Source: Gordonia westfalica (GTDB taxonomy: Bacteria > Actinomycetota > Actinomycetes > Mycobacteriales > Mycobacteriaceae). Taken from it: a stretch of 64,000 nucleotides of DNA. Position numbers and translations under genes: made by a program. The notes beneath the pieces are model-generated. The model saw only the letters and a program-made list of their open reading frames with translations. It ran no database searches and was not told where the DNA came from. The DNA lies in NCBI RefSeq assembly GCF_900105725.1, contig NZ_FNLM01000034.1, forward strand, positions 2,666,001 to 2,730,000, read 5' to 3'. Of this stretch, positions 1 to 64,000 are shown in pieces. Each line of letters starts with the position of its first letter. The first letter of the stretch is position 1.

Positions 1-741
1 CACGTCGTCGGTGTCGACGTCAACGCCGAGAACGTCCACGCCGTCGTCGACGGCATCCGCGGCACCGGCGGTTCGGCTCTCGCCCAGGTCGCCGACGTCA
101 CCGACATGGAGCAGGTGACCGCGGCGGCGACGGCAGCCGTCGACCGCTTCGGCTCGATCGACGTCCTGGTCAACAACGCCGGCGTCATGCCGCTGGCCTA
201 CTTCGCCGATCACGAACGTGCATGGCAGAAGTGGCATGCCGCCATCGACATCAACATCAAGGGCGTGGTCAACGGCATCTCCGCCGTCTACGACCAGATG
301 ATCGCGCAGGGCCGCGGACAGGTCGTCAACATCTCGTCGATCTACGGCAACGCCGGCATCGAGGGGTCCGGCGTCTACAGCGCGACGAAGGCGGCGGTCA
401 CCACCATCTCCGACTCGCTGCGGATCGAGGCCAAGGGCAAGATCAAGGTCACCACGGTCAAACCGACCGGGATCACCGGCACAAACCTCGCCAGCTGGAT
501 CGTCAACGACACCGCCATCATGGGGCTCGTCGGCCAGCGCGCCGCCTCGTACGGTGAGCACGTCACCGCCCTGATGAACGACGACCTGCCCGCCGAACTC
601 ACCGACGTCGACTCGATCAAGTACTGGCTGATCAAGCCCGACGACCTCGCCGACGCCGTCGTCCACGTCATCGACCAGCCCTGGGGCATCAGCCTTTCCG
701 ATGTCACGGTGCGTGCCAGCGGCGAGGACTACCTGTACTGA
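1..741 (+). CDS. Short-chain dehydrogenase/reductase (5' end missing)
   Basis: The reading frame is open from base 1, so the N-terminus with the TGxxxGIG nucleotide-binding loop lies outside the window. The visible 246 residues start at the acidic end of beta strand 2 (VGVDV), continue through a DVTD motif, the NNAG motif and the catalytic YSATK (Tyr-x-x-x-Lys), and end at a TGA stop. This is a classical NAD(P)H-dependent oxidoreductase of the SDR family, cytosolic. The substrate cannot be read from the sequence. It is followed after 34 bases by an acyl-CoA synthetase gene on the same strand, which suggests an operon for a carboxylic acid, lipid or steroid side-chain substrate (inference). 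Confidence 0.9.
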   Translation, partial: HVVGVDVNAENVHAVVDGIRGTGGSALAQVADVTDMEQVTAAATAAVDRFGSIDVLVNNAGVMPLAYFADHERAWQKWHAAIDINIKGVVNGISAVYDQMIAQGRGQVVNISSIYGNAGIEGSGVYSATKAAVTTISDSLRIEAKGKIKVTTVKPTGITGTNLASWIVNDTAIMGLVGQRAASYGEHVTALMNDDLPAELTDVDSIKYWLIKPDDLADAVVHVIDQPWGISLSDVTVRASGEDYLY

Positions 742-775
742 CCCACGGTCCCGACACGGTCAGGAGGCCGACGCC

Positions 776-2290
776 ATGTACCCAGGAGCCCATCTCACCA
801 GCCGACCCCACGACCCCGCGGTCATCATGGCCGAGGGCGGCGAGACCGTCACGTTCGCACAGCTGGAGTCCCGGTCCATCCAGATGGCCCGGGCTCTGGC
901 CGACTGCGGCCTTCAACCCGGCGACCATCTCGCAGTACTCGCCACGAACACCGCCCGGGTCTTCGACATCTACTGGGCGGCAATGCGTTCCGGCCTGTAC
1001 CTGACCATGGTGAACTGGCACCTCACCGCCGGCGAGAGCGCCCACATCGTGTCCGACTGCGGCGCAACCGCACTCATCGTCGACGCCGCTCTCGCCGACA
1101 TCGGCACCGAGCTCATCCCCCTCACCCCGAACGTGACGACGCGGTTCGCGTACTCCGGGCACATCGACGGTCACGACGAACTGGATGCTGTTGCGGCGCG
1201 GCAACCGACCGAGCCGCCCGGAGATCAACCGCGTGGCGCGGACATGCTGTATTCCTCCGGCACCACCGGGCGCCCCAAGGGCATCAAACCCCAACTGCCG
1301 GGCCGTCAGATCCACGAGCCGGGCGACACGATGACCGCGATGAACCAGTCGGTGTGGGGCGTCGGACCCGACACGGTCTATCTGTCCCCCGCGCCGCTGT
1401 ATCACGCAGCACCCCTCCGTACGTGCGCGTCGGTCCAGGCCCTCGGCGGCACCGTGGTGGTGATGGAACGATTCGACGCGGAACGAGCACTGGCGCTCAT
1501 CGAGAAGTACCGCGTCACCTACAGCCAGTGGGTGCCGACGATGTTCGTCCGCATGCTGCGCCTCCCCGAGGAGGTGCGCGCCCGGTACGACACCTCGAGT
1601 ATGAGAGTCGCGGTGCACGCCGCGGCCCCGTGCCCGGTCGACGTCAAACGGGCCATGATCGACTGGTGGGGGCCCATCCTCTCCGAGTACTACTCGTCCA
1701 CCGAGCTCAACGGTCTCACCATCGTCGACACCCAGGAGTGGCTCGAACACCCGGGAACAGTGGGGCGGGCCGCTCTGGGCACCATCCGCGTCTGCGACGA
1801 GTCGGGCGCCGAGACGCCGCCCGGAACGATCGGCACCATCTACTTCGAGCGGGACCGGTTGCCTTTCGAGTATCACAACGACCCGGAGAAGACCAGTGCC
1901 GCGCAGCACCCCGATCACCCGACGTGGACCACGACGGGAGACGTCGGCTACGTCGACGAGGAGGGGCGCCTCTTTCTCACCGATCGGGACTCGTTCCTGA
2001 TCATCTCGGGCGGGGTGAACATCTACCCCCGCGAGATCGAGGATGCGCTCCTCGCGCATCCGTCGGTGCTCGACGCGGCAGTCGTCGGACTGCCCGACGC
2101 CGACCTCGGGGAGAGGGTCGCCGCGATCGTCCAACCGGTCGACGGAGCGAGCGGCGACCACGACCTCGCCGAAGCGCTGCTGGAGCACTTGCGTCCGCGG
2201 ATCGCGAGGTTCAAGTTGCCGCGCGAGGTGATCTTCCGGGACACGCTGCCGCGCACGCCGACCGGGAAACTGGTGAAGCGCAACCTCTGA
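776..2290 (+). CDS. AMP-dependent acyl-CoA synthetase (ANL superfamily)
   Basis: 504-residue adenylate-forming enzyme that would activate a carboxylic acid to its acyl-CoA through an acyl-AMP. Visible family motifs are the P-loop-like YSSGTTGRPKG, YYSSTE, the TTGDVGY motif with its Asp, a hinge region around DRDSFLIISGGVNIYPREIE, and the C-terminal PTGKLVKR with the catalytic Lys. The ATG at 776 is preceded by AGGAGG at a good distance; an in-frame extension to 701 would overlap the upstream SDR gene and lacks such a site. It lies directly behind the SDR gene and probably shares its transcript. Substrate unknown; similar FadD-like proteins act on fatty acids or steroid side chains. Confidence 0.88.
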   Translation: MYPGAHLTSRPHDPAVIMAEGGETVTFAQLESRSIQMARALADCGLQPGDHLAVLATNTARVFDIYWAAMRSGLYLTMVNWHLTAGESAHIVSDCGATALIVDAALADIGTELIPLTPNVTTRFAYSGHIDGHDELDAVAARQPTEPPGDQPRGADMLYSSGTTGRPKGIKPQLPGRQIHEPGDTMTAMNQSVWGVGPDTVYLSPAPLYHAAPLRTCASVQALGGTVVVMERFDAERALALIEKYRVTYSQWVPTMFVRMLRLPEEVRARYDTSSMRVAVHAAAPCPVDVKRAMIDWWGPILSEYYSSTELNGLTIVDTQEWLEHPGTVGRAALGTIRVCDESGAETPPGTIGTIYFERDRLPFEYHNDPEKTSAAQHPDHPTWTTTGDVGYVDEEGRLFLTDRDSFLIISGGVNIYPREIEDALLAHPSVLDAAVVGLPDADLGERVAAIVQPVDGASGDHDLAEALLEHLRPRIARFKLPREVIFRDTLPRTPTGKLVKRNL

Positions 2291-2344
2291 CCCGGATCGT
2301 CCGGGACTCGTCGGCGAACCTCCGTCCCCGGCGTCCGGCCGACC

Positions 2345-2350
2345 TAGACT
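2345..2350 (+). promoter_or_regulatory. -10 element of a leaderless promoter
   Basis: TAGACT lies six bases before the ATG at 2357. With initiation about seven bases downstream the transcript would begin at the start codon itself, the leaderless arrangement common in mycobacteria and relatives. No ribosome binding site is visible before this ATG, which fits. Confidence 0.5.
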
Positions 2351-2356
2351 GGGCGG

Positions 2357-3355
2357 ATGTCGGGCAGATCGTTCCACTGGCCGTGGATCGCGGCACTCGC
2401 CGCCTTCGTCATGTTCGTGGTGGTGCCGCCGCCGGCCGTACTGGCCGCGCCGGCCGCCCCTGCGCCGGTGGTCGTGTCGTCGTCCGTCATCGCCACCGAA
2501 TGTGCGGGCAAACCTGTACAGGTCGCGGCCCGCTGGTATTTCCCACCAGGTCGGCCTACGGCACTCGTCTGGCTCCAGCACGGCTTCTCCCGGACGGCGG
2601 CCAACCTCGACTCCTTGGCCCGCTCATACGCGAGCGCCGGTTTCCTCGTCGTGAGCCCGACGCTGGACTCGGTGAACCTCGGCGGGTGCGCCGTCGCGTT
2701 CAACATCGCCGACAACGCGGCGTTCGCCCGGACCGTCGGCGGGGTGTTCGGGTCGGGCCGCGACGCCGCCGGCCCGCTCGGGACCAGTCTCGTCCGAGCA
2801 CGGGACGCCGCCCACCGTCCCGACGTGACGATGCCGTACCGCATGGTCTTCGCGGGGCATTCGGCCGGCGGCGAATTCGTGGTGGTCGCGGCCGACGCGC
2901 TCCGGCGCGCCGACCCGGCCGCCTACCGGCGCCTGGCCGGGATCATGCTGTTCGATCCCGTCAACTCTTTCTTCGGCACCCACTTCGCTTCCGCCGCAGC
3001 ATCTCTCGGTGCCGCCCGGCTCCCGATCCGGGTGCTGGCGTCGCAGCCGTCGGTGTCGAACACCTTCGAGTCCGGCGTGTCCGTCCTCCAGCGGACCACG
3101 CGGCAGGAGTTCCTCGGCTCGCGACTGGTCACCGGCATCCACATCGACGCCGAAGGCGATTCGACCGACCTCATCGGTGAAGTGTCCGAACTCGCCGTGC
3201 CGCGACCCCGCAACGGCCGGGTCATCCGCGCACTGGCGACCGGGTGGTCGTCGGACATGGTGGCCGACTCCGTGACCCCGACCTACTACCCCGGCGGCCG
3301 CTACTACGACCTGTTGCTCACCACACGCACCGTCACCACCCTTCCCGTGCACTGA
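2357..3355 (+). CDS. Secreted alpha/beta-hydrolase (lipase/esterase-like)
   Basis: 332 residues. The N-terminus has a hydrophobic segment (WIAALAAFVMFVVV) ending in an Ala/Pro-rich stretch with AxA-type cleavage sites, so export is likely. The mature part shows LVWLQHGFSR (oxyanion region) and the nucleophile elbow GHSAGG around residue 175; a late GIHIDAEGDSTD region could carry the acid. The fold is that of PET-hydrolase/lipase-like alpha/beta-hydrolases, but the substrate is not evident. The gene probably has its own leaderless promoter and ends just before a bidirectional terminator. Confidence 0.75.
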   Translation: MSGRSFHWPWIAALAAFVMFVVVPPPAVLAAPAAPAPVVVSSSVIATECAGKPVQVAARWYFPPGRPTALVWLQHGFSRTAANLDSLARSYASAGFLVVSPTLDSVNLGGCAVAFNIADNAAFARTVGGVFGSGRDAAGPLGTSLVRARDAAHRPDVTMPYRMVFAGHSAGGEFVVVAADALRRADPAAYRRLAGIMLFDPVNSFFGTHFASAAASLGAARLPIRVLASQPSVSNTFESGVSVLQRTTRQEFLGSRLVTGIHIDAEGDSTDLIGEVSELAVPRPRNGRVIRALATGWSSDMVADSVTPTYYPGGRYYDLLLTTRTVTTLPVH

Positions 3356-3375
3356 GTCTCCCGGAACAGCGAAAA

Positions 3376-3402
3376 GCCCTCGCACTCAACGAGTGCGAGG
3401 GC
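3376..3402. terminator. Bidirectional terminator between hydrolase gene and rpoC
   Basis: Perfect 12-bp stem GCCCTCGCACTC / GAGTGCGAGGGC with a three-base loop. It is followed by CTTTC on the plus strand and by TTTT on the minus strand. It sits between two convergent genes and would end transcription of both. Confidence 0.85.
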
Positions 3403-3420
3403 CTTTCAGCTCAGTACGGC

Positions 3421-7376
<3,956 letters not shown>

Positions 7377-7420
7377 TCTGTGCCTTCCTGAGCGAGCTCT
7401 GTCTTCGTCTGTGGGGGGCA

Positions 7421-7442
7421 CACGGGGGGCGCAGCCCCCGTG
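7421..7442 (-). other. Hairpin in the rpoB-rpoC intergenic gap
   Basis: CACGGGGG pairs with CCCCCGTG across a six-base loop in the 69-base gap between rpoB and rpoC. There is no T tract, so it is more likely an mRNA structure (processing or stability) than a terminator. Confidence 0.4.
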
Positions 7443-7445
7443 CGG

Positions 7446-10934
<3,489 letters not shown>

Positions 10935-11098
10935 GATGCGTCCTTCCAACACGACGTTATTCACAACCTAGATGTGCGGTGGCTTGATGGGCCGTTCGCT
11001 GGTGACACCCTGAGATCGGCGATCACCGCAGCACACACAACTAAGAGTGGCCGTAGAAGGATCGGTAGATGGACAGGAGGCAGCCAGCGCAACGTCCA

Positions 11099-11129
11099 AC
11101 TGTAGCAGAAAGTAGACGTACTTTGTCAA
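11099..11129 (-). promoter_or_regulatory. Candidate rpoBC promoter
   Basis: On the minus strand TTGACA (11124-11129) is followed after 19 bases by TACAGT (11099-11104) preceded by TGC, an extended -10. Initiation near 11092 would give an untranslated leader of about 160 bases before rpoB. The rest of the 335-base gap 10935-11269 shows no gene or other clear element. Confidence 0.5.
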
Positions 11130-11269
11130 GCCCGTCTAGAAGCGATTTCGCACGGGTGGCTGCCTGCACGTCGATCGCTGGTCACAGACTGGCCCGACAA
11201 CGCCCAAACGTCAAGCGGTACGCGCCAATTTCGCGAAGTTGTCCTCGGACTCACCCGCCAGACCCGGCG

Positions 11270-12310
11270 TCAGAAGGGTTCGACGCCCTGGATGCGCCAG
11301 GTGTCGCCCTCTTTGACCATGGCGAACTGCGCGCGCGGCGCACCGCTGTTGGTGGCCATGCTGTTCTGCGTCTCGCTGATGATCAGGTTCGCGATCACGG
11401 TCGCCTTCGCCCCGTCACCGCCGCCGGTGAGGTCCTTCACCCCGATGGTGTCGACCCGGCACTCGGCGCCCGTCTTGGTCTGCGTGATCAGGTCTTTCTG
11501 CGCCTTGAAGGTCTTGTCGAACTCCTCGCGCGCCTGCCCGGTCAGCGCATCCTGCGCGCGTTTCTGCCAGGCGTCGAGCTCGGTGTGCTCGTAACCGAAC
11601 ACCGCACAGATCCGCTCCTGTGCCTGCCCGGTCAGCTGCGACGTGGCCTCCTGCTCGACGAAGGCCTTGTTCGGGCCCACGTCCGCACCCGGGTGGAACG
11701 CGAGGACCACGGCGACGATGCCCAGCACCACCGCGACCGCGGCGAGGACGGCCGCCAGCGGGGTCGCGACCTTCTTGCCGCCACCGCTCCCCCGGCGTCC
11801 GGGGCGGCGGCCCAGCGGGCGGTTCGACGAGGTCTCGGCGTCCGCAGCCGTGCCGGCCGCGCTGGGACGCAGGGTCGAGACCCGGGAGACGGGCCTGGTC
11901 TTCGGCTTGGTGAGGTCCGGCTTCGCGGGGCTCTCGGTGGCGGCGTCGGTTCTCGTGGTGTCGTCGCCGGGCCCTTCGAGGCTCGTCGCTTTCGCTCCTC
12001 GCACCTCAGGGGACGAGGGGGTCGTCGACCTCGACTCGCTACGCTCGCTCGGCCCGGCGGCTTTCGCTCCTCGCACCTCAGGGGACGACGGGGTCGTCGA
12101 CCTCGACTCGCTACGCTCGCTCGGCCCGGCGGCTTTCGCTCCTCGCACCTCAGGGGACGAGGGGGCCGTCGTCTCATCGGACTTCGACTGGGGCACAACA
12201 GGATCGGTGGTCGCCTGGTCGGTGTCCGGACGCGCGGCACCGCGGGTGTGGCCGGCGACCTTCGGTGTCGGACGACGTTTGCCGGCGGGCTTCTTCGGGT
12301 TCTGGGCCAT
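11270..12310 (-). CDS. Mce-associated membrane protein with repetitive N-terminal region
   Basis: 346 residues. A long, charged, disordered N-terminal half is followed by one membrane segment (VATPLAAVLAAVAVVLGIVA, about residue 183-202) and a C-terminal domain with the pattern of Mce-associated proteins (KAFVEQEATSQLTGQ, then FAMVKEGDTWRIQGVEPF at the end). Such proteins are thought to stabilise Mce complexes in the envelope. The N-terminal region contains two full and one partial copy of a 24-residue repeat beginning SSPEVRGAKAAGPSERSESR; the DNA behind it is a dispersed genomic repeat. It is the last gene of the mce operon; its start codon overlaps the upstream stop by one base (TGATG). 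Confidence 0.75.
   Translation of the reverse strand: MAQNPKKPAGKRRPTPKVAGHTRGAARPDTDQATTDPVVPQSKSDETTAPSSPEVRGAKAAGPSERSESRSTTPSSPEVRGAKAAGPSERSESRSTTPSSPEVRGAKATSLEGPGDDTTRTDAATESPAKPDLTKPKTRPVSRVSTLRPSAAGTAADAETSSNRPLGRRPGRRGSGGGKKVATPLAAVLAAVAVVLGIVAVVLAFHPGADVGPNKAFVEQEATSQLTGQAQERICAVFGYEHTELDAWQKRAQDALTGQAREEFDKTFKAQKDLITQTKTGAECRVDTIGVKDLTGGGDGAKATVIANLIISETQNSMATNSGAPRAQFAMVKEGDTWRIQGVEPF
11989..12152 (-). repeat. 72-bp tandem repeat inside the Mce-associated gene
   Basis: Two almost identical 72-bp units (11989-12060 and 12061-12132) and the start of a third follow each other in frame, each coding 24 residues. Each unit contains TTCGCTCCTCGCACCTCAGG and CGACTCGCTACGCTCGCTCGG. The first of these, with its flank CCTTCGAGGCTCGTCGCT at 11973-11990, also occurs in inverted orientation near 54161-54197, which shows that it is a dispersed element. 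Confidence 0.85.
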
Positions 12311-12990
12311 CAGTTGCCCCCTCCCGGAGCCGGTGCGGGCGCCTGGCCATTACCTGCCTGGCCCCCGTCGGAGTACGCGATGCCCTCCAGGCCGAGGAGG
12401 TTCTCGGCCTTCCAGGTGTCGCCGTCCTTAACCATGCTGACGTCGAAGCCGCGTGTCTCGTCGACGCCGGGCTGACCCGGACGTTCGAGAGTGGTGATGA
12501 CGTAGACGAGGACCTTGGCCTTCTCCTCGTCGGCGTTGACCTCGCTCGGTGCGCTGCGCACCAGTCGCGCGCTCAGCTTCGCGGTGCCGGGGCCGGCCTG
12601 CGAGAGCATGTCGAGAACGCTGCCGTCCTTGCCGCCGAGGACCTCCTCCTTGGCCTTGCCGGTCAGGGACGCCTCGGCGCGCTTCTTGAAACCGTCGAGA
12701 TCGGCGGGGTCGATGGTGGTGACGTTCAGGACGGTCTGTTCGGCCGCCTGGGTGGCCTCGTCCCGCGTCTGCTGCGCCGGGTACTGGTCGGCGTAGACGT
12801 CGTAGGCACGCACTCCGAACACGACCACGCACACCGTCGCCGCGATCACCGCGACGATCGCCAGCGCGAGCGGCACGACACCGGTGATCCGCGTCGACGC
12901 GGGTCGGGTACCGGTGCTCTTCTCGGTCGGACCGTGATCCGGATCTGGATAGCCTGAGGGTTCGGTGGTGCCAGTCATAGCAGAAGACAC
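12310..12990 (-). CDS. Mce-associated membrane protein
   Basis: 226 residues with one membrane segment (VVPLALAIVAVIAATVCVVV, about residues 38-57) behind a short polar N-terminus, then an extracytoplasmic domain with the ISxMVKDGDTWKAENL-like end seen in Mce-associated proteins, here FDVSMVKDGDTWKAENLLGL, and a Gly/Pro/Ala-rich tail. Probable accessory protein of the Mce lipid importer encoded just upstream; it is separated from mceF by 81 bases and overlaps the next gene by one base. Confidence 0.75.
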   Translation of the reverse strand: MSSAMTGTTEPSGYPDPDHGPTEKSTGTRPASTRITGVVPLALAIVAVIAATVCVVVFGVRAYDVYADQYPAQQTRDEATQAAEQTVLNVTTIDPADLDGFKKRAEASLTGKAKEEVLGGKDGSVLDMLSQAGPGTAKLSARLVRSAPSEVNADEEKAKVLVYVITTLERPGQPGVDETRGFDVSMVKDGDTWKAENLLGLEGIAYSDGGQAGNGQAPAPAPGGGN

Positions 12991-13071
12991 TGTATAGATC
13001 GCTCCTGAGCGCAGGCCAAGGCGCAGCGTCCGCCGGGAGGCGGGGCCGGGGCCTTGAACGGCCCGCGTCGT

Positions 13072-14313
13072 CTACTTGGGCCGCACGCCGAGCAGCGCTG
13101 CGAGCTGCCGGGCGAGCGGGTTTAGGTTCAGCTTGTCGGGGTCCTTCTTCGGCGTGGAGTCCCACGGCTGGGGATACGCGGGGTTCGCGTACTGCGCGCG
13201 CTCGGCGCCACGCACCGAGGTGGGATTGCCGAACGGCACGGTGCACTTGGCGTCGGTGTTGAACGGGAACTCGTCGTAGTGCTTGTCGAAGTCCGGGTTC
13301 TTCCGCCGCATCTCCGCCATCAGCGCCTCGGTGCTGCCGTAGCCCCGCGTACACGCCGCCGGGTTGTTGGTCTCGAGCACGACGCCGAAGTGGATCTGGC
13401 CGTCGCCGGGTGCCGGCGAATGGCTGCCGGCCGACAGCGCGGACAGCATCGCGAAGGTCGTTGAGGTGTTGTAGGTGGCCGGTTCGATGGTGCGGGCCAC
13501 CTCGGAGAGGTCCTTCACGACCTTGGAGATGTCGTTGCCGTTCTTCTGGATGAGCTCGGAGATCTCCGTCGCCGACAGCGTGCCGGTGGTCAGCAGACGC
13601 CGCAGATCCGGGTCCGATGACGCGAGGGTCGCGGTGACCAGGTCGAGGTTCCGCGACCACGTGAGGATCGCGTCGGACTGGTCGGCCTGTGTCGCGAGGA
13701 CGACGTTCGAGTCCTGGATGAGGGACACGACCTGGCTCAGGTTGTCGACGCCGGCGCGCGACAGCTTGCCCAGCGAGTCGACGAGGCGGGTCAGGTTCTC
13801 GCTCTGACCGTTGAACGCCTTGCCGAGTTCGGTGATCACGGTGTGCAGGTCGTCGACCGGGATCGACGAGGTGAAGTCGATCGCCGACTTCACGACGTCC
13901 TCGAGCGGCTCGGGCAGCTTGTACTTCGTGATGACGTCGCCGCCCTTGAGGTACGGACCCGACGACGTCGTCGGCTGCAGGTCGACGTACTGCTCACCGA
14001 TCGCCGAGCGCGACGCGACGACCGCGGTCGCCGACGCCGGGATGTCCGGACCGCCCGAGTCGATGTCGAGGGCGACGTCGACGCCGGTCTTGGTCAGCGT
14101 CAGTCCACCGACACGTCCGACCGGGACACCCTGGTAGGTGACCTCGGCGTTGGTGAAGATGCCGCCGGAGTCGGGCAGCTGCGCGGTGACGGTGTACATG
14201 CCGACACCGGCCAGCTTGTCCAGCCGCGCATACTTCGCACCGACGTAGACCAGAGCCACCAGACCGACCACGACGAACACGATCAGCTGGATCTTGACGA
14301 ACTTGCCGATCAT
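13072..14313 (-). CDS. mceF: MCE-family protein, subunit F position
   Basis: 413 residues. N-terminal membrane anchor (KIQLIVFVVVGLVALVYVGA) followed by one MCE domain (VTAQLPDSGGIFTNAEVTYQ, GVPVGRV) and a long helical region ending in a proline-containing tail. Known MCE proteins form a hexameric tunnel that carries lipids across the envelope to the YrbE permeases. It is the sixth mce gene and overlaps mceE by four bases (ATGA), consistent with strict co-translation. Confidence 0.88.
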   Translation of the reverse strand: MIGKFVKIQLIVFVVVGLVALVYVGAKYARLDKLAGVGMYTVTAQLPDSGGIFTNAEVTYQGVPVGRVGGLTLTKTGVDVALDIDSGGPDIPASATAVVASRSAIGEQYVDLQPTTSSGPYLKGGDVITKYKLPEPLEDVVKSAIDFTSSIPVDDLHTVITELGKAFNGQSENLTRLVDSLGKLSRAGVDNLSQVVSLIQDSNVVLATQADQSDAILTWSRNLDLVTATLASSDPDLRRLLTTGTLSATEISELIQKNGNDISKVVKDLSEVARTIEPATYNTSTTFAMLSALSAGSHSPAPGDGQIHFGVVLETNNPAACTRGYGSTEALMAEMRRKNPDFDKHYDEFPFNTDAKCTVPFGNPTSVRGAERAQYANPAYPQPWDSTPKKDPDKLNLNPLARQLAALLGVRPK

Positions 14314-15635
14314 CGTCCTGCTCCTGTCGGTCCCGGCGACTCGGGTGCCAGCCCCATGGCCGCGAGCGGACCGTCGAGAATGCCCTGTCCGGGCGTCGCT
14401 GGTGCGGGCATCGGGCCGGCGCCGTCGGTCGACCGCGAGAACGATGCCGGGTAGCGACCGCCGGACGGCGGCGTATTCGGTCCCGGGCGCGAGTTCGGGG
14501 CGGGCGGCAGCAGGGTGATCGTCGGCCAGCCGTAGCGCGGTCCGTTACCGCCGTAGTACGGGTTCCGCGGGTCGACGGGCACGTTCACCCGGGCCGGCGG
14601 CGAGTACTTCGGTGTTCCCTGCCCCACGCCGAGAGCCTCGATCTGGTTGAGGATGCGCAGGTCCAGCGTCATGAAGAGGTTGGTCGCGTCGCCCTTCACA
14701 CCGGGCAGCAGCCAGTCCGGGAACGGATGGGTCAGCATCAGCGGTGCGGCGGTGATCAGGTCCGGGGCGGCCGCGGCGAGCTGGGTGAGCACCGGGCGCA
14801 GCGCCTTCAGGTCGTTGATCAGGGCCTTGCGCGACTTGCCGAGCACGTCGGTGCCGACCTGACCGAGCTGGTCGAGCTTGGTCAGCAGTTCGACGAACTG
14901 CGGGCGCTGTTCCTCGAGCACCTCGATGCCCTCCGGCAGCTGCTTGAGGATGCGGTCGATCTGCGCGGTCTGCTTCTCGGTACGCGCCGACAGCTCGGCG
15001 AGACCGTCGATGGCGCCGATGATGTCGTCACGCTGGCGGTTGAGACCGGCGATCAGCTTCTCGGACTGATCGATGAGGTCGCGGACCTTGTCGGTCCGGC
15101 CGTCGAGCGTCTTGTTCAGCTCGGTGACGATCGGCTGGATCTGGTTGATGCCGCCGCCGGTGAGTAGTAGCGCCAGCGCGCCGAGGACCTGCTCGATGTC
15201 GGTGGCGGTGCGCGTCCGCGACGTCGGGATCGGCTCCGCCGGGTTCTGGCGCGGCGCGTCGGCGCTGCCGTCGGGTTCGCTCAGCGCGACGAACTTCTCA
15301 CCGAGCAGCGAGGTCTGCTGGACGCTCGCCTCGGACTCGTCGGACAGGTCGACGTCGTTCTTCACCTCGACCGTGACCTGTGCGAACCACTGATCATTCG
15401 GCACCTCGACCTTGGTCACGCGGCCGACGGGGATGCCGTCACGCTTGACCATCGACTGGGGCACCAGGTCGAGCACGTCGTCGAACTGGATCTTGTAGGT
15501 GCGCGGGTCACCGCCGGTGTCGACGCCGCCGGGCAGCGGCAGCGACTGGATGCCGTTGGACATACAGCCCGACACGAGCACCGTCAGCGACAGGACCGCA
15601 CCGGCCAGTGCCACACGCATGGAACGCGGGTTCAT
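14310..15635 (-). CDS. mceE: MCE-family lipoprotein, subunit E position
   Basis: 441 residues with a lipoprotein signal: hydrophobic AGAVLSLTVLVSGC, lipobox LVSGC with Cys at residue 24. The MCE domain follows (YKIQFDDVLDLVPQSMVK, GIPVGRV), then a helical part and a Pro/Gly-rich C-terminus. In mycobacterial mce operons this position is the LprK-type lipoprotein, which the lipobox confirms. Start overlaps the mceD stop by one base. Confidence 0.9.
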   Translation of the reverse strand: MNPRSMRVALAGAVLSLTVLVSGCMSNGIQSLPLPGGVDTGGDPRTYKIQFDDVLDLVPQSMVKRDGIPVGRVTKVEVPNDQWFAQVTVEVKNDVDLSDESEASVQQTSLLGEKFVALSEPDGSADAPRQNPAEPIPTSRTRTATDIEQVLGALALLLTGGGINQIQPIVTELNKTLDGRTDKVRDLIDQSEKLIAGLNRQRDDIIGAIDGLAELSARTEKQTAQIDRILKQLPEGIEVLEEQRPQFVELLTKLDQLGQVGTDVLGKSRKALINDLKALRPVLTQLAAAAPDLITAAPLMLTHPFPDWLLPGVKGDATNLFMTLDLRILNQIEALGVGQGTPKYSPPARVNVPVDPRNPYYGGNGPRYGWPTITLLPPAPNSRPGPNTPPSGGRYPASFSRSTDGAGPMPAPATPGQGILDGPLAAMGLAPESPGPTGAGR

Positions 15636-17002
15636 CAGTTGCCTCCCCGGGGTCGCGGGGTGGTCGACTTGGTGGTCGACGACGATGCGGGTGCACGTGC
15701 GGCCGGCGGCGCGGGTGCCCGCGAGGACGACGGGGTGCCGAGCTCGGGATCGGGGTTACCCGGGACCGTGCCGGGGACCGGCGCCCGCTGCAGCTTGTTG
15801 TTGCTCATGATGCCGAAGGGCAGCACCGGAAGCAGCGGCTCGAGCACGCCGTCGGTGATCTGCTTGCCCAGGGCCTCACACTGGCTGATCAGCGGTCGGA
15901 GCGTGTTGCTGAACTGCGTGGCCTGCGGGTTGCCCGGGAGCAGCTGACCGAGATCGAGCAGTCGGCACTGGGCGCCGATCAGGTCCTGCAGATCCGGGAT
16001 CGTCAGACGCATCGCCAGGGTTCCCGACTCCGCGTCGTAGGCGTTGATCAGGTTGCTGATGGTGACCGGCAGAACGGTGAGGACCTCTTTGAGGTTGGTC
16101 TTCTGGTCGAGCAGCGCCTGCGTGGTCGGCTGGAGATCCCTGACGGTCTCGCCGATCTGCTCGCGGTTCTCGTCGAGGAAGCGTGCCACGTCGCCGAGGG
16201 CGATCGACAGCTTGTTCAGCGCCGACGCGAGCTGGTCGCGTTCGCCGGCCAGGAACTGGTTGAACGAGGCCATCTGCGTGTTGAACTGCCGCACCTGGGC
16301 GTCGTTCTCGCGCAGCGCGCCGACGAAGGTGTTGAGGTTCTTGACCGTGTCGAAGAGGTTGCCGCGCGAGTCGCTGAGGGTCGTGGTCGCCTTCGACAGG
16401 TTCTCGATGGCGGCGCCGAGCTTCTCGCCGTTGCCCTCGAGGTTCGCGGCGCCGGTCGCGACGAGTTCGCTCACCGCGCCCTGACGTCCGGTGCCATCCT
16501 GCTTGTTGGCACCGTCGGGACCGAGCGCGTCGGACAGTTCCTTGACGCTGCGGTAGAGCTCGTCGACCTCCACCGGGACCATCGTCTGGTTCACGTCGAG
16601 GGTGATGTCACGCGAGGCCTTCGGCCCACCGGAGTAGGCCGGGGTCAGCTGCACGTAGCGGTCGGCGACCACCGACGGGATCACCTGCACGGCGCGGACG
16701 TCCTGGGGCAGGGTGATGCCGCGGTCGACGGTCATCGTCACCTTCACGGTGTCGCCCTGCGGCGTCACCGAGTCGACCTTGCCCACGGCCACGCCGAGGA
16801 TGCGCACGTCGGAACCGGAGTAGATGCCGACGGAACGCTTGAACGTCGCGGTGATCTTGGTGGTCCCGATCGACGAGAACACCCACCACAGCGCACCGGC
16901 GACGACCAGCGCGATGATCAGGCCGAGGACGAGCGCCACGATGTGGCGGGGTGTGAACCACCGGCCGGGGCCGGAGGTCTGTGTCAGGTCTGGCGCGGTC
17001 AT
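15635..17002 (-). CDS. mceD: MCE-family protein, subunit D position
   Basis: 455 residues: membrane anchor (HIVALVLGLIIALVVAGALW), MCE domain with GSDVRILGVAVGKVDSV, extended helical segment, and a disordered tail rich in Pro, Ala, Ser and Thr (PAPPAARAPASSSTTKST) after residue about 425, a feature common for MceC/MceD proteins. It overlaps mceC by one base (TGATG). Confidence 0.88.
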   Translation of the reverse strand: MTAPDLTQTSGPGRWFTPRHIVALVLGLIIALVVAGALWWVFSSIGTTKITATFKRSVGIYSGSDVRILGVAVGKVDSVTPQGDTVKVTMTVDRGITLPQDVRAVQVIPSVVADRYVQLTPAYSGGPKASRDITLDVNQTMVPVEVDELYRSVKELSDALGPDGANKQDGTGRQGAVSELVATGAANLEGNGEKLGAAIENLSKATTTLSDSRGNLFDTVKNLNTFVGALRENDAQVRQFNTQMASFNQFLAGERDQLASALNKLSIALGDVARFLDENREQIGETVRDLQPTTQALLDQKTNLKEVLTVLPVTISNLINAYDAESGTLAMRLTIPDLQDLIGAQCRLLDLGQLLPGNPQATQFSNTLRPLISQCEALGKQITDGVLEPLLPVLPFGIMSNNKLQRAPVPGTVPGNPDPELGTPSSSRAPAPPAARAPASSSTTKSTTPRPRGGN

Positions 17003-18093
17003 CAGCCTGCCTCCGTTCCGCCGTTGTTCTGGTCCAGCGTCTTGTTCGGCGGACGCGTCGTGTTCTGCTGCGGCAGCGCCGGCGGCAGCAGGTTCACCAC
17101 GGACGACTCGAACCAGCGACCGTTGCCGAGCACGTTGGCGTAGAGCCGATAGAACGGCGCCATGTACTTGATCGAGTCGCGGATGTTCTGGTTCTGGCGC
17201 TGCAACAGCTCGTTGACGCCCTTCAGCGCGTCGAGCGCCGGTCCGATCTGTTCCTCGTTGTCACGCACGATGCCGGTGAGCGAGTCGCCGAGGCTCGTCG
17301 TGCTGGCCAGCAGCGCGGAGATGGCCTGCTGCCGGTTGTTCAGCTCGTCGAGCAGCTGTCCCGCACCGGCGATCAGGCGCACGAACTCCTCGTTGCGATC
17401 GGCCAGGAGCCTCGAGGTGTCCTTGGTCGCGGCGAGGAGCTTCTGCACCTCCTGGTCGCGGCTGGCGATCGTGTTCGACAGCCGGGCCAGGCCGTCGAGG
17501 GCCGGGCCGGTGGTGCCGGCGGTGCCCGAGAAGGCGTCGGACAGCACGCGCATCGACTCGGCCAGCTGATCGTTGTCGAAGTCCTCGATCTGATTCGTCG
17601 CGGCCGAGAACGCCTCGATGACGTCGTAGGGCGCGACCGTGTCGGTCAGCGGGACGTCGGGATCGGCGGGTTCGCTGCCGCGCGGGTTCAGCGACAGGAA
17701 CTTCTGGCCCAGGATCGTCTTGATCTGGATCGAGGCCTGCGTCTGGTTGCCGATCCAGGTGTTCTCCACCTTGAAGGTGACGTCGACGCGGTCGCCGTTG
17801 AGCTTCACGTCGTCGACCTCGCCGACCTTCACGCCGGCGACACGCACCTCGTTACCGGGCTTCAGCCCGGCGGCCTCACTGAACTTCGCGGTGTAGCGGG
17901 CGCCCGCGCCCAGCAGCGGGACGTCGGTCAGGTAGAACGCGCTGAGTCCGAGCATCATCAGGACCAGGATGCCGATGGCACCGATGCTCACCGGGCTGCG
18001 TCGCCCACCGAAACGGCGATGGGGGTGCTGCGCCTTCGCCGGCTTCTGCCCGGCGTCGTTCGTGTTGTCGGCGTTCGTGTTGTCGTCTGCCAT
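17002..18093 (-). CDS. mceC: MCE-family protein, subunit C position
   Basis: 363 residues: short polar N-terminus, anchor (VSIGAIGILVLMMLGLSAFY), MCE domain (GNEVRVAGVKVGEVDDV), helical region. The ATG at 18093 is chosen because GGGGGG lies eight bases upstream. A GTG at 18102 overlapping the mceB stop as GTGA is the alternative, and an open frame continues to 18237 inside mceB without a start signal. Confidence 0.87.
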   Translation of the reverse strand: MADDNTNADNTNDAGQKPAKAQHPHRRFGGRRSPVSIGAIGILVLMMLGLSAFYLTDVPLLGAGARYTAKFSEAAGLKPGNEVRVAGVKVGEVDDVKLNGDRVDVTFKVENTWIGNQTQASIQIKTILGQKFLSLNPRGSEPADPDVPLTDTVAPYDVIEAFSAATNQIEDFDNDQLAESMRVLSDAFSGTAGTTGPALDGLARLSNTIASRDQEVQKLLAATKDTSRLLADRNEEFVRLIAGAGQLLDELNNRQQAISALLASTTSLGDSLTGIVRDNEEQIGPALDALKGVNELLQRQNQNIRDSIKYMAPFYRLYANVLGNGRWFESSVVNLLPPALPQQNTTRPPNKTLDQNNGGTEAG

Positions 18094-18098
18094 CGTGG

Positions 18099-19181
18099 TC
18101 ACCCCCCTGGCTTCTCGTCGGCCCAGCAGCGGGTTGCCGCGCTGGTGTAGAGCACGTGATTGATGTCGGGCAGCGGGACCACCGGCTGGGTCAGCAGCGG
18201 CGACTTGCCGTTGCCGGCCACCACGTCGATGCCGCACAGATAGAACTGGAACCAGGAGCCGAAGGTCGCGGCCCGGCCGATCTTCTGCGCCTTGATCGGC
18301 AGGTTGGTCAGCGTCTCCTCGATGTCCGCGTCACGCTTGTTGATCTGGTCGGCGAGCGACTTCAGACCGGCGATGTCGCCCTGGATGGACGGCCGCGTCG
18401 CGCCGAGGATGTTCGCGGTGACCGAGGTCAGGCCGGACACCGAGGTGATCGCCGATCCCACCGAACCGCGCTGCCCCGCAAGGCCGGTCACGAGCTTCTC
18501 GGTGTTGTCGAGGAGGCTGGTGAACTGCTCGTCGTTGCGGTTGACGGTGTCGAGGACCTTGGTGAGGTTCCCGATCAGTTCACCGATGACCTTGTCCTTG
18601 TCCGCGATCGCGTTCGTCAGGTCCGCGGTGTCGCTGACCAGGCGCGTGATCGAGCCGCCCTGCCCGTCGAAGATCGCGATGATCTGCTCGGTCAGCTTGT
18701 TGACGTCCTCGGCCGACAGCTGCTGGAACAGCGGGCGGAACCCGTTGAACAGTTCGGTGAGGTTCACCGGCGGATGCGTGTCGGTGCTGCCGGGTTCCAG
18801 ACCGAAGGTGTGTCCCTGCGGCACGGTCTGCGACGGGTCACCCGCTCCCCGCTCGAGGCCGAGGTATCGCAGCCCGGTGAGATTCCGGTAGCGGATGTAG
18901 AGCTGGGTTCCGTCCGGCAACCGGTCGCGGTCGACGTTGAACGAGACCATCGCCCGGTTGCGGTCGTAGACCTCGACCTTCTTCACCTGTCCCACCCGGA
19001 CGCCCGCGATGCGGACGTCGTCTCCGGCGTTCAGCAGCGTGGCGTCGGAGAAGACGGCCTTGAACTCGGCACCGCCGTCACCACCGGCGTTCGCGATGGT
19101 GAGCGCGAGCAGGCTGGTGGTGACCACGGTGACCACCGCGAAGATGATCAGCTTGACCAGGGGCGCGACGATCGACCTCAT
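18099..19181 (-). CDS. mceB: MCE-family protein, subunit B position
   Basis: 360 residues: anchor (LIIFAVVTVVTTSLLALTIA), MCE domain (GDDVRIAGVRVGQVKKVEV), helical region, and a C-terminus with two Cys (FYLCGIDVV, TRCWADEKPGG) as is typical of MceB. Overlaps mceA by four bases (ATGA). Confidence 0.88.
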   Translation of the reverse strand: MRSIVAPLVKLIIFAVVTVVTTSLLALTIANAGGDGGAEFKAVFSDATLLNAGDDVRIAGVRVGQVKKVEVYDRNRAMVSFNVDRDRLPDGTQLYIRYRNLTGLRYLGLERGAGDPSQTVPQGHTFGLEPGSTDTHPPVNLTELFNGFRPLFQQLSAEDVNKLTEQIIAIFDGQGGSITRLVSDTADLTNAIADKDKVIGELIGNLTKVLDTVNRNDEQFTSLLDNTEKLVTGLAGQRGSVGSAITSVSGLTSVTANILGATRPSIQGDIAGLKSLADQINKRDADIEETLTNLPIKAQKIGRAATFGSWFQFYLCGIDVVAGNGKSPLLTQPVVPLPDINHVLYTSAATRCWADEKPGG

Positions 19182-20509
19182 TTGATGTCGACCTTCGCTC
19201 CCTGGAGGGCGCCGCCGGCGATCATGGTGACCCAGGTCGGCACCGACTCCGGCGACTCACCGGTGGTCGCGCCGTAGATGACCTGCAGCTGCTTGCGGTA
19301 GTCCGGGTCGTCGAACGGGTTGGGCTTCACCGTTCCCGCGGGGATGCCGCTGAACTGCGGCTGCGGGAGTTGCTTGACGGTCCGCGGACCCGCGTTGCGT
19401 GACGGCGGCTGGTAGCTGCCGTCGGCGAGGCCGCCACCCGGGTACTGCGGGAACGGGCGACCGTTTTTGGCGGGCTCGTAGCACACGGCGGGCGGGTCGA
19501 GATCCATGAAACGGGGTTCGTCCTGGTTCGGTAGGTAACGGCCACGGGGGTTGACGAACTGCAGGTTCACGCGCACACCGGGGTTCTTGGTGCCCTCGCC
19601 CACGATGTTGCGTGACTCGGGGATCAGACCCGCGAAGTTGCGGAACGTGCAGACGAACGTCGGGGACTGCTTGGCCAGCCCGACGAGCAGTTGCTCGGAG
19701 TCGACGAACAGGTCGATCAGGTCGGTGCGGTTCTGGCGCAGCCATCCGGTGAGGTCGTCGGACGCCACACCGAGGGTCGCAATCAGTGTCCGCAGATCGC
19801 TCTGCCGTTCGACGATGGTGTTCGACGTGGTGCGGAACGAGTCCAGCGCATCGACGACGTCGGGCAGTGCCTGCGAGTAGGTCCGTGAGAAGGACGCCAG
19901 GCCCTCGAGTGTGCCCTCGAGATCGGGCAGGTTCCGGTTGACCGCGACGAAGATCTGGTCGAGCTCCTCGAGCGTCGTGCCGAGCTGCTCACCGCGTCCC
20001 GACAACGCCTTCGACAGCGAGGTGAGTGTCGCGTTGAGGTCCTGCGGCGGGATGGCCTCGAGTACCGGCAGGAGCTTGTCGAACAACTGCTGGACCTCGA
20101 GGGCGTTGCCGCTCTGATCGGTCTCGATCGTCGCGCCGTTGGTCAGGGTCGGACCGTTGTTGTCCTCGGGGACCTGCAGCGCGACGTACCGCTCGCCGAA
20201 GAGGGTCTTGGGCAGGATGCGCGCGGTCGTCTTGTCCGACAGTTCCTTCGCCTTGGTCGGGTCGAGGCCGAGGATCACCTCGACCGACCCGTCGGGCGCG
20301 GGCTTGACCTCGCGGACCTCGCCGACGACCATGCCGCGCGCCTTCACGTCGGCGTTCGCGGGCAGCGCGTTGCCGGTGGAGTCGGTCAGCAGGGTGACGT
20401 CGGTGAAGTCTTGGAAGGTCTTGTTGAACTTGGTGATGGTCGCGGTGAGGAACAGCGCGACCACGAGAAAGAAGACCAAGCCGAGCAGCCGTCGGCGCAG
20501 GACCGGCAT
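19178..20509 (-). CDS. mceA: MCE-family protein, subunit A position
   Basis: 443 residues: anchor (LLGLVFFLVVALFLTATI), MCE domain with a TLLTDSTGNALPANADVKARG opening and GMVVGEVREV, helical region, and a Cys-containing C-terminal domain. First MCE subunit of the operon; three bases separate it from yrbEB. The imported lipid is not evident from the sequence. Confidence 0.88.
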   Translation of the reverse strand: MPVLRRRLLGLVFFLVVALFLTATITKFNKTFQDFTDVTLLTDSTGNALPANADVKARGMVVGEVREVKPAPDGSVEVILGLDPTKAKELSDKTTARILPKTLFGERYVALQVPEDNNGPTLTNGATIETDQSGNALEVQQLFDKLLPVLEAIPPQDLNATLTSLSKALSGRGEQLGTTLEELDQIFVAVNRNLPDLEGTLEGLASFSRTYSQALPDVVDALDSFRTTSNTIVERQSDLRTLIATLGVASDDLTGWLRQNRTDLIDLFVDSEQLLVGLAKQSPTFVCTFRNFAGLIPESRNIVGEGTKNPGVRVNLQFVNPRGRYLPNQDEPRFMDLDPPAVCYEPAKNGRPFPQYPGGGLADGSYQPPSRNAGPRTVKQLPQPQFSGIPAGTVKPNPFDDPDYRKQLQVIYGATTGESPESVPTWVTMIAGGALQGAKVDIK

Positions 20510-20512
20510 CCG

Positions 20513-21394
20513 CTAACCCCCCACTCGCACGGTCGTCGTGGTGCCCCAGATCGCGAGTCCCAGGAAGAAGTCGAGGATCGCGATGAGGACCAACGCCGCT
20601 CGGACCGCGTGACCCACGGCCACGCCCACACCTGCGGGGCCACCGGATGCGTAGTAGCCGTAGTAGCAGTGCACCAGGATGATCACGAAGGCGAAGACCA
20701 GCACCTTGCCGAACGACCAGAGCACGTCGGCCGGTGGCAGGAACAGGTTGAAGTAGTGGTCGTATGAACCGCCCGACTGCCCGTTGAAGACCGTCGTCAC
20801 CACACGTGACGCGAGGTACGCCGAGAGCAGGCCGAGGACGTACAGCGGGATGACGGCGATGAAGCCGGCGATCACGCGGGTCGACACCAGGAACGGGATC
20901 GACGGCACGGCCATCGTCTCGAGGGCGTCGATCTCCTCCGAGATCCGCATGGCACCGAGCTGTGCGGTGAAACCACAGCCGACGGTCGCGGACAGGGCGA
21001 GGCCCGCGACGAGGGGCGCGACCTCACGGGTGTTGACGTAGGCCGACAGGAAGCCGGTCAGCGCCTGGGACCCGATCTGGTCGAGTGCGGCGTAACCCTG
21101 GAGGCCGACGACGACGCCGGTGAAGCCCGACATCAGGACCATCACGCCGATGGTTCCGCCGATGACCGCGAGTCCGCCCGAACCGAAGGCGACCTCGGCG
21201 AGCAGGCGCAGGACCTCACGGGTGTAGTGCACCAGCGTCTTCGGCATCCACGCGAGCGTGCGGCCGTAGAATGACATCTGCTCACCGGCACCGTCGAGCA
21301 CCTTGAGCGGTTTGCCCAGCTGTTTGCGGGCCTCGTACATGTAGTACTCGGGCCTGCTCTTGGCGATCGTCACGCCGCCGCCACCTTCGGTCAC
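20513..21394 (-). CDS. yrbEB: Mce permease YrbE subunit B
   Basis: 293 residues, integral membrane permease of the MlaE/YrbE family with several hydrophobic helices and the family signature EEIDALETMAVPSIPFLVSTR on a cytoplasmic loop that contacts the ATPase. Start is a GTG at 21394 behind GGGGAG. It pairs with YrbEA and the ATPase MceG to energise lipid import through the MCE tunnel. One base separates it from yrbEA. Confidence 0.92.
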   Translation of the reverse strand: MTEGGGGVTIAKSRPEYYMYEARKQLGKPLKVLDGAGEQMSFYGRTLAWMPKTLVHYTREVLRLLAEVAFGSGGLAVIGGTIGVMVLMSGFTGVVVGLQGYAALDQIGSQALTGFLSAYVNTREVAPLVAGLALSATVGCGFTAQLGAMRISEEIDALETMAVPSIPFLVSTRVIAGFIAVIPLYVLGLLSAYLASRVVTTVFNGQSGGSYDHYFNLFLPPADVLWSFGKVLVFAFVIILVHCYYGYYASGGPAGVGVAVGHAVRAALVLIAILDFFLGLAIWGTTTTVRVGG

Positions 21395-21395
21395 G

Positions 21396-22202
21396 CTAGC
21401 TCCCCTTCGGTGGGACGATCTGCAGGTAGACCGCCGTGATGATCAGGTTGGCGAGGAACAGCAGCAGGAATGTGATGACGACGCTCTGGTTGACGGCGTC
21501 ACCCACACCCTTCGGGCCACCCTTGGGGTTGAGGCCCTTGTAAGCGGCGACGACACCGGCGAGCACACCGAAGATGGCTGCCTTCAGGGTCGACACGTAC
21601 AGGTCGGGCAGCTGGGCGAGCGCACCGAACGACGCCAGGTAGGCGCCCGGGGTGCCGCCCTGCACCACCACGTTGAAGAAGTAACCACCACCGATGCCGA
21701 TCACGGCGACCAGGCCGTTGAGCAGCATCGCGACCAGGACCATGGCCAGCACGCGTGGGACCACCAGGCGCTGAATGGGGTTGATGCCCAGCACCTCCAT
21801 GGCGTCGATCTCCTCGCGGATGGTGCGCGAACCGAGGTCGGCGGCAACCGCCGACCCGGCCGCACCCGCGATGAGGAGCGAGGTCACGAGCGGTGATCCC
21901 TGCTGGATGACCACCAGCACGCTGGCCGCACCGGTGTACGACTCGGCGCCGAGCTGTTTGATCAGCGAGCCCGTCTGCAACGAGACGATCGCGCCGAACG
22001 GGATCGCGATCAGAGCAGTGGGCAGGATCGTCACACTGGCGATGAACCACGCCTGCTGGATGAACTCCCGCCACTGGAACGGGCGCACAAAGGTCTGGCG
22101 TGCAACATCGACGAAGAGCTGAACAATGTTGCCGGTCTGGGCTAGAGCGCCTGTTCCGGCTTGCGCGATTCGGTCGACGCCACGCGTGGTGGCACTGGTC
22201 AT
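21396..22202 (-). CDS. yrbEA: Mce permease YrbE subunit A
   Basis: 268 residues, MlaE/YrbE family with the motif REEIDAMEVLGINPIQRLV and five to six hydrophobic segments. Second gene of the operon, two bases behind mceG. It forms the membrane channel with YrbEB. Confidence 0.92.
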   Translation of the reverse strand: MTSATTRGVDRIAQAGTGALAQTGNIVQLFVDVARQTFVRPFQWREFIQQAWFIASVTILPTALIAIPFGAIVSLQTGSLIKQLGAESYTGAASVLVVIQQGSPLVTSLLIAGAAGSAVAADLGSRTIREEIDAMEVLGINPIQRLVVPRVLAMVLVAMLLNGLVAVIGIGGGYFFNVVVQGGTPGAYLASFGALAQLPDLYVSTLKAAIFGVLAGVVAAYKGLNPKGGPKGVGDAVNQSVVITFLLLFLANLIITAVYLQIVPPKGS

Positions 22203-22204
22203 TC

Positions 22205-23437
22205 CTAGGTGGTCCGCCCTTCGTTCCCGTCAGCAGCACGATGACTGGGCTTGGTCAGTGCGTCGCCGCCACCGGGCGTCTGCCACTGTTCGGTCGGCGC
22301 ATCGCTGCCGCCGTAGTCGATGACGTCGGTCTTGGCGTCGGCCACCGCGACGTTGCCTGCGGGCGCGCTGGTCCACTCGTCGGAACCGGAACCGGAGTTG
22401 TGCCGGCCTCCGGCCATGTCCGCCGCGTGGGCGCGACTCTCCTCGCGGATCTGGTCTTCCTGCTCCTGGCTGCGGCGGATCGCCTCCTGCGCATTCGCCG
22501 GGAGGTCCGGCAGCATCGCGTGGACGCGCTCGCGGTGACGGGCGATCGCCTTGCGCTCGGGCATACCGGGATTCGGCTGCACCTGCGGGATGATCTCGGT
22601 GAAGTCCTCCTTGGTACCACCACCGGAGATACCCGCGGCCTGCATGGCCTCTTCCTGCTTCTGGACGGCCTCGTCCTTCTCCTCCGACATACCGATCGGA
22701 CCGAACCGGTCACCGGAGAGGAACTGCTTGACCACCGGCTGCTCCGAGGTGAGCAACTGCTCACGCGGACCGAACATCACCAACTCCTTGCGGAACAACA
22801 TGCCGATGTTGTCCGGGATCGTCCGCGCGATGTTGATGTTGTGCGTCACGATCAGGATCGTCGCGTCGATCTGCGCGTTGATGTCGATCAACAACTGCGA
22901 GATGTAAGCGGTACGCACCGGATCCAGACCCGAGTCCGGCTCGTCGCACAGGATGATCTGCGGGTCCAGCACCAGCGCACGCGCCAGCCCGGCACGCTTG
23001 CGCATACCGCCGGAGATCTCACCGGGAAGCTTGTCCTCGGCACCGGTCAGACCGACCAGGTCGATCTTCTCCATCACGATGTCGCGGACCTCGTTCTCCT
23101 TCTTCTTCGTGTGCTCACGAAGCGGGAACGCGATGTTGTCGAACAGGCTCATCGAGCCGAACAGGGCGCCGTCCTGAAACAGCACACCGAACAGCTTGCG
23201 GATCTCGTACAGCTCCTTGGCCGAACACTGCGTGATGTCGGTGCCATCGATGATCACCGAACCCTGCTCGGGATGCAGCAGACCGATCAAGGTCTTCAGG
23301 AACACCGACTTACCGGTACCCGACGGACCGAGCAGCGCGGAGACTTCCCCCTCCGGGAGGGTCAGAGTGACATCACGCCAAATGTTCTGAGAACCGAACG
23401 ACTTGGTGAGCCCCTCGACACTGACCTCTACACCCAC
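22205..23437 (-). CDS. mceG: Mce transporter ATPase MceG (Mkl)
   Basis: 410-residue ABC ATPase: Walker A GPSGTGKS, signature LPGEISGGMRKRAGLARAL, Walker B IILCDEPDSGLD, His switch VTHN. The MlaF-like body ends near residue 280 and is followed by a C-terminal extension of about 130 residues, charged then Gly/Pro-rich; mycobacterial MceG also has a shorter extension used for stability and permease contact. The GTG at 23437 is preferred because GGAGGAA lies just upstream; an open frame continues to 23491. In M. tuberculosis mkl stands alone near rplL; here it heads a complete mce operon. Confidence 0.92.
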   Translation of the reverse strand: MGVEVSVEGLTKSFGSQNIWRDVTLTLPEGEVSALLGPSGTGKSVFLKTLIGLLHPEQGSVIIDGTDITQCSAKELYEIRKLFGVLFQDGALFGSMSLFDNIAFPLREHTKKKENEVRDIVMEKIDLVGLTGAEDKLPGEISGGMRKRAGLARALVLDPQIILCDEPDSGLDPVRTAYISQLLIDINAQIDATILIVTHNINIARTIPDNIGMLFRKELVMFGPREQLLTSEQPVVKQFLSGDRFGPIGMSEEKDEAVQKQEEAMQAAGISGGGTKEDFTEIIPQVQPNPGMPERKAIARHRERVHAMLPDLPANAQEAIRRSQEQEDQIREESRAHAADMAGGRHNSGSGSDEWTSAPAGNVAVADAKTDVIDYGGSDAPTEQWQTPGGGDALTKPSHRAADGNEGRTT

Positions 23438-23582
23438 AACTTCCTCCAGACGATCGCTGCCCCCTAAGGCGGCCACGGTGTGACCGCACACCCACCGGTG
23501 GCATTTGTGGTTGGGGTCACTGTAACCGACCAGAGACCACCAACCATGCGACCGGAGTCACTCAGCGCTTGCGCCCGCGAAA

Positions 23583-23598
23583 GCTACCAGCCGGTAAC
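23583..23598 (-). promoter_or_regulatory. Dyad upstream of the mce operon
   Basis: GCTACCAGCCGGTAAC contains the inverted repeat TACC-N4-GGTA, the size and symmetry of a TetR-family operator, about 150 bases before mceG. On the minus strand TAGCTT at its edge could be a -10 element. The surrounding 385-base gap (23438-23822) holds no gene; its lower-coordinate half is leader sequence of mceG and its upper half holds the repeat listed next. Confidence 0.35.
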
Positions 23599-23713
23599 TC
23601 TCGCTGCGTCGATGACATTAGCCGATGGAACGAAGTGAGGGAAGTCGGACATCAGCGGCGGATGTGATGCCGGACGCAGAGTCCCAGGTCACTCGGGAAG
23701 TGTCCGTTTCGGC

Positions 23714-23775
23714 GATGCGACATCGATCGAACTCGTGCGGCCGAAGCGGCGTCGCACGCGACTTCAATCCGGATC
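23714..23775 (-). repeat. Left repeat flanking the AbiEi/nuclease gene
   Basis: 23751-23775 read on the minus strand gives GATCCGGATTGAAGTCGC followed by GTGCGAC. It matches 23 of 25 bases of the right-hand copy at 24852-24876 in inverted orientation. A diverged second copy (GCGACATCGATCGAACTCG) lies at 23717-23735. Confidence 0.75.
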
Positions 23776-23822
23776 AACGGTGTCCAGCGGTCGGTCAGAA
23801 CCATCCTCAGGAGTACGGTCGA

Positions 23823-24815
23823 TCAGGCTGCGAGCAGTCCGGCCGTCACGAGCCACGGCCGAATGGTCTCGACCAACTGTCCGCGTTCCAGGGTGGCCCA
23901 GGTCCACCGGATCACCACGATTCCCTGCGCGCGAAGTGCGTCCTCTCGCTGCTTCTCGCGAATCAACGCGGCTGCGGCAGTCTCCCCCGGCCGCAACAGC
24001 CGGCCGTACTTCTGCAGACCGTCGAACTCTCCGATGAGGCGTCCGTCCCAGTCGAAGTCTGTCCTCGCCTCGCCACCCGGGATCTTGAAGGTGTGCTGGA
24101 GCCTGGGCGACGGAAGCCCGGCCACAATCATCTGTGCGCGGCTCCAGGATTCTCCGACGCTTTCAGATCTGGCGTCCGCGAATGTCAGAGCGCGCCGTGC
24201 CGTGCCCACGTTCGGCCAGCCGGACCGGTCGTCGAGCAGACCTTTCATCACGGAGACATCTGCCTCCTTGGCGAGTGCCCGGTCGAACACCACAAGCGCC
24301 TGATCGAAGCTGCCCGCCATCGCCACGTCGACGGCCGTGCGCTCGAGGCGGGTCACCGCCACCCCGCCGACCGACACGATCTCGTTCGGCGTCAGGGGGC
24401 CGTTGTGGACGTGGCGGTGGCCACGTACGAACCCGCCACCTCGTGACGGTTTGGTGAGATGGACTCGATCGCGGTCCGGGTGCAGTGTTTCCAGACCGAG
24501 AACCACTGCCGCCGACTCGTGACTCAAGGTGGCAGTGCCCCGGTCACGAGCAGAGGTCGCCACCGCGATGGAACGGTGACGATATAGATGATCGGCACCG
24601 CAAGGACCCTCGAAATCCGGGCTCGCGGCCACCCAGACGCCCGGAGCGAGCCGAAGAAGTCGGCCGCGCCTCAGAGCTCCGGCCACGGTGTCGTCGCCGA
24701 TGCCCACGCGCAGCGTCGCCTCGCGACGGATGAGGCCATGTCTATCAGTGGGGAATCGCTCGACGGGAAACTCGGTCACGAGCTTTGGACGCAGGAGCGT
24801 CGAGTTCGGTTTCAT
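23823..24815 (-). CDS. AbiEi-like winged-helix protein with PD-(D/E)XK nuclease-like C-terminus
   Basis: 330 residues. The N-terminal 60 residues (HGLIRREATLRVGI, then GRLLRLAPGVWVA) fit the winged helix of AbiEi-type antitoxins, and the middle part has LSHESAAVVLGL and VTRLERTAVDVA, also AbiEi-like. The C-terminal 90 residues contain ARTDFDWDGRLIGEFDGLQK and a following REKQREDALRAQGI, i.e. an E...D...ExDGxxK pattern like DUF559/Vsr-fold nucleases. Function is not known; such actinobacterial proteins are annotated as antitoxin-domain proteins without a partner toxin. No toxin gene is next to it. ATG 24815 is chosen since it begins the conserved part; upstream codons to 24980 are translated repeat DNA. 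Confidence 0.65.
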   Translation of the reverse strand: MKPNSTLLRPKLVTEFPVERFPTDRHGLIRREATLRVGIGDDTVAGALRRGRLLRLAPGVWVAASPDFEGPCGADHLYRHRSIAVATSARDRGTATLSHESAAVVLGLETLHPDRDRVHLTKPSRGGGFVRGHRHVHNGPLTPNEIVSVGGVAVTRLERTAVDVAMAGSFDQALVVFDRALAKEADVSVMKGLLDDRSGWPNVGTARRALTFADARSESVGESWSRAQMIVAGLPSPRLQHTFKIPGGEARTDFDWDGRLIGEFDGLQKYGRLLRPGETAAAALIREKQREDALRAQGIVVIRWTWATLERGQLVETIRPWLVTAGLLAA

Positions 24816-24851
24816 CGACGTCCCACCGCGGCCCGTCGGCCCCACACCGAC

Positions 24852-24947
24852 GATCCGGATTGAAGTCGCACGCGACATCACCCCGGCGAGACGACCTCGA
24901 CCGAACGCGCACGACCGGATCGAGTTCGCACGCGACATCAATCCGGG
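24852..24947 (+). repeat. Right repeats flanking the AbiEi/nuclease gene
   Basis: Two related units in direct orientation: 24852-24876 (GATCCGGATTGAAGTCGC, ACGCGAC) and 24915-24947 (CCGGATCGAGTTCGCACGCG, ending CATCAATCCGGG). The first is the inverted partner of 23751-23775. Distances to the gene are similar on both sides (37 and 48 bases). Confidence 0.75.
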
Positions 24948-24965
24948 TCCACCCAAACAGCAACA

Positions 24966-24994
24966 AGCCCGGGACAGCATCGCTGTCCCGGGCT
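24966..24994 (-). terminator. rplJ-rplL terminator
   Basis: Perfect 13-bp stem AGCCCGGGACAGC / GCTGTCCCGGGCT with a three-base loop, 23 bases behind the rplL stop, followed on the minus strand by a T-rich TGTTGCTGTTTG. Strong intrinsic terminator of the ribosomal operon. Confidence 0.85.
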
Positions 24995-25016
24995 CGTGAG
25001 TCGCGTAAGAAGAGTC

Positions 25017-25406
25017 TTACTTGACGGAGACCTTGGCGCCGGCCTCTTCGAGCTTGGCCTTGGCAGCCTCGGCGGCGTCCTTGTCGACCTTCTCCAGCAG
25101 AGCCTTCGGAGCGCTCTCGACGAGGTCCTTGGCTTCCTTCAGGCCCAGGCCCGAGACGACCTCGCGGACGACCTTGATGACCTGGATCTTCTTGTCGCCG
25201 GCGCTCTCGAGCACGACGTCGAACTCGTCCTGCTCGGCAGCAGCCTCAGCGCCACCGGCAGCCGGGGCACCGGCAGCGGCGACGGCGACCGGAGCGGCCG
25301 CGGTGACCTCGAAGACCTCTTCGAACTTCTTCACGAAATCGCTGAGCTCCAGCAGGGTCAGTTCCTTGAACTGATCGATGAGCTCGTCAGCGGTGAGCTT
25401 CGCCAT
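25017..25406 (-). CDS. rplL: Ribosomal protein bL12 (L7/L12)
   Basis: 129 residues: N-terminal dimerisation helices ([20 protein letters not shown]), Ala/Gly-rich hinge ([17 protein letters not shown]), C-terminal factor-binding domain ([20 protein letters not shown]). Stalk protein recruiting translation GTPases. GGAAGGA precedes the ATG. Second gene of the rplJL operon. Confidence 0.98.
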
Positions 25407-25486
25407 GGTGGCGTCCTTCCTGTAAGTCCCCGTACGGGGTTGGTGTGCATCCCCGTACGGTTCGGGGATCGGCTTGGTGCGGCGAG

Positions 25487-26011
25487 TTATTCGCCGGCTT
25501 CGTTCTTCTTCTCCTGCAGGGCCGCTGCGAGACGCGCGACCTGCGATGCCGGCTGGTTGAACAGACCGGCTGCCTTAGCCAAGTTGCCCTTCATGGCACC
25601 GGCGAGCTTGGCCAGCAAGACCTCACGGGTCTCAAGGTCGGCGATCTGCTCGATCTCGGCAACGGACAGCGCGCGGCCGTCCATGTACCCGCCCTTGATG
25701 ACCAGAGCCTTGTTGTCCTTGGCGAAAGTCTTGATCGCCTTCGCGGCCACAACCGGCTCACCTTCGATGAAGGCGATGGCGGTCGGACCGGTGAACAGCT
25801 CGTCGAGCCCTTCCACGCCCGCATCAGCTGCGGCACGCTTCACCAGGGTGTTCTTGGCGACGGAGTAGGTTGCACCCTCACCGAGGGAACGTCGCAGCTG
25901 GGAGATCTGGGTGACAGTCAGACCACGGTATTCCGTGACCACTGCAGCCGTGGAGCCCTTGAACTGCTCTGCGATCTCCGCCACAGCGGCGACCTTTTCG
26001 GACTTGGCCAT
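25487..26011 (-). CDS. rplJ: Ribosomal protein uL10
   Basis: 174 residues beginning [13 protein letters not shown], with the rRNA-binding part ([30 protein letters not shown]) and a C-terminal helix for L12 dimers. Base of the ribosomal stalk. The ATG at 26011 has GGAGG at good distance; an open frame reaches 26248 but runs through the leader RNA. L10-L12 normally represses its own operon by binding the leader. Confidence 0.97.
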
Positions 26012-26089
26012 ACTTCGCCTCCTCTCCTCGTCACTTGAGTTGGTCGGGTTCAACTGAGCGACGGGCCGCGGAGGCGATCGAGGGCCGAA

Positions 26090-26245
26090 ATGACAAACGC
26101 CCCGGCACACAGGCACGGGGCGTGGAGGCTCACACTGACGTGTGGGACTGCATTCCTCGTTCATCCTGCGTGGGCCGGCGACTTCGTCGCGCCTTCGTTC
26201 GGGAGTTCCCGACGACCAACGGTCTCTGGTTGAACCGATACGACA
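26090..26245 (-). promoter_or_regulatory. Ribosomal L10 leader with attenuator-like hairpin
   Basis: The 270-base region before rplJ contains, in transcript order, GAGACCGTTGGTCGTC (26211-26227 region), ACGCAGGATGAACGAGGAAT and a 7-bp hairpin CGCCCCG/CGGGGCG (26098-26122) followed by TTT. These resemble the L10-binding kink-turn region and the downstream attenuator of actinobacterial L10 leaders, which lower rplJL expression when free L10-L12 accumulates. Assignment is by motif resemblance only; boundaries are approximate. Confidence 0.6.
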
Positions 26246-26270
26246 CACGGTTGTGCATCACATCGACGAC

Positions 26271-26276
26271 TAGGCT
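26271..26276 (+). promoter_or_regulatory. -10 element of a leaderless promoter for the GH76 gene
   Basis: TAGGCT lies eight bases before a GTG at 26285. The spacing supports a leaderless transcript starting at that codon and decides against the GTG at 26279, which would lie upstream of the transcription start. Confidence 0.45.
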
Positions 26277-26284
26277 ACGTGGTC

Positions 26285-27472
26285 GTGGGGGAACAATCCA
26301 AATCGACCGACGTGCACGACCCCAACGAGCGCGCGCAGGCCGCCATGGACGCCATCGCGGCGCGGCACCTGCAGCGTGCCTTCGGGTTACCTGCGACGCG
26401 CACGGCGGCCGTCGCCTGGCCGATCGGATTCGTCCAGGCACACCTCGGATCCTGGCATTACTGGTGGCATGCGCACCTCGTAGACCTGCTCGTCGACGCC
26501 GCGATCCATCGCCCCGAAGGGTCCGGCCACGGCGACCGCTCCTTCGACCCCGATGTCGCCGACGACGCCAACCGGGTCTTACGCGGGATCAAGGTCCGCA
26601 ACCTCGGGCGGTGGACCAACAACTACTACGACGACATGGCGTGGCTGGGCCTGGCGATCGAACGCGCCGACCGCCACCTCGACCTCCACCACGCGCGAGG
26701 TCTGCAGGTCCTGGCGCAGCGGATGCTCGACGCCTGGGTCCCGGAGGACGGCGGCGGCATCCCGTGGCGCACCGCCGACCAGTTCTTCAACGCCCCCGCG
26801 AACGGTCCGGCCGCGATCCTCCTCGCCCGCACCGGCCACGTCGAACGTGCCGTCGCGATGTGCGACTGGATGGACGCCAACCTCATCGACCCGAAGACGC
26901 ACCTCGTCATCGACGGATTGAAAAAGCAGCCCGACGGTTCGCTGAAGGCCGAGACCGGGACCTACACCTACTGCCAGGGCGTCGTTCTCGGCGCCGAGCT
27001 CGAGGCCTTCCGCGCGACCGGTTCGCCGCGCCATCTGGAACGTCTCGCCCGGCTCCTGAGCGCCGTCGAGAAGCATTCCTGCACCGACGGGGTGATCAAC
27101 GGCGGGGGTGGCGGTGACGGCGGCCTGTTCCACGGGGTGCTCGCGCGCTATCTCGCGCTCATCGCGACCGATCTCCCGACTGTCGACGGATCGGATGAAC
27201 TCCGCGTCCGAGCAGCCCGGATGGTCACGACGAGCGCCGACGCCGCGTGGACGAATCGCACCGAGACCCGGGGGCGCGTCGTGTTCGGCAGCGACTGGCG
27301 CCGCCCGGCCGTCGTCCCCACCGCGTCGGGCAGGAAAGCCCAGTTCGTGGCGGGTGCGGTGATGCCGTCGGAGGTCCCCGAACGCGACCTGTCGGTGCAG
27401 TTGTCGGCCTGGATGGTCCTGGAGGCCGCCGCCGCGATCGACCTGTCGCTACCGGAACGTGACCGCTCCTAG
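26285..27472 (+). CDS. Glycoside hydrolase family 76 protein (alpha-1,6-mannanase-like)
   Basis: 395 residues. WHYWWHAHLVDLL near the start, NNYYDDMAWLGLA with the paired Asp typical of GH76 catalytic sites (about residue 119), and further helices of an (alpha/alpha)6 barrel (GIPWRTADQFFNAPANGPAAI, TYTYCQGVVLGAELEAF). GH76 enzymes cleave alpha-1,6-mannan. No signal peptide is visible, so it may act in the cytoplasm, for instance on mannan or lipomannan fragments (inference). It is divergent from rplJ, an arrangement also found in relatives. Confidence 0.8.
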   Translation: MGEQSKSTDVHDPNERAQAAMDAIAARHLQRAFGLPATRTAAVAWPIGFVQAHLGSWHYWWHAHLVDLLVDAAIHRPEGSGHGDRSFDPDVADDANRVLRGIKVRNLGRWTNNYYDDMAWLGLAIERADRHLDLHHARGLQVLAQRMLDAWVPEDGGGIPWRTADQFFNAPANGPAAILLARTGHVERAVAMCDWMDANLIDPKTHLVIDGLKKQPDGSLKAETGTYTYCQGVVLGAELEAFRATGSPRHLERLARLLSAVEKHSCTDGVINGGGGGDGGLFHGVLARYLALIATDLPTVDGSDELRVRAARMVTTSADAAWTNRTETRGRVVFGSDWRRPAVVPTASGRKAQFVAGAVMPSEVPERDLSVQLSAWMVLEAAAAIDLSLPERDRS

Positions 27473-27695
27473 ACCTGCGATGGCCAAACCGACGCCACCT
27501 GGTTAGCCATCCGATATCCGGTCTGAGTTATTCTTCAGCGAACGCGTGGAGTGACCTGGAACACACCGGATTCCGCAGTCGGCGAACCCGGCCCGGCGCC
27601 CCACGACCGACACGAAGGGGTGTCGGTGTCCACCCGACCATCTCGACCAGCAGCACACGCGGTGTGACACCTCACCCCAGGCAGGGTGATGCACC

Positions 27696-29714
27696 ATGAC
27701 GTATCAGCTGGATCCCGCGGAACGACGCGCACGGCCGGTTCCCTCGCGACGCCCCACGGAAGCTCCCCATTTCGGCACACTCCCCCTCGGCGACCCCACC
27801 GGCGGCGCGGACGGTATCCGCTGGCGTGAACAGGTCGACGGCAAGCAGTTGTACCCGCGCGTCGTCATCGACCGCGACGTCTCCATCACCATGACCGACG
27901 GTGTCGTCCTGCGGGCCACCGTGATCCGCCCGGCCAACCGGTTCGGGCAGACGGTCCTCACCCCCTACCCCGCGATCATCAACATCAACCCGTACAACCG
28001 GGCCGCCATCGATTTCGTCGACCAGGCATTGCACGCCCCGGTGCTCGGCAAGGCACTGCACACCGCGTCGGCGTCGATCGACGCGACCGGCACCGCACTC
28101 GAGGGCCTCACGACGCTCACCCAGACACTGTCCGGCGGAGTCTTCGACGTCTTCGGCATCAACCGCAACCTCGTGCGAAGCGGTTACGTCCAGGTGGTCG
28201 TCGACGTGCGCGGTACCGGTGCGAGCCACGGCAAGTGGCAGATCCTGGGTCCGCGCGAGCAGCAGGACTCGGTCGAGATCATCGACTGGGTCAGCGAGCA
28301 GGAGTGGTGCGACGGGACCGTCGGCCTGGCCGGCTGGTCGTACTCGGCGATCAACTCGCTGCAGGCCGCGGACAAGCGGCCCGCGCAGCTGAAGGCGGTC
28401 TTCGCGGTCGAGGGCTGCGACGACATCGTGCGCGACATCTACATCACCGGCGGCATGCCGTCGGCGTTCATCCCGGTCTGGCTGTCGGCGGTGAACGTGC
28501 TCAAGTGGGTTCCGAACCCCGCCAACATCATTCGCGACATCACCAGCGGCCACGCCCTGAAGTGGGCCATCGACCGGGTGAAGTCGCCCGCCACCGAGAT
28601 CCCGTCGTTGCTCTGGGGTTTCCTCACCGCACGCGACCCGCGCATCTTCGACGACCCGTACTTCGACGAACGCGATCCGGTCGTCGACCGCATTGAGGCC
28701 CCCACGTTCACTGTCGGCGCCTGGCATGATCTGTTCGGCCGCAGCGCAACCGGCGTCTACGAGCGACTGGACATGGAACCCGGGCGCAAGCAGATGATCG
28801 TCGGCGACGGCTATCACCTCGACGTCGGTTCGGGGTACGGCGGCAAGTTCGCACCGCCGCGGCTCGACGTCCTCGAACGCGCCTGGTTCGACCGTTGGCT
28901 CAAAGGACACCGCAACGGGGTCGAGTTCTACGGTCCGGTCACCATGCTGCAGCAGGGCGGCGCGTGGACCGCCGGCCAGGACTTCCCGCGCCCGGGCGTC
29001 GCGCCGACGCGGCTCTACCTGACGCCGGACGCGTCGTCGACGGCCGACCACGCGGTGCACGACGGCACGCTGGGTTCGGCTCCTGCACAGGATGTCTCGT
29101 CGCTGCACATCCGACCCGACACCCGCGGCCTGCGGTCGCGCGACATGACCCAGGTGACCGCCGGGGCGACGATGATCCTCGGCGCCGACTATGCCAAGGA
29201 CGCGCGCTTCCAGGAGCGCGGCGCACTGTCGTTCACCACCGCACCGGTTCTCGAGGCCACGCCGGTCAGCGGGGCGATGAACCTGCGGCTCAATGTCGCC
29301 ACCACCGCACACGAGGCGATCTGGGCGGTCACCGTGAACGACGTCGCGCCCGACGGCACGTCGACCGTGCTCACCAATGGCGCACTGTCGGCGTCGAATC
29401 GCGCGCTGGACCGCAGCAAGTCCACCTATGCGACCGACGGCAGTCTGCTCTCCGCGCACCACTACCTGTCCCGCAAGCGCAAGCTGCCGGTACCCGCGGA
29501 CGAGCCGGTCCGCATCGACGTCGACCTCGTCCCCACCGACGCGGTCCTGCAGCCCGGACACCGCCTGCGCGTCGACGTCTATGCGGCGAGCCTGCCGCGG
29601 TACCTCACCGTCGTGCCCGACCTGATCAAGGCACGCGGCCGTAGGCAGCGCCTGGTCCTCGACCCCGAGCACCCGAGCTATCTCACCCTGCTCGCGGGTG
29701 ACGGGTTGCGCTGA
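27696..29714 (+). CDS. CocE/NonD family hydrolase
   Basis: 672 residues. Order of parts fits the X-Pro dipeptidyl-peptidase S15 / cocaine esterase family: a MTDGVVLRATVIRP opening, YVQVVVDVRGTGASHGKW, nucleophile elbow GLAGWSYS (about residue 210), acid in GAWHDLFGR, His in GDGYHLDV, and a C-terminal beta-sandwich ending in PGHRLRVDVYAASLPRYL. Such enzymes hydrolyse esters or peptides; the substrate here is unknown. No export signal is seen. The 223-base gap before it contains no other gene. Confidence 0.85.
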   Translation: MTYQLDPAERRARPVPSRRPTEAPHFGTLPLGDPTGGADGIRWREQVDGKQLYPRVVIDRDVSITMTDGVVLRATVIRPANRFGQTVLTPYPAIININPYNRAAIDFVDQALHAPVLGKALHTASASIDATGTALEGLTTLTQTLSGGVFDVFGINRNLVRSGYVQVVVDVRGTGASHGKWQILGPREQQDSVEIIDWVSEQEWCDGTVGLAGWSYSAINSLQAADKRPAQLKAVFAVEGCDDIVRDIYITGGMPSAFIPVWLSAVNVLKWVPNPANIIRDITSGHALKWAIDRVKSPATEIPSLLWGFLTARDPRIFDDPYFDERDPVVDRIEAPTFTVGAWHDLFGRSATGVYERLDMEPGRKQMIVGDGYHLDVGSGYGGKFAPPRLDVLERAWFDRWLKGHRNGVEFYGPVTMLQQGGAWTAGQDFPRPGVAPTRLYLTPDASSTADHAVHDGTLGSAPAQDVSSLHIRPDTRGLRSRDMTQVTAGATMILGADYAKDARFQERGALSFTTAPVLEATPVSGAMNLRLNVATTAHEAIWAVTVNDVAPDGTSTVLTNGALSASNRALDRSKSTYATDGSLLSAHHYLSRKRKLPVPADEPVRIDVDLVPTDAVLQPGHRLRVDVYAASLPRYLTVVPDLIKARGRRQRLVLDPEHPSYLTLLAGDGLR

Positions 29715-29754
29715 GACCCACCTTCTCCCGCGAGCCGAGCAGCGCGGTAGCTGG

Positions 29755-29760
29755 CATAGT
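29755..29760 (+). promoter_or_regulatory. -10 element before the leader ORF
   Basis: CATAGT lies seven bases before the ATG at 29768, which places the likely transcription start at that ATG. Confidence 0.4.
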
Positions 29761-29767
29761 GACAGCC

Positions 29768-29794
29768 ATGCACACCGATCGGGAACCGACGTGA
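29768..29794 (+). CDS. Possible eight-codon leaderless leader peptide
   Basis: ATG at 29768 opens the reading frame MHTDREPT and stops at TGA 29792-29794, which overlaps the GTG start of the next gene (GTGA). With the -10 element placed as above the mRNA would start at this ATG. Translation of the short frame could deliver ribosomes to the downstream GTG. It could also be chance; conservation is unknown. Confidence 0.3.
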   Translation: MHTDREPT

Positions 29795-30909
29795 AACTCG
29801 GCATGCTCTTCTCGCTGTCGGGCGCCCAGGCCGAGATGGAGCAGTCGATCCTCGACGGTGCGATGCTGGCGGTTGCTCAGATCAATGCGCGTGGAGGCGT
29901 TCTCGGATCCGATGTCGAGGTGGCGATCTTCGACGACCACTCCGAGGTGTCGTCGACCGCCCGAGGAGTCGAACATCTGTGTCGCGTCGAGCACGTGGAC
30001 GCGATCGTAGGAGGCTACACCTCCGCGGCACGGCTCGCCTTGACTCCCGCCATCCACGAAAACGCTTCGCTGCTCATGTATCCCACCTATTTCGAGGGAG
30101 AGGAGACCGATTCCCGCATCTTCTACTGCGGTGCGGCCCCCAACCAGTACATCGCCGATTACCTGACGTGGGTCGCGGAGACGCTGGGGCGCCGGGTGTA
30201 CGTGGTGGGGTCGGATTACATCTATCCCCGAGTGCTCGCCGAGGCGATCCGGAGACTGTCGGGGCAGGTCGGCATCGACATCGTCGGCGACCGGTACACG
30301 CCGCTCGGCGAGACCAGGTTCGAGTCCATCGTCGACGACATCCGTGAGCAACAGCCCTCGGTGGTGATCTGCAATCTGGTCGGAGCGGACTCGACGACGG
30401 CGTTCTACACGCAGTTCCACCTTGCCGGTTTCACGTCAGAATCCACACCGATCGCCGCGACCGTCACCACCGAACTGGACCTCGCCCACATGCCGGCGGA
30501 GGTGAGCGACGGACACTACATGGTCGCGACGTACTTCTCCGACCTCGCGTCCCCGGTCAACTCGTCGTATCGTCGTGAGCTCCTCGAAGCCCGCGGTCAG
30601 CGCTGGAGCCACTCGGCCCAGGTCGGGGCCTTCAACGCCGTCCACGCGCTCGCCCTGGCCGCCGAACAGTCGCGGTCCCTGGACGTCGACGATCTCGCAC
30701 GCGCCCTCATCGGAGTTCGATTCGACTCCAACCCGGAAGGATCGCCCTTCTACTTCCGTGCGAACCACTACAGCGCACACCCGTCGTATGTCGGACGTGC
30801 CAAAGGCGGGCGCTACGAGGTCATCAACGAATTCACCGCCCGACTGCCCGATCCCTGGTGGTCGGGCAATGCACTACCGCCGGTCCCCGATCGCCTCGCC
30901 GACGCATAG
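29791..30909 (+). CDS. AmiC/UrtA-like ligand-binding protein without signal peptide
   Basis: 372 residues of the type I periplasmic-binding fold (Peripla_BP_5). It shares the AmiC/UrtA landmarks VKLGMLFSLSG, LLMYPTYFEGEE, AAPNQYIADY and VGSDYIYPR. It lacks a signal peptide or lipobox, so it resembles the cytosolic amide sensor AmiC rather than a transporter component. AmiC normally restrains the antiterminator AmiR, but no AmiR-like gene is present. The GTG at 29791 with GGGA upstream is used; the open frame to 29698 overlaps the previous gene. Its 3' end overlaps the convergent PucR gene by 36 bases. Confidence 0.72.
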   Translation: MKLGMLFSLSGAQAEMEQSILDGAMLAVAQINARGGVLGSDVEVAIFDDHSEVSSTARGVEHLCRVEHVDAIVGGYTSAARLALTPAIHENASLLMYPTYFEGEETDSRIFYCGAAPNQYIADYLTWVAETLGRRVYVVGSDYIYPRVLAEAIRRLSGQVGIDIVGDRYTPLGETRFESIVDDIREQQPSVVICNLVGADSTTAFYTQFHLAGFTSESTPIAATVTTELDLAHMPAEVSDGHYMVATYFSDLASPVNSSYRRELLEARGQRWSHSAQVGAFNAVHALALAAEQSRSLDVDDLARALIGVRFDSNPEGSPFYFRANHYSAHPSYVGRAKGGRYEVINEFTARLPDPWWSGNALPPVPDRLADA

Positions 30910-32385
30910 CGCCAGGTAGTAGTCGGTTCGATCCGCCGTCGACGCGAGGCTTCGACCGGTGAGCTTCTCGATACGTGACAGCCGGTACCGGAGCGTGTTG
31001 ATGTGGATTCCGAGTTCGTTCGCGGTCGCACCCGAGTGGCAGTCCAGTGCGAAGAACGTCGTCAGGGTCGACAGGTAGCTGGCGTCCTTACCCTGGTCGT
31101 AGGCGAGCACCGGACCGAGCACCGATTCGTGCAGGGCGTGGGCACGCTCTGGATCCCCTGCCAGCAGGGTCGCTGCGAGCGGCACCGCCAGCGTGATCGC
31201 CGATCCTCCCGGTTCCTGGGCACGAGACTGCCTCTCGGCCATCTGGCGGGCGTTGATCAGTCCCCTCATGAGGTCATCGCTGCTGCGGATGACGTATGAG
31301 CTCCCACCCATCGTGAGACCTGCGTGGCGGGCCAGGAACATTCGCTCGAACGTAACCAGCTGCGCCTCGAAGTCACTGCGGGCCAGCGGGTTCGGCTCCT
31401 TCTCCGTCCCCGTCTTGATCAAGGCGAAGACCACGGACTCACGCGCCGCGGCCACCGTCGCCATTCCACTGCACACTCCGAGATCGTGGAGCGCCTCGAC
31501 AACGTCCGTCGGCGTCGCGTCACTGCGAGGGCCGACGGTCACCGCGACCGCACGCACTCGGTCGCCGGCCACATACCCGAACGACTCGACCCACGGGTCC
31601 ATGGCCGCGGCGGGGATTCGAGCGTCGATCAACTCGCGCACCAGCGCGTCCTCGAGCGGTCTGCGCATCGTCCGTTGCGCCGCCAGGAGCTGTACGGCCC
31701 GGTCGGTGTCGTTGGCGAGTTTTCGGACTCGAGTCGGCTCGAGCGGCCTCCGCTGGGAATTCGAGAGAGTCAGCGCGGCACCCGAACTGGGAAGTGCGAC
31801 ATGCAACGCGGCCGCGGTTCCCGGGATCGCGTGCATGGGAACGGGTGCCAGGGCGAGCGTCTTCGAGACCAGGTCGAGATCGACCGAGGACGGCGACGCC
31901 GCGATGAAAGCGCCCCGCAGCACGACCGCACCGGTGATTCCGGACTTGCGGTGGAAGTCCGCGAGCACGTCGATGATCGCCGACACCTGCCCCGCGTCGC
32001 TGTCACCACCTCCGGCCGCCGATGTCTGCGGCGCGAAACAACCGAGCAGGTCGGCGAACGTACGCTCGCGCGGGAGCATGTAGATCGGGACTCCGTGCTG
32101 AACACAGGACGACACGAACTCCGCTGACAGGCGATCGTCGTCGGTGTCCACGACGATCGCCGGGACACCGCGTTCGCGGATGGCGGCTGCGAACGATTCC
32201 GGTTCGCCCACCGCCTTCCATCCCGCCCCGCCGACGCAGACGACGTCAGAGGAGGTGACTGCTGTCAACGGCACACCGCCGACCTGGATGACCCGTGAAA
32301 CCCGAAGCCGTCGCGTCCGCCCTGCCGGACCAGGCGTCAGCGTCAGCAGCCCGAGACGATCGGCGACGTCACCAACCGTCGCCAT
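30874..32385 (-). CDS. PucR/CdaR-family transcriptional regulator
   Basis: 503 residues. An N-terminal PucR-type ligand domain (MATVGDVADRLGL, VPAIVVDTDDDRLSAEFV), a middle GGDEF-related CdaR region, and a C-terminal helix-turn-helix ELGIHINTLRYRLSRIEKLT. Family members activate purine, hydantoin, proline or lactam catabolic genes in response to substrate. ATG at 32385 has GGAGG at a good distance. It is divergent from hyuA and convergent with the AmiC-like gene, and probably controls both. Confidence 0.85.
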   Translation of the reverse strand: MATVGDVADRLGLLTLTPGPAGRTRRLRVSRVIQVGGVPLTAVTSSDVVCVGGAGWKAVGEPESFAAAIRERGVPAIVVDTDDDRLSAEFVSSCVQHGVPIYMLPRERTFADLLGCFAPQTSAAGGGDSDAGQVSAIIDVLADFHRKSGITGAVVLRGAFIAASPSSVDLDLVSKTLALAPVPMHAIPGTAAALHVALPSSGAALTLSNSQRRPLEPTRVRKLANDTDRAVQLLAAQRTMRRPLEDALVRELIDARIPAAAMDPWVESFGYVAGDRVRAVAVTVGPRSDATPTDVVEALHDLGVCSGMATVAAARESVVFALIKTGTEKEPNPLARSDFEAQLVTFERMFLARHAGLTMGGSSYVIRSSDDLMRGLINARQMAERQSRAQEPGGSAITLAVPLAATLLAGDPERAHALHESVLGPVLAYDQGKDASYLSTLTTFFALDCHSGATANELGIHINTLRYRLSRIEKLTGRSLASTADRTDYYLALCVGEAIGDRR

Positions 32386-32453
32386 CGGGCCTCCTTCGCT
32401 TGTCGTTCGTGCCCCTCGATTATCCGCGCTCGCAGCGGTTCTCACCACCCGAG

Positions 32454-32516
32454 CACAAACGATGTCCACGTTTCCTTTGTGTGACAGAACGTTTCCGGCC
32501 GATGTCGGACACAAGT
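32454..32516 (+). promoter_or_regulatory. Repeated CACAAA/TTGTGT half-sites between pucR and hyuA
   Basis: CACAAA (32454-32459), TTTGTGTG (32476-32483) and ACACAAGT (32509-32516) form alternating inverted repeats in the 307-base divergent gap 32386-32692. They are candidate binding sites for the PucR regulator. No gene is visible in the gap. Confidence 0.35.
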
Positions 32517-32692
32517 GCGTTACCGCCATCCGCCGAGGGTTTCCGCAGGTGACGCGCAGTCGGAATCGGATCACGCGTGCGATCGTCCAGTGCGCACACC
32601 GTCTGACCTGGCTGATGAGCCAATTGTCCGGCGAGCCGGTCACGAGTTTCTTTGTAGGCGTCCCCATACCGCCGACGCACGAGGAATCTCTC

Positions 32693-34744
32693 ATGACCGA
32701 AGCCATCAGCCGCACCGACAAGGTACGGACTGCCGTCGACATCGGTGGCACGTTCACCGACGTCTTCATCCAGCAATCGGACGGAACGATCGTCACCGCC
32801 AAGTACCCGACGCAGAACAACCCGATCGAAGGCGTTCTTGCGGGCATGGAGCAGGCCGGGGTGAGCTGGGAGGACGTCGAGTTCTTCTCGCACGGAACGA
32901 CAATCGCCACGAACGCACTCATCACCCGCAGGTTCCCGAAGGTCGCACTGGTCACGACTGAAGGATTCCGCGACGTCATCGAGATCCGGCGCGGCGATCG
33001 CGAATCCTGGGATCCGTACGAGGAGGTCGCACCGCCGGTGGTGTCGCGGCGTCATCGGCTGACCGTCAAGGAGAGGATCGGTTACGACGGCACGGTTCTC
33101 GAACCGCTCGATGAGGAAGGCGCCCGTGACGTGGCCCGCATCCTGCGGCGTCGCGAGATCGAAACCGTCGCTGTGTGTTTCGTGAACTCGTTCACCAACC
33201 CGGCCCACGAGAACCGCATGGCGGAGATCCTCGCCGAGGAGCTTCCCGGGGTGTCGATCACCACGTCTAGTGACGTCCTGCCCGAGATCTTCGAGTACGA
33301 ACGATTCTCCACGACGGTCGCGAACGCGGCCCTCGTCCCGATCATCGGCCCCTACGCGCGGACCCTCGAAGGGCGACTGGCGGAGGCCGGCTACGAGAAC
33401 GACGTCCTGCTGCTCCATTCGGGTGGTGGCGTCATGACCCCGGCGATGGCCGAGAAGTACGGCGCGCGTCTGGCCGCCTCCGGTATCGCGGCCGGGGCGA
33501 TCGCGAGCAGGCACATCGCCCGTACCTGTGGTTTCGAGAACTCGATCGGCTTCGACATGGGTGGCACGTCAACCGATGTGTCGCTGACCGACAACGGGGT
33601 GCTGGCCACCACCAACATGTGGAGCGTGGCCTTCGGCCATCCCATCTGCTTCCCCAGCATCGAGGTGCTCACAATCGGCGCCGGCGGCGGTTCGATCGCG
33701 TGGCTCGACGACGCCGGTTCACTGCGCAACGGTCCGCAGTCCGCGGGCTCCGACCCGGGCCCGGCCTGCTACGGCGGCAACGGTGAGCTCGCGACCAACA
33801 CCGACGCGAACCTGATTCTCGGCACCGTCGGGAAGAAGCTGGCCGGCGGAGTCAAGGAGCTGGACGAGGCGCAGGCCCGACATGCACTGGAAAAGGTCGC
33901 CGAACCGCTCGGCTTGGACGTCGACACCGCCGCCCAGTCGATCATCAAGGTCGCCAACGCCAACATGGCCGACGCGATCCGCCTGATCTCCATTCGCAAG
34001 GGACACGATCCCCGCGACTTCGCGCTGGTCGGATTCGGCGGCGCCGGTCCCCTGCATGCCGCATACCTCGCCAAGGACCTGGGGATCCCGACGGTCATCA
34101 TCCCGCCCCACCCGGGCGTCACCTCCGCCATGGGCTGCATGCTCGTCGACATCCAGCACGACATCACCCGGATGTATCTCGCCGACGCCGCCGGCGCTGA
34201 TCTCGACCATCTGACAGCCACTTTCGCCGAGCTGCAGGAAGAGGGTCGGGCACGCCTGGCCGCCGAACACGTCGACCCCGAGGACATGCTCTTCGAGTAC
34301 TACCTCGACATGCGGTACGAGGGTCAGTGGCGAGCAATCGCGGTGCCCGTGTCCATGCCGCTGACGAGCCTCGACGAGGTCGTCGCGACCTTCCACGCGA
34401 CCCACCTCAAGGAGCACAATTTCGCGGCCGAGGACACCGGCGTCGAGATCTACCGGATCTCGTTGCGCGCCATCGGCCTCACGCCTCGGATGGACGTCAC
34501 CCCCGCCGAGCTGATCGATCCCGCGACCTTCGACCCCGAGCCGCTGGAAGTGCGGCAGGTGCTGTTCCCCGACGAGGTCGCGCGACTCGCCACCCCCGTG
34601 TACGACCGTGCGACCCTGCCGCCCGGAGCGGTGCTGGCCGGCCCCTGCATCGTCGACCAGCTCGATTCCACCACCGTGGTCCCGCCGAAGACCTCTGCCC
34701 GGGTCGACGAGTGGGGCAACCTCCTCCTCACCACGACCGCGTGA
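32693..34744 (+). CDS. hyuA: Hydantoinase/oxoprolinase family protein, subunit A
   Basis: 683 residues with the ATP-binding actin/HSP70-like core: VDIGGTFTDVFI at the N-terminus, FFSHGTTIATNALI, GFDMGGTSTDVSL and GFGGAGPLHA. These enzymes use ATP to hydrolyse lactams or cyclic imides (hydantoin, 5-oxoproline, caprolactam) or, as acetone carboxylase relatives, to activate ketones. ATG at 32693 follows GAGGA; upstream codons to 32144 lie in the regulator gene. It forms a pair with the B subunit 34 bases downstream. Confidence 0.88.
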   Translation: MTEAISRTDKVRTAVDIGGTFTDVFIQQSDGTIVTAKYPTQNNPIEGVLAGMEQAGVSWEDVEFFSHGTTIATNALITRRFPKVALVTTEGFRDVIEIRRGDRESWDPYEEVAPPVVSRRHRLTVKERIGYDGTVLEPLDEEGARDVARILRRREIETVAVCFVNSFTNPAHENRMAEILAEELPGVSITTSSDVLPEIFEYERFSTTVANAALVPIIGPYARTLEGRLAEAGYENDVLLLHSGGGVMTPAMAEKYGARLAASGIAAGAIASRHIARTCGFENSIGFDMGGTSTDVSLTDNGVLATTNMWSVAFGHPICFPSIEVLTIGAGGGSIAWLDDAGSLRNGPQSAGSDPGPACYGGNGELATNTDANLILGTVGKKLAGGVKELDEAQARHALEKVAEPLGLDVDTAAQSIIKVANANMADAIRLISIRKGHDPRDFALVGFGGAGPLHAAYLAKDLGIPTVIIPPHPGVTSAMGCMLVDIQHDITRMYLADAAGADLDHLTATFAELQEEGRARLAAEHVDPEDMLFEYYLDMRYEGQWRAIAVPVSMPLTSLDEVVATFHATHLKEHNFAAEDTGVEIYRISLRAIGLTPRMDVTPAELIDPATFDPEPLEVRQVLFPDEVARLATPVYDRATLPPGAVLAGPCIVDQLDSTTVVPPKTSARVDEWGNLLLTTTA

Positions 34745-34778
34745 TCAACCACATCTGACAGACAAGGAAAAACCAGAC

Positions 34779-36791
34779 ATGGCAACAACTCTGGACCCGG
34801 TCACCTTCGAGGTGCTGAAGAACGCCTTCATCAACACCGTCGACCAGATGGCCGAACAGATCCTCCGCACCTGCTACTCGTTCGTCATCTACTCGCGCGA
34901 CTTCTCCTCCGCTCTGTGCGACACGGAGGGCAACACCGTCATGCAGGGCACCGGCGACATCGCCGCGCATGTCGGCACGCTCCACTACACGGCCAAGGCC
35001 GTCATCCGGCAGTTCGAAGGGGACATCCATCCCGGCGACGTCTTCGTCATCAACGACGTCTACGAGGGCGGCAGCCACTTCAACGACACCCGGATCATCC
35101 GCCCCATCTACTACGACGGCGAGCTGCTCGGCTACGCACAGGCCAACGGCCACTGGGCGGATGTGGGCGGCGCGACCCCCGGCTCGTTCAACGTCAAGGC
35201 GCTCGACCACATGGGTGAGGGTCTGCGAATTCCTCCGACCCGCCTGTGGAGCAAAGACGAGTTCCTCGAAGACGTCGCGTACCTGATCGCGAAGAACACC
35301 CGCAACCCGCGCGACATCATCGGCGACATGCAGGCCCAGGCCGAGGCGACCCGCGTCGCCGAGCGCGAGATCCAGCGGCTGTGTGACAAATACGGCGTCG
35401 AGACCATCAAGACCGCGATGGCCGAGGTCCAGGACTACGTCGAGGATCTGACGCGAGCCAAGATCGCCGCCCTTCCCGACGGTGTCTGGTACACAGAGGA
35501 TTACATCGATCAGGATCCGGCACGCGGCGAGGGGCTCATCCCGATCAAGACGCGTATGACGATCTCCGGGGACACCGTCCACTACGACCTGAGCGAGTCC
35601 CACGCCTCGATCTCGTCGATGCTCAACGCCGGATTCGGCGGCTCCTTCGCCGGCATCGTGGCCGGAACCAAGATGCAGTTCCCCGACATCCCGCTCAACT
35701 CCGGCTTCTACCGGGTGGTGACGGCCGACCTCGGACCGCTCGGCTCGGTGGTCAACGCCGACTGGCCGTCACCGTGCGCCGGTTTCTGTTCGGGACCGTT
35801 CGAGAAGATCATGAGTTCGGTCTTCGAGATCTGGTCGGACATCCAGCCCGACCGCGCGATGGCGTGCACGTTCAACCTCGAGTACCTCCTGGTGGGTGGC
35901 CGCGATCAGCGAGGCGAGGGCAACCCGAACTTCATGTGGTACGACTGGATGATGGGTGGCTGGGGCGCCCGCAACGGCGCCGACGGTTACAACGCATCCG
36001 CCGCAGTCTTCGGAGTCCAGTACGGCACACAGCCTTTCGAGGGCCAGGAACGTCTTGCCCCGGTGTTGACGTCATGCCACGACCTCGTCCCGGACTCAGG
36101 TGGCCCGGGTAAGTTCCGAGGCGGTCTCGGCGCGGAGAAGGGCGGAAAGCTCTGGGCGAGTGACAACACCGTCATGTCCTACTGCTGCGACCGGGAACGA
36201 TCGGTGACCTGGGGACTCTGGGGCGGCCTCCCGTCGATCCCGCATGGCGTCTGGCTCAACAAGGGCACCGAGAACGAGCGCTACCTGGGTTCGATCTTCG
36301 CCGCGGAGCCGATCAAGTCGGGCGACAAGTTCACCCGGCCCTCGGCCGGCGGGGGTGGCCTCGGCGATCCGCTGCAGCGTGACGTCGACGCGGTGCTCGA
36401 AGACGTGATCGACGGCTACGTCACCATCGCGCGAGCCGAGAAGGACTACGGCGTCGTCATCAAGGCGATCGATCCCGAGATCTTCCTCTACGAGATAGAT
36501 CTCGAGGCGACGCTTGCCGCGCGTGAGTTCATCCGCACGAACCGTCACGCGTGGATCGAGCGGGATCCCGAGACAGTGTCCGAGGAGTACCTCTCCGGCC
36601 TGATCAACGAGATGGACTGCGTTCGTCAGTTCGGCGTGATCCTCGACTGGGGTAGCGGCGAAGTACTCGAGAACACCACTGCGCAGTTCCGGAAGATGTT
36701 GCAGCGGCGCACCGTCGTCCACTGGACCGATGATCCGACCATCGAATTCGTGCCGGGCACCCTGACCGTCTCGGAGCCGGCCACCGTCTAG
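34779..36791 (+). CDS. hyuB: Hydantoinase/oxoprolinase family protein, subunit B
   Basis: 670 residues. Typical HyuB features: LDPVTFEVLKNAFINTVDQM, FVINDVYEGGSHFND, GHWADVGGATPGSF, and a C-terminal GGGGLGDPLQRD. Partner of the A subunit. Unlike the simplest hydantoinases it has an extended C-terminus of about 100 residues after GDPLQRD, as also seen in acetone carboxylase and caprolactamase-type B subunits; which of these lactam or ketone substrates is used cannot be told. AAGGAA precedes the ATG. Confidence 0.87.
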   Translation: MATTLDPVTFEVLKNAFINTVDQMAEQILRTCYSFVIYSRDFSSALCDTEGNTVMQGTGDIAAHVGTLHYTAKAVIRQFEGDIHPGDVFVINDVYEGGSHFNDTRIIRPIYYDGELLGYAQANGHWADVGGATPGSFNVKALDHMGEGLRIPPTRLWSKDEFLEDVAYLIAKNTRNPRDIIGDMQAQAEATRVAEREIQRLCDKYGVETIKTAMAEVQDYVEDLTRAKIAALPDGVWYTEDYIDQDPARGEGLIPIKTRMTISGDTVHYDLSESHASISSMLNAGFGGSFAGIVAGTKMQFPDIPLNSGFYRVVTADLGPLGSVVNADWPSPCAGFCSGPFEKIMSSVFEIWSDIQPDRAMACTFNLEYLLVGGRDQRGEGNPNFMWYDWMMGGWGARNGADGYNASAAVFGVQYGTQPFEGQERLAPVLTSCHDLVPDSGGPGKFRGGLGAEKGGKLWASDNTVMSYCCDRERSVTWGLWGGLPSIPHGVWLNKGTENERYLGSIFAAEPIKSGDKFTRPSAGGGGLGDPLQRDVDAVLEDVIDGYVTIARAEKDYGVVIKAIDPEIFLYEIDLEATLAAREFIRTNRHAWIERDPETVSEEYLSGLINEMDCVRQFGVILDWGSGEVLENTTAQFRKMLQRRTVVHWTDDPTIEFVPGTLTVSEPATV

Positions 36792-36842
36792 GTCCGGCCA
36801 CACCGCAACACCGCACCAAACCCTGTCTGAGAAAACAACACC

Positions 36843-36883
36843 CAGCGGCGGGTGGTGGCAACGAGGCCACTCACCCGCCGCTG
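36843..36883 (+). terminator. Hairpin between hyuB and the permease gene
   Basis: CAGCGGCGGGTG pairs with CACCCGCCGCTG with an inner partly paired loop, followed by TTCTGTT. It may act as a terminator or partial attenuator, lowering permease expression relative to hyuAB. Confidence 0.55.
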
Positions 36884-36922
36884 TTCTGTTCGTCCCCGTA
36901 CCCCTTGACCAAGGAAGACAAG

Positions 36923-38545
36923 ATGACTCTGGAGATCTCCTCCTCGACGCCGGGCGGTGTGCCCGCTCTCGAGGTGACCTACACCGACGACCCCCAGGTG
37001 CTCGCACGAGCGGCCGCCGAGGACTATTCGATGCACATCGTGCCGCCGTCGTGGCGGACATCGCGATCGTCGGTGTCGATGGCCTGGTTCGGACTGATGA
37101 GCGCCATGTTCTTCGTCGTCGTGGGCGCGACGGTTTCACTGTCGGTCGGCGCGGCCGATGCCCTGATCGGCATCGGACTCTCGGTGCTCGCGTACGGCGC
37201 GATCAACTCCGTTGCGGCCAAGTTCGCGAATCAGACCGGTACGAGCGTCTCACTGTTCTCGCGGGTCGTCTTCGGGCGCGCCGGGTCGGCATTCGCCGCA
37301 GCCCTTTTCGGTATCACGATCGCCTACTACGTGGTGGCCGAGGGCGCGATCGTCGCGTCGGCACTGCACGCGTACTTCGGCGGCCTCCCGATGGCGTTCT
37401 GGGCGTTTGTCGTCGTCGCATACCAGGCCCCGCTGGCATGGCGTGGCGTCGCGACGTGGCTCGACCGACTCAACGGGGTGCTGCTGCCCCTGTACGTCCT
37501 CGGACTCGTCGGTTCGGTCGTGTGGGCGATCGCAGAGTACGGCTACAGCAATGACTGGCTGACCTACGAACCGGAGGCCGCGGCCGATCTCGGAGTGCCC
37601 GGCTGGTGGTTCTCGTTCGTCATCTACATGGGCGTCTGGGTCGTCACGATGATGGCCTGGGACTACGCACGTTTCGGACGTCCCCAGGACGCCACCTTCA
37701 ACGCCCGCGTGTCCTTCGGGACGCCGTTCTATGTCGTCACGTTGCTGATCAACGCGGCGGTCGGCATGTTCCTGGCGCAGACCATCACGATCGCCGGCCC
37801 GCTCTCGGAAGAATCGGCCATCCTCGGCGTGGTCGGGATGATGGGGATCTGGGGGCTGCTCTGGGTCGTGGTGAGCCAGACACGTGTGAACAGCGGCAAC
37901 TTCTACCTGGCCTCGACCAACTTCCAGAACTTCTTCGCACGCACCGTGAAGTTCTCGATGCCCCGCACCTTCTGGGTGGGTGTGGTCGCCGTGATCGTGT
38001 ACCTGATGATGCTCACCAACGTGCTGTCCTGGATCACCACGTCGCTGCAGTACCAGGGTGTGCTCATCGTCGGATGGGTCGCCATCGCACTGACACACAT
38101 CGGCTGGATGCGGCTGCGCAAGATGCCTGCCGATTCGCTCGAGTTCCGGCCGGGACGTGTCCCGGCGGTGAACCCGGCGGGTGTCGGCGCATGGGCCACG
38201 TCGTCGGCCATCGGCATCGCACTCGTCCTCTTCGGTGGCGGCACGGGTGCCCTGTGGGCGCCGCCGGTCGCCTTCCTCGTGGCCGGCGCGATCTACGCGG
38301 TCGCTCTCGCCTTCCGTCGCGACGGCTGGTTCACCATGGAGCGGCCCCACGATCCGCGCACCGAGGTCGACGACATGTGGGAGGCCAGGATTCGCTGCCA
38401 CCGATGCGAGGACAGCTACATCGCCTACGAAATGGATCGTGACCCGTCGGCCGACCACGCTCCGATCTGCCTGGCGTGCGCGTCCGACGACCTCGAGTTC
38501 CAGCGCGCGGCAGACCGCGAGGCCGCCGCACATCGTGTGAGCTGA
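36923..38545 (+). CDS. NCS1-family nucleobase/hydantoin permease with Cys4 tail
   Basis: 540 residues, about twelve membrane helices typical of the cytosine/purine/hydantoin symporters (FGLMSAMFFVVVGATVSLSV, WDYARFGRP on a loop). After the last helix, residues 480-540 form a soluble tail with CHRC (492-495) and CLAC (516-519), the spacing of a zinc ribbon. This tail is not part of the usual NCS1 architecture. The ATG at 36923 follows AAGGAA; a TTG at 36905 is unlikely. As the third gene behind hyuAB it probably imports the cyclic amide that HyuAB opens. Confidence 0.85.
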   Translation: MTLEISSSTPGGVPALEVTYTDDPQVLARAAAEDYSMHIVPPSWRTSRSSVSMAWFGLMSAMFFVVVGATVSLSVGAADALIGIGLSVLAYGAINSVAAKFANQTGTSVSLFSRVVFGRAGSAFAAALFGITIAYYVVAEGAIVASALHAYFGGLPMAFWAFVVVAYQAPLAWRGVATWLDRLNGVLLPLYVLGLVGSVVWAIAEYGYSNDWLTYEPEAAADLGVPGWWFSFVIYMGVWVVTMMAWDYARFGRPQDATFNARVSFGTPFYVVTLLINAAVGMFLAQTITIAGPLSEESAILGVVGMMGIWGLLWVVVSQTRVNSGNFYLASTNFQNFFARTVKFSMPRTFWVGVVAVIVYLMMLTNVLSWITTSLQYQGVLIVGWVAIALTHIGWMRLRKMPADSLEFRPGRVPAVNPAGVGAWATSSAIGIALVLFGGGTGALWAPPVAFLVAGAIYAVALAFRRDGWFTMERPHDPRTEVDDMWEARIRCHRCEDSYIAYEMDRDPSADHAPICLACASDDLEFQRAADREAAAHRVS

Positions 38546-38667
38546 CGTTTCTCCCTCGACGAGCCGTTCCGGGTAGACCGCCGCCCGGGACGGCTTCGTC
38601 GTGGAGCGACCTCCCGATCGTGGTGCCGGTGAGCAGCGACTTTGGACGATGGCCTACATTCGTCTCA

Positions 38668-38696
38668 TTGACAGCGCAGGCTCGGCGGCCTAGCGT
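38668..38696 (+). promoter_or_regulatory. Sigma-A-type promoter of the DUF2236 gene
   Basis: TTGACA (38668-38673), 17-base spacer, TAGCGT (38691-38696). This is the best consensus promoter in the window; initiation is expected near 38703. Confidence 0.7.
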
Positions 38697-38705
38697 TTTC
38701 TGGTA

Positions 38706-38715
38706 ACACATGTGT
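38706..38715 (+). promoter_or_regulatory. Palindrome at the transcription start
   Basis: ACACATGTGT, a perfect 10-bp palindrome, lies directly downstream of the predicted start site, a position where a bound repressor would block initiation. Confidence 0.4.
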
Positions 38716-38743
38716 CCAAACCCAGCGATCAGGAGGGCCGTCG

Positions 38744-40021
38744 ATGACCATCTCACCGACCGCGTCCGCAATGCCGCGGACGGCGCCCCCGAGCCCATCC
38801 GCACAGATCCCCGTCGCGCCGGGAATCCCCTCGCGCCACCCCTCGGGTCCGTGCAAGATCCCGGCGGGACTGCGGGCCGTCGGCCTCCTGCTGGGCCTGC
38901 GCAAACCCGACCGCGAACTCTTCCGCCGCCTCGGTGAGCTGCTGACGGTCGGCGACGAGCCGGCGGACCGCCTGGTCGAGTGGATGCACACGGCCGGCAT
39001 GGCTCAGGCGCGTCCGCTCTTCGAGCGGGCACTGGTCGACGGGATCGCATCGGTCGACGACGCCCCGGCCCCGCTTCGTGAGTTCTTCAGCGAGGTGGAG
39101 ACCGTCCCGGAGTGGGTGGACCGGGACCTGATCGAGCAGGGCGCCCGGGTCATGCGCAGCGGCGGGGCCGACGGCCTGTACATCGCGCGCGATGTCGCAC
39201 TTCTCGGCGGCTACCAGTTCGCCGGCTTCAACCAGACCCTGCTGCGCACCGGCGCCCTCGAGAAGGGCTCCAATGCGAGGTTCGCCGAGACCACCCGGTG
39301 GGCGACCGATGTCATCACCGAAAACGGCTTGCTGCCGCAGGGCGTCGGCTACCAGTCGACGCTGCGCGTCCGGCTGATCCATGCGATGGTCCGACGCCAC
39401 GTCGCCGCACTCCCCGACTGGGATTCCGACGCCTGGGGACTGCCCATCAACCAGACCGACATGGCCGCGACGCTCGTCGGAGCGCTTGTCTCGCCGAGCC
39501 TCGGCGTCGTCACGATGGGACTTGTCAACCGCCCCGGCGAGTATGACGCCGTCGCACACCTGACCCGATACACCGGTTGGCTACTCGGCGTCCAGGAAGA
39601 CTTCCTGCCCAACAGTTTTCGGGACGCGCTGCGCGTGCTCTACCACACCTCGTATGCCCTCTCCACACCCGACGAGACGACCAGACACCTCTCGGTTCCG
39701 ATGGCCGACGACCCGCTGCAGTGGAACTACTCGAGATTCCCCGGATTACGCCGCAAGATCGCACGCGCGCAACATCTCTCGATCACCAGCGCGCTGCTCG
39801 GTCCGGCCGCGATGCGGACGCTCGGACTGCCCTTCGTCCCGCCCTGGTATCCCGCGATCCGATTCCCGGTCAACGTGGTTCGCTCCATCGCCGCCCAGCG
39901 CCCGGGCGGACGTGAGCGGGCAGCCGTCCGCGGCATGGCCGAACAACTCGAGTTCATGCGGATCATGACCCGCGGTGAGGCCACCATCGGCCATTCGGCG
40001 AAGGGCATCACCGGCCACTGA
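38744..40021 (+). CDS. Oxygenase MpaB / latex-clearing-protein-like (DUF2236)
   Basis: 425 residues, all-helical DUF2236 family. The motif RLIHAMVRRH (His 213) corresponds to the heme-ligand region of rubber oxygenase Lcp, and LPINQTDMAATLVGAL follows as in that family. It lacks the twin-arginine signal of secreted Lcp enzymes and starts with a Pro/Ser-rich segment, so it is probably an intracellular relative; the reaction is unknown. AGGAGGG precedes the ATG. It stands alone behind a strong promoter with a candidate operator. Confidence 0.75.
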   Translation: MTISPTASAMPRTAPPSPSAQIPVAPGIPSRHPSGPCKIPAGLRAVGLLLGLRKPDRELFRRLGELLTVGDEPADRLVEWMHTAGMAQARPLFERALVDGIASVDDAPAPLREFFSEVETVPEWVDRDLIEQGARVMRSGGADGLYIARDVALLGGYQFAGFNQTLLRTGALEKGSNARFAETTRWATDVITENGLLPQGVGYQSTLRVRLIHAMVRRHVAALPDWDSDAWGLPINQTDMAATLVGALVSPSLGVVTMGLVNRPGEYDAVAHLTRYTGWLLGVQEDFLPNSFRDALRVLYHTSYALSTPDETTRHLSVPMADDPLQWNYSRFPGLRRKIARAQHLSITSALLGPAAMRTLGLPFVPPWYPAIRFPVNVVRSIAAQRPGGRERAAVRGMAEQLEFMRIMTRGEATIGHSAKGITGH

Positions 40022-40027
40022 ACCGGG

Positions 40028-40543
40028 TCAGCTGATCCCCGAATCGGCGAGCACCACGCGGAAGACGAACGCCGCCTCGGGACCGAGCACCAGGCCGACG
40101 AGTTCGATGAGGGTCAGCACGAAGCCACGTCCGTGGCCGGGTCCCTCGGAATCGTCGAGATGGTGTGCCAGTTCGTGCAGGACCACCAGCTCGCGCAACG
40201 CCCATCGCGACTCCGACGACGGGATCGCGATCTCGGCGCGTACGAACTCGTCGCCGGACGCCGTCGTCGCCCGGGCGTAGTGCGCCGACCTCTGACCGCG
40301 CCGCTCACGCACCGACACCGGCTCGGCGGCACGCGGGAACCGCTCCCGCACGCCCGGCAGCTCCAGTACGCGCCGCACGTAGTCGCGCACCGCGTCGACG
40401 GAGGCGAACCGGGCTTCGGCCGGCAGCGTGAGTTCGGTGCCGGCGATCTGCACCGTCCGCGACGACGACGCGGTGTCGAAGAGCCGGTGGACGAGATGTT
40501 CGGCGTCGTAGTACCGGGCCCGCCCGGTGTCACGCGGACTCAC
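40028..40543 (-). CDS. Putative zinc metallohydrolase (TIGR04338-like)
   Basis: 171 residues. The motif VVLHELAHHLDD (HExxH) with a following GHGRGFVLTLIELV matches the zincin-like actinobacterial family TIGR04338. Substrate unknown. The GTG at 40543 is chosen since conserved sequence (SPRDTGRARYYDAEHLVHRL) starts there; upstream codons overlap the divergent neighbour. It converges with the DUF2236 gene, six bases apart. Confidence 0.7.
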   Translation of the reverse strand: MSPRDTGRARYYDAEHLVHRLFDTASSSRTVQIAGTELTLPAEARFASVDAVRDYVRRVLELPGVRERFPRAAEPVSVRERRGQRSAHYARATTASGDEFVRAEIAIPSSESRWALRELVVLHELAHHLDDSEGPGHGRGFVLTLIELVGLVLGPEAAFVFRVVLADSGIS

Positions 40544-40591
40544 GGCATCACCAATGATGATGAGGGTCCGTTGTACCCGATGGGAGACTTC

Positions 40592-41494
40592 ATGCGCCGT
40601 CCCGACCTGCACACGTTCGCCGGACGTGTGCTGCGACTGCCGGGCGCGACCCTCAGCCTGCGCATCCTCACCGACATCGCGCGCGGCGATGTCACCGACC
40701 GTGCGATGACCCTCGCCGCGCAGGCCTTCACCTCGATCCTGCCCATCGTCATCCTGCTGCTCACACTGCCGGGGACCGACGTCGTCGACGATGCGCTCAC
40801 CGGACTCGGCATCCCCGTGAGCCGACTGGACCACACCTCGGTCGACGACCCGCAGTCCTTCGCCACGTTCGGGGTCATCGGCGCACTCATGACCATCGCC
40901 GGCGCCACCTCCCTGTCACGTGCACTCGGCCGAATGTATGTCTCGATCTGGGGTGTCACCAAACTGCCGTGGCGCGCGTTCTGGCGATGGGTTGTCGTGT
41001 TGTTCCTCATCCCGGCCGCGGTCACCGCTCAAGGGTTGTCGACCGGACTGCAGGCCGAGTCGCTCTTCGGGATCCACCTCGGCGGTAGCGGCCTCCTCGG
41101 CATCGTGCTGATCTTTCTCGTGACGGTGGTGATCTGGTCGGCCGTCTTCACCGCGATCCCGCGACTGCTGGTATCCGCGCAGGTCCCGCTGCGACTCCTC
41201 GTGCTCAACGGCGTGGGCACGGGTCTGCTGATCACGGTTCTGCTGGTCGGGAGCCGGATCGCGCTGCCCGCGCTGGCGTCGAGCACCATCCGCTACTTCG
41301 GCACGCTCGGCATCGTGTTCGTCGCGATCAGCTGGCTGTTCGTCTTCGCCGCGATCCTGGTGGTGACCGCCATCGTCGTCCACTGTGTGGCGACCGACGC
41401 CGGACGGGTCGGCACCTGGGTCCGGCGATGGGCCGGGACCCCGACACCGTTCACGCCGACCCCGTCGGCCGCCTGGTACGACCGGCGCGACTGA
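40592..41494 (+). CDS. YihY/BrkB-family membrane protein
   Basis: 300 residues with about six membrane helices. The beginning DRAMTLAAQAFTSILPIVIL is the hallmark of the YihY/virulence-factor-BrkB family. The role is unproven; members were once misread as RNase BN. The ATG at 40592 has GGGAG six bases upstream; an in-frame ATG at 40580 lies before that site. Divergent from the metallohydrolase gene, 48 bases apart. Confidence 0.8.
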   Translation: MRRPDLHTFAGRVLRLPGATLSLRILTDIARGDVTDRAMTLAAQAFTSILPIVILLLTLPGTDVVDDALTGLGIPVSRLDHTSVDDPQSFATFGVIGALMTIAGATSLSRALGRMYVSIWGVTKLPWRAFWRWVVVLFLIPAAVTAQGLSTGLQAESLFGIHLGGSGLLGIVLIFLVTVVIWSAVFTAIPRLLVSAQVPLRLLVLNGVGTGLLITVLLVGSRIALPALASSTIRYFGTLGIVFVAISWLFVFAAILVVTAIVVHCVATDAGRVGTWVRRWAGTPTPFTPTPSAAWYDRRD

Positions 41495-41500
41495 CAGCGC

Positions 41501-42331
41501 TCAGGCTTCGAGAGCTCCTCGGGCACCGCCGAATTCGCGGTCGGCGCCGATCTTGGCCCGACGCCCCGCCCGGTCCCCCGCTTTCCGTGCGGCCTCGGAA
41601 TAGCCGGCCGACGCACTCGACGGTCGCCACGTGCCCCGGGCACTGGACTCGGACTTGTAGAAGTCGGTGACCTCGAGTTCCTTGTTGCGCAACGCCAGCG
41701 CCGTCGAGCGTTCGGGCTCACCGGACTTCCGCTCGGCGGCGAGGGCTTCCTCGCGGGCGGCGTCGCGGGCCTCGGCGAGGCGCTTGCCGATCCGTTCGGC
41801 GAACGCCGACTGGAAGTTGAGGCGCGCGGTGATCGGCGACAGCGGTTTCTCCTCGATCACCCGCCGGGCCCGCCAGCCGCTGCCCTTGGTGACGACGCGC
41901 GCGAAAGTCTCGCCCTTGTACGCACCCGACCGCAGGTAGGCGTCGCTGGCCGCGACCATCTGGATGATCAGCGACGTGTAGAGCGCCTCACAGGCGTCGA
42001 TGTCGGCTTCGTAGCCATAGGCGAGGACGAAGGTCGAGTTGCTCGCGACGTCCACGGTCACGTCGTTGGCCATGGTGATGGCCACGAACAGCTGCACGTA
42101 GGTGCGCAGGCCGCGCTTGCCCGATTCGCCGATCTTGATCTGCCGCGAGATCGGGGTGACCTTCTTGCGGGCGGCCGGATCGTGGGCGCGGGCCACCGCG
42201 AGATCGATCGACGACGCCGTGGCCAGCCGCTGTGCGGCCTGCATGAACGTCTCGGCCTCATGCTCGTTGTCGGTGTTCTCCGCCTGTCGCAGGAGGGCGG
42301 AGATCCGGGTGAGCAGCTTGTCGTCGCGCAT
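41501..42331 (-). CDS. DUF2786 domain-containing protein
   Basis: 276 residues. The N-terminus DDKLLTRISALLRQAENTDN and EAETFMQAAQRLATASSIDL is the DUF2786 motif; a charged C-terminal half (KRLAEARDAAREEALAAER) is probably helical. No enzymatic motif is seen; function unknown. The ATG at 42331 lies seven bases behind a TAGTCT element, so the transcript is probably leaderless. It converges with the YihY gene. Confidence 0.75.
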   Translation of the reverse strand: MRDDKLLTRISALLRQAENTDNEHEAETFMQAAQRLATASSIDLAVARAHDPAARKKVTPISRQIKIGESGKRGLRTYVQLFVAITMANDVTVDVASNSTFVLAYGYEADIDACEALYTSLIIQMVAASDAYLRSGAYKGETFARVVTKGSGWRARRVIEEKPLSPITARLNFQSAFAERIGKRLAEARDAAREEALAAERKSGEPERSTALALRNKELEVTDFYKSESSARGTWRPSSASAGYSEAARKAGDRAGRRAKIGADREFGGARGALEA

Positions 42332-42338
42332 GTAGTTC

Positions 42339-42344
42339 AGACTA
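42339..42344 (-). promoter_or_regulatory. -10 element of a leaderless promoter for the DUF2786 gene
   Basis: Minus-strand TAGTCT, seven bases before the ATG at 42331, with no ribosome binding site between. Confidence 0.45.
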
Positions 42345-42404
42345 TCGGCGCGCCAGATCGGTTCCATCGGGTCGCCGGAGGGCTCAGAAGAGCAGGTGCG
42401 AGCG

Positions 42405-42677
42405 TCAGTGCTTCTCGCAGGCGATGCCGTCGCCGTCGCGATCACTCTCGGAGTTCGCGTCGTAGAGAGCCTGGTCGACGGTGAAGTTCGTGACCGGCGT
42501 GCTGGACGTCGAGTCGACGGCACCGGGTTCGCCGACGCCGTGCGGGTAGTCCGCGCGCAGCTCCGTGCAGTTGGCGTAGTCGGTCGCGGCCGACGCGGGT
42601 GCCGCCACCAGCAGCGGTGCGACCACCATCGACGCCGCAGCGACGAACCCGAGAACCATCTTCCGCGAACCACTCAT
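42405..42677 (-). CDS. Secreted excalibur-domain protein
   Basis: 90 residues: signal peptide (MVLGFVAAASMVVAPLLVAAPASA, cleavage after ASA) and one excalibur calcium-binding domain, from DYANCTELRADYPHGV to DRDGDGIACEKH with two cysteines and the DxDxDG loop. Probably an exported envelope protein; role unknown. GAGAGG precedes the ATG at 42677. Confidence 0.85.
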   Translation of the reverse strand: MSGSRKMVLGFVAAASMVVAPLLVAAPASAATDYANCTELRADYPHGVGEPGAVDSTSSTPVTNFTVDQALYDANSESDRDGDGIACEKH

Positions 42678-42758
42678 CGTCGAACCTCTCTCACACCTAT
42701 GTGACGAGGTAAAGCTACCCGGGCCGGGACGCGGAACCGGCCTTGTGCGCGCGGATTG

Positions 42759-42849
42759 GTCCACCCGGTGGACAGTGGCCCACGAAGAATCGCCACCTCC
42801 GCCAGAGATGTGCTGGCTGGAAACAGCGAATCCTGCCGGGAGTGGCGAT
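42759..42849. repeat. Palindrome and nested inverted repeats between the excalibur and ldh genes
   Basis: GTCCACC-C-GGTGGAC (42759-42773) is a 15-base perfect palindrome. ATCGCCAC (42789-42796) and GTGGCGAT (42842-42849) are inverted and enclose GCCAG/CTGGC (42801-42817). Read on the minus strand the nested stems lie 30 bases behind the ldh stop and are followed by TCTTCG, so they may end ldh transcription; the palindrome is an operator candidate for the excalibur gene. Confidence 0.4.
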
Positions 42850-42878
42850 CGTGGAAATGGGTAGGGAAGGTCGGGCGG

Positions 42879-43832
42879 CTACAACCCGAATCGCGCCTGC
42901 ATCCCCCGCAGCGTTTCCGCGGATGACAGCAGACCCGCCTCCTCGTCGGCCGACAGCGGGACCTCGAGCCGGGTCTGCGCACCGCCGCGGTCGACGACGG
43001 TCGGCAGCGAGAGGCACACGTCCTCGAGTCCGGGAAAGCCGTTCGCCGCGGTGGAGACCGGCAGGACACGATGCTCGTCGTTCAGGACGGCTTCGACGAT
43101 CCGTGTGGCAGCGAGGCCGATGGCGTAGTTGGTGGCACCCTTGCCCTCGATGATCGCGTAGGCAGCATGCACGACCTCGTTCCGGATACGTTCACGCGCA
43201 ACGGCATCCATCTCCGGACGGCCGGGCAGCGGCTTCCACGACGTCAGCGGCACCCCGCCGATCGTGGCCGACGACCACAGTGCGATCTCGCTGTCGCCGT
43301 GTTCGCCGACGACGTAGGAGTGCACGCTCTGGACCGCCACCCCGCAGTGCTGCGCGATGAGGAACCGTAGGCGCGACGAGTCGAGAACGGTTCCGGAACC
43401 GAACAGCTGATTCGACGGCAGACCGGTGATCCGCTGCGCGGCGTAGGTGACGACGTCGACCGGGTTGGTCACCATGAGATAGATCGCATTCGGCGCGACC
43501 TCGAGCACACCGGGCAGAATCGACCGTGTCAAACCGATTGTCGCCTCGGCCAATTCGAGACGCGACTGTCCCGGCTTCTGTTTGGCGCCGGCGGTGAACA
43601 CGACGACGTCGGCGTCGGCGCACACCGACACGTCGTCGGACCCGATGATGTCGGCACGGGGAACGAACTCCAGCCCGTGCGAGAGGTCGAGAACTTCGGC
43701 GGTGACCTTCGGCGCCTTGATGTCCAGGAGGGCGACGGTCCGCGCCACTCCCCGGATCAGCGCCGAGTAGGCGATCGCGGTGCCCACCGCGCCCGCGCCG
43801 ATGATGGCAAGTTTCGTGGGTCGTCCGTCCAT
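42879..43832 (-). CDS. ldh: L-lactate dehydrogenase
   Basis: 317 residues, cytosolic NAD-dependent enzyme interconverting pyruvate and L-lactate. Motifs: GAGAVGTAIAY for NAD, FTAGAKQKPGQSRLEL with the Gln that favours lactate over malate, NPVDVVTYAA, DSSRLRFLIA and the catalytic His in GEHGDSE. Length is normal for the family. It is transcribed away from the riboswitch-controlled btu operon. Confidence 0.93.
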   Translation of the reverse strand: MDGRPTKLAIIGAGAVGTAIAYSALIRGVARTVALLDIKAPKVTAEVLDLSHGLEFVPRADIIGSDDVSVCADADVVVFTAGAKQKPGQSRLELAEATIGLTRSILPGVLEVAPNAIYLMVTNPVDVVTYAAQRITGLPSNQLFGSGTVLDSSRLRFLIAQHCGVAVQSVHSYVVGEHGDSEIALWSSATIGGVPLTSWKPLPGRPEMDAVARERIRNEVVHAAYAIIEGKGATNYAIGLAATRIVEAVLNDEHRVLPVSTAANGFPGLEDVCLSLPTVVDRGGAQTRLEVPLSADEEAGLLSSAETLRGMQARFGL

Positions 43833-43989
43833 CGGATCACCGTCCGCCTCGGTTCGATTCGCGACTGTTGCTCAGCACTGTCGGCACCCAGGGTAAGACC
43901 TCCCGACGTCGCGCGCCCGGTTCGGCGGACCCGGGCGGCGGTGGGATCTCCACGAGAGTGTTGCTAGCCTCACGTCCAGAGAGCGGTCG

Positions 43990-44140
43990 CACCTGCACAC
44001 GCGGGTGCCAGGGAACCTGGTGCGAATCCAGGACTGGCGCGCAGCGGTATGGGGGACGGACCCGACACACAGGCCACTGGGGCAACCCGGGAAGGCGTCG
44101 GGTCCGGACGAACCCGAGTCCGAATACCTGCCGTTCTCGT
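43990..44140 (+). promoter_or_regulatory. Cobalamin riboswitch
   Basis: The segment contains the conserved cobalamin-aptamer pieces in order: GGGTGCCAGGGAA, GGTGCGAATCCAGG, GCGCGCAGCGGT, GCCACTGGGGCAACCCGGG with AAGGCG, and CCGAGTCCGAATACCTGCCG. It lies about 80 bases before btuC, so B12 should repress the importer, most likely at translation initiation since no clear terminator precedes the start. The remainder of the 389-base gap 43833-44221 is ldh/btuC promoter sequence without a gene. Confidence 0.92.
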
Positions 44141-44221
44141 CGAGTCCACCCGGTATCTCGCGCACAGGTACCCAGACCTAAGGCAGCACCACAAGTGTCC
44201 CGTCCTCCTGACGGCACGACG

Positions 44222-45274
44222 ATGATCGCCACCGCCATGTCGGTACGGCGACTCCCGTCGATGCCTCTTGCCCTGATTCTTCTCGCCCTCACCCTGGTGA
44301 GCATCGCGGTTGCCACCGCTTTCGGCGCCGAGACCATACCCCTCGGCGATGTCTGGCATACCGTCGCCGGACGACTGGGTGGCGAGGAGCTCGACGCCGC
44401 TCACGCCGTGATCATCTGGGATCTGCGGTTGCCGCGTTCGGTACTCGCGGCCATCGTCGGCGCCGGTCTGGCGCTCGCGGGCGCCCTCATGCAGGCGCTG
44501 GTCCGCAATCCGCTCGCCGAGCCGTATCTGCTGGGTGTGTCCGCCGGTGCCGCCGTCGGCGCGACGGCCGTGATCACGCTCGGTTCGTTTGCTGCACTGG
44601 GTGTCTGGGCGCTGTCCGGCGGCGCGCTGATCGGCGCGCTCGCCGCGTCGGTCACCGTGTACGCGGTGGCCCGGGCCCAAGGCGGATTGACCGCCCTCCG
44701 CCTGATCCTGTCCGGCGTCGTGCTGTCCTCGGCGTTCATGGCGTTGTCGTCGCTCCTGGTGTTCACCGCCGCCGACCCGCATGCCGCCGACAACGTGATG
44801 TTCTGGATGCTGGGCAGCGTCGCCGGTGCCACGTGGGCGAAGGTCCAGATCGCGGGCGTGGTGGTCGTGGTCACGGTGTTCGCGATGCTGGCCATCCACT
44901 CCTGGCTCGACGCCTATGCGGCGGGCACCGACACCGCGACGTCCCTCGGGGTTCCGGTGCGCGCCATGCGGAACGCGTTGTTCGCGGTACAGGGAATCCT
45001 GGTCGGGGTCCTCGTCGCGGTGGCGGGCGGCATCGGATTCGTCGGCTTGATCGTTCCGCACGCCGCACGCCTGCTGGTCGGCGCGACGCACCGGGCCATG
45101 ATCCCCGTCGCGGTCTGCGGCGGTGCCTTGTTCCTGGTGTGGGTCGACGTCATCTCGCGGGTGGCCGCGTCGCCGCGCGAGATGCCGTTGGGCATCGTGA
45201 CCGGACTCATCGGCGCACCGATCTTCCTGTTCCTGATGGGACGACGCCAGTACGTGTTCGGCGGCGGGTCCTGA
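44222..45274 (+). CDS. btuC: Cobalamin ABC transporter permease (BtuC/FecCD family)
   Basis: 350 residues, about ten helices of the FecCD permease family (LPRSVLAAIVGAGLALAGAL, NPLAEPYLLGVSAGAAVG, GGIGFVGLIVPHAARLL). The family also moves iron siderophores; the cobalamin riboswitch directly upstream assigns it to vitamin B12 or corrinoid uptake. The ATG at 44222 is used; another ATG at 44237 is possible. It overlaps btuD by one base. Confidence 0.88.
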   Translation: MIATAMSVRRLPSMPLALILLALTLVSIAVATAFGAETIPLGDVWHTVAGRLGGEELDAAHAVIIWDLRLPRSVLAAIVGAGLALAGALMQALVRNPLAEPYLLGVSAGAAVGATAVITLGSFAALGVWALSGGALIGALAASVTVYAVARAQGGLTALRLILSGVVLSSAFMALSSLLVFTAADPHAADNVMFWMLGSVAGATWAKVQIAGVVVVVTVFAMLAIHSWLDAYAAGTDTATSLGVPVRAMRNALFAVQGILVGVLVAVAGGIGFVGLIVPHAARLLVGATHRAMIPVAVCGGALFLVWVDVISRVAASPREMPLGIVTGLIGAPIFLFLMGRRQYVFGGGS

Positions 45275-46101
45275 TGAACGCCGACGAACACTCGATGTCG
45301 TTGCGCGCGAACGGCCTCGGTTGTCGCCGGGGTGGCCGCACGATCCTCCGCGGGGTGGACCTCGACGTCCCGGCGGGAACCCGCCTCGCCGTCGTCGGCC
45401 CCAACGGGTCGGGCAAGAGCACCTTGCTGCGAACCCTGTGCGGTCTCGAACAACCGGCGTCCGGGCGTATCCGACTGGCCGACGACGATCTCGACCGGCT
45501 TCCGGCGCGGCGTCGTGCGCTGTCGATCGCGGTCGTCGGTCAGGATGAACACCCGTCGGCCGAACTCACGGTCGCAGAGGCGGTGGGCCTGGGACGCACG
45601 CCCTACCGATCCGCCTGGGCCGCTCGCAATTCCGACGACGAGCAGATCGTCCGGTCCGCATTGGAGCAGGTGGGACTGGGAGGCTGGGAACGCCGGTCGT
45701 GTATGCAGCTCTCGGGCGGCGAACGGCACCGTGTCGTGCTCGCCCGCGCGATCGCGCAGCAGACGCCGGTCCTCGTACTCGACGAGCCGACGAACCACCT
45801 CGACGCGGCCTGGCGACTGCGGCTGATGCAGATCCTCGACGACCTCGAGGCGACGGTCATCGCCGCGATGCACGACCTCGACCTCGTCCTCCGCCATTTC
45901 GATTCCGTCGCTGTGGTCTCCGACGGTGGGATCACCGCCCACGGCCCGCCGGTCGAGGTACTGACACCCGATCTGCTGGCCTCGGTCTTCGACGTGTCCG
46001 GAACGGTCGTGCCGCACCCCGAGACCGGTCTCCCCCATCTGCTCCTGAACTCCCCCACGTCACCTGCGTCGCAGGTCCACACCAGCAAGGAAAACCGATG
46101 A
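45274..46101 (+). CDS. btuD: Cobalamin ABC transporter ATPase
   Basis: 275 residues: Walker A GPNGSGKST, signature LSGGERHRVVLARA, Walker B VLVLDEPTNHLD, H-loop AMHD. ATP-hydrolysing subunit for the BtuC-type permease. Its stop overlaps the start of the binding-protein gene (ATGA). Confidence 0.88.
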   Translation: MNADEHSMSLRANGLGCRRGGRTILRGVDLDVPAGTRLAVVGPNGSGKSTLLRTLCGLEQPASGRIRLADDDLDRLPARRRALSIAVVGQDEHPSAELTVAEAVGLGRTPYRSAWAARNSDDEQIVRSALEQVGLGGWERRSCMQLSGGERHRVVLARAIAQQTPVLVLDEPTNHLDAAWRLRLMQILDDLEATVIAAMHDLDLVLRHFDSVAVVSDGGITAHGPPVEVLTPDLLASVFDVSGTVVPHPETGLPHLLLNSPTSPASQVHTSKENR

Positions 46102-47159
46102 AGCACAACACCACCCGATTCGCCTCGCTCGCCGTCGTCCTCGGCATCGCAGCGGGTTGCGGCACCGAGTCCGGCGCCACCGCCACCGACAGCGTCACCG
46201 TCACCAACTGCGGCGCCGAGGTCACCTTCGACCAGCCTCTCGATCGCCTCTTCGTCAACGACGGCGGGATGATCGCGATCGCGCTGGCGGCCGGCGCCCG
46301 CGACAAGATGGTCGCCGTCAGCTCGCTCGCGCGTGACAAGGACGTTCTCCGACTCGAATTCGGCGCGCAGGTGGACACGCTGAACGAGGTCGCCACCGAG
46401 CAGCCCACGCTCGAGAACATCGTCGGGGCCGAACCCCAGGTCCTGTACGCCGGATACAACTACGGCATGAGCGAGTCCCGCGGGATCACCCCGGAGATCC
46501 TGGCCTCCCACGGCATCGACGTGTATCAGCTGTCGGAGGCATGCCGTCAGGTCGACGGCCAGGCCCAGCGGGGCACGATGGACCCGTGGGTCGCGCTCGA
46601 CACCGACCTGCGCAACATCGGCACCATCACCGGCAACCCGGAGCAGGGCGCGAGGGTGGCCGACGACATCGACCGACGCCTCGAAAAGCTCCGCGGCGCA
46701 CCGCAACCCGCGGAGAGGCCCACCGCCTTCGTCTTCGACAGTGTCTCCGACACCATCTTCTCCTCGGGCTCCTTCGGTGGCCCGCAGGGCATCATCGACG
46801 CGGCGGGCGCACGCAACGCGACCGAGGACGTCGAGGACACCTGGACCGCGGTCAGCTGGGAACGGATCACCACCGCCGACCCGGATCTGATCGTGTTCGT
46901 CGACTACCCCGGCCAGTCGGTGGAACAGAAGATCGACGCGCTGCGCAGCAATCCGGCCAGCCGCAACCTGAAGGCCGTGCGCGAGAACCGCTTTGTGAAC
47001 CTGCCCTACGCGATGTGGGTGTCGAGCCCGCTCAACATCGACGCGGCCGAGACCTTGCGATCGGTCCTCGAAAAGCACGACCTGGCACCGGAATCGGGCA
47101 TCACTCCGGCGTTGGACGTCAAGCAGCTGAACCTGGGCGGCAACGACTGGCTGGACTGA
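46098..47159 (+). CDS. btuF: Cobalamin-binding lipoprotein (BtuF-like)
   Basis: 353 residues. Lipoprotein signal with lipobox IAAGC (Cys 21), then a two-lobe TroA/BtuF-type binding fold (NVVGAEPQVLYAGY-like: ENIVGAEPQVLYAGYNYG; DPDLIVFVDY; a helix linker). Captures B12 or corrinoids outside the membrane for BtuCD. Last gene of the riboswitch operon. Confidence 0.87.
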   Translation: MKHNTTRFASLAVVLGIAAGCGTESGATATDSVTVTNCGAEVTFDQPLDRLFVNDGGMIAIALAAGARDKMVAVSSLARDKDVLRLEFGAQVDTLNEVATEQPTLENIVGAEPQVLYAGYNYGMSESRGITPEILASHGIDVYQLSEACRQVDGQAQRGTMDPWVALDTDLRNIGTITGNPEQGARVADDIDRRLEKLRGAPQPAERPTAFVFDSVSDTIFSSGSFGGPQGIIDAAGARNATEDVEDTWTAVSWERITTADPDLIVFVDYPGQSVEQKIDALRSNPASRNLKAVRENRFVNLPYAMWVSSPLNIDAAETLRSVLEKHDLAPESGITPALDVKQLNLGGNDWLD

Positions 47160-47177
47160 GGCCCCGGGCCACCACGG

Positions 47178-47579
47178 TCAGCCGGCGTAGGCATCCGCGT
47201 AGTCGGCACTCGGCGCGATGGGTGTGATGACGTCCAGCAGCACCCCATCGGGCGCCTCGACGATGAAGTGGCGCTGACCGAAGTCCTCGTCGCGCAGCGC
47301 ACGAACCGGTTCGACCCCGGCATCGACCATGCGGGCATGGACCGCGTCGACGTCGTCGACCTCGAGGTTCACGATGACGCCGCGGGGCATCGCCCGGTAT
47401 CCCTCCGGGATCGTCGGGTGCGCGGCGTCGACGAGGGCCAGTTCGAAGTCACCGAGCCGCAGGCTGACGTACCAGTCGGCCTCGAAGGTGGTCTGGAATC
47501 CGACGTGGGTGCGATAGAAGTCCGCCGCGGACATGACGTCGCCGGACATGAGGACCGGATAGAAGCCGGTGGTGGTCAT
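47178..47579 (-). CDS. VOC (glyoxalase/bleomycin-resistance fold) protein
   Basis: 133 residues with the beta-alpha-beta-beta-beta pattern of vicinal oxygen chelate proteins (FYPVLMSGDVMSAADFYRTH, GQRHFIVEAPDGVLLDVIT). Metal ligands and substrate are unclear. ATG 47579 follows GGGGAG. Divergent from a TetR gene with shared operators, so it is probably the repressor's target. Confidence 0.82.
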   Translation of the reverse strand: MTTTGFYPVLMSGDVMSAADFYRTHVGFQTTFEADWYVSLRLGDFELALVDAAHPTIPEGYRAMPRGVIVNLEVDDVDAVHARMVDAGVEPVRALRDEDFGQRHFIVEAPDGVLLDVITPIAPSADYADAYAG

Positions 47580-47590
47580 GATCTCCCCTT

Positions 47591-47641
47591 TACGTACGAT
47601 GAGTATGTAATGCTGCCGACTATACATACGCACCGTACGTA
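47591..47641. promoter_or_regulatory. Two 19-bp TetR-type operators
   Basis: TACGTACGATGAGTATGTA (47591-47609) and TACATACGCACCGTACGTA (47623-47641) are each dyad-symmetric (TACnTAC...GTAnGTA) and are near-perfect inverted copies of each other, 13 bases apart. They fill the 75-base gap between the VOC and TetR genes and would control both. Confidence 0.8.
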
Positions 47642-47654
47642 AAGGAACCCCAAG

Positions 47655-48230
47655 ATGCCCCGCGCCTCTGCGGCTGCCGCCGCGGCCACCGCCCGCCACA
47701 TCCGCGAGATCGCGACCGAGATGTTCGGCACCCGCGGATTCGGCGACGTCTCACTCGACGACGTCGCCGAATCCGCCGGCGTGACCCGCGGCGCGGTATA
47801 TCACCACTACCGCAGCAAGGCAGGACTTTTCGGGGCCGTCGCGGCGGATCTCCAAGCCGTGGTCGCCACCTCCGTCGTCGAAGCCGCCGAATCCGCCGGC
47901 GACGACCCCCGCGCGCAGCTGCGGGCCGGATGTCACGGCTTCCTGGACGCGATCACCGCCGAGCCGGCGGTCCGGGTACTCCTCGTCGACGGGCCGGCGG
48001 TGTTCGGATGGGACAAGTGGCGGCAGATGGACGCCGAGAACTCCGTCGTCCACCTGCGGGAGGCCCTCGCGTCGGTCGGCACCGACCCCGATCTTCTCGA
48101 TCCCCTCACCGCCCAACTGTCGGGCGCGATGAACGAGGCCGCGCTGTGGCTGGCGCAGTCGTCGAACCCGGATGCTCCCGACCGTGCGCATCGCGCACTC
48201 GACCTGCTCGTCGACACCGTGCTCGGCTGA
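47655..48230 (+). CDS. TetR-family repressor
   Basis: 191 residues. N-terminal helix-turn-helix (EMFGTRGFGDVSLDDVAESA, GVTRGAVYHHYRSKAGLFGA), C-terminal ligand/dimer domain. Probably autoregulated and represses the divergent VOC gene through the double operator. Ligand unknown. AAAGGAA precedes the ATG. Confidence 0.88.
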   Translation: MPRASAAAAAATARHIREIATEMFGTRGFGDVSLDDVAESAGVTRGAVYHHYRSKAGLFGAVAADLQAVVATSVVEAAESAGDDPRAQLRAGCHGFLDAITAEPAVRVLLVDGPAVFGWDKWRQMDAENSVVHLREALASVGTDPDLLDPLTAQLSGAMNEAALWLAQSSNPDAPDRAHRALDLLVDTVLG

Positions 48231-48307
48231 ACCGGACGCGATGGGCGCCGCCGGTGGACGGCCGCGGTTGCCCCGGTGACGATCTGGAGCCGGCCGAACA
48301 ATCCGGC

Positions 48308-49684
48308 CTACAACGACCTGAGCAGCTCCGGCAGGGTCTCGTCGATCGTGCCGGTGTGGAAGTCCGCACTTCGGTACCAGTCGGTCGCCAGCACGGCGTC
48401 GAGGAAGCCGAGCGTGGTGACCGGTCCGGCCCAACGGGTCTCGCCGACAGCCCGAACCGCGCGGGCGATCGCCTGCTCACGGTCGGCCCCGGCGACCACG
48501 ATCTTGGCCACCATCGAGTCGTAGTGCGGCTGAATCACCGATCCGGAGACCACGCCGCTGTCGATGCGCACACCCGGTCCGGCCGGGAAGGTGCATCCCG
48601 CAACGGCTCCCGGCGATCCGAAGAAGTGGAACTTCGGGTTCTCGGCGTTGAGACGGAGTTCGATGACCGCACCGCGGGCGACGATCTCGTCCTGCTTGAC
48701 GCCGATCGGGTCCCCGAAGGCGATCCGCAGCTGCTCGGCCACCAGGTCGACGCCCGTGAGTTCCTCGGTCACACCGTGTTCCACCTGGATCCGGGTGTTC
48801 ATCTCGATGAAGTAGTACTCCCCCGCCGGATCCACCAGGAACTCGACGGTGCCGGCCGAGGTGTAACCGACCTCGGCGGCCAGCGCGACAGCCGACGCGT
48901 GCATCGCGGCCGCGACCTCACGATCGAGTGTCGGCGCGGGAGCCTCCTCGACGACCTTCTGCCGACGACGCTGCAGCGAGCACTCGCGCTCGAAGAGATG
49001 CACGACGTTGCCGTGCGAGTCACCGAGAACCTGCACCTCGACGTGGCGCACCTGCGGGAGCGAACGCTCGAGGTAGAGGCCGTCGTCGCCGAAGGCACCC
49101 ATCACCTCGCGTCGCGCGTCGGCGAACTGTTCGACGAGGTCGTCGGGTCCGGCCGCGGCACGAATCCCCTTGCCACCGCCACCTGCCCGCGCCTTGACGA
49201 GGACCGGGTACCCGACCTCGTCCGCGGCGCGGAGCGCGGCATCGGCGTCGGCGAGCAGGTCGCTGCCCGGGACCACCGGGACACCGGCCGCACGTGCGGT
49301 GCGCCGCGCGGTCTCCTTGTCACCCATCATGGAGATGACCTGCGGCGACGGCCCTACCCAGCGGAGACCGGCGTCGATCACCGCCTGCGCGAATTCGGCG
49401 TTCTCCGAGAGGAATCCGTATCCCGGGTGGATGGCCTCGGCGCCCGTGCGCACCGCGGCGTCGAGGATCGCCTCGACCCGCAGGTAGCTGTCGGCCGCGG
49501 CCGCGGGACCGATCTCGACGGCCTCGTCGGCCAGGCGGACGTGCAGGCTGTCGGCATCCACATCCGAGTGGACCGCGATGGCGGTCCAGCCCAGGTCGTG
49601 GCAGGCGCGGATGATACGAACGGCGATCTCACCGCGGTTGGCGATGAGCACCCGCCGCGCCGGTGCGCCGTTCCCCGGAGACAT
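48308..49684 (-). CDS. accC: Biotin carboxylase of the 5-oxoprolinase operon
   Basis: 458 residues. VLIANRGEIAVRIIRAC, HPGYGFLSENAEFA, ATP-grasp loop AGGGGKGIR, EMNTRIQVEHGVTE (the usual Pro after His is Gly). Carboxylates biotin on a carrier protein with ATP and bicarbonate. It is not a general acetyl-CoA carboxylase subunit here but the last gene behind pxpABC and a small carrier. Such carboxylase/carrier pairs often accompany pxpABC, whose PxpC resembles a biotin-dependent carboxyltransferase. It directly abuts the carrier gene. Confidence 0.87.
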   Translation of the reverse strand: MSPGNGAPARRVLIANRGEIAVRIIRACHDLGWTAIAVHSDVDADSLHVRLADEAVEIGPAAAADSYLRVEAILDAAVRTGAEAIHPGYGFLSENAEFAQAVIDAGLRWVGPSPQVISMMGDKETARRTARAAGVPVVPGSDLLADADAALRAADEVGYPVLVKARAGGGGKGIRAAAGPDDLVEQFADARREVMGAFGDDGLYLERSLPQVRHVEVQVLGDSHGNVVHLFERECSLQRRRQKVVEEAPAPTLDREVAAAMHASAVALAAEVGYTSAGTVEFLVDPAGEYYFIEMNTRIQVEHGVTEELTGVDLVAEQLRIAFGDPIGVKQDEIVARGAVIELRLNAENPKFHFFGSPGAVAGCTFPAGPGVRIDSGVVSGSVIQPHYDSMVAKIVVAGADREQAIARAVRAVGETRWAGPVTTLGFLDAVLATDWYRSADFHTGTIDETLPELLRSL

Positions 49685-49922
49685 CAGGAAGCCTCGAACG
49701 TGGCGATGACCTGCCCGGCGTCGACCTGTGCCCCGCTGTCCACCGCGTATCCGGTGAACACGCCGGCGACCTCGGCCTCGATCGGCGCGAACATCTTCAT
49801 CACCTCGACGACGCCGATCTGCTGTCCGATCTCGACGGTGTCGCCGGGCTTGCAGAACACTTCACTGTCGGGATCCGGACGGTGCCAGAACAATCCGGGG
49901 TGGGGCTCTGCATCTCGGTCAT
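49684..49922 (-). CDS. accB: Biotin carboxyl carrier protein, frame broken by a one-base deletion
   Basis: The C-terminal 69 residues contain a biotinyl domain with VEVMKMFAP (the biotin-bearing Lys; EVMKM replaces the common EAMKM). In this frame no proper start exists. An ATG at 49922 behind AGGAGA opens MTEMQSPTP in another frame; one extra base near 49894-49899 joins both to MTEMQSPTPGLFWHRP, a typical start of small carriers in pxp clusters (79 residues in total). The shift is at CACCCCGGATTG, probably a sequence error. A TTG at 49893 would be the only start otherwise. Confidence 0.75.
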
Positions 49923-49949
49923 TGTGTTCTCCTTGGGTCGGGAGCCGCG

Positions 49950-50918
49950 TCAGACGATGGCGGCGACGGCGTTGTGGACGTGTTCGCTGTGTTCGTGGCG
50001 GAGTTTGAGTGCGGTGTCGATGTCGACCGCGGTGAACTTCACCCGATCGGGCGCCTTGGCCTGCGCGAGGAGGTCCAGATCGGCCGAGATCACGGTGCCG
50101 AGCGTGACGAATCCGCCGCCGGTCACGGCGTCGCGGAGCAGGCAGATGGGTTCCGAACCGTTGGGCACCTGGATCGATCCGAGCGGATATCCCAGCGAGA
50201 CGACGTTGCTGGGGTTGTCCCCCGCTCCGAACGGCGCCTCCCGTTCGACGAAGTCCAGGGGTTCCCCGACGAATCGGTAGCCCGTGCGGTTCGATTCCGG
50301 CGACAGCTGGTACTCACGTTCGGTGAAGGCCCGCAACGATTCCGGGGTGAACCGATAGGCGGCCAGTCCGAGCACGATCCGGGCCTCGATCGACGACGAG
50401 GGAGTCGGCCGGTACCGGACCGGGAGCCGACGCCCCTCCTCGACCGCACGCGTCCGGGGTCCGAGAGGCAGGACGTCTTTCGCGCGCAGTGCGCGCCCCT
50501 CGAAACCGCCGATGCCCGAGAGCATGTAGGTCGATCGGCTGCCCATCACGACCGGCACGTCGATACCGCCGGCGAACGCGAGGTAGGCGCGGGCACCGCT
50601 GCGGAGCGGTCCGAGCCTGAGTTCGGAACCGGCAGGCAGCCACATCGCCGTCCACGACGGGTGCACCACGCCGTCGATGATCACGTCGACATCCGCACCG
50701 GTCACCGCCACGATGCAGCCGGTGTCGGAGACGAGGGTGGGTCCCATCAGCGCGGCCTCGAGGGTCGCGGCCTCGGGACCGTTGCCCACCAGGGCATTCG
50801 CGATGCGATGCGCGAACTGGTCGAGCGCCCCGGCCGGCGGCATCGCCAACGTGAGCTTGCCGGGACGCCCCAGGTCCTGGACGGTGGTCTGCAGTCCGGG
50901 CTTGATGATCGTGATCAT
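49950..50918 (-). CDS. pxpC: 5-oxoprolinase subunit C (biotin-dependent carboxyltransferase fold)
   Basis: 322 residues of the KipA/PxpC family: QDLGRPGKLTLAMPPAGALD near the start, SPESNRTGYRFVG, and TLGTVISADLDLLAQAKAPD at the end. With PxpA and PxpB it forms the prokaryotic ATP-dependent 5-oxoprolinase that opens 5-oxoproline to glutamate. Overlaps pxpB by four bases. Confidence 0.88.
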   Translation of the reverse strand: MITIIKPGLQTTVQDLGRPGKLTLAMPPAGALDQFAHRIANALVGNGPEAATLEAALMGPTLVSDTGCIVAVTGADVDVIIDGVVHPSWTAMWLPAGSELRLGPLRSGARAYLAFAGGIDVPVVMGSRSTYMLSGIGGFEGRALRAKDVLPLGPRTRAVEEGRRLPVRYRPTPSSSIEARIVLGLAAYRFTPESLRAFTEREYQLSPESNRTGYRFVGEPLDFVEREAPFGAGDNPSNVVSLGYPLGSIQVPNGSEPICLLRDAVTGGGFVTLGTVISADLDLLAQAKAPDRVKFTAVDIDTALKLRHEHSEHVHNAVAAIV

Positions 50919-51841
50919 CGCAGTTCTCCTACCAGGGAACGGGTGTAGCCGAGCGGGTCCGCGGTGAACGCCTGCAGGTCGAATTCGATGGCGGCACGGT
51001 TGATCTCATAGGTTCCGGCCTCGAACGCGGTGACGACCTCGTCGTATCCCGACTCGTCGACCGGCGTGAACTTCACCAGGGTGGGCGCCGGCAACAGGAC
51101 CGGCGAGGAGGTGAATCCGGGACGGGTCATCGACAAGTCGACGACCGGCAGCGCCGACCGCCCGAGAAGCTGGAAACCGCCCGGCGATTCGACCGGGTAG
51201 ATGTTCATCTGGTTGCCGCCGTGCCCGACCGCGCGCGCCGGCGTCTGGGTCCGCGGGCTCAGGTACTTGGGCACCTGGATCTGCATCTCCTGCGGTACCA
51301 GCTGCACGCATTCGGCGTTGCCGGGGATGAAGTTGTTGAAGGTCGCGATGAACGGATGCGCCGAGTGCGCCGCGATCAGCTCGTCGGCGGAGTCGAAACC
51401 GTTGACCCGCGCCGTGAATTCGACATCGGTCTCCTCCGGTGACGGGTGCCGGTCACGGAAGCGCGCGGTCACCTCGTTCGTCCAGGGGTCGTTGTAGTAC
51501 ACCGGGATCTCGACGATCGTGGTGGCGATGGTGGGCGCGGAGCCGCCCCCACCGGAGTCGACGACCTTCTGATGCGCCGCGACGAGGGTCGGGATGAGGT
51601 CGCGGGGGTCGAGGTCCTCCGGGCGCACGCGGACCATGTAGCTGACGTGCGCCGGCACGATGTCGACGACGCCGTCGATGTCGAGCGAGACGATCGCGGC
51701 CACGATGGACTGCACCTGTAGTGCCACCGCGAGATCCATGGCCTCGGAGAGTTCGACGAAGACGAACTCGTCGCCGCCGAAGCTGAGCCGCGCACCGCCG
51801 GGGAGCGCGAAGTACTGGGGTGTCAGGGTCGCGGCGGTCAT
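50915..51841 (-). CDS. pxpB: 5-oxoprolinase subunit B (KipI-like)
   Basis: 308 residues, KipI/PxpB family with cyclophilin-like domains: GDEFVFVELSE, EIPVYYNDPWTNE, FIPGNAECVQLVPQEMQIQV, GHGGNQMNIYPVESPGGFQL. Binds ATP/substrate with PxpC. Longer than the usual B subunit of about 220 residues, with extra segments at both ends. Overlaps pxpA by four bases. Confidence 0.86.
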   Translation of the reverse strand: MTAATLTPQYFALPGGARLSFGGDEFVFVELSEAMDLAVALQVQSIVAAIVSLDIDGVVDIVPAHVSYMVRVRPEDLDPRDLIPTLVAAHQKVVDSGGGGSAPTIATTIVEIPVYYNDPWTNEVTARFRDRHPSPEETDVEFTARVNGFDSADELIAAHSAHPFIATFNNFIPGNAECVQLVPQEMQIQVPKYLSPRTQTPARAVGHGGNQMNIYPVESPGGFQLLGRSALPVVDLSMTRPGFTSSPVLLPAPTLVKFTPVDESGYDEVVTAFEAGTYEINRAAIEFDLQAFTADPLGYTRSLVGELR

Positions 51842-52608
51842 GCCGGCAGTCCTGCCCGGCGCTCGACGGGGTGTACCGCGACGCCCTCGGACTCGAGTCG
51901 ACGACGGACCGCAGCGGCAACCGCGACGGCGTTCGGCCGATCACCGTGGATACAGATCGACGTCACCGGCATGGCGATCGTCGCACCGCTGACGGTCTCG
52001 ACGGAACCGTGCGCCATCTGGAGCGCCCGCGTCGCGACCGCTTCCGGATCCTTCTCCGCCGGAACGGGTTCGATGACGTTGAAGCCGTTGTCGTCGAAGT
52101 CCAGGTCGGCGGCGTTCTCCGGGGTCACCGGGAGGCCGGCCCGCACCACCGCGTCCATGGCCGGACCCGGCGACATGACCAGCGGAATCCCGGTCTGCAC
52201 GCTCTGGATCGCGCGGGCCATGGCGACGGCCAGCTCCGCGTCGCGGACCGTCGTGCCCATCAGCGAGCCGTGCGGCTTCACGTGGGACAGCGTCACCCCC
52301 TCGTCCGCGGCGATCGCCGCGAGCGCACCCACCTGGTACAGCACGTAGTCGACGGTGTCGGTCAGCTTCGCCGGGATCGCCCGTCGGCCGAAGCCCAGCA
52401 GGTCCGGATAGCCGGGATGCGCGCCGATCGCACAGTCGGCGTCGCGCGCACCCACCACGGCCTTGCGCATGTTGACCGGGTCACCGGCGTGATAGCCGCA
52501 AGCGATGTTGACCGTCGAGACGACATCGAAGAGCTCCTCGTCGTTCCCGAGCTTCCACCGACCGAAGCTCTCCCCGGCGTCGGCATTGAGATCGATCGAC
52601 AGTGTCAT
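51838..52608 (-). CDS. pxpA: 5-oxoprolinase subunit A (LamB/YcsF family)
   Basis: 256 residues: SIDLNADAGESFGRW at the start, NIACGYHAGDP, GAHPGYPDLLGFGRR, SHVKPHGSLM, SICIHGDRPNAVAVA. Subunit A of ATP-dependent 5-oxoprolinase; homologues with other partners act on related lactams. First gene of the pxpABC-accBC block; AGGAA precedes the ATG. Confidence 0.92.
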   Translation of the reverse strand: MTLSIDLNADAGESFGRWKLGNDEELFDVVSTVNIACGYHAGDPVNMRKAVVGARDADCAIGAHPGYPDLLGFGRRAIPAKLTDTVDYVLYQVGALAAIAADEGVTLSHVKPHGSLMGTTVRDAELAVAMARAIQSVQTGIPLVMSPGPAMDAVVRAGLPVTPENAADLDFDDNGFNVIEPVPAEKDPEAVATRALQMAHGSVETVSGATIAMPVTSICIHGDRPNAVAVAAAVRRRLESEGVAVHPVERRAGLPA

Positions 52609-52661
52609 CACAGGTTCCTATCTGGGTGTCGTACAGGGGTTTCGGAGGTTCTCGATTGTTC

Positions 52662-52700
52662 GGGTGTGGGTCGACGATGGGGGACCGTCGACCCACACCC
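52662..52700 (-). other. Strong hairpin between the binding-protein gene and pxpA
   Basis: Perfect 15-bp stem GGGTGTGGGTCGACG / CGTCGACCCACACCC with a nine-base loop. No T tract follows on the minus strand, so it is more likely a 3'-stabiliser of the upstream binding-protein message or a partial terminator. Confidence 0.6.
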
Positions 52701-52779
52701 CGGCCGAATCGGCCGTGCTGCACGCCGGGGACGGGAAGTCCCAGGGGGGGAGGAACTCCCGCCGCCCGACGTGCGGGTC

Positions 52780-54012
52780 CTACTTCTGGACGCAGCCGTT
52801 CAGGCCCTTGGGGGTCTGGCCGACCTCGACCGGGCCGGGGGTCCAGCCCTCGTCGCAGGCGCCGCGGGTGTAGATGCGACGGCTCTCCGGCTGGGCGAAC
52901 TCGTTCATGTCCGGCAGAGGCTGCACGGTCGGGAACGCGTCACCGGTGCGGGCCGCGTCGATCGTGGCCTCCGGCAACAGGTCCTGGTTGAAGATGATGG
53001 TGACGAAGCTGTCGTCGACGCCCTTGAAGTAGTTGCAGCCGTCCTCGAAGGTGGTGCCCGGGCATTCCTTCGCGGTCTCGGTGGTGGTCCACGGCATGGG
53101 CATCTCGATGTTGTTCGGCACGCCCTCGGCGCCGTTCTCGAGGATGTGGAGGCCGACCTTCATGGCCACGGCGCCCTGTGCGGGTGCCGAACCGGAGGCG
53201 ACGCCGGGCCAGCCCGCGCCGAGTTCCTTCACGAAGTAGTTGCTCGACTCACCGGTGACCGGGACACGCTTGCCCGCGGCCTGCAGTGCCTTCACCACGC
53301 CGGCCTCGCCGTCCTGCGACCACACGCCGTCGACGTCGGGATGCGCGGCGAGCGCCTTGGCCGTCTGCTGCTGGCTGACCGAGGAGTTCCAGTCACCGTG
53401 GTATTCGGAGATGACCTGGATGCCCGGGTACCGGTTGAACACGGCTTTGGCGGTCTCGTAGTGGACGGTGTCGGTGGCGGTGCCGGCGACGCCGCGGTTC
53501 ATGAAGATCTTGCCCTTGCCGTCGAGCATGTCGACGAGCGCCTCGGCGGTCTGCGCACCGAAGAACGGCTTGGTCTTGTCGTCGACGCGTGGGCCGGTGA
53601 TGAACGCGACGTTGTAGGCGCACGGCGCGTTGACCGTCGAGTCGTAGAAGACGAAGGTCACACCCTGTGCGCAGCCCTGTGCGACAACCGGATCCAGCGC
53701 GGTCGGCGACAGCGGGTAGGACACGATGAGCTTGGCGCCCGAAGAGATCATCGACTGGATGTCGGAGATCTGCTTCTGGACGTCGGTGCCCGAGATCTGC
53801 TTCTGGACCGTGTACTTCTCGGCGTACTCCGGCGAGGTCGCCACGGCCATCGCCAGGTTGGCGGCCTCGTCCTGCCAGTTGTTGCCGCTGTAGGAGAGGT
53901 TCAGGAACACCTTCTCCTTGCCGCCGTCGTCGCCACCACCACAGGCGGCGACGCCGAAGCACGTCAGCGCAGCCACGGCGGCTGCTGCCACCTTCCGCAT
54001 GTGCAACTTCAT
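52780..54012 (-). CDS. ABC transporter substrate-binding lipoprotein (CUT2 / ribose-type family)
   Basis: 410 residues. Lipobox GVAAC (Cys 24) behind a short signal, then a type I periplasmic-binding fold (VFLNLSYSGNNWQDEAANLA, DIQSMISSGAKLIVSYPLSP, DGVWSQDGEAGVVKALQAAG). Fold and neighbours are those of sugar importers of the ribose type, but the operon context (5-oxoprolinase) suggests another small solute, perhaps a lactam or an amino-sugar/alcohol. Six Cys in the C-terminal half could form disulfides. ATG at 54012 chosen as it begins the signal peptide. Confidence 0.82.
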   Translation of the reverse strand: MKLHMRKVAAAAVAALTCFGVAACGGGDDGGKEKVFLNLSYSGNNWQDEAANLAMAVATSPEYAEKYTVQKQISGTDVQKQISDIQSMISSGAKLIVSYPLSPTALDPVVAQGCAQGVTFVFYDSTVNAPCAYNVAFITGPRVDDKTKPFFGAQTAEALVDMLDGKGKIFMNRGVAGTATDTVHYETAKAVFNRYPGIQVISEYHGDWNSSVSQQQTAKALAAHPDVDGVWSQDGEAGVVKALQAAGKRVPVTGESSNYFVKELGAGWPGVASGSAPAQGAVAMKVGLHILENGAEGVPNNIEMPMPWTTTETAKECPGTTFEDGCNYFKGVDDSFVTIIFNQDLLPEATIDAARTGDAFPTVQPLPDMNEFAQPESRRIYTRGACDEGWTPGPVEVGQTPKGLNGCVQK

Positions 54013-54055
54013 CGTTCTTCTTTCTCTCGATGGGTATTTGTTTGGCTCGCTCGCT

Positions 54056-54197
54056 TGAGGTGCGAGGAGAAGCGCGACCCTCCCGCTCCCTGAGGTGCGA
54101 GGAGAAGCGCGACCCTCCCGCTCCCTGAGGTGCGAGGAGAAGCGCGACCCTCCCGCTCCCTGAGGTGCGAGGAGCGAGAGCGACGAGCCTCGAAGGG
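54056..54197 (-). repeat. Three 35-bp direct repeats and a terminal dispersed element
   Basis: TGAGGTGCGAGGAGAAGCGC plus GACCCTCCCGCTCCC is repeated three times without spacers (54056-54160), followed by TGAGGTGCGAGGAGCGAGAG with CGACGAGCCTCGAAGG (54161-54196). The last unit is the same element that lies in the Mce-associated gene at 11973-12010. The array fills the 203-base gap between the binding-protein and permease genes of the ABC operon. Confidence 0.88.
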
Positions 54198-54215
54198 CCG
54201 CCTGCCGAGAACCTC

Positions 54216-55187
54216 TCAGCGCCGACCGGACTGGAACACCCGGTTTCCGAGCAGCGCGGCGATGATGATCAGGCCGTAGAGCACCTGCTTCCACCCCTCG
54301 GCGAGTCCGGCGGCGCTGATGTCGGTGCCCAGCAACGTGATCAGGATCGCGCCGCCGACGGTGCCGATGAACGAGCCCGCCCCGCCCCGGATCGACGAAC
54401 CGCCGACGACGACGGCCGTGATGCTCGGCAGCAGCCAGCTGTTGCCGATGCTCAGGTCGGCGCCCGACGAGTAGCCGAGGAGCGCGATGCCGGCGAGGCC
54501 GTAGGCGATGGCCGCGACCGCGTAGGTCATCACGTAGGTGCGGATCACCGGGATGCCCGACAGCTTTGCGGCCGTGGGGCTTCCGCCGACCGCGAAGGCC
54601 CGGCGGCCGAGCACCGAACGGTGCTGGATCGCCCACCCGAGCACGCAGACGACGAGAAGCATCCAGATGGGGGTGCTGATGCCGAGGATCGACGAGTCGC
54701 CGAACCACGACGACAGCTGGGTCGGCGACTGCTGGGCCGGGGCACCGCGACTCACACCGAGCAGCAGGGCTGCGACGATCGAGCCCGTCGCGAGCGTCAC
54801 GATGAAGGCGGGGAATCCGGCCTTGCCGACCAGCAGGCCGTTGACCACACCGACCACGGCACAGCCGAGCAGGGTGAGCAGGATCGCCACCGGGAGCGGC
54901 ATCCCGTCGGAGACAAGTCTTCCGGTCAGGTAGGCGCCCAGGGTGACGACGGTGGCGAGCGAGAGGTCGATACCGCCGGTGAGGATCACCAGACCCTGGC
55001 CGAAGGCGACCAGGACGAGGAACAGGCTCAGGACCAGGGTGCCGTCGACCAGCGACCAGGACGGGAAGTTCTCACTGGCCAGGCGGGACAGCGGGATCGC
55101 CGCCAACAGCAGCACCCACACGATGGCGGTCTGGCTGCGCAGCCGCTCCTTGACGGGCGAACCCGCGCTCGCGATCGTTGCGACCAT
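54216..55187 (-). CDS. ABC transporter permease, ribose-type (second)
   Basis: 323 residues, about nine helices with the RbsC-family motifs LVILTGGIDLSLATVVTLGAY, GRRAFAVGGSPTAAKLSGIP and a GSSIRGGAGSFIGTVGGAIL loop. Inner-membrane subunit of the CUT2-type importer. ATG at 55187 behind AAAGGAGG; overlaps the preceding permease gene by one base. Confidence 0.88.
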   Translation of the reverse strand: MVATIASAGSPVKERLRSQTAIVWVLLLAAIPLSRLASENFPSWSLVDGTLVLSLFLVLVAFGQGLVILTGGIDLSLATVVTLGAYLTGRLVSDGMPLPVAILLTLLGCAVVGVVNGLLVGKAGFPAFIVTLATGSIVAALLLGVSRGAPAQQSPTQLSSWFGDSSILGISTPIWMLLVVCVLGWAIQHRSVLGRRAFAVGGSPTAAKLSGIPVIRTYVMTYAVAAIAYGLAGIALLGYSSGADLSIGNSWLLPSITAVVVGGSSIRGGAGSFIGTVGGAILITLLGTDISAAGLAEGWKQVLYGLIIIAALLGNRVFQSGRR

Positions 55188-56269
55188 CAGCTCCGCACCT
55201 CCTTTCGGGTGCCGGCGCCGGCGAGGGCAGGCTCGGCTGCGTCGTCGGTCACCGGATCTGTGTGGACGTTCGGTCCGGCCTCGGTCGTCCCGGGTGAGAC
55301 CGACACCGGACGCCGGCGGGTGGTCAGGAAGCGGGCCGTCAGCGGGATCGCGAGGGCCAGGATGATGACGATGCCCTGGCATGCGCCGACCCAGAAGTCC
55401 TCGACACCGAGACCGAAGAGCACCTTCGGAATGGCCATGAGGGTCGCGGCTCCGAACATCGCGGCGATGACGCTGCCGCGCCCGCCCTTGAAGCTGACCA
55501 GGCCCAACGCCATGGCGGCGAAGGCGGTCAACTGGAAAGGCGTACCCGCCGAGGGGTTTCCGGTTGCGGTGGTCCCGGCGAGCATCGCACCGGCCAGGCC
55601 GTACAGCAGACCGGCGAGGACCCAGGCGCTGAACTCTGCCCCGCGCACCGGTACACCCGAGAGCCGGGTGGCCTCACGATCGCCACCGAGGGCGACGACC
55701 GCGACACCGGTGCGGGTGTTGCGGAAGATCAGCCATCCGATCGCCACCACGAGGAGGATGATGAGCGCCATCGGGATGGTGCCACCCACGCTCTTCTGGA
55801 CGAAAGTCGTGAAGTCGGTCGGGATGGTGCCGCCCGGTGCGGGCAGCACGACCAGCGCCAGACCGGTGAGCACGATGTGGACGCCGAGGCTGACCGCCAG
55901 CGACTGCAACCCGAAGAACACGACGAGCAGACCGTTGACCGCTCCGGACACCATCCCGATGCCCAGGACGAGCGCGACGATCAACCACGGCGACGAGGCG
56001 CCGGACATCTGGGTTGCGCAGACGACGTTGGTCAGCGAGATGACGCCCGCCACCGACAGATCGAAGCCGCCGGTGAGCAACACGACCGTGGTGCCGGCGG
56101 CGGCGAGCGCCAGCGGCGCCACGAGCGCCATGAAGTTCCCGAACGAATAGCTGGTGCCCTCTTGCGGCGACACCATGAGCAGGACGCCGTAGACCACGGC
56201 GAAGATCCCCACTGCGGGGAGGGTGACCGACCAGCGGCCCCACAATTGCTTCAGCACATCGGTGTTCAT
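55187..56269 (-). CDS. ABC transporter permease, ribose-type (first)
   Basis: 360 residues, RbsC family: VVLLTGGFDLSVAGVISLTN, GVAVVALGGDREATRLSGVP, KGGRGSVIAAMFGAATLM, with a polar C-terminal tail of about 40 residues. Forms a heterodimer with the second permease. ATG overlaps the ATPase stop by four bases (ATGA). Confidence 0.88.
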   Translation of the reverse strand: MNTDVLKQLWGRWSVTLPAVGIFAVVYGVLLMVSPQEGTSYSFGNFMALVAPLALAAAGTTVVLLTGGFDLSVAGVISLTNVVCATQMSGASSPWLIVALVLGIGMVSGAVNGLLVVFFGLQSLAVSLGVHIVLTGLALVVLPAPGGTIPTDFTTFVQKSVGGTIPMALIILLVVAIGWLIFRNTRTGVAVVALGGDREATRLSGVPVRGAEFSAWVLAGLLYGLAGAMLAGTTATGNPSAGTPFQLTAFAAMALGLVSFKGGRGSVIAAMFGAATLMAIPKVLFGLGVEDFWVGACQGIVIILALAIPLTARFLTTRRRPVSVSPGTTEAGPNVHTDPVTDDAAEPALAGAGTRKEVRS

Positions 56270-57771
56270 GCCGATTCCTTCTCTGCGTCCGACCCCGGGT
56301 CTCTCACCGGGTCTTTCCAGGCCAGCGCGGCGCTCATCACCGCGGTCTCGCTGATCTCGTCTCCCACCAGCTCGCTGACGATGCGGCCGCCGGCGACGAC
56401 GTAGACGCGGTCGCACAGGCCGACGAGTTCGGGGATCTCGGTCGAGTACAAGAGGACACCGCGTCCGCGGTTGGCGAACTCCCTTGTCATCTCGTAGATC
56501 TCGAACTTGGTCGCCGCGTCGACACCACGGGTGGGATCGAACAACAGCAGACAGGCGGGATCACGGGCGACCGCCCGACCGAAGATGACCTTCTGCTGGT
56601 TGCCGCCCGACAGCGTCGAGATCTGCTTGGCGAGCATCGGTTCGGGGAGGTTCACACGTTGCGCGGCCTCGAGTGCGACCGACTGCTCGCGCGACCGGTT
56701 GATGAGCGGGCCGGCCGAGAACGCGCCCATGCTCGCCACGGTCAGGTTGAACTCGGAGGTCATCTCGGCGAACAGCGCCTCGGTCTTGCGTTCCTCCGGG
56801 ACGAGCGAGGTCGAGACCGCGGCGTCACCGCGGTCGATGTCGATCGAGCCGCCGAGAGTGCGGACCTGCCCGTGCAGGGCATACACCAGGTCCTTCTGCC
56901 CCTGCCCCTCGAGGCCCGCGAGTCCGACGATCTCACCGCGCCGCACCGTCAGGTCCGCTTCGCGCAGACGATCGCCCGCGGCAAGGGTTTTCACCGCCAC
57001 CACGACGTCGGCCGCCTCGGGTCCGGCGTGCCTGGCCGGGAAGCTCTGCTCGAAGGAGCGGCCGATCATCATCTCCACGAGTTCGGTCTCGTTGACCGAT
57101 CCGCGTTCGAAGGTGCCGACGGTGCGCCCGCTTCGCAGGACGGTCCCGCGATCGCAGATCTCCTCGATCTCCGGGAGTTTGTGGCTGATGTAGATGACCG
57201 CGGTCCCGTCGGCGGCCATTCGTCGCACCGCGTCGAAGAGCCAATCGGTGTCGGGCAGTGCGCCCGTCGGCTCGTCGAGGACGAGCAGTTTGGGGTCCCG
57301 CGCCATCGCGGCGACGATCTCCACCCGCTGGCGGGTGGCGAGATCGGCGTCGGCGATCAGCAGGGCCGGATCGACGGATTCCAAGCGGAACCGCGAGAGG
57401 ATCTCGCTCGCCCGGTCACGCATCTTCGCGCGACTGACGAGCCCCGACCATCCGCGCGGGAGATTCGGCCAGCACAGCTTGGTCGCCACATCGACGTTCC
57501 CCGGCGAGCTGAGCTCCTGGTACGCGATCCCCAGGCCCGCAGCGCGCGAGGCCTGCGGACGCCCGAGTTCCAGTGTCGCACCGTCGATGCTGACGCTGCC
57601 GGCGTCCGGTGTGACGACACCGGCGAGCACCTTCATCAGAGTGGACTTGCCCGCACCGTTCTCACCGAGAAGCCCGTGCACCTCCCCCTGCGCGAGGGAG
57701 AGATCGACACCGGCGAGAGCCCGCGTCGCGCCGAAGGACTTCTCGACCCCCTCGATCTTGATGTATCCCAT
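56266..57771 (-). CDS. ABC transporter ATPase with two nucleotide-binding domains (RbsA-like)
   Basis: 501 residues. First domain: Walker A GENGAGKST, Walker B KLLVLDEPTGALPD; its signature motif is degenerate (LATRQRVEIVAAMARDP). Second domain: Walker A degenerate (GLEGQGQKDL), signature LSGGNQQKVIFGRAVARDP intact. This complementary pattern is normal for RbsA/MglA proteins. First gene of the operon; ATG at 57771 behind GAGGATCG. Confidence 0.88.
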   Translation of the reverse strand: MGYIKIEGVEKSFGATRALAGVDLSLAQGEVHGLLGENGAGKSTLMKVLAGVVTPDAGSVSIDGATLELGRPQASRAAGLGIAYQELSSPGNVDVATKLCWPNLPRGWSGLVSRAKMRDRASEILSRFRLESVDPALLIADADLATRQRVEIVAAMARDPKLLVLDEPTGALPDTDWLFDAVRRMAADGTAVIYISHKLPEIEEICDRGTVLRSGRTVGTFERGSVNETELVEMMIGRSFEQSFPARHAGPEAADVVVAVKTLAAGDRLREADLTVRRGEIVGLAGLEGQGQKDLVYALHGQVRTLGGSIDIDRGDAAVSTSLVPEERKTEALFAEMTSEFNLTVASMGAFSAGPLINRSREQSVALEAAQRVNLPEPMLAKQISTLSGGNQQKVIFGRAVARDPACLLLFDPTRGVDAATKFEIYEMTREFANRGRGVLLYSTEIPELVGLCDRVYVVAGGRIVSELVGDEISETAVMSAALAWKDPVRDPGSDAEKESA

Positions 57772-57822
57772 TCGATCCTCACACTCTGTCATGCCGGACA
57801 ACCCCATTGCTGAACTGTCTTT

Positions 57823-57833
57823 CTGTTGAACAG
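57823..57833 (-). promoter_or_regulatory. Candidate GntR operator at the ABC-pxp operon
   Basis: CTGTTGAACAG, palindromic around the central G, 52 bases before the ATPase start. Confidence 0.65.
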
Positions 57834-57950
57834 TGAATCAGCGAATGTTTTCTCCCGCGTACTTTTCATGTTTCTGCCGTGTTACGAGATTGCCGTCACC
57901 CCGTGGTCGAGCTCAGCTCGGCCACTCCCGCGCCGCGATCCACCGCCCCA

Positions 57951-57973
57951 CTGTTGAACAATTCGGATATCTT
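57951..57973 (+). promoter_or_regulatory. Candidate GntR operator and leaderless promoter of the gntR gene
   Basis: CTGTTGAACAA (57951-57961) differs from the other copies in one base. TATCTT (57968-57973) lies six bases before the ATG at 57980, giving a leaderless transcript. The operator would lie between the -35 and -10 elements, as for autorepression. Confidence 0.6.
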
Positions 57974-57979
57974 AGCGGC

Positions 57980-58675
57980 ATGGATCTCTCAGACTTCGTG
58001 ACGCTACAACGCACCACGACGCCCCAGCAGGTCGCCGACGGACTCCAGGACATGATCCTCAAGGGCGCACTGCTTCCCGGCGATCGCATCAACGAGAGCA
58101 CCCTGTCCCGCGACCTCGGGATCTCCCGCAACACGATGCGCGAGGCGGTACGCCTGCTCGAGGCCACCGGACTCCTCCGACCCCACCCCCGTCGCGGGAT
58201 GCAGGTCTGGGATCCGACCGACGAGGAGATCCTCGACCTCTTCGCCGCACGGTTCCACCTCGAGACCCTGGGCGCCCGCCAGGTCGCCGGCGACGTGGAC
58301 CTCACCGGAGTGCGCAAGGCATTCGACGAGTTCGCCGCCGTCCTCGAGAAACACGATCCCGACCTCATCGTCGAGAAGGACCTCAAGGTCCACCAGTCGG
58401 TGGTTGCACTGCTGGACAACGCTTTTCTCGCCTCGGTCTTCGAACAGCTGCTCCGCCAGATCCGCTTCTTCGCGTTCCTGCTGTCGATCGAGGAGCGCGA
58501 GTACGAGGACCACGACAAGCTGCGCGCCGAACACGAGGCGATCGTCAAGGCCCTCGAGTCCCGGAATGCCGAACGCGCCGCCGAGGTCGTCGGCGACACC
58601 GTCCTCCTCACCCGCGACGAGGTCCGCGAGGCCATCCGCAAGCGCCGCGCCCGGGAGAGTTCCGCGGGTAGGTGA
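57980..58675 (+). CDS. GntR-family (FCD/FadR-type) regulator
   Basis: 231 residues. N-terminal winged helix (QVADGLQDMILKGALLPGDR, STLSRDLGISRNTMREAVRLLEATGLLRPHPRRG), C-terminal all-helical FCD-like ligand domain (ARFHLETLGARQV, DLKVHQSVVALLDNAF, HEAIVKALESRNAERAAEVV). Likely ligand is an acid or amino acid. Shared palindromes indicate that it controls the divergent ABC-pxp-acc operon, itself and the aldH-kinase-phospho-lyase operon. Confidence 0.87.
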   Translation: MDLSDFVTLQRTTTPQQVADGLQDMILKGALLPGDRINESTLSRDLGISRNTMREAVRLLEATGLLRPHPRRGMQVWDPTDEEILDLFAARFHLETLGARQVAGDVDLTGVRKAFDEFAAVLEKHDPDLIVEKDLKVHQSVVALLDNAFLASVFEQLLRQIRFFAFLLSIEEREYEDHDKLRAEHEAIVKALESRNAERAAEVVGDTVLLTRDEVREAIRKRRARESSAGR

Positions 58676-58716
58676 GGCCGGCGGGATCGCCGCCACCAGG
58701 GTAACCCTCGGACCTA

Positions 58717-58745
58717 CTCGGCCGGCGGGATCGCCGCCGGCCGAG
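58717..58745. terminator. Bidirectional terminator between gntR and the PLP-enzyme gene
   Basis: 12-bp perfect stem CTCGGCCGGCGG / CCGCCGGCCGAG with a five-base loop between two convergent genes. No clear T tract, but the position fits. Confidence 0.6.
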
Positions 58746-58754
58746 CCGCCCCTC

Positions 58755-60077
58755 TCAGCTGTTCAGTACACCGCTCGCCGCGGCCAGTTCGGTCAGGAAC
58801 CTATCGGCATCGGCGGACGAGAAGGCCAGTGGCGGACGGATCTTCAGCACGTTGCCGTCGGGGCCGCTCGCCGAGATCAGCACGCGTCGCTGACGCAGTT
58901 CGTTGACGAGATCGGACGCCTTCACGGGGTCCGGACCACCGTCCGCGTCGGAGATCTCCACGCCGAGGAAGTATCCGATGCCGCGCACGTCGGTGACCGA
59001 GCCGAAAGGCCTCACGATGTCCTCGATACCGGCGCGCAGTGCCGCACCCACGGTTCGCGCACGGTCCTGAAGACCCTCGGACTCGATCACGTCGAGCACC
59101 GCGTTCGCGGCCGCGATGGGCACCGAGCTCCCGCCGAACGTGTTGAAGTAGCGCACGTTCCGGCCGAACTCCTCGGTGACCTCGGACCGGAAGATGGCGG
59201 CCGACACCGGGATTCCGTTGCCCATCGGCTTGCCGATGGTGACGATGTCGGGAACGATGCCGTGCCGCTGGAATCCCCACCACGACTCGCCGAGGCGGCC
59301 GAAGCCGGGCTGGACCTCGTCGGCGACGTAGAGACCACCCGCACGGTGGACCTCTTCCAGGATCGGCTTCAGGAAGCCGGCCGGGTCGGAGAACACGCCG
59401 TCACTGGAGAAGATGCCATCGGCGAAGAAGGCCGCGAGTCCGTAACCGTGGCGTTGCAGATCGGCGATGGCGGAACGGATCTCGGTCCGCATGTAGTCGT
59501 CGAGTGAGCCATCGGCCTTCCGCACGTCGGGCGCCTTGATGGTCCGGACGTGGGAGCCCAGCGGAGACCCGGTGCCGAGCGACGGTGAGAATGCCGCCAC
59601 CTCCGAGGTCAGTCCGTGGTAGGCACCCTCGGTGACGATCACGCCCTGATTCCCGGTGTAGTAGCGGGCAACTCGCAGCGCGAGGTCGTTGGCCTCCGAA
59701 CCGGTGCACGCGAAGGTCACGCGGTCGAGTTCCTTGGGGAAGGTGGCGACGAGCCGTTCGGCGTAGGCGACCAGCGATTCCTGGACGTATCGCGTGTTGG
59801 TGTTCAGTCGCTGCATCTGCTCGTGAACGGCGGCGACGACGTGTGGGTGGCTGTGGCCCACGCTCGGCACATTGTTGTAGACGTCGAGGTAGTCGTTGCC
59901 GTCGGCGTCGAAGAGGTGGGAACCCTCGCCGCGCACCACCGCGAGCGGCTCGCGGTAGAACAACCGGTATCCCGGACCGAGGACGTCTTCCCGACGTTCG
60001 ATCAGATGCCGGGTCCGCGGTTCGACGCGCTCGGCATCGGCGGGGTCGTAGGCGTTGACCATCACGGGCCTGCTCAT
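58755..60077 (-). CDS. Class III PLP enzyme, probable amino-alcohol-phosphate phospho-lyase
   Basis: 440 residues, aminotransferase class III fold: YLDVYNNVPSVGHSHPHVV, TGSEANDLALRVAR, VADEVQPGFGRLG, and the PLP Lys in TIGKPMGNGIPVSA. The NNVPSVGHSHP and GKPMGNG forms are those of AGXT2-like enzymes, which include ethanolamine-phosphate and phospho-hydroxylysine phospho-lyases as well as true aminotransferases. The adjoining kinase gene (overlap four bases) favours a phospho-lyase that releases ammonia and phosphate to give an aldehyde; the adjacent aldehyde dehydrogenase would oxidise it. Substrate not proven. Confidence 0.75.
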   Translation of the reverse strand: MSRPVMVNAYDPADAERVEPRTRHLIERREDVLGPGYRLFYREPLAVVRGEGSHLFDADGNDYLDVYNNVPSVGHSHPHVVAAVHEQMQRLNTNTRYVQESLVAYAERLVATFPKELDRVTFACTGSEANDLALRVARYYTGNQGVIVTEGAYHGLTSEVAAFSPSLGTGSPLGSHVRTIKAPDVRKADGSLDDYMRTEIRSAIADLQRHGYGLAAFFADGIFSSDGVFSDPAGFLKPILEEVHRAGGLYVADEVQPGFGRLGESWWGFQRHGIVPDIVTIGKPMGNGIPVSAAIFRSEVTEEFGRNVRYFNTFGGSSVPIAAANAVLDVIESEGLQDRARTVGAALRAGIEDIVRPFGSVTDVRGIGYFLGVEISDADGGPDPVKASDLVNELRQRRVLISASGPDGNVLKIRPPLAFSSADADRFLTELAAASGVLNS

Positions 60078-61186
60078 CGCTGGTGTTCTCCTTCACGTGC
60101 TTCGGATTGGGACGGTAGCGGTTTCGTGGCGGCGAGGCGGAGGCGGCTGCGCACGTCCTCGGCGTCGTCCTGATATGCGCGCCGCAGCGACGTCCAGTCA
60201 CGGGCGGCGTGGGTGACGAGGTAGGCGTGACGCTCGGGGTCACCCTGAGCGCGCCAGCCCACGACCAGCGCCCGGAGGAGAAGCCGACCGAGTGCGATCT
60301 CACGCAGGATCTCCACGTCCGCCACGGCCAGCGGCCGTGTGCGGAGGTAGCCCCCGAGGAACGTCAGCGCCTTCCCCCACGGGTCGGTCTCGTCGACACC
60401 GATCAGGTTGGCCATGCCGACGGCGACGTCGAACACGACGCTGGTGCGCACGACATCACCGAAATCGATGACACCCGTCACGAAGTCGGGGTCCTCCGGG
60501 TCGACGACGGCGTTGTACGGACTGAAGTCACCGTGGATGACCTGGCGCTCGAGGTCGGCGAGCCGGGGCACGACGACGTCGAGGTAGTCCCCGTAGACAC
60601 CGTGCGCGAGCGCACGGGATGCGTCATCCTCGATGAAGGTGAGCAGCTCCGGCATCTTGTGGAAGTTGCCCATGTCCCACAACAGCTTCCGCTCGTCACG
60701 CGGATGGGCGAAGCCCGCCATCGCGACAGTCAACCGGCCCAGCATGGACCCGGCCAGCGACCAGTGGTCGGCGGTGCGGGCACCGTCCTTGAGGAGATCC
60801 CCGGGGACGTAACTCAATACGCGCAGGATCCGCGGATAGGGCCGCGTTCCCTCGATGACCACCTCGCGGGCGCCGTCGAGGGTGGTGATCACCCGTTGCG
60901 CGGGAAGATCGGGGCACGTGGTCTCCAGATGGACCATGGCCGCGGTCTGCAGCTCGACCAGCTGCGGATCCTCGCCGGCGGGCGAACATTTCACGAGGTA
61001 GTCGCGGTCGGCGCGCAACCGGAAGGTGTCGTCCTTCTCGGTGGCCACCGGCTGCAGTTCGCCACGCAGCCCGTAGTTCTCGGACAGAAGTCGCTCGACG
61101 AGCCCGCGATCCACCGGCTCCTGAGGCGCGGCGATCGCGGTCTCGACGAGGACCTGGTCGAAGAAGCTCAGGGTGTCGTCGATCAT
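60074..61186 (-). CDS. APH-fold kinase, hydroxylysine/amino-alcohol kinase-like
   Basis: 370 residues of the aminoglycoside-phosphotransferase/choline-kinase fold. Brenner motif VIHGDFSPYNAVV and metal site GVIDFGDVV; LLWDMGNFHK resembles the hydroxylysine kinase family. It is sandwiched, with four-base overlaps on both sides, between the aldehyde dehydrogenase and PLP enzyme genes, so a catabolic role in phosphorylating an amino alcohol is far more likely than drug resistance. Confidence 0.75.
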   Translation of the reverse strand: MIDDTLSFFDQVLVETAIAAPQEPVDRGLVERLLSENYGLRGELQPVATEKDDTFRLRADRDYLVKCSPAGEDPQLVELQTAAMVHLETTCPDLPAQRVITTLDGAREVVIEGTRPYPRILRVLSYVPGDLLKDGARTADHWSLAGSMLGRLTVAMAGFAHPRDERKLLWDMGNFHKMPELLTFIEDDASRALAHGVYGDYLDVVVPRLADLERQVIHGDFSPYNAVVDPEDPDFVTGVIDFGDVVRTSVVFDVAVGMANLIGVDETDPWGKALTFLGGYLRTRPLAVADVEILREIALGRLLLRALVVGWRAQGDPERHAYLVTHAARDWTSLRRAYQDDAEDVRSRLRLAATKPLPSQSEAREGEHQR

Positions 61187-62646
61187 CGGCCCGGAACCAC
61201 GTTCACGTAGCGCAGGATCAGGTACTCCTCGATGCCTTCGGCGGCACCCTCACGGCCGACACCGGAGGCCTTTATCCCGCCGAAAGGTGCTGCGACATTG
61301 GAGATCAGGCCGGTGTTGATGCCGACCATGCCGGCGTCGATGGACCGTGCCACCCGGTTGGCCCGATCCAGGTCGGCGGTGAAGACGTAGGAGGCGAGCC
61401 CGTAGGAGGTGTCGTTGGCCGCGGCCACCGCCTCCTTCTCGTCGTCGAAGACGCTGACGATCGCCACCGGACCGAAGATCTCCTGGCCACGCAGCGGAGA
61501 TTCGAGAGGCACACCCGCGACCAGCGTCGCGGGTACGAAGCAGCCGGTGTCGGGAACCGCGCTGCGGGCCAACACCGTTCCGCCCGCGGCGACAGCGGTC
61601 TCGACGACCTCGGAACATTTGGCCTGCGCGCGCGAATCGATGACGGCGCCCACATCGGCACCGTCGGCGAAGCCGTCGGCCACCGTCAGCGCACCGACCT
61701 TCTCGGTGAGCTGCGCGAGGACGGCGTCGGCGATGCCCCGCTGCAGGTAGATCCGGTTGGCGGCGACACATGTCTGTCCGGAGTTGCGGAACTTGGCGAG
61801 CATGATGCCCTCGACCGCCCGGTCGACGTCGGCGTCGGCGAAGACCACGAACGGTGCGTCTCCGCCGAGTTCGAGTGAGGTCTTGGCGAAGTGCGCCGAG
61901 GCCAGTTCGTGCAGCACTCGGCCGACACCGGTCGACCCGGTGAAGGAGACCTTCCGGAGTCGCGCGTCGGAGAGCAACGGACCGCTGATCTCGGCCGGCC
62001 GGGTGGTGGTGAGCAGCGAGACGACGCCCGCCGGAACCCCCACCTCCAACAGCACCTGCACCAGGACATAGGACGCCAGCGGGGTGAGTTCGGACGGCTT
62101 GATGATCACCGTGTTCCCGGCCGCCAGCGCGGGTGCGACCTTCCGGGCGACCATGGCGAACGGGAAGTTCCACGGCGTAATGAGCAGGCAGGGCCCCACC
62201 GGCCGGGATTCGACGATGATGTCGGAGTTTCCGTCCGGCGCCTTTGTGATCCGTCCGCCCAGGCGTACGGCCTCCTCCGCGTACCACCGGAGATACTGTG
62301 CGCCGTAGGCGACCTCGCCCTTGGCTTCCGCGAGGACCTTCCCCGTTTCGGCACAGATGATCACGGCGAGTTCATCGGCGATCTCGAGAATTCGCGCGTG
62401 GGCGGTCATCAAGATGTCTGCGCGCCGGATCGGGCTCGTCGCCGACCAGTCGGCCATCGCGGCGGTCGCCACGTCGAGCGCGGCGAGAGCATCGGCCTCA
62501 CCCGCGTCGGCGACCGTCGCGATCTCCTCGCCGGTCACCGGCGACGTGACCGCCAGCGTGCGCGCTCCCTCCGGATCGCGCCAGCTCCCCACGTGGATGC
62601 CCGTCTCGAGATTCCTGAGCAGCTCACTACTCGCCCAACCCGCCAT
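61183..62646 (-). CDS. Aldehyde dehydrogenase (succinate-semialdehyde dehydrogenase-like)
   Basis: 487 residues, NAD(P)-dependent ALDH: ITPWNFPFAMVARKVAPALA, GSTGVGR, catalytic Glu in LELGGDAPFVVF, catalytic Cys in FRNSGQTCVAANRIYL. Closest in pattern to GabD. As first gene of the three-gene operon it would oxidise the semialdehyde made by the phospho-lyase. ATG at 62646 behind AGGAGAGAGG; the frame extends to 62781 without a start signal and across the operator. Confidence 0.88.
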   Translation of the reverse strand: MAGWASSELLRNLETGIHVGSWRDPEGARTLAVTSPVTGEEIATVADAGEADALAALDVATAAMADWSATSPIRRADILMTAHARILEIADELAVIICAETGKVLAEAKGEVAYGAQYLRWYAEEAVRLGGRITKAPDGNSDIIVESRPVGPCLLITPWNFPFAMVARKVAPALAAGNTVIIKPSELTPLASYVLVQVLLEVGVPAGVVSLLTTTRPAEISGPLLSDARLRKVSFTGSTGVGRVLHELASAHFAKTSLELGGDAPFVVFADADVDRAVEGIMLAKFRNSGQTCVAANRIYLQRGIADAVLAQLTEKVGALTVADGFADGADVGAVIDSRAQAKCSEVVETAVAAGGTVLARSAVPDTGCFVPATLVAGVPLESPLRGQEIFGPVAIVSVFDDEKEAVAAANDTSYGLASYVFTADLDRANRVARSIDAGMVGINTGLISNVAAPFGGIKASGVGREGAAEGIEEYLILRYVNVVPGR

Positions 62647-62660
62647 CTGCGCCTCTCTCC

Positions 62661-62683
62661 TACTGTTCAACAGTACAACTGTT
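62661..62683 (-). promoter_or_regulatory. Candidate GntR operator at the aldehyde dehydrogenase operon
   Basis: TACTGTTCAACAGTA (62661-62675), a perfect 15-base palindrome around C, containing the same CTGTT-N-AACAG core as at 57823 and 57951. A third half-site CTGTT (62679-62683) follows. It lies 15 bases before the start codon. Confidence 0.7.
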
Positions 62684-62806
62684 AATCGAATGCTACTGCA
62701 GAGTCGGTGGATGCGCGCGCCGGATACGAAAGCGGCCTGAAGAAGGGTTGCCGGCGCGCCACAGAACGGACACTTCCCCACCGGAAGTGCCTGGCAGAAC
62801 TCTGGT

Positions 62807-64000
62807 TCAGCGGATGGTCACGGCCTGTCCGGCCACCATGAGCACGACCTCGTCGGAGAGGCCGGCGATTCCGGCGTTGAGCCGGCCCAGCTCGTCACGG
62901 AACAGCCGGCCCGACGCGGTGGCCGGGACGACGCCGCTGCCGACCTCGTTGCTGACGGCGACGACGGGCACCGCGCAGGCCCGCCACGCGACCAGCAGGT
63001 CGTCGACATCCGACCGGATGCCGTCGAGATCGCCGGTCTCCCAAGCACTGTGGTGGTCGATCCGCGCCGCCAGCCACGTCCCGAGACAATCGACGAGGAC
63101 CGGGTGGCGCGCCGACCGCAGGACTCCGGCGACATCGGTGTCCTCGACCGTCGTCCACGATTCCGGGCGTCGTCCACGGTGGAGTTCGACGCGCCGATCC
63201 CAGTCGGGATCGCCGGTCCGCGGCCCACCCGCGGCGACGTACACGACGTCGTCGATGCCGGCCAGCAGGCCTTCGGCATACCGCGACTTCCCCGACCTCG
63301 CCCCACCGGTGACGAAGGTCCGACGCTGCCCCGGCTTGCCCATCTCGAGCACCTCCCCGTCATGGCCCGGGCGCGCGCCCAGACCCCGAAGCCTCTCGCG
63401 CAGCGCGCCGACCGGCGGATTGTGATGTCCGAGATGAACGGCGACGACGTCCGTGGAGTCGACGATCGCACCGACCTCGCGCAGCGCCTCGACCATCGTC
63501 CCGAAACCCGCCAACCCGAGATGGCCGTCGGAGAGGTCCTCGCGATCACCGAAGGTCTCCTCCAGGAAGACCGCGTCGAACCCGGCGCCCGCGACCGCGT
63601 CGATCCGATCGCCCGGCCACACGCCGGTGTCGGTCGCCCACAGCAGCCGTGTGCCATCCGGCCCGGTGACGTCGTAGAGCACCGCGTCGCCCTCGCGAAA
63701 GACCTTGTGCTGCGCGGGAAGTACACGAACATCGAAGTCGCCGACAGGAAGCCGGGCACCCGCGGCAACCGGCGTGAACCGCACCGGACTGTCGGGCCCC
63801 ACCCACGGACGACACTGGTCGAGAGCATCGGCCGGGCCGATCAACTCCAGCTCACCCGCCCCCTCGACCCACGACCGGAACAACAACGACTGCGGAGCGA
63901 GGTGATCGGCGTGCGCATGGGTGATCAGCACATGCCGCACGCCGGCGAGGGAAACCCCCTGGCGCACTGCGGAACCCGGAGCGTCTGGGCCGAAGTCGAG
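62807..64000 (-). CDS. cobU: Metallo-beta-lactamase-fold / CobU fusion (N-terminus beyond window)
   Basis: 397 residues visible; the frame is open at the window edge. The N-terminal part (about residues 1-215) has a metallo-beta-lactamase fold with THAHADHL, ATDTGVWPGD and VVAVHLGHHNPP. The C-terminal part (about 220-397) is adenosylcobinamide kinase/guanylyltransferase: P-loop TGGARSGKSRYAEG, ELHRGRRPESW, VDCLGTWLAARID, SNEVGSGVVPATASGRLFRD. CobU activates adenosylcobinamide with GTP in B12 assembly. The lactamase-fold domain may be a phosphoesterase of the same pathway. Together with btuCDF it suggests B12 import and salvage. Confidence 0.88.
   Translation of the reverse strand, partial: LDFGPDAPGSAVRQGVSLAGVRHVLITHAHADHLAPQSLLFRSWVEGAGELELIGPADALDQCRPWVGPDSPVRFTPVAAGARLPVGDFDVRVLPAQHKVFREGDAVLYDVTGPDGTRLLWATDTGVWPGDRIDAVAGAGFDAVFLEETFGDREDLSDGHLGLAGFGTMVEALREVGAIVDSTDVVAVHLGHHNPPVGALRERLRGLGARPGHDGEVLEMGKPGQRRTFVTGGARSGKSRYAEGLLAGIDDVVYVAAGGPRTGDPDWDRRVELHRGRRPESWTTVEDTDVAGVLRSARHPVLVDCLGTWLAARIDHHSAWETGDLDGIRSDVDDLLVAWRACAVPVVAVSNEVGSGVVPATASGRLFRDELGRLNAGIAGLSDEVVLMVAGQAVTIR

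Follow-up and report, generated by a model that had tools for sequence, protein, structure and literature searches.

Gene content of the locus

The window analysed here is a stretch of 64,000 nt from Gordonia westfalica (assembly GCF_900105725.1, contig NZ_FNLM01000034.1, positions 2,666,001-2,730,000 of the forward strand), and all feature coordinates are window positions. The cluster comprises an ABC/lactam operon of nine genes, a single gntR gene and an aldehyde dehydrogenase operon of three genes, in line with the about 13 genes estimated in a first-pass annotation.

The ABC/lactam operon lies on the minus strand. Its first gene encodes a double ABC ATPase of the RbsA/AraG type (56266-57807; two Pfam ABC_tran stretches; NCBIfam AraG 364.7 bits, under the cut-off of 689), followed by ABC permease 1 (55187-56269) and permease 2 (54216-55187), both matching Pfam BPD_transp_2, and the substrate-binding protein of a sugar-type importer (52780-54012; Peripla_BP_4, 1.7e-37). 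Downstream are a LamB/YcsF (PxpA) family protein (51838-52608; LamB_YcsF, 3.3e-76), a carboxyltransferase domain C/D protein (PxpB/KipI/AHS1-like, 50915-51841; CT_C_D, 1.7e-35), a carboxyltransferase domain A/B protein (PxpC/KipA/AHS2-like, 49950-50918; CT_A_B, 6.6e-85), a biotin carrier protein (49684-49893) and an AccC-like biotin carboxylase subunit (48308-49684; Biotin_carb_N, CPSase_L_D2 and Biotin_carb_C). The carrier gene appears N-terminally disrupted in the assembly, since its ATG frame at 49922 ends after 40 aa; the 69-aa frame given here starts at TTG, and its Biotin_lipoyl match (1.4e-14) begins at profile position 17. The copy in genome G021 has 79 aa.

The gntR gene (57980-58675, plus strand) encodes a regulator with an N-terminal GntR winged helix (PF00392, 8.2e-14) and a C-terminal FCD effector domain (PF07729, 2.7e-16), and hence belongs to the FCD (FadR-like) subfamily. 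The second operon, again on the minus strand, begins with an aldehyde dehydrogenase resembling succinate-semialdehyde dehydrogenase (SSADH) in profile scores and carboxylate-site residues (61183-62646). It continues with an APH-fold small-molecule kinase of the hydroxylysine-kinase type (60074-61186; Pfam APH, 3.9e-17; N-terminal part of PRK06148, 4.8e-61, under cut-off) and a PLP phospho-lyase with the class III aminotransferase fold (58755-60077; IGKPMGNG at residue 281). The regulator and the kinase co-occur in the same 2 of 59 genomes of the genus. When a plasmid origin was considered, the plasmid collection returned two matches to the GntR (36-37%, E 1e-30) and 15 to the kinase, all below 60% identity, so that no near plasmid copy is present in that collection.

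A palindrome before both operons and gntR

Perfect copies of CTGTTNAACAG (CTGTT-N-AACAG) were found by motif search at 57823-57833 and 62663-62673, and a copy with one mismatch at 57951-57961, confirming the three sites described earlier. The first, putative operator 1 (CTGTTGAACAG), precedes the ABC/lactam operon and ends 15 nt from the ATG of the ABC ATPase (57807), while putative operator 2 (CTGTTGAACAA) ends 18 nt ahead of the gntR ATG (57980). Putative operator 3 is a perfect 15-base palindrome (TACTGTTCAACAGTA, 62661-62675) whose 11-base core lies 16 nt from the aldehyde dehydrogenase ATG (62646). The ABC ATPase has an alternative ATG at 57771, from which operator 1 would be 51 nt distant. 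Promoter scans recognised no sigma-70-type promoter at the palindrome sites.

The earlier statement that the window holds no other copy is correct for perfect copies but not for one-mismatch copies, one more of which lies at 18742; with up to two mismatches allowed, 24 matches occur in the window where 9.1 would be expected. The genome-wide search that the first-pass annotation had suggested gave only three perfect copies in 6.405 Mb, the third lying inside a gene (a 490-aa frame). The relaxed form YTGTTNAACAR occurs ten times in the genome, three of them in the 4.85-kb cluster stretch, and a clump of three so tight anywhere has a chance of 2e-4 by a rough, after-the-fact estimate. Five of the seven remaining copies fall within coding-like frames and the other two are L089 and L090; this test relied on stop-to-stop frames, and the cluster's own sites therefore also scored as inside.

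The orthologous promoters, likewise proposed as a check, support the sites. All three are kept at the orthologous locus of G021 (GntR 93% identical), with differing neighbouring bases. Arthrobacter-type and Mycolicibacterium genomes likewise carry the motif ahead of the same regulator/kinase/phospho-lyase unit, and most Mycolicibacterium loci have a site at the same place as operator 2. In all 18 loci tested, a site precedes gntR, the kinase, a linked aldehyde dehydrogenase or (L006) the ABC gene; 31 sites fell in 11,085 upstream bases, compared with 8 in the 332,830 other bases, gene starts being the starts of tblastn segments and not curated. In the like-for-like comparison, restricted to the 300 bases before gntR, a site was found in 11 of the 18 loci, a good one being absent from the other seven, against none of 38 distant-GntR loci (those of the 53 loci L034-L086 with at least 20 kb of sequence). 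Of the 27 other-genus GntR loci, ten did not enter the test: L010 and L017 as short contigs, L007 for a kinase and phospho-lyase more than 6 kb away, and L025, L027-L032 for having no kinase match in the sequence examined. Before gntR, these ten have only sites carrying two to four mismatches.

The regulator and its relation to PxpR

Judged from the sequence, the palindrome lies near the starts of both the regulator gene and its presumed targets, as is typical of the FadR-like subfamily, and operator 2 would allow autoregulation of gntR. The palindrome is not unique to this GntR, since its core TGTTNAACA is common to PxpR of Corynebacterium glutamicum (PMC13274462). In that study, the operator TTGTTCAACAA was tested experimentally, and its mutation or deletion raised reporter activity 6.5-fold. 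There, as may be the case here, a GntR repressor governs import and lactam opening by YcsF and carboxyltransferase proteins; the present cluster differs from that pxpTABC system in its ABC transporter, its extra biotin genes and its kinase/phospho-lyase/aldehyde dehydrogenase operon (PMC13274462).

The SRNTxREA helix of the window GntR recurs in all seven aligned GntRs from loci found through the PxpR operator. The overall identity to these PxpR-like proteins is 26-30% (25-30% if two lactam-linked GntRs are included), and the effector positions read D/H/H in the window GntR versus N/H/N or D/H/N in those compared. The residue at H185 differs in 7/7 and that at D134 in 5/7 of the PxpR-like GntRs, and thus neither orthology to PxpR nor shared effector residues emerged from this comparison, which was made against the seven proteins and not PxpR's own sequence.

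A rare putative lactam-hydrolase module

Each of the 59 genomes of the genus has at least one PxpA copy with 36-44% identity to that of the window (in G. westfalica, G000:C34:2920087), and only three possess the window type (at least 61% identity). The pxpABC set is not known to include a biotin carboxylase. YcsF, CT_C_D and CT_A_B genes stand together in the window operon as in the PxpABC 5-oxoprolinase (PMC8453981), but a biotin carboxylase and a carrier are added. By these sequence features, the PxpA of the window is an uncommon paralogue accompanied by biotin genes, and the hydrolase module is not the ordinary 5-oxoprolinase assumed earlier.

In Aspergillus nidulans, lamA and lamB enable 2-pyrrolidinone use by a YcsF-type LamB and a biotin-type carboxylase LamA. 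The window resembles this system in pairing a YcsF-type protein with a biotin-type carboxylase, whereas lamA/lamB is fungal and fused, and we know of no kinase or phospho-lyase associated with it.

At E 1e-90 the importer's binding protein was matched in 2 of 394 genomes of the class (G000, which is G. westfalica, and G610 at 43%) and in 1 of 106 genomes in the genus of G771 (G1226, 63%), and at E 1e-70 in 1 of 397 genomes of the order (G000 itself). The 0/106 in genus g22 of the family comes from a sample without a positive and is uninformative alone. Importer relatives elsewhere occur without lactam genes; the stretches examined in G610 and G1226 gave no lactam, kinase or phospho-lyase matches. 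Lactam genes are likewise missing from the examined sequence of all 27 other-genus loci that have a window-type GntR.

In Gordonia soli, the ABC importer, lactam genes, phospho-lyase and aldehyde dehydrogenase lie on one strand beside a PucR regulator, with the phospho-lyase gene between the carboxyltransferase and biotin carboxylase genes and the aldehyde dehydrogenase downstream. This cluster has neither a GntR neighbour nor such a palindrome, indicating that the local GntR is outside the conserved core.

Kinase, phospho-lyase and aldehyde dehydrogenase

Among solved structures, the PLP enzyme is closest to 5G4I (370 bits) and 6TOR (325 bits), the next being dialkylglycine decarboxylase (176 bits); it is hence nearer to characterised phospho-lyases than to aminotransferases, and an APH-type kinase gene adjoins it. 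Ethanolamine-phosphate and 5-phosphohydroxylysine phospho-lyases, together with hydroxylysine kinase, form systems in which an APH-type kinase and a class III PLP phospho-lyase yield an aldehyde. The window has the same pair of enzymes, but differs in an aldehyde dehydrogenase with an SSADH carboxylate site and in the tie of the set to lactam genes.

The aldehyde dehydrogenase scores highest against SSADH models, below the NCBIfam cut-offs (TIGR01780, 484.9 of 646.35; NF008415, 445 of 828). It retains the Arg/Arg/Ser set with which SSADH holds the carboxylate of its substrate, at the positions known from the human enzyme. The same three residues are found in 5/5 phospho-lyase-linked SSADH-like enzymes compared, and are replaced by Trp, Gly and Ile in 2/2 linked dehydrogenases of a second kind. 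The carboxylate site points to an amino-hydroxy acid, more probably than to an amino alcohol, as the intermediate. The second-kind dehydrogenase of a Mycolicibacterium cluster (L022) reaches 702 bits, above the aminobutyraldehyde dehydrogenase subfamily cut-off of 615, and could let a hydroxy-diamine feed into the same amino-hydroxy acid.

A proposed regulon and catabolic route

We consider it probable that the 13 genes form a single GntR regulon for one hydroxy-lactam catabolic route. The sequence itself shows the sites and how far they are conserved, which gene families are present, the row of modules on one strand in G. soli and the carboxylate residues; repression, inducer, substrate and order of steps are inferred, as follows. 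The GntR/FCD protein would repress by binding the CTGTTNAACAG operators at its own start and at those of the two flanking operons, and would leave all of them together when a pathway intermediate appears. The sugar-type importer may take up a small hydroxylated lactam, whose ring would be opened with ATP by the YcsF/PxpA-type protein, the carboxyltransferase pair, the biotin carboxylase and the carrier to give an amino-hydroxy acid. The kinase would then convert its hydroxyl into a phosphate ester, the phospho-lyase would remove phosphate and ammonia to leave an omega-carboxy semialdehyde, and the SSADH-like dehydrogenase would oxidise this to a dicarboxylate. Our first choice is the C4 version, from 4-hydroxy-2-pyrrolidinone through 4-amino-3-hydroxybutyrate and succinate semialdehyde to succinate, and chains of C4, C5 and C6 all fit the cluster.

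A longer chain under the same regulon, in which a six- or seven-membered lactam gives 5-amino-4-hydroxyvalerate (and then glutarate semialdehyde) or 5-hydroxylysine (and then 2-aminoadipate semialdehyde), is rather unlikely, though several kinase relatives carry the source name hydroxylysine kinase and glutarate semialdehyde is also accepted by GabD-type dehydrogenases. The L022 cluster moreover has an FAD/Fe-S protein resembling YdiJ (457 bits, short of the cut-off of 1350), which might act on 2-hydroxyglutarate in the end step of lysine-type routes. On the other side stand the best scores of the dehydrogenase, which are to SSADH models, and the distribution of HglS (PF07063), presumably the enzyme converting 2-oxoadipate to D-2-hydroxyglutarate: it was found in 4 of 8 other genomes searched and in none of three Gordonia genomes, and the route from hydroxylysine via 2-oxoadipate and HglS is for this reason not our first choice.

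It is unlikely that the biotin set instead carboxylates the substrate, with YcsF acting on the carboxylated product, so that either no lactam is opened or a cyclic ureide serves as substrate. In its favour, urea-carboxylase-type enzymes are built from the CT_A_B, CT_C_D, biotin carboxylase and carrier parts present here, and the biotin carboxylase, a separate protein in this cluster, scores 525.2 bits against the urea carboxylase model TIGR02712, below its cut-off of 1303.85. Against it, no amidase family match was obtained among the cluster proteins scanned with profiles, and LamB/YcsF is encoded in the same operon, as in the PxpABC system that opens 5-oxoproline (PMC13274462, PMC8453981).

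The first-pass annotation had suggested an amino-alcohol-type degradation. That the second operon degrades ethanolamine or 1-amino-2-propanol and shares only the regulator with the first is improbable, even though 6TOR, the second-closest solved relative, is an ethanolamine-phosphate phospho-lyase. The carboxylate site of the linked dehydrogenases lowers this reading, simple lactam hydrolysis yields an amino acid rather than an amino alcohol, and in G. soli the modules stand in a row; the operon is thus probably not an amino-alcohol route. Very improbable is a reading of the palindromes by another SRNT-type, PxpR-like GntR acting elsewhere, with the local GntR controlling part of the set: the core shared with PxpR (PMC13274462) and the same recognition helix in GntRs from loci found through its operator would fit it, but the longer PxpR-type operator GATTGTTNAACAATC is missing from the 53 same-genus genomes sampled, G. 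westfalica included, and relatives of the local GntR have the motif beside them in 18/18 tested loci.

Of the regulon as originally conceived, one palindrome and one GntR for both operons seem to hold, also by the G021 sites; the hydrolase module is not the ordinary 5-oxoprolinase, the second operon is probably not an amino-alcohol route, and the motif is not confined to this regulator. No report of a joint lactam/phospho-lyase regulon appeared among the matches listed in a limited open-licence literature search, nor any pathway joining the three modules, as had been supposed. More tentatively, the single-regulon reading may extend to an undescribed pathway in which a hydroxylated lactam is opened with the help of biotin and ATP, and phosphorylation and phospho-lyase elimination then lead to an omega-carboxy semialdehyde and a dicarboxylate. 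Kinase, phospho-lyase and GntR would form an interchangeable cassette that lactams supply in Gordonia and hydroxy-diamines in Mycolicibacterium, and 4-amino-3-hydroxybutyrate would be the common intermediate and inducer.

Implications

The proposed route offers a testable substrate class for three vaguely annotated groups, the biotin-linked YcsF operons, the class III phospho-lyases of bacteria and the APH-type kinases that go with them. The data also suggest that two regulator groups whose effector residues differ share a single GntR operator code (TGTTNAACA together with the SRNTxREA helix), and that a regulon expanded when an entry module acquired an operator before it. If the pathway is true, some bacteria would strip nitrogen from hydroxy amino acids via phosphorylation and elimination, and not by transamination.

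Gene content of the cluster

Gene families were assigned by Pfam and NCBIfam. The first minus-strand row encodes a double ABC ATPase, two BPD_transp_2 permeases, a Peripla_BP_4 binding protein, LamB/YcsF (PxpA), CT_C_D, CT_A_B, a biotin carrier and a biotin carboxylase; the second encodes an aldehyde dehydrogenase (ALDH), an APH-type kinase and a class III PLP enzyme, and a GntR-FCD regulator (57980-58675) lies between them on the plus strand. The solved structures closest to the PLP enzyme are the phospho-lyases 5G4I (370 bits) and 6TOR (325 bits), the next group reaching 176 bits, and those closest to the ALDH are succinate-semialdehyde dehydrogenases (SSADHs); the ALDH scores under the NCBIfam SSADH cut-offs. 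A 35-base tandem repeat (54048-54174; 3.6 copies, 97% matches) is found in the gap that separates the genes for permease 2 and the binding protein, and the corresponding gap in G021, another genome of the genus, is about 120 bases and by eye holds no such repeat.

Palindromic sites and their rarity

Two perfect palindromes and one with a single mismatch, proposed by the first-pass annotation as operators of one regulon, were recovered at the same positions before the ABC/lactam operon (57823-57833), gntR (57951-57961) and the ALDH operon (62661-62675, a 15-base palindrome). The accompanying statement that no other copy was noticed in the window is right for perfect copies; a further one-mismatch copy, CCGTTGAACAG, lies at 18742-18752. 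The genome-wide search proposed there returned three perfect CTGTTNAACAG copies in 6.405 Mb, the third (C34:3370380) within a 490-aa frame. The looser YTGTTNAACAR occurs ten times, three of them in the cluster, and an equally tight clump anywhere has a chance of about 2e-4 by a rough, after-the-fact estimate. Five of the seven copies outside the cluster fall within coding-like frames, as judged by stop-to-stop frames that also enclose the cluster's own sites. The other two, CTGTTCAACAA copies at positions 188923 (L089) and 227157 (L090) of contig C34, have no clear coding frame around them in this test and are possible further regulon members. By coordinates, the distances from site end to the following ATG are 15, 18 and 16 nt, a spacing that would fit a repressor covering the transcription start; promoter scans found no sigma-70-type hexamers at them.

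Conservation of the sites

The regulator is present in two of 59 genus genomes at E 1e-30, the window's own and G021 (93% identical), and the kinase in the same two at E 1e-50. The orthologous promoters of G021, a comparison also proposed at first pass, keep all three sites, two identical to those of the window and one with a changed centre base; the DNA elsewhere differs.

When named genomes were scanned with a 23-GntR alignment, 27 loci from other genera reached at least 40% identity (L007-L033). Among these, tblastn with 12 window proteins placed kinase and phospho-lyase genes in 18, and PxpA, carboxyltransferase and biotin carboxylase in none of the 27 locus sequences examined. Sites were tested in L006 and 17 of the 18 kinase/phospho-lyase loci (L007 was left out), and all 18 have a site of at most one mismatch in the 300 bases preceding gntR, the kinase (alone or fused), a linked ALDH or, for L006, the ABC gene, many of these loci being from closely related Mycolicibacterium and hence not independent. 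The density is 31 sites in 11,085 upstream bases versus 8 in 332,830 other bases, a 116-fold difference (28 in 10,356 versus 8 in 314,558 without L006). The site precedes gntR itself in 11 of the 18 (L006 and ten Mycolicibacterium/Mycobacterium loci), the kinase only in five Arthrobacter-type loci, and the second ALDH only in L014 and L016. The ten other-genus loci left out of this test have only sites of 2-4 mismatches before gntR, and none of 38 distant-GntR loci has the site in the 300 bases before gntR. Among positives the centre base is not fixed, which fits a spacer: it is T in L018, C in L024 and G in L019.

Relationship to PxpR and the likely inducer

PxpR is a GntR repressor of C. glutamicum that controls pxpTABC and binds 5-oxoproline (KD 726 nM), and mutation or deletion of its motif agattgttcaacaatct raised reporter activity 6.5-fold (PMC13274462, 2026). 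We found GATTGTTNAACAATC in 22 of 401 family genomes. Fifteen three-kilobase loci were retained from these, 11 with a GntR match and nine with a PxpA match. Seven of these 11 GntRs were aligned, PxpR's own sequence not being among them, and all share the recognition helix SRNTxREA with the window GntR at an overall identity of 26-30%. The effector positions, however, are D134/H138/H185 in the window group and N/H/N (5/7) or D/H/N (2/7) in the PxpR-operator loci. Judged from these alignments, the two groups seem to have a common operator code and probably not a common ligand.

Two more distant GntRs (L035 and L039; 31-32% identical) have PxpA and carboxyltransferase genes nearby and likely represent another PxpR-like group; TTGTTGAACAA lies 120-155 bases before the GntR segment that was matched.

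Because the other-genus relatives of the window GntR accompany kinase and phospho-lyase genes and not lactam genes, we place the inducer on the kinase/phospho-lyase side, where it would be an amino-hydroxy acid or its phosphate. The lactam operon would then have entered the regulon through gain of an operator.

Linkage of the modules in other genomes

Window-type PxpA is found in three of 59 genus genomes, the window's own, G021 (88%) and G038 (61%), and at least one further copy (36-44%) in each of the 59. In G038, which we infer to be Gordonia soli, one strand carries genes for an APH-aminotransferase fusion, ABC ATPase, two permeases, binding protein (68%), PxpA, CT_C_D, CT_A_B, phospho-lyase (57%), biotin carboxylase-carrier fusion and SSADH-like ALDH (50%), with a divergent PucR-type regulator. 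This row links the modules independently of the window locus. This genome has no GntR match at E 1e-30, and YTGTNNNACAR was not found in its loci L097 or L103; an operon of this kind lacking the palindrome counts against the regulon reading. The fusion, of 874 aa, heads the lactam row beside the separate phospho-lyase. A neighbouring 362-aa frame (L097:17655-18743), which matches nothing in Pfam or NCBIfam and overlaps with the PucR gene, may be spurious.

Equal contig sizes suggest that two more environmental contigs hold both modules (14,239, kinase P0077 and binding protein P0194; 21,687, GntR P0007, kinase P0080 and binding protein P0251). Binding-protein relatives (41-63%) in G610, G1226 and rhizobial plasmids occur without lactam genes, which likewise speaks against the regulon reading. 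Three of the four plasmid matches were examined, and lie near genes for N-acyl homoserine lactonase-like proteins (3/3), alpha/beta hydrolases (2/3) and histidinol dehydrogenase (2/3). The lactonase-like neighbours of this binding-protein family on the rhizobial plasmids (L127, L128 and L129; 45-48%) hint at small ring compounds as possible cargo of the importers.

Chemistry and candidate substrates

We compared five ALDHs encoded next to a phospho-lyase (window, G021, G. soli, L022 and L026) with the second ALDHs of L022 and L026. At alignment positions that we take to be the SSADH carboxylate-binding site, all five have Arg, Arg and Ser, versus Trp, Gly and Ile in both second ALDHs, so that the product of the phospho-lyase most likely has a carboxylate group. 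For the second ALDH of L022, the score exceeds the cut-off of the aminobutyraldehyde dehydrogenase subfamily model (702 versus 615 bits) and falls short of that of the stricter equivalog (609 versus 909 bits). L022 and L026, both Mycolicibacterium clusters with GntR and phospho-lyase, additionally encode a YdiJ-like FAD/Fe-S dehydrogenase, an amino acid permease and an FAD protein of the amine-oxidase type, which in L022 is CrtO-like.

The simplest scheme fitting both cluster types would have an amino-hydroxy acid that Gordonia obtains from lactam opening and Mycolicibacterium from hydroxy-diamine oxidation. A small acid of this kind, 4-amino-3-hydroxybutyrate, would give succinate semialdehyde and may be the substrate, and a C5 chain in place of C4 fits nearly as well. 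HglS, which one hydroxylysine route requires, was found in none of three Gordonia genomes and in four of the eight others searched. A pathway joining these modules was not found in an open-licence literature search of limited scope.

Standing of the predicted regulon

A further point against the regulon reading is the biotin carrier gene (49684-49922), whose ATG frame ends at 40 aa in the window assembly. The 69-aa frame that is left lacks the domain start, and G021 has a copy of 79 aa. The gene appears to be N-terminally disrupted, through either a sequencing error or a genuine lesion; in the latter case the window strain may have an impaired lactam step. As a prediction from sequence, the regulon is well supported, and would represent GntR-controlled catabolism with PxpR as a close precedent.
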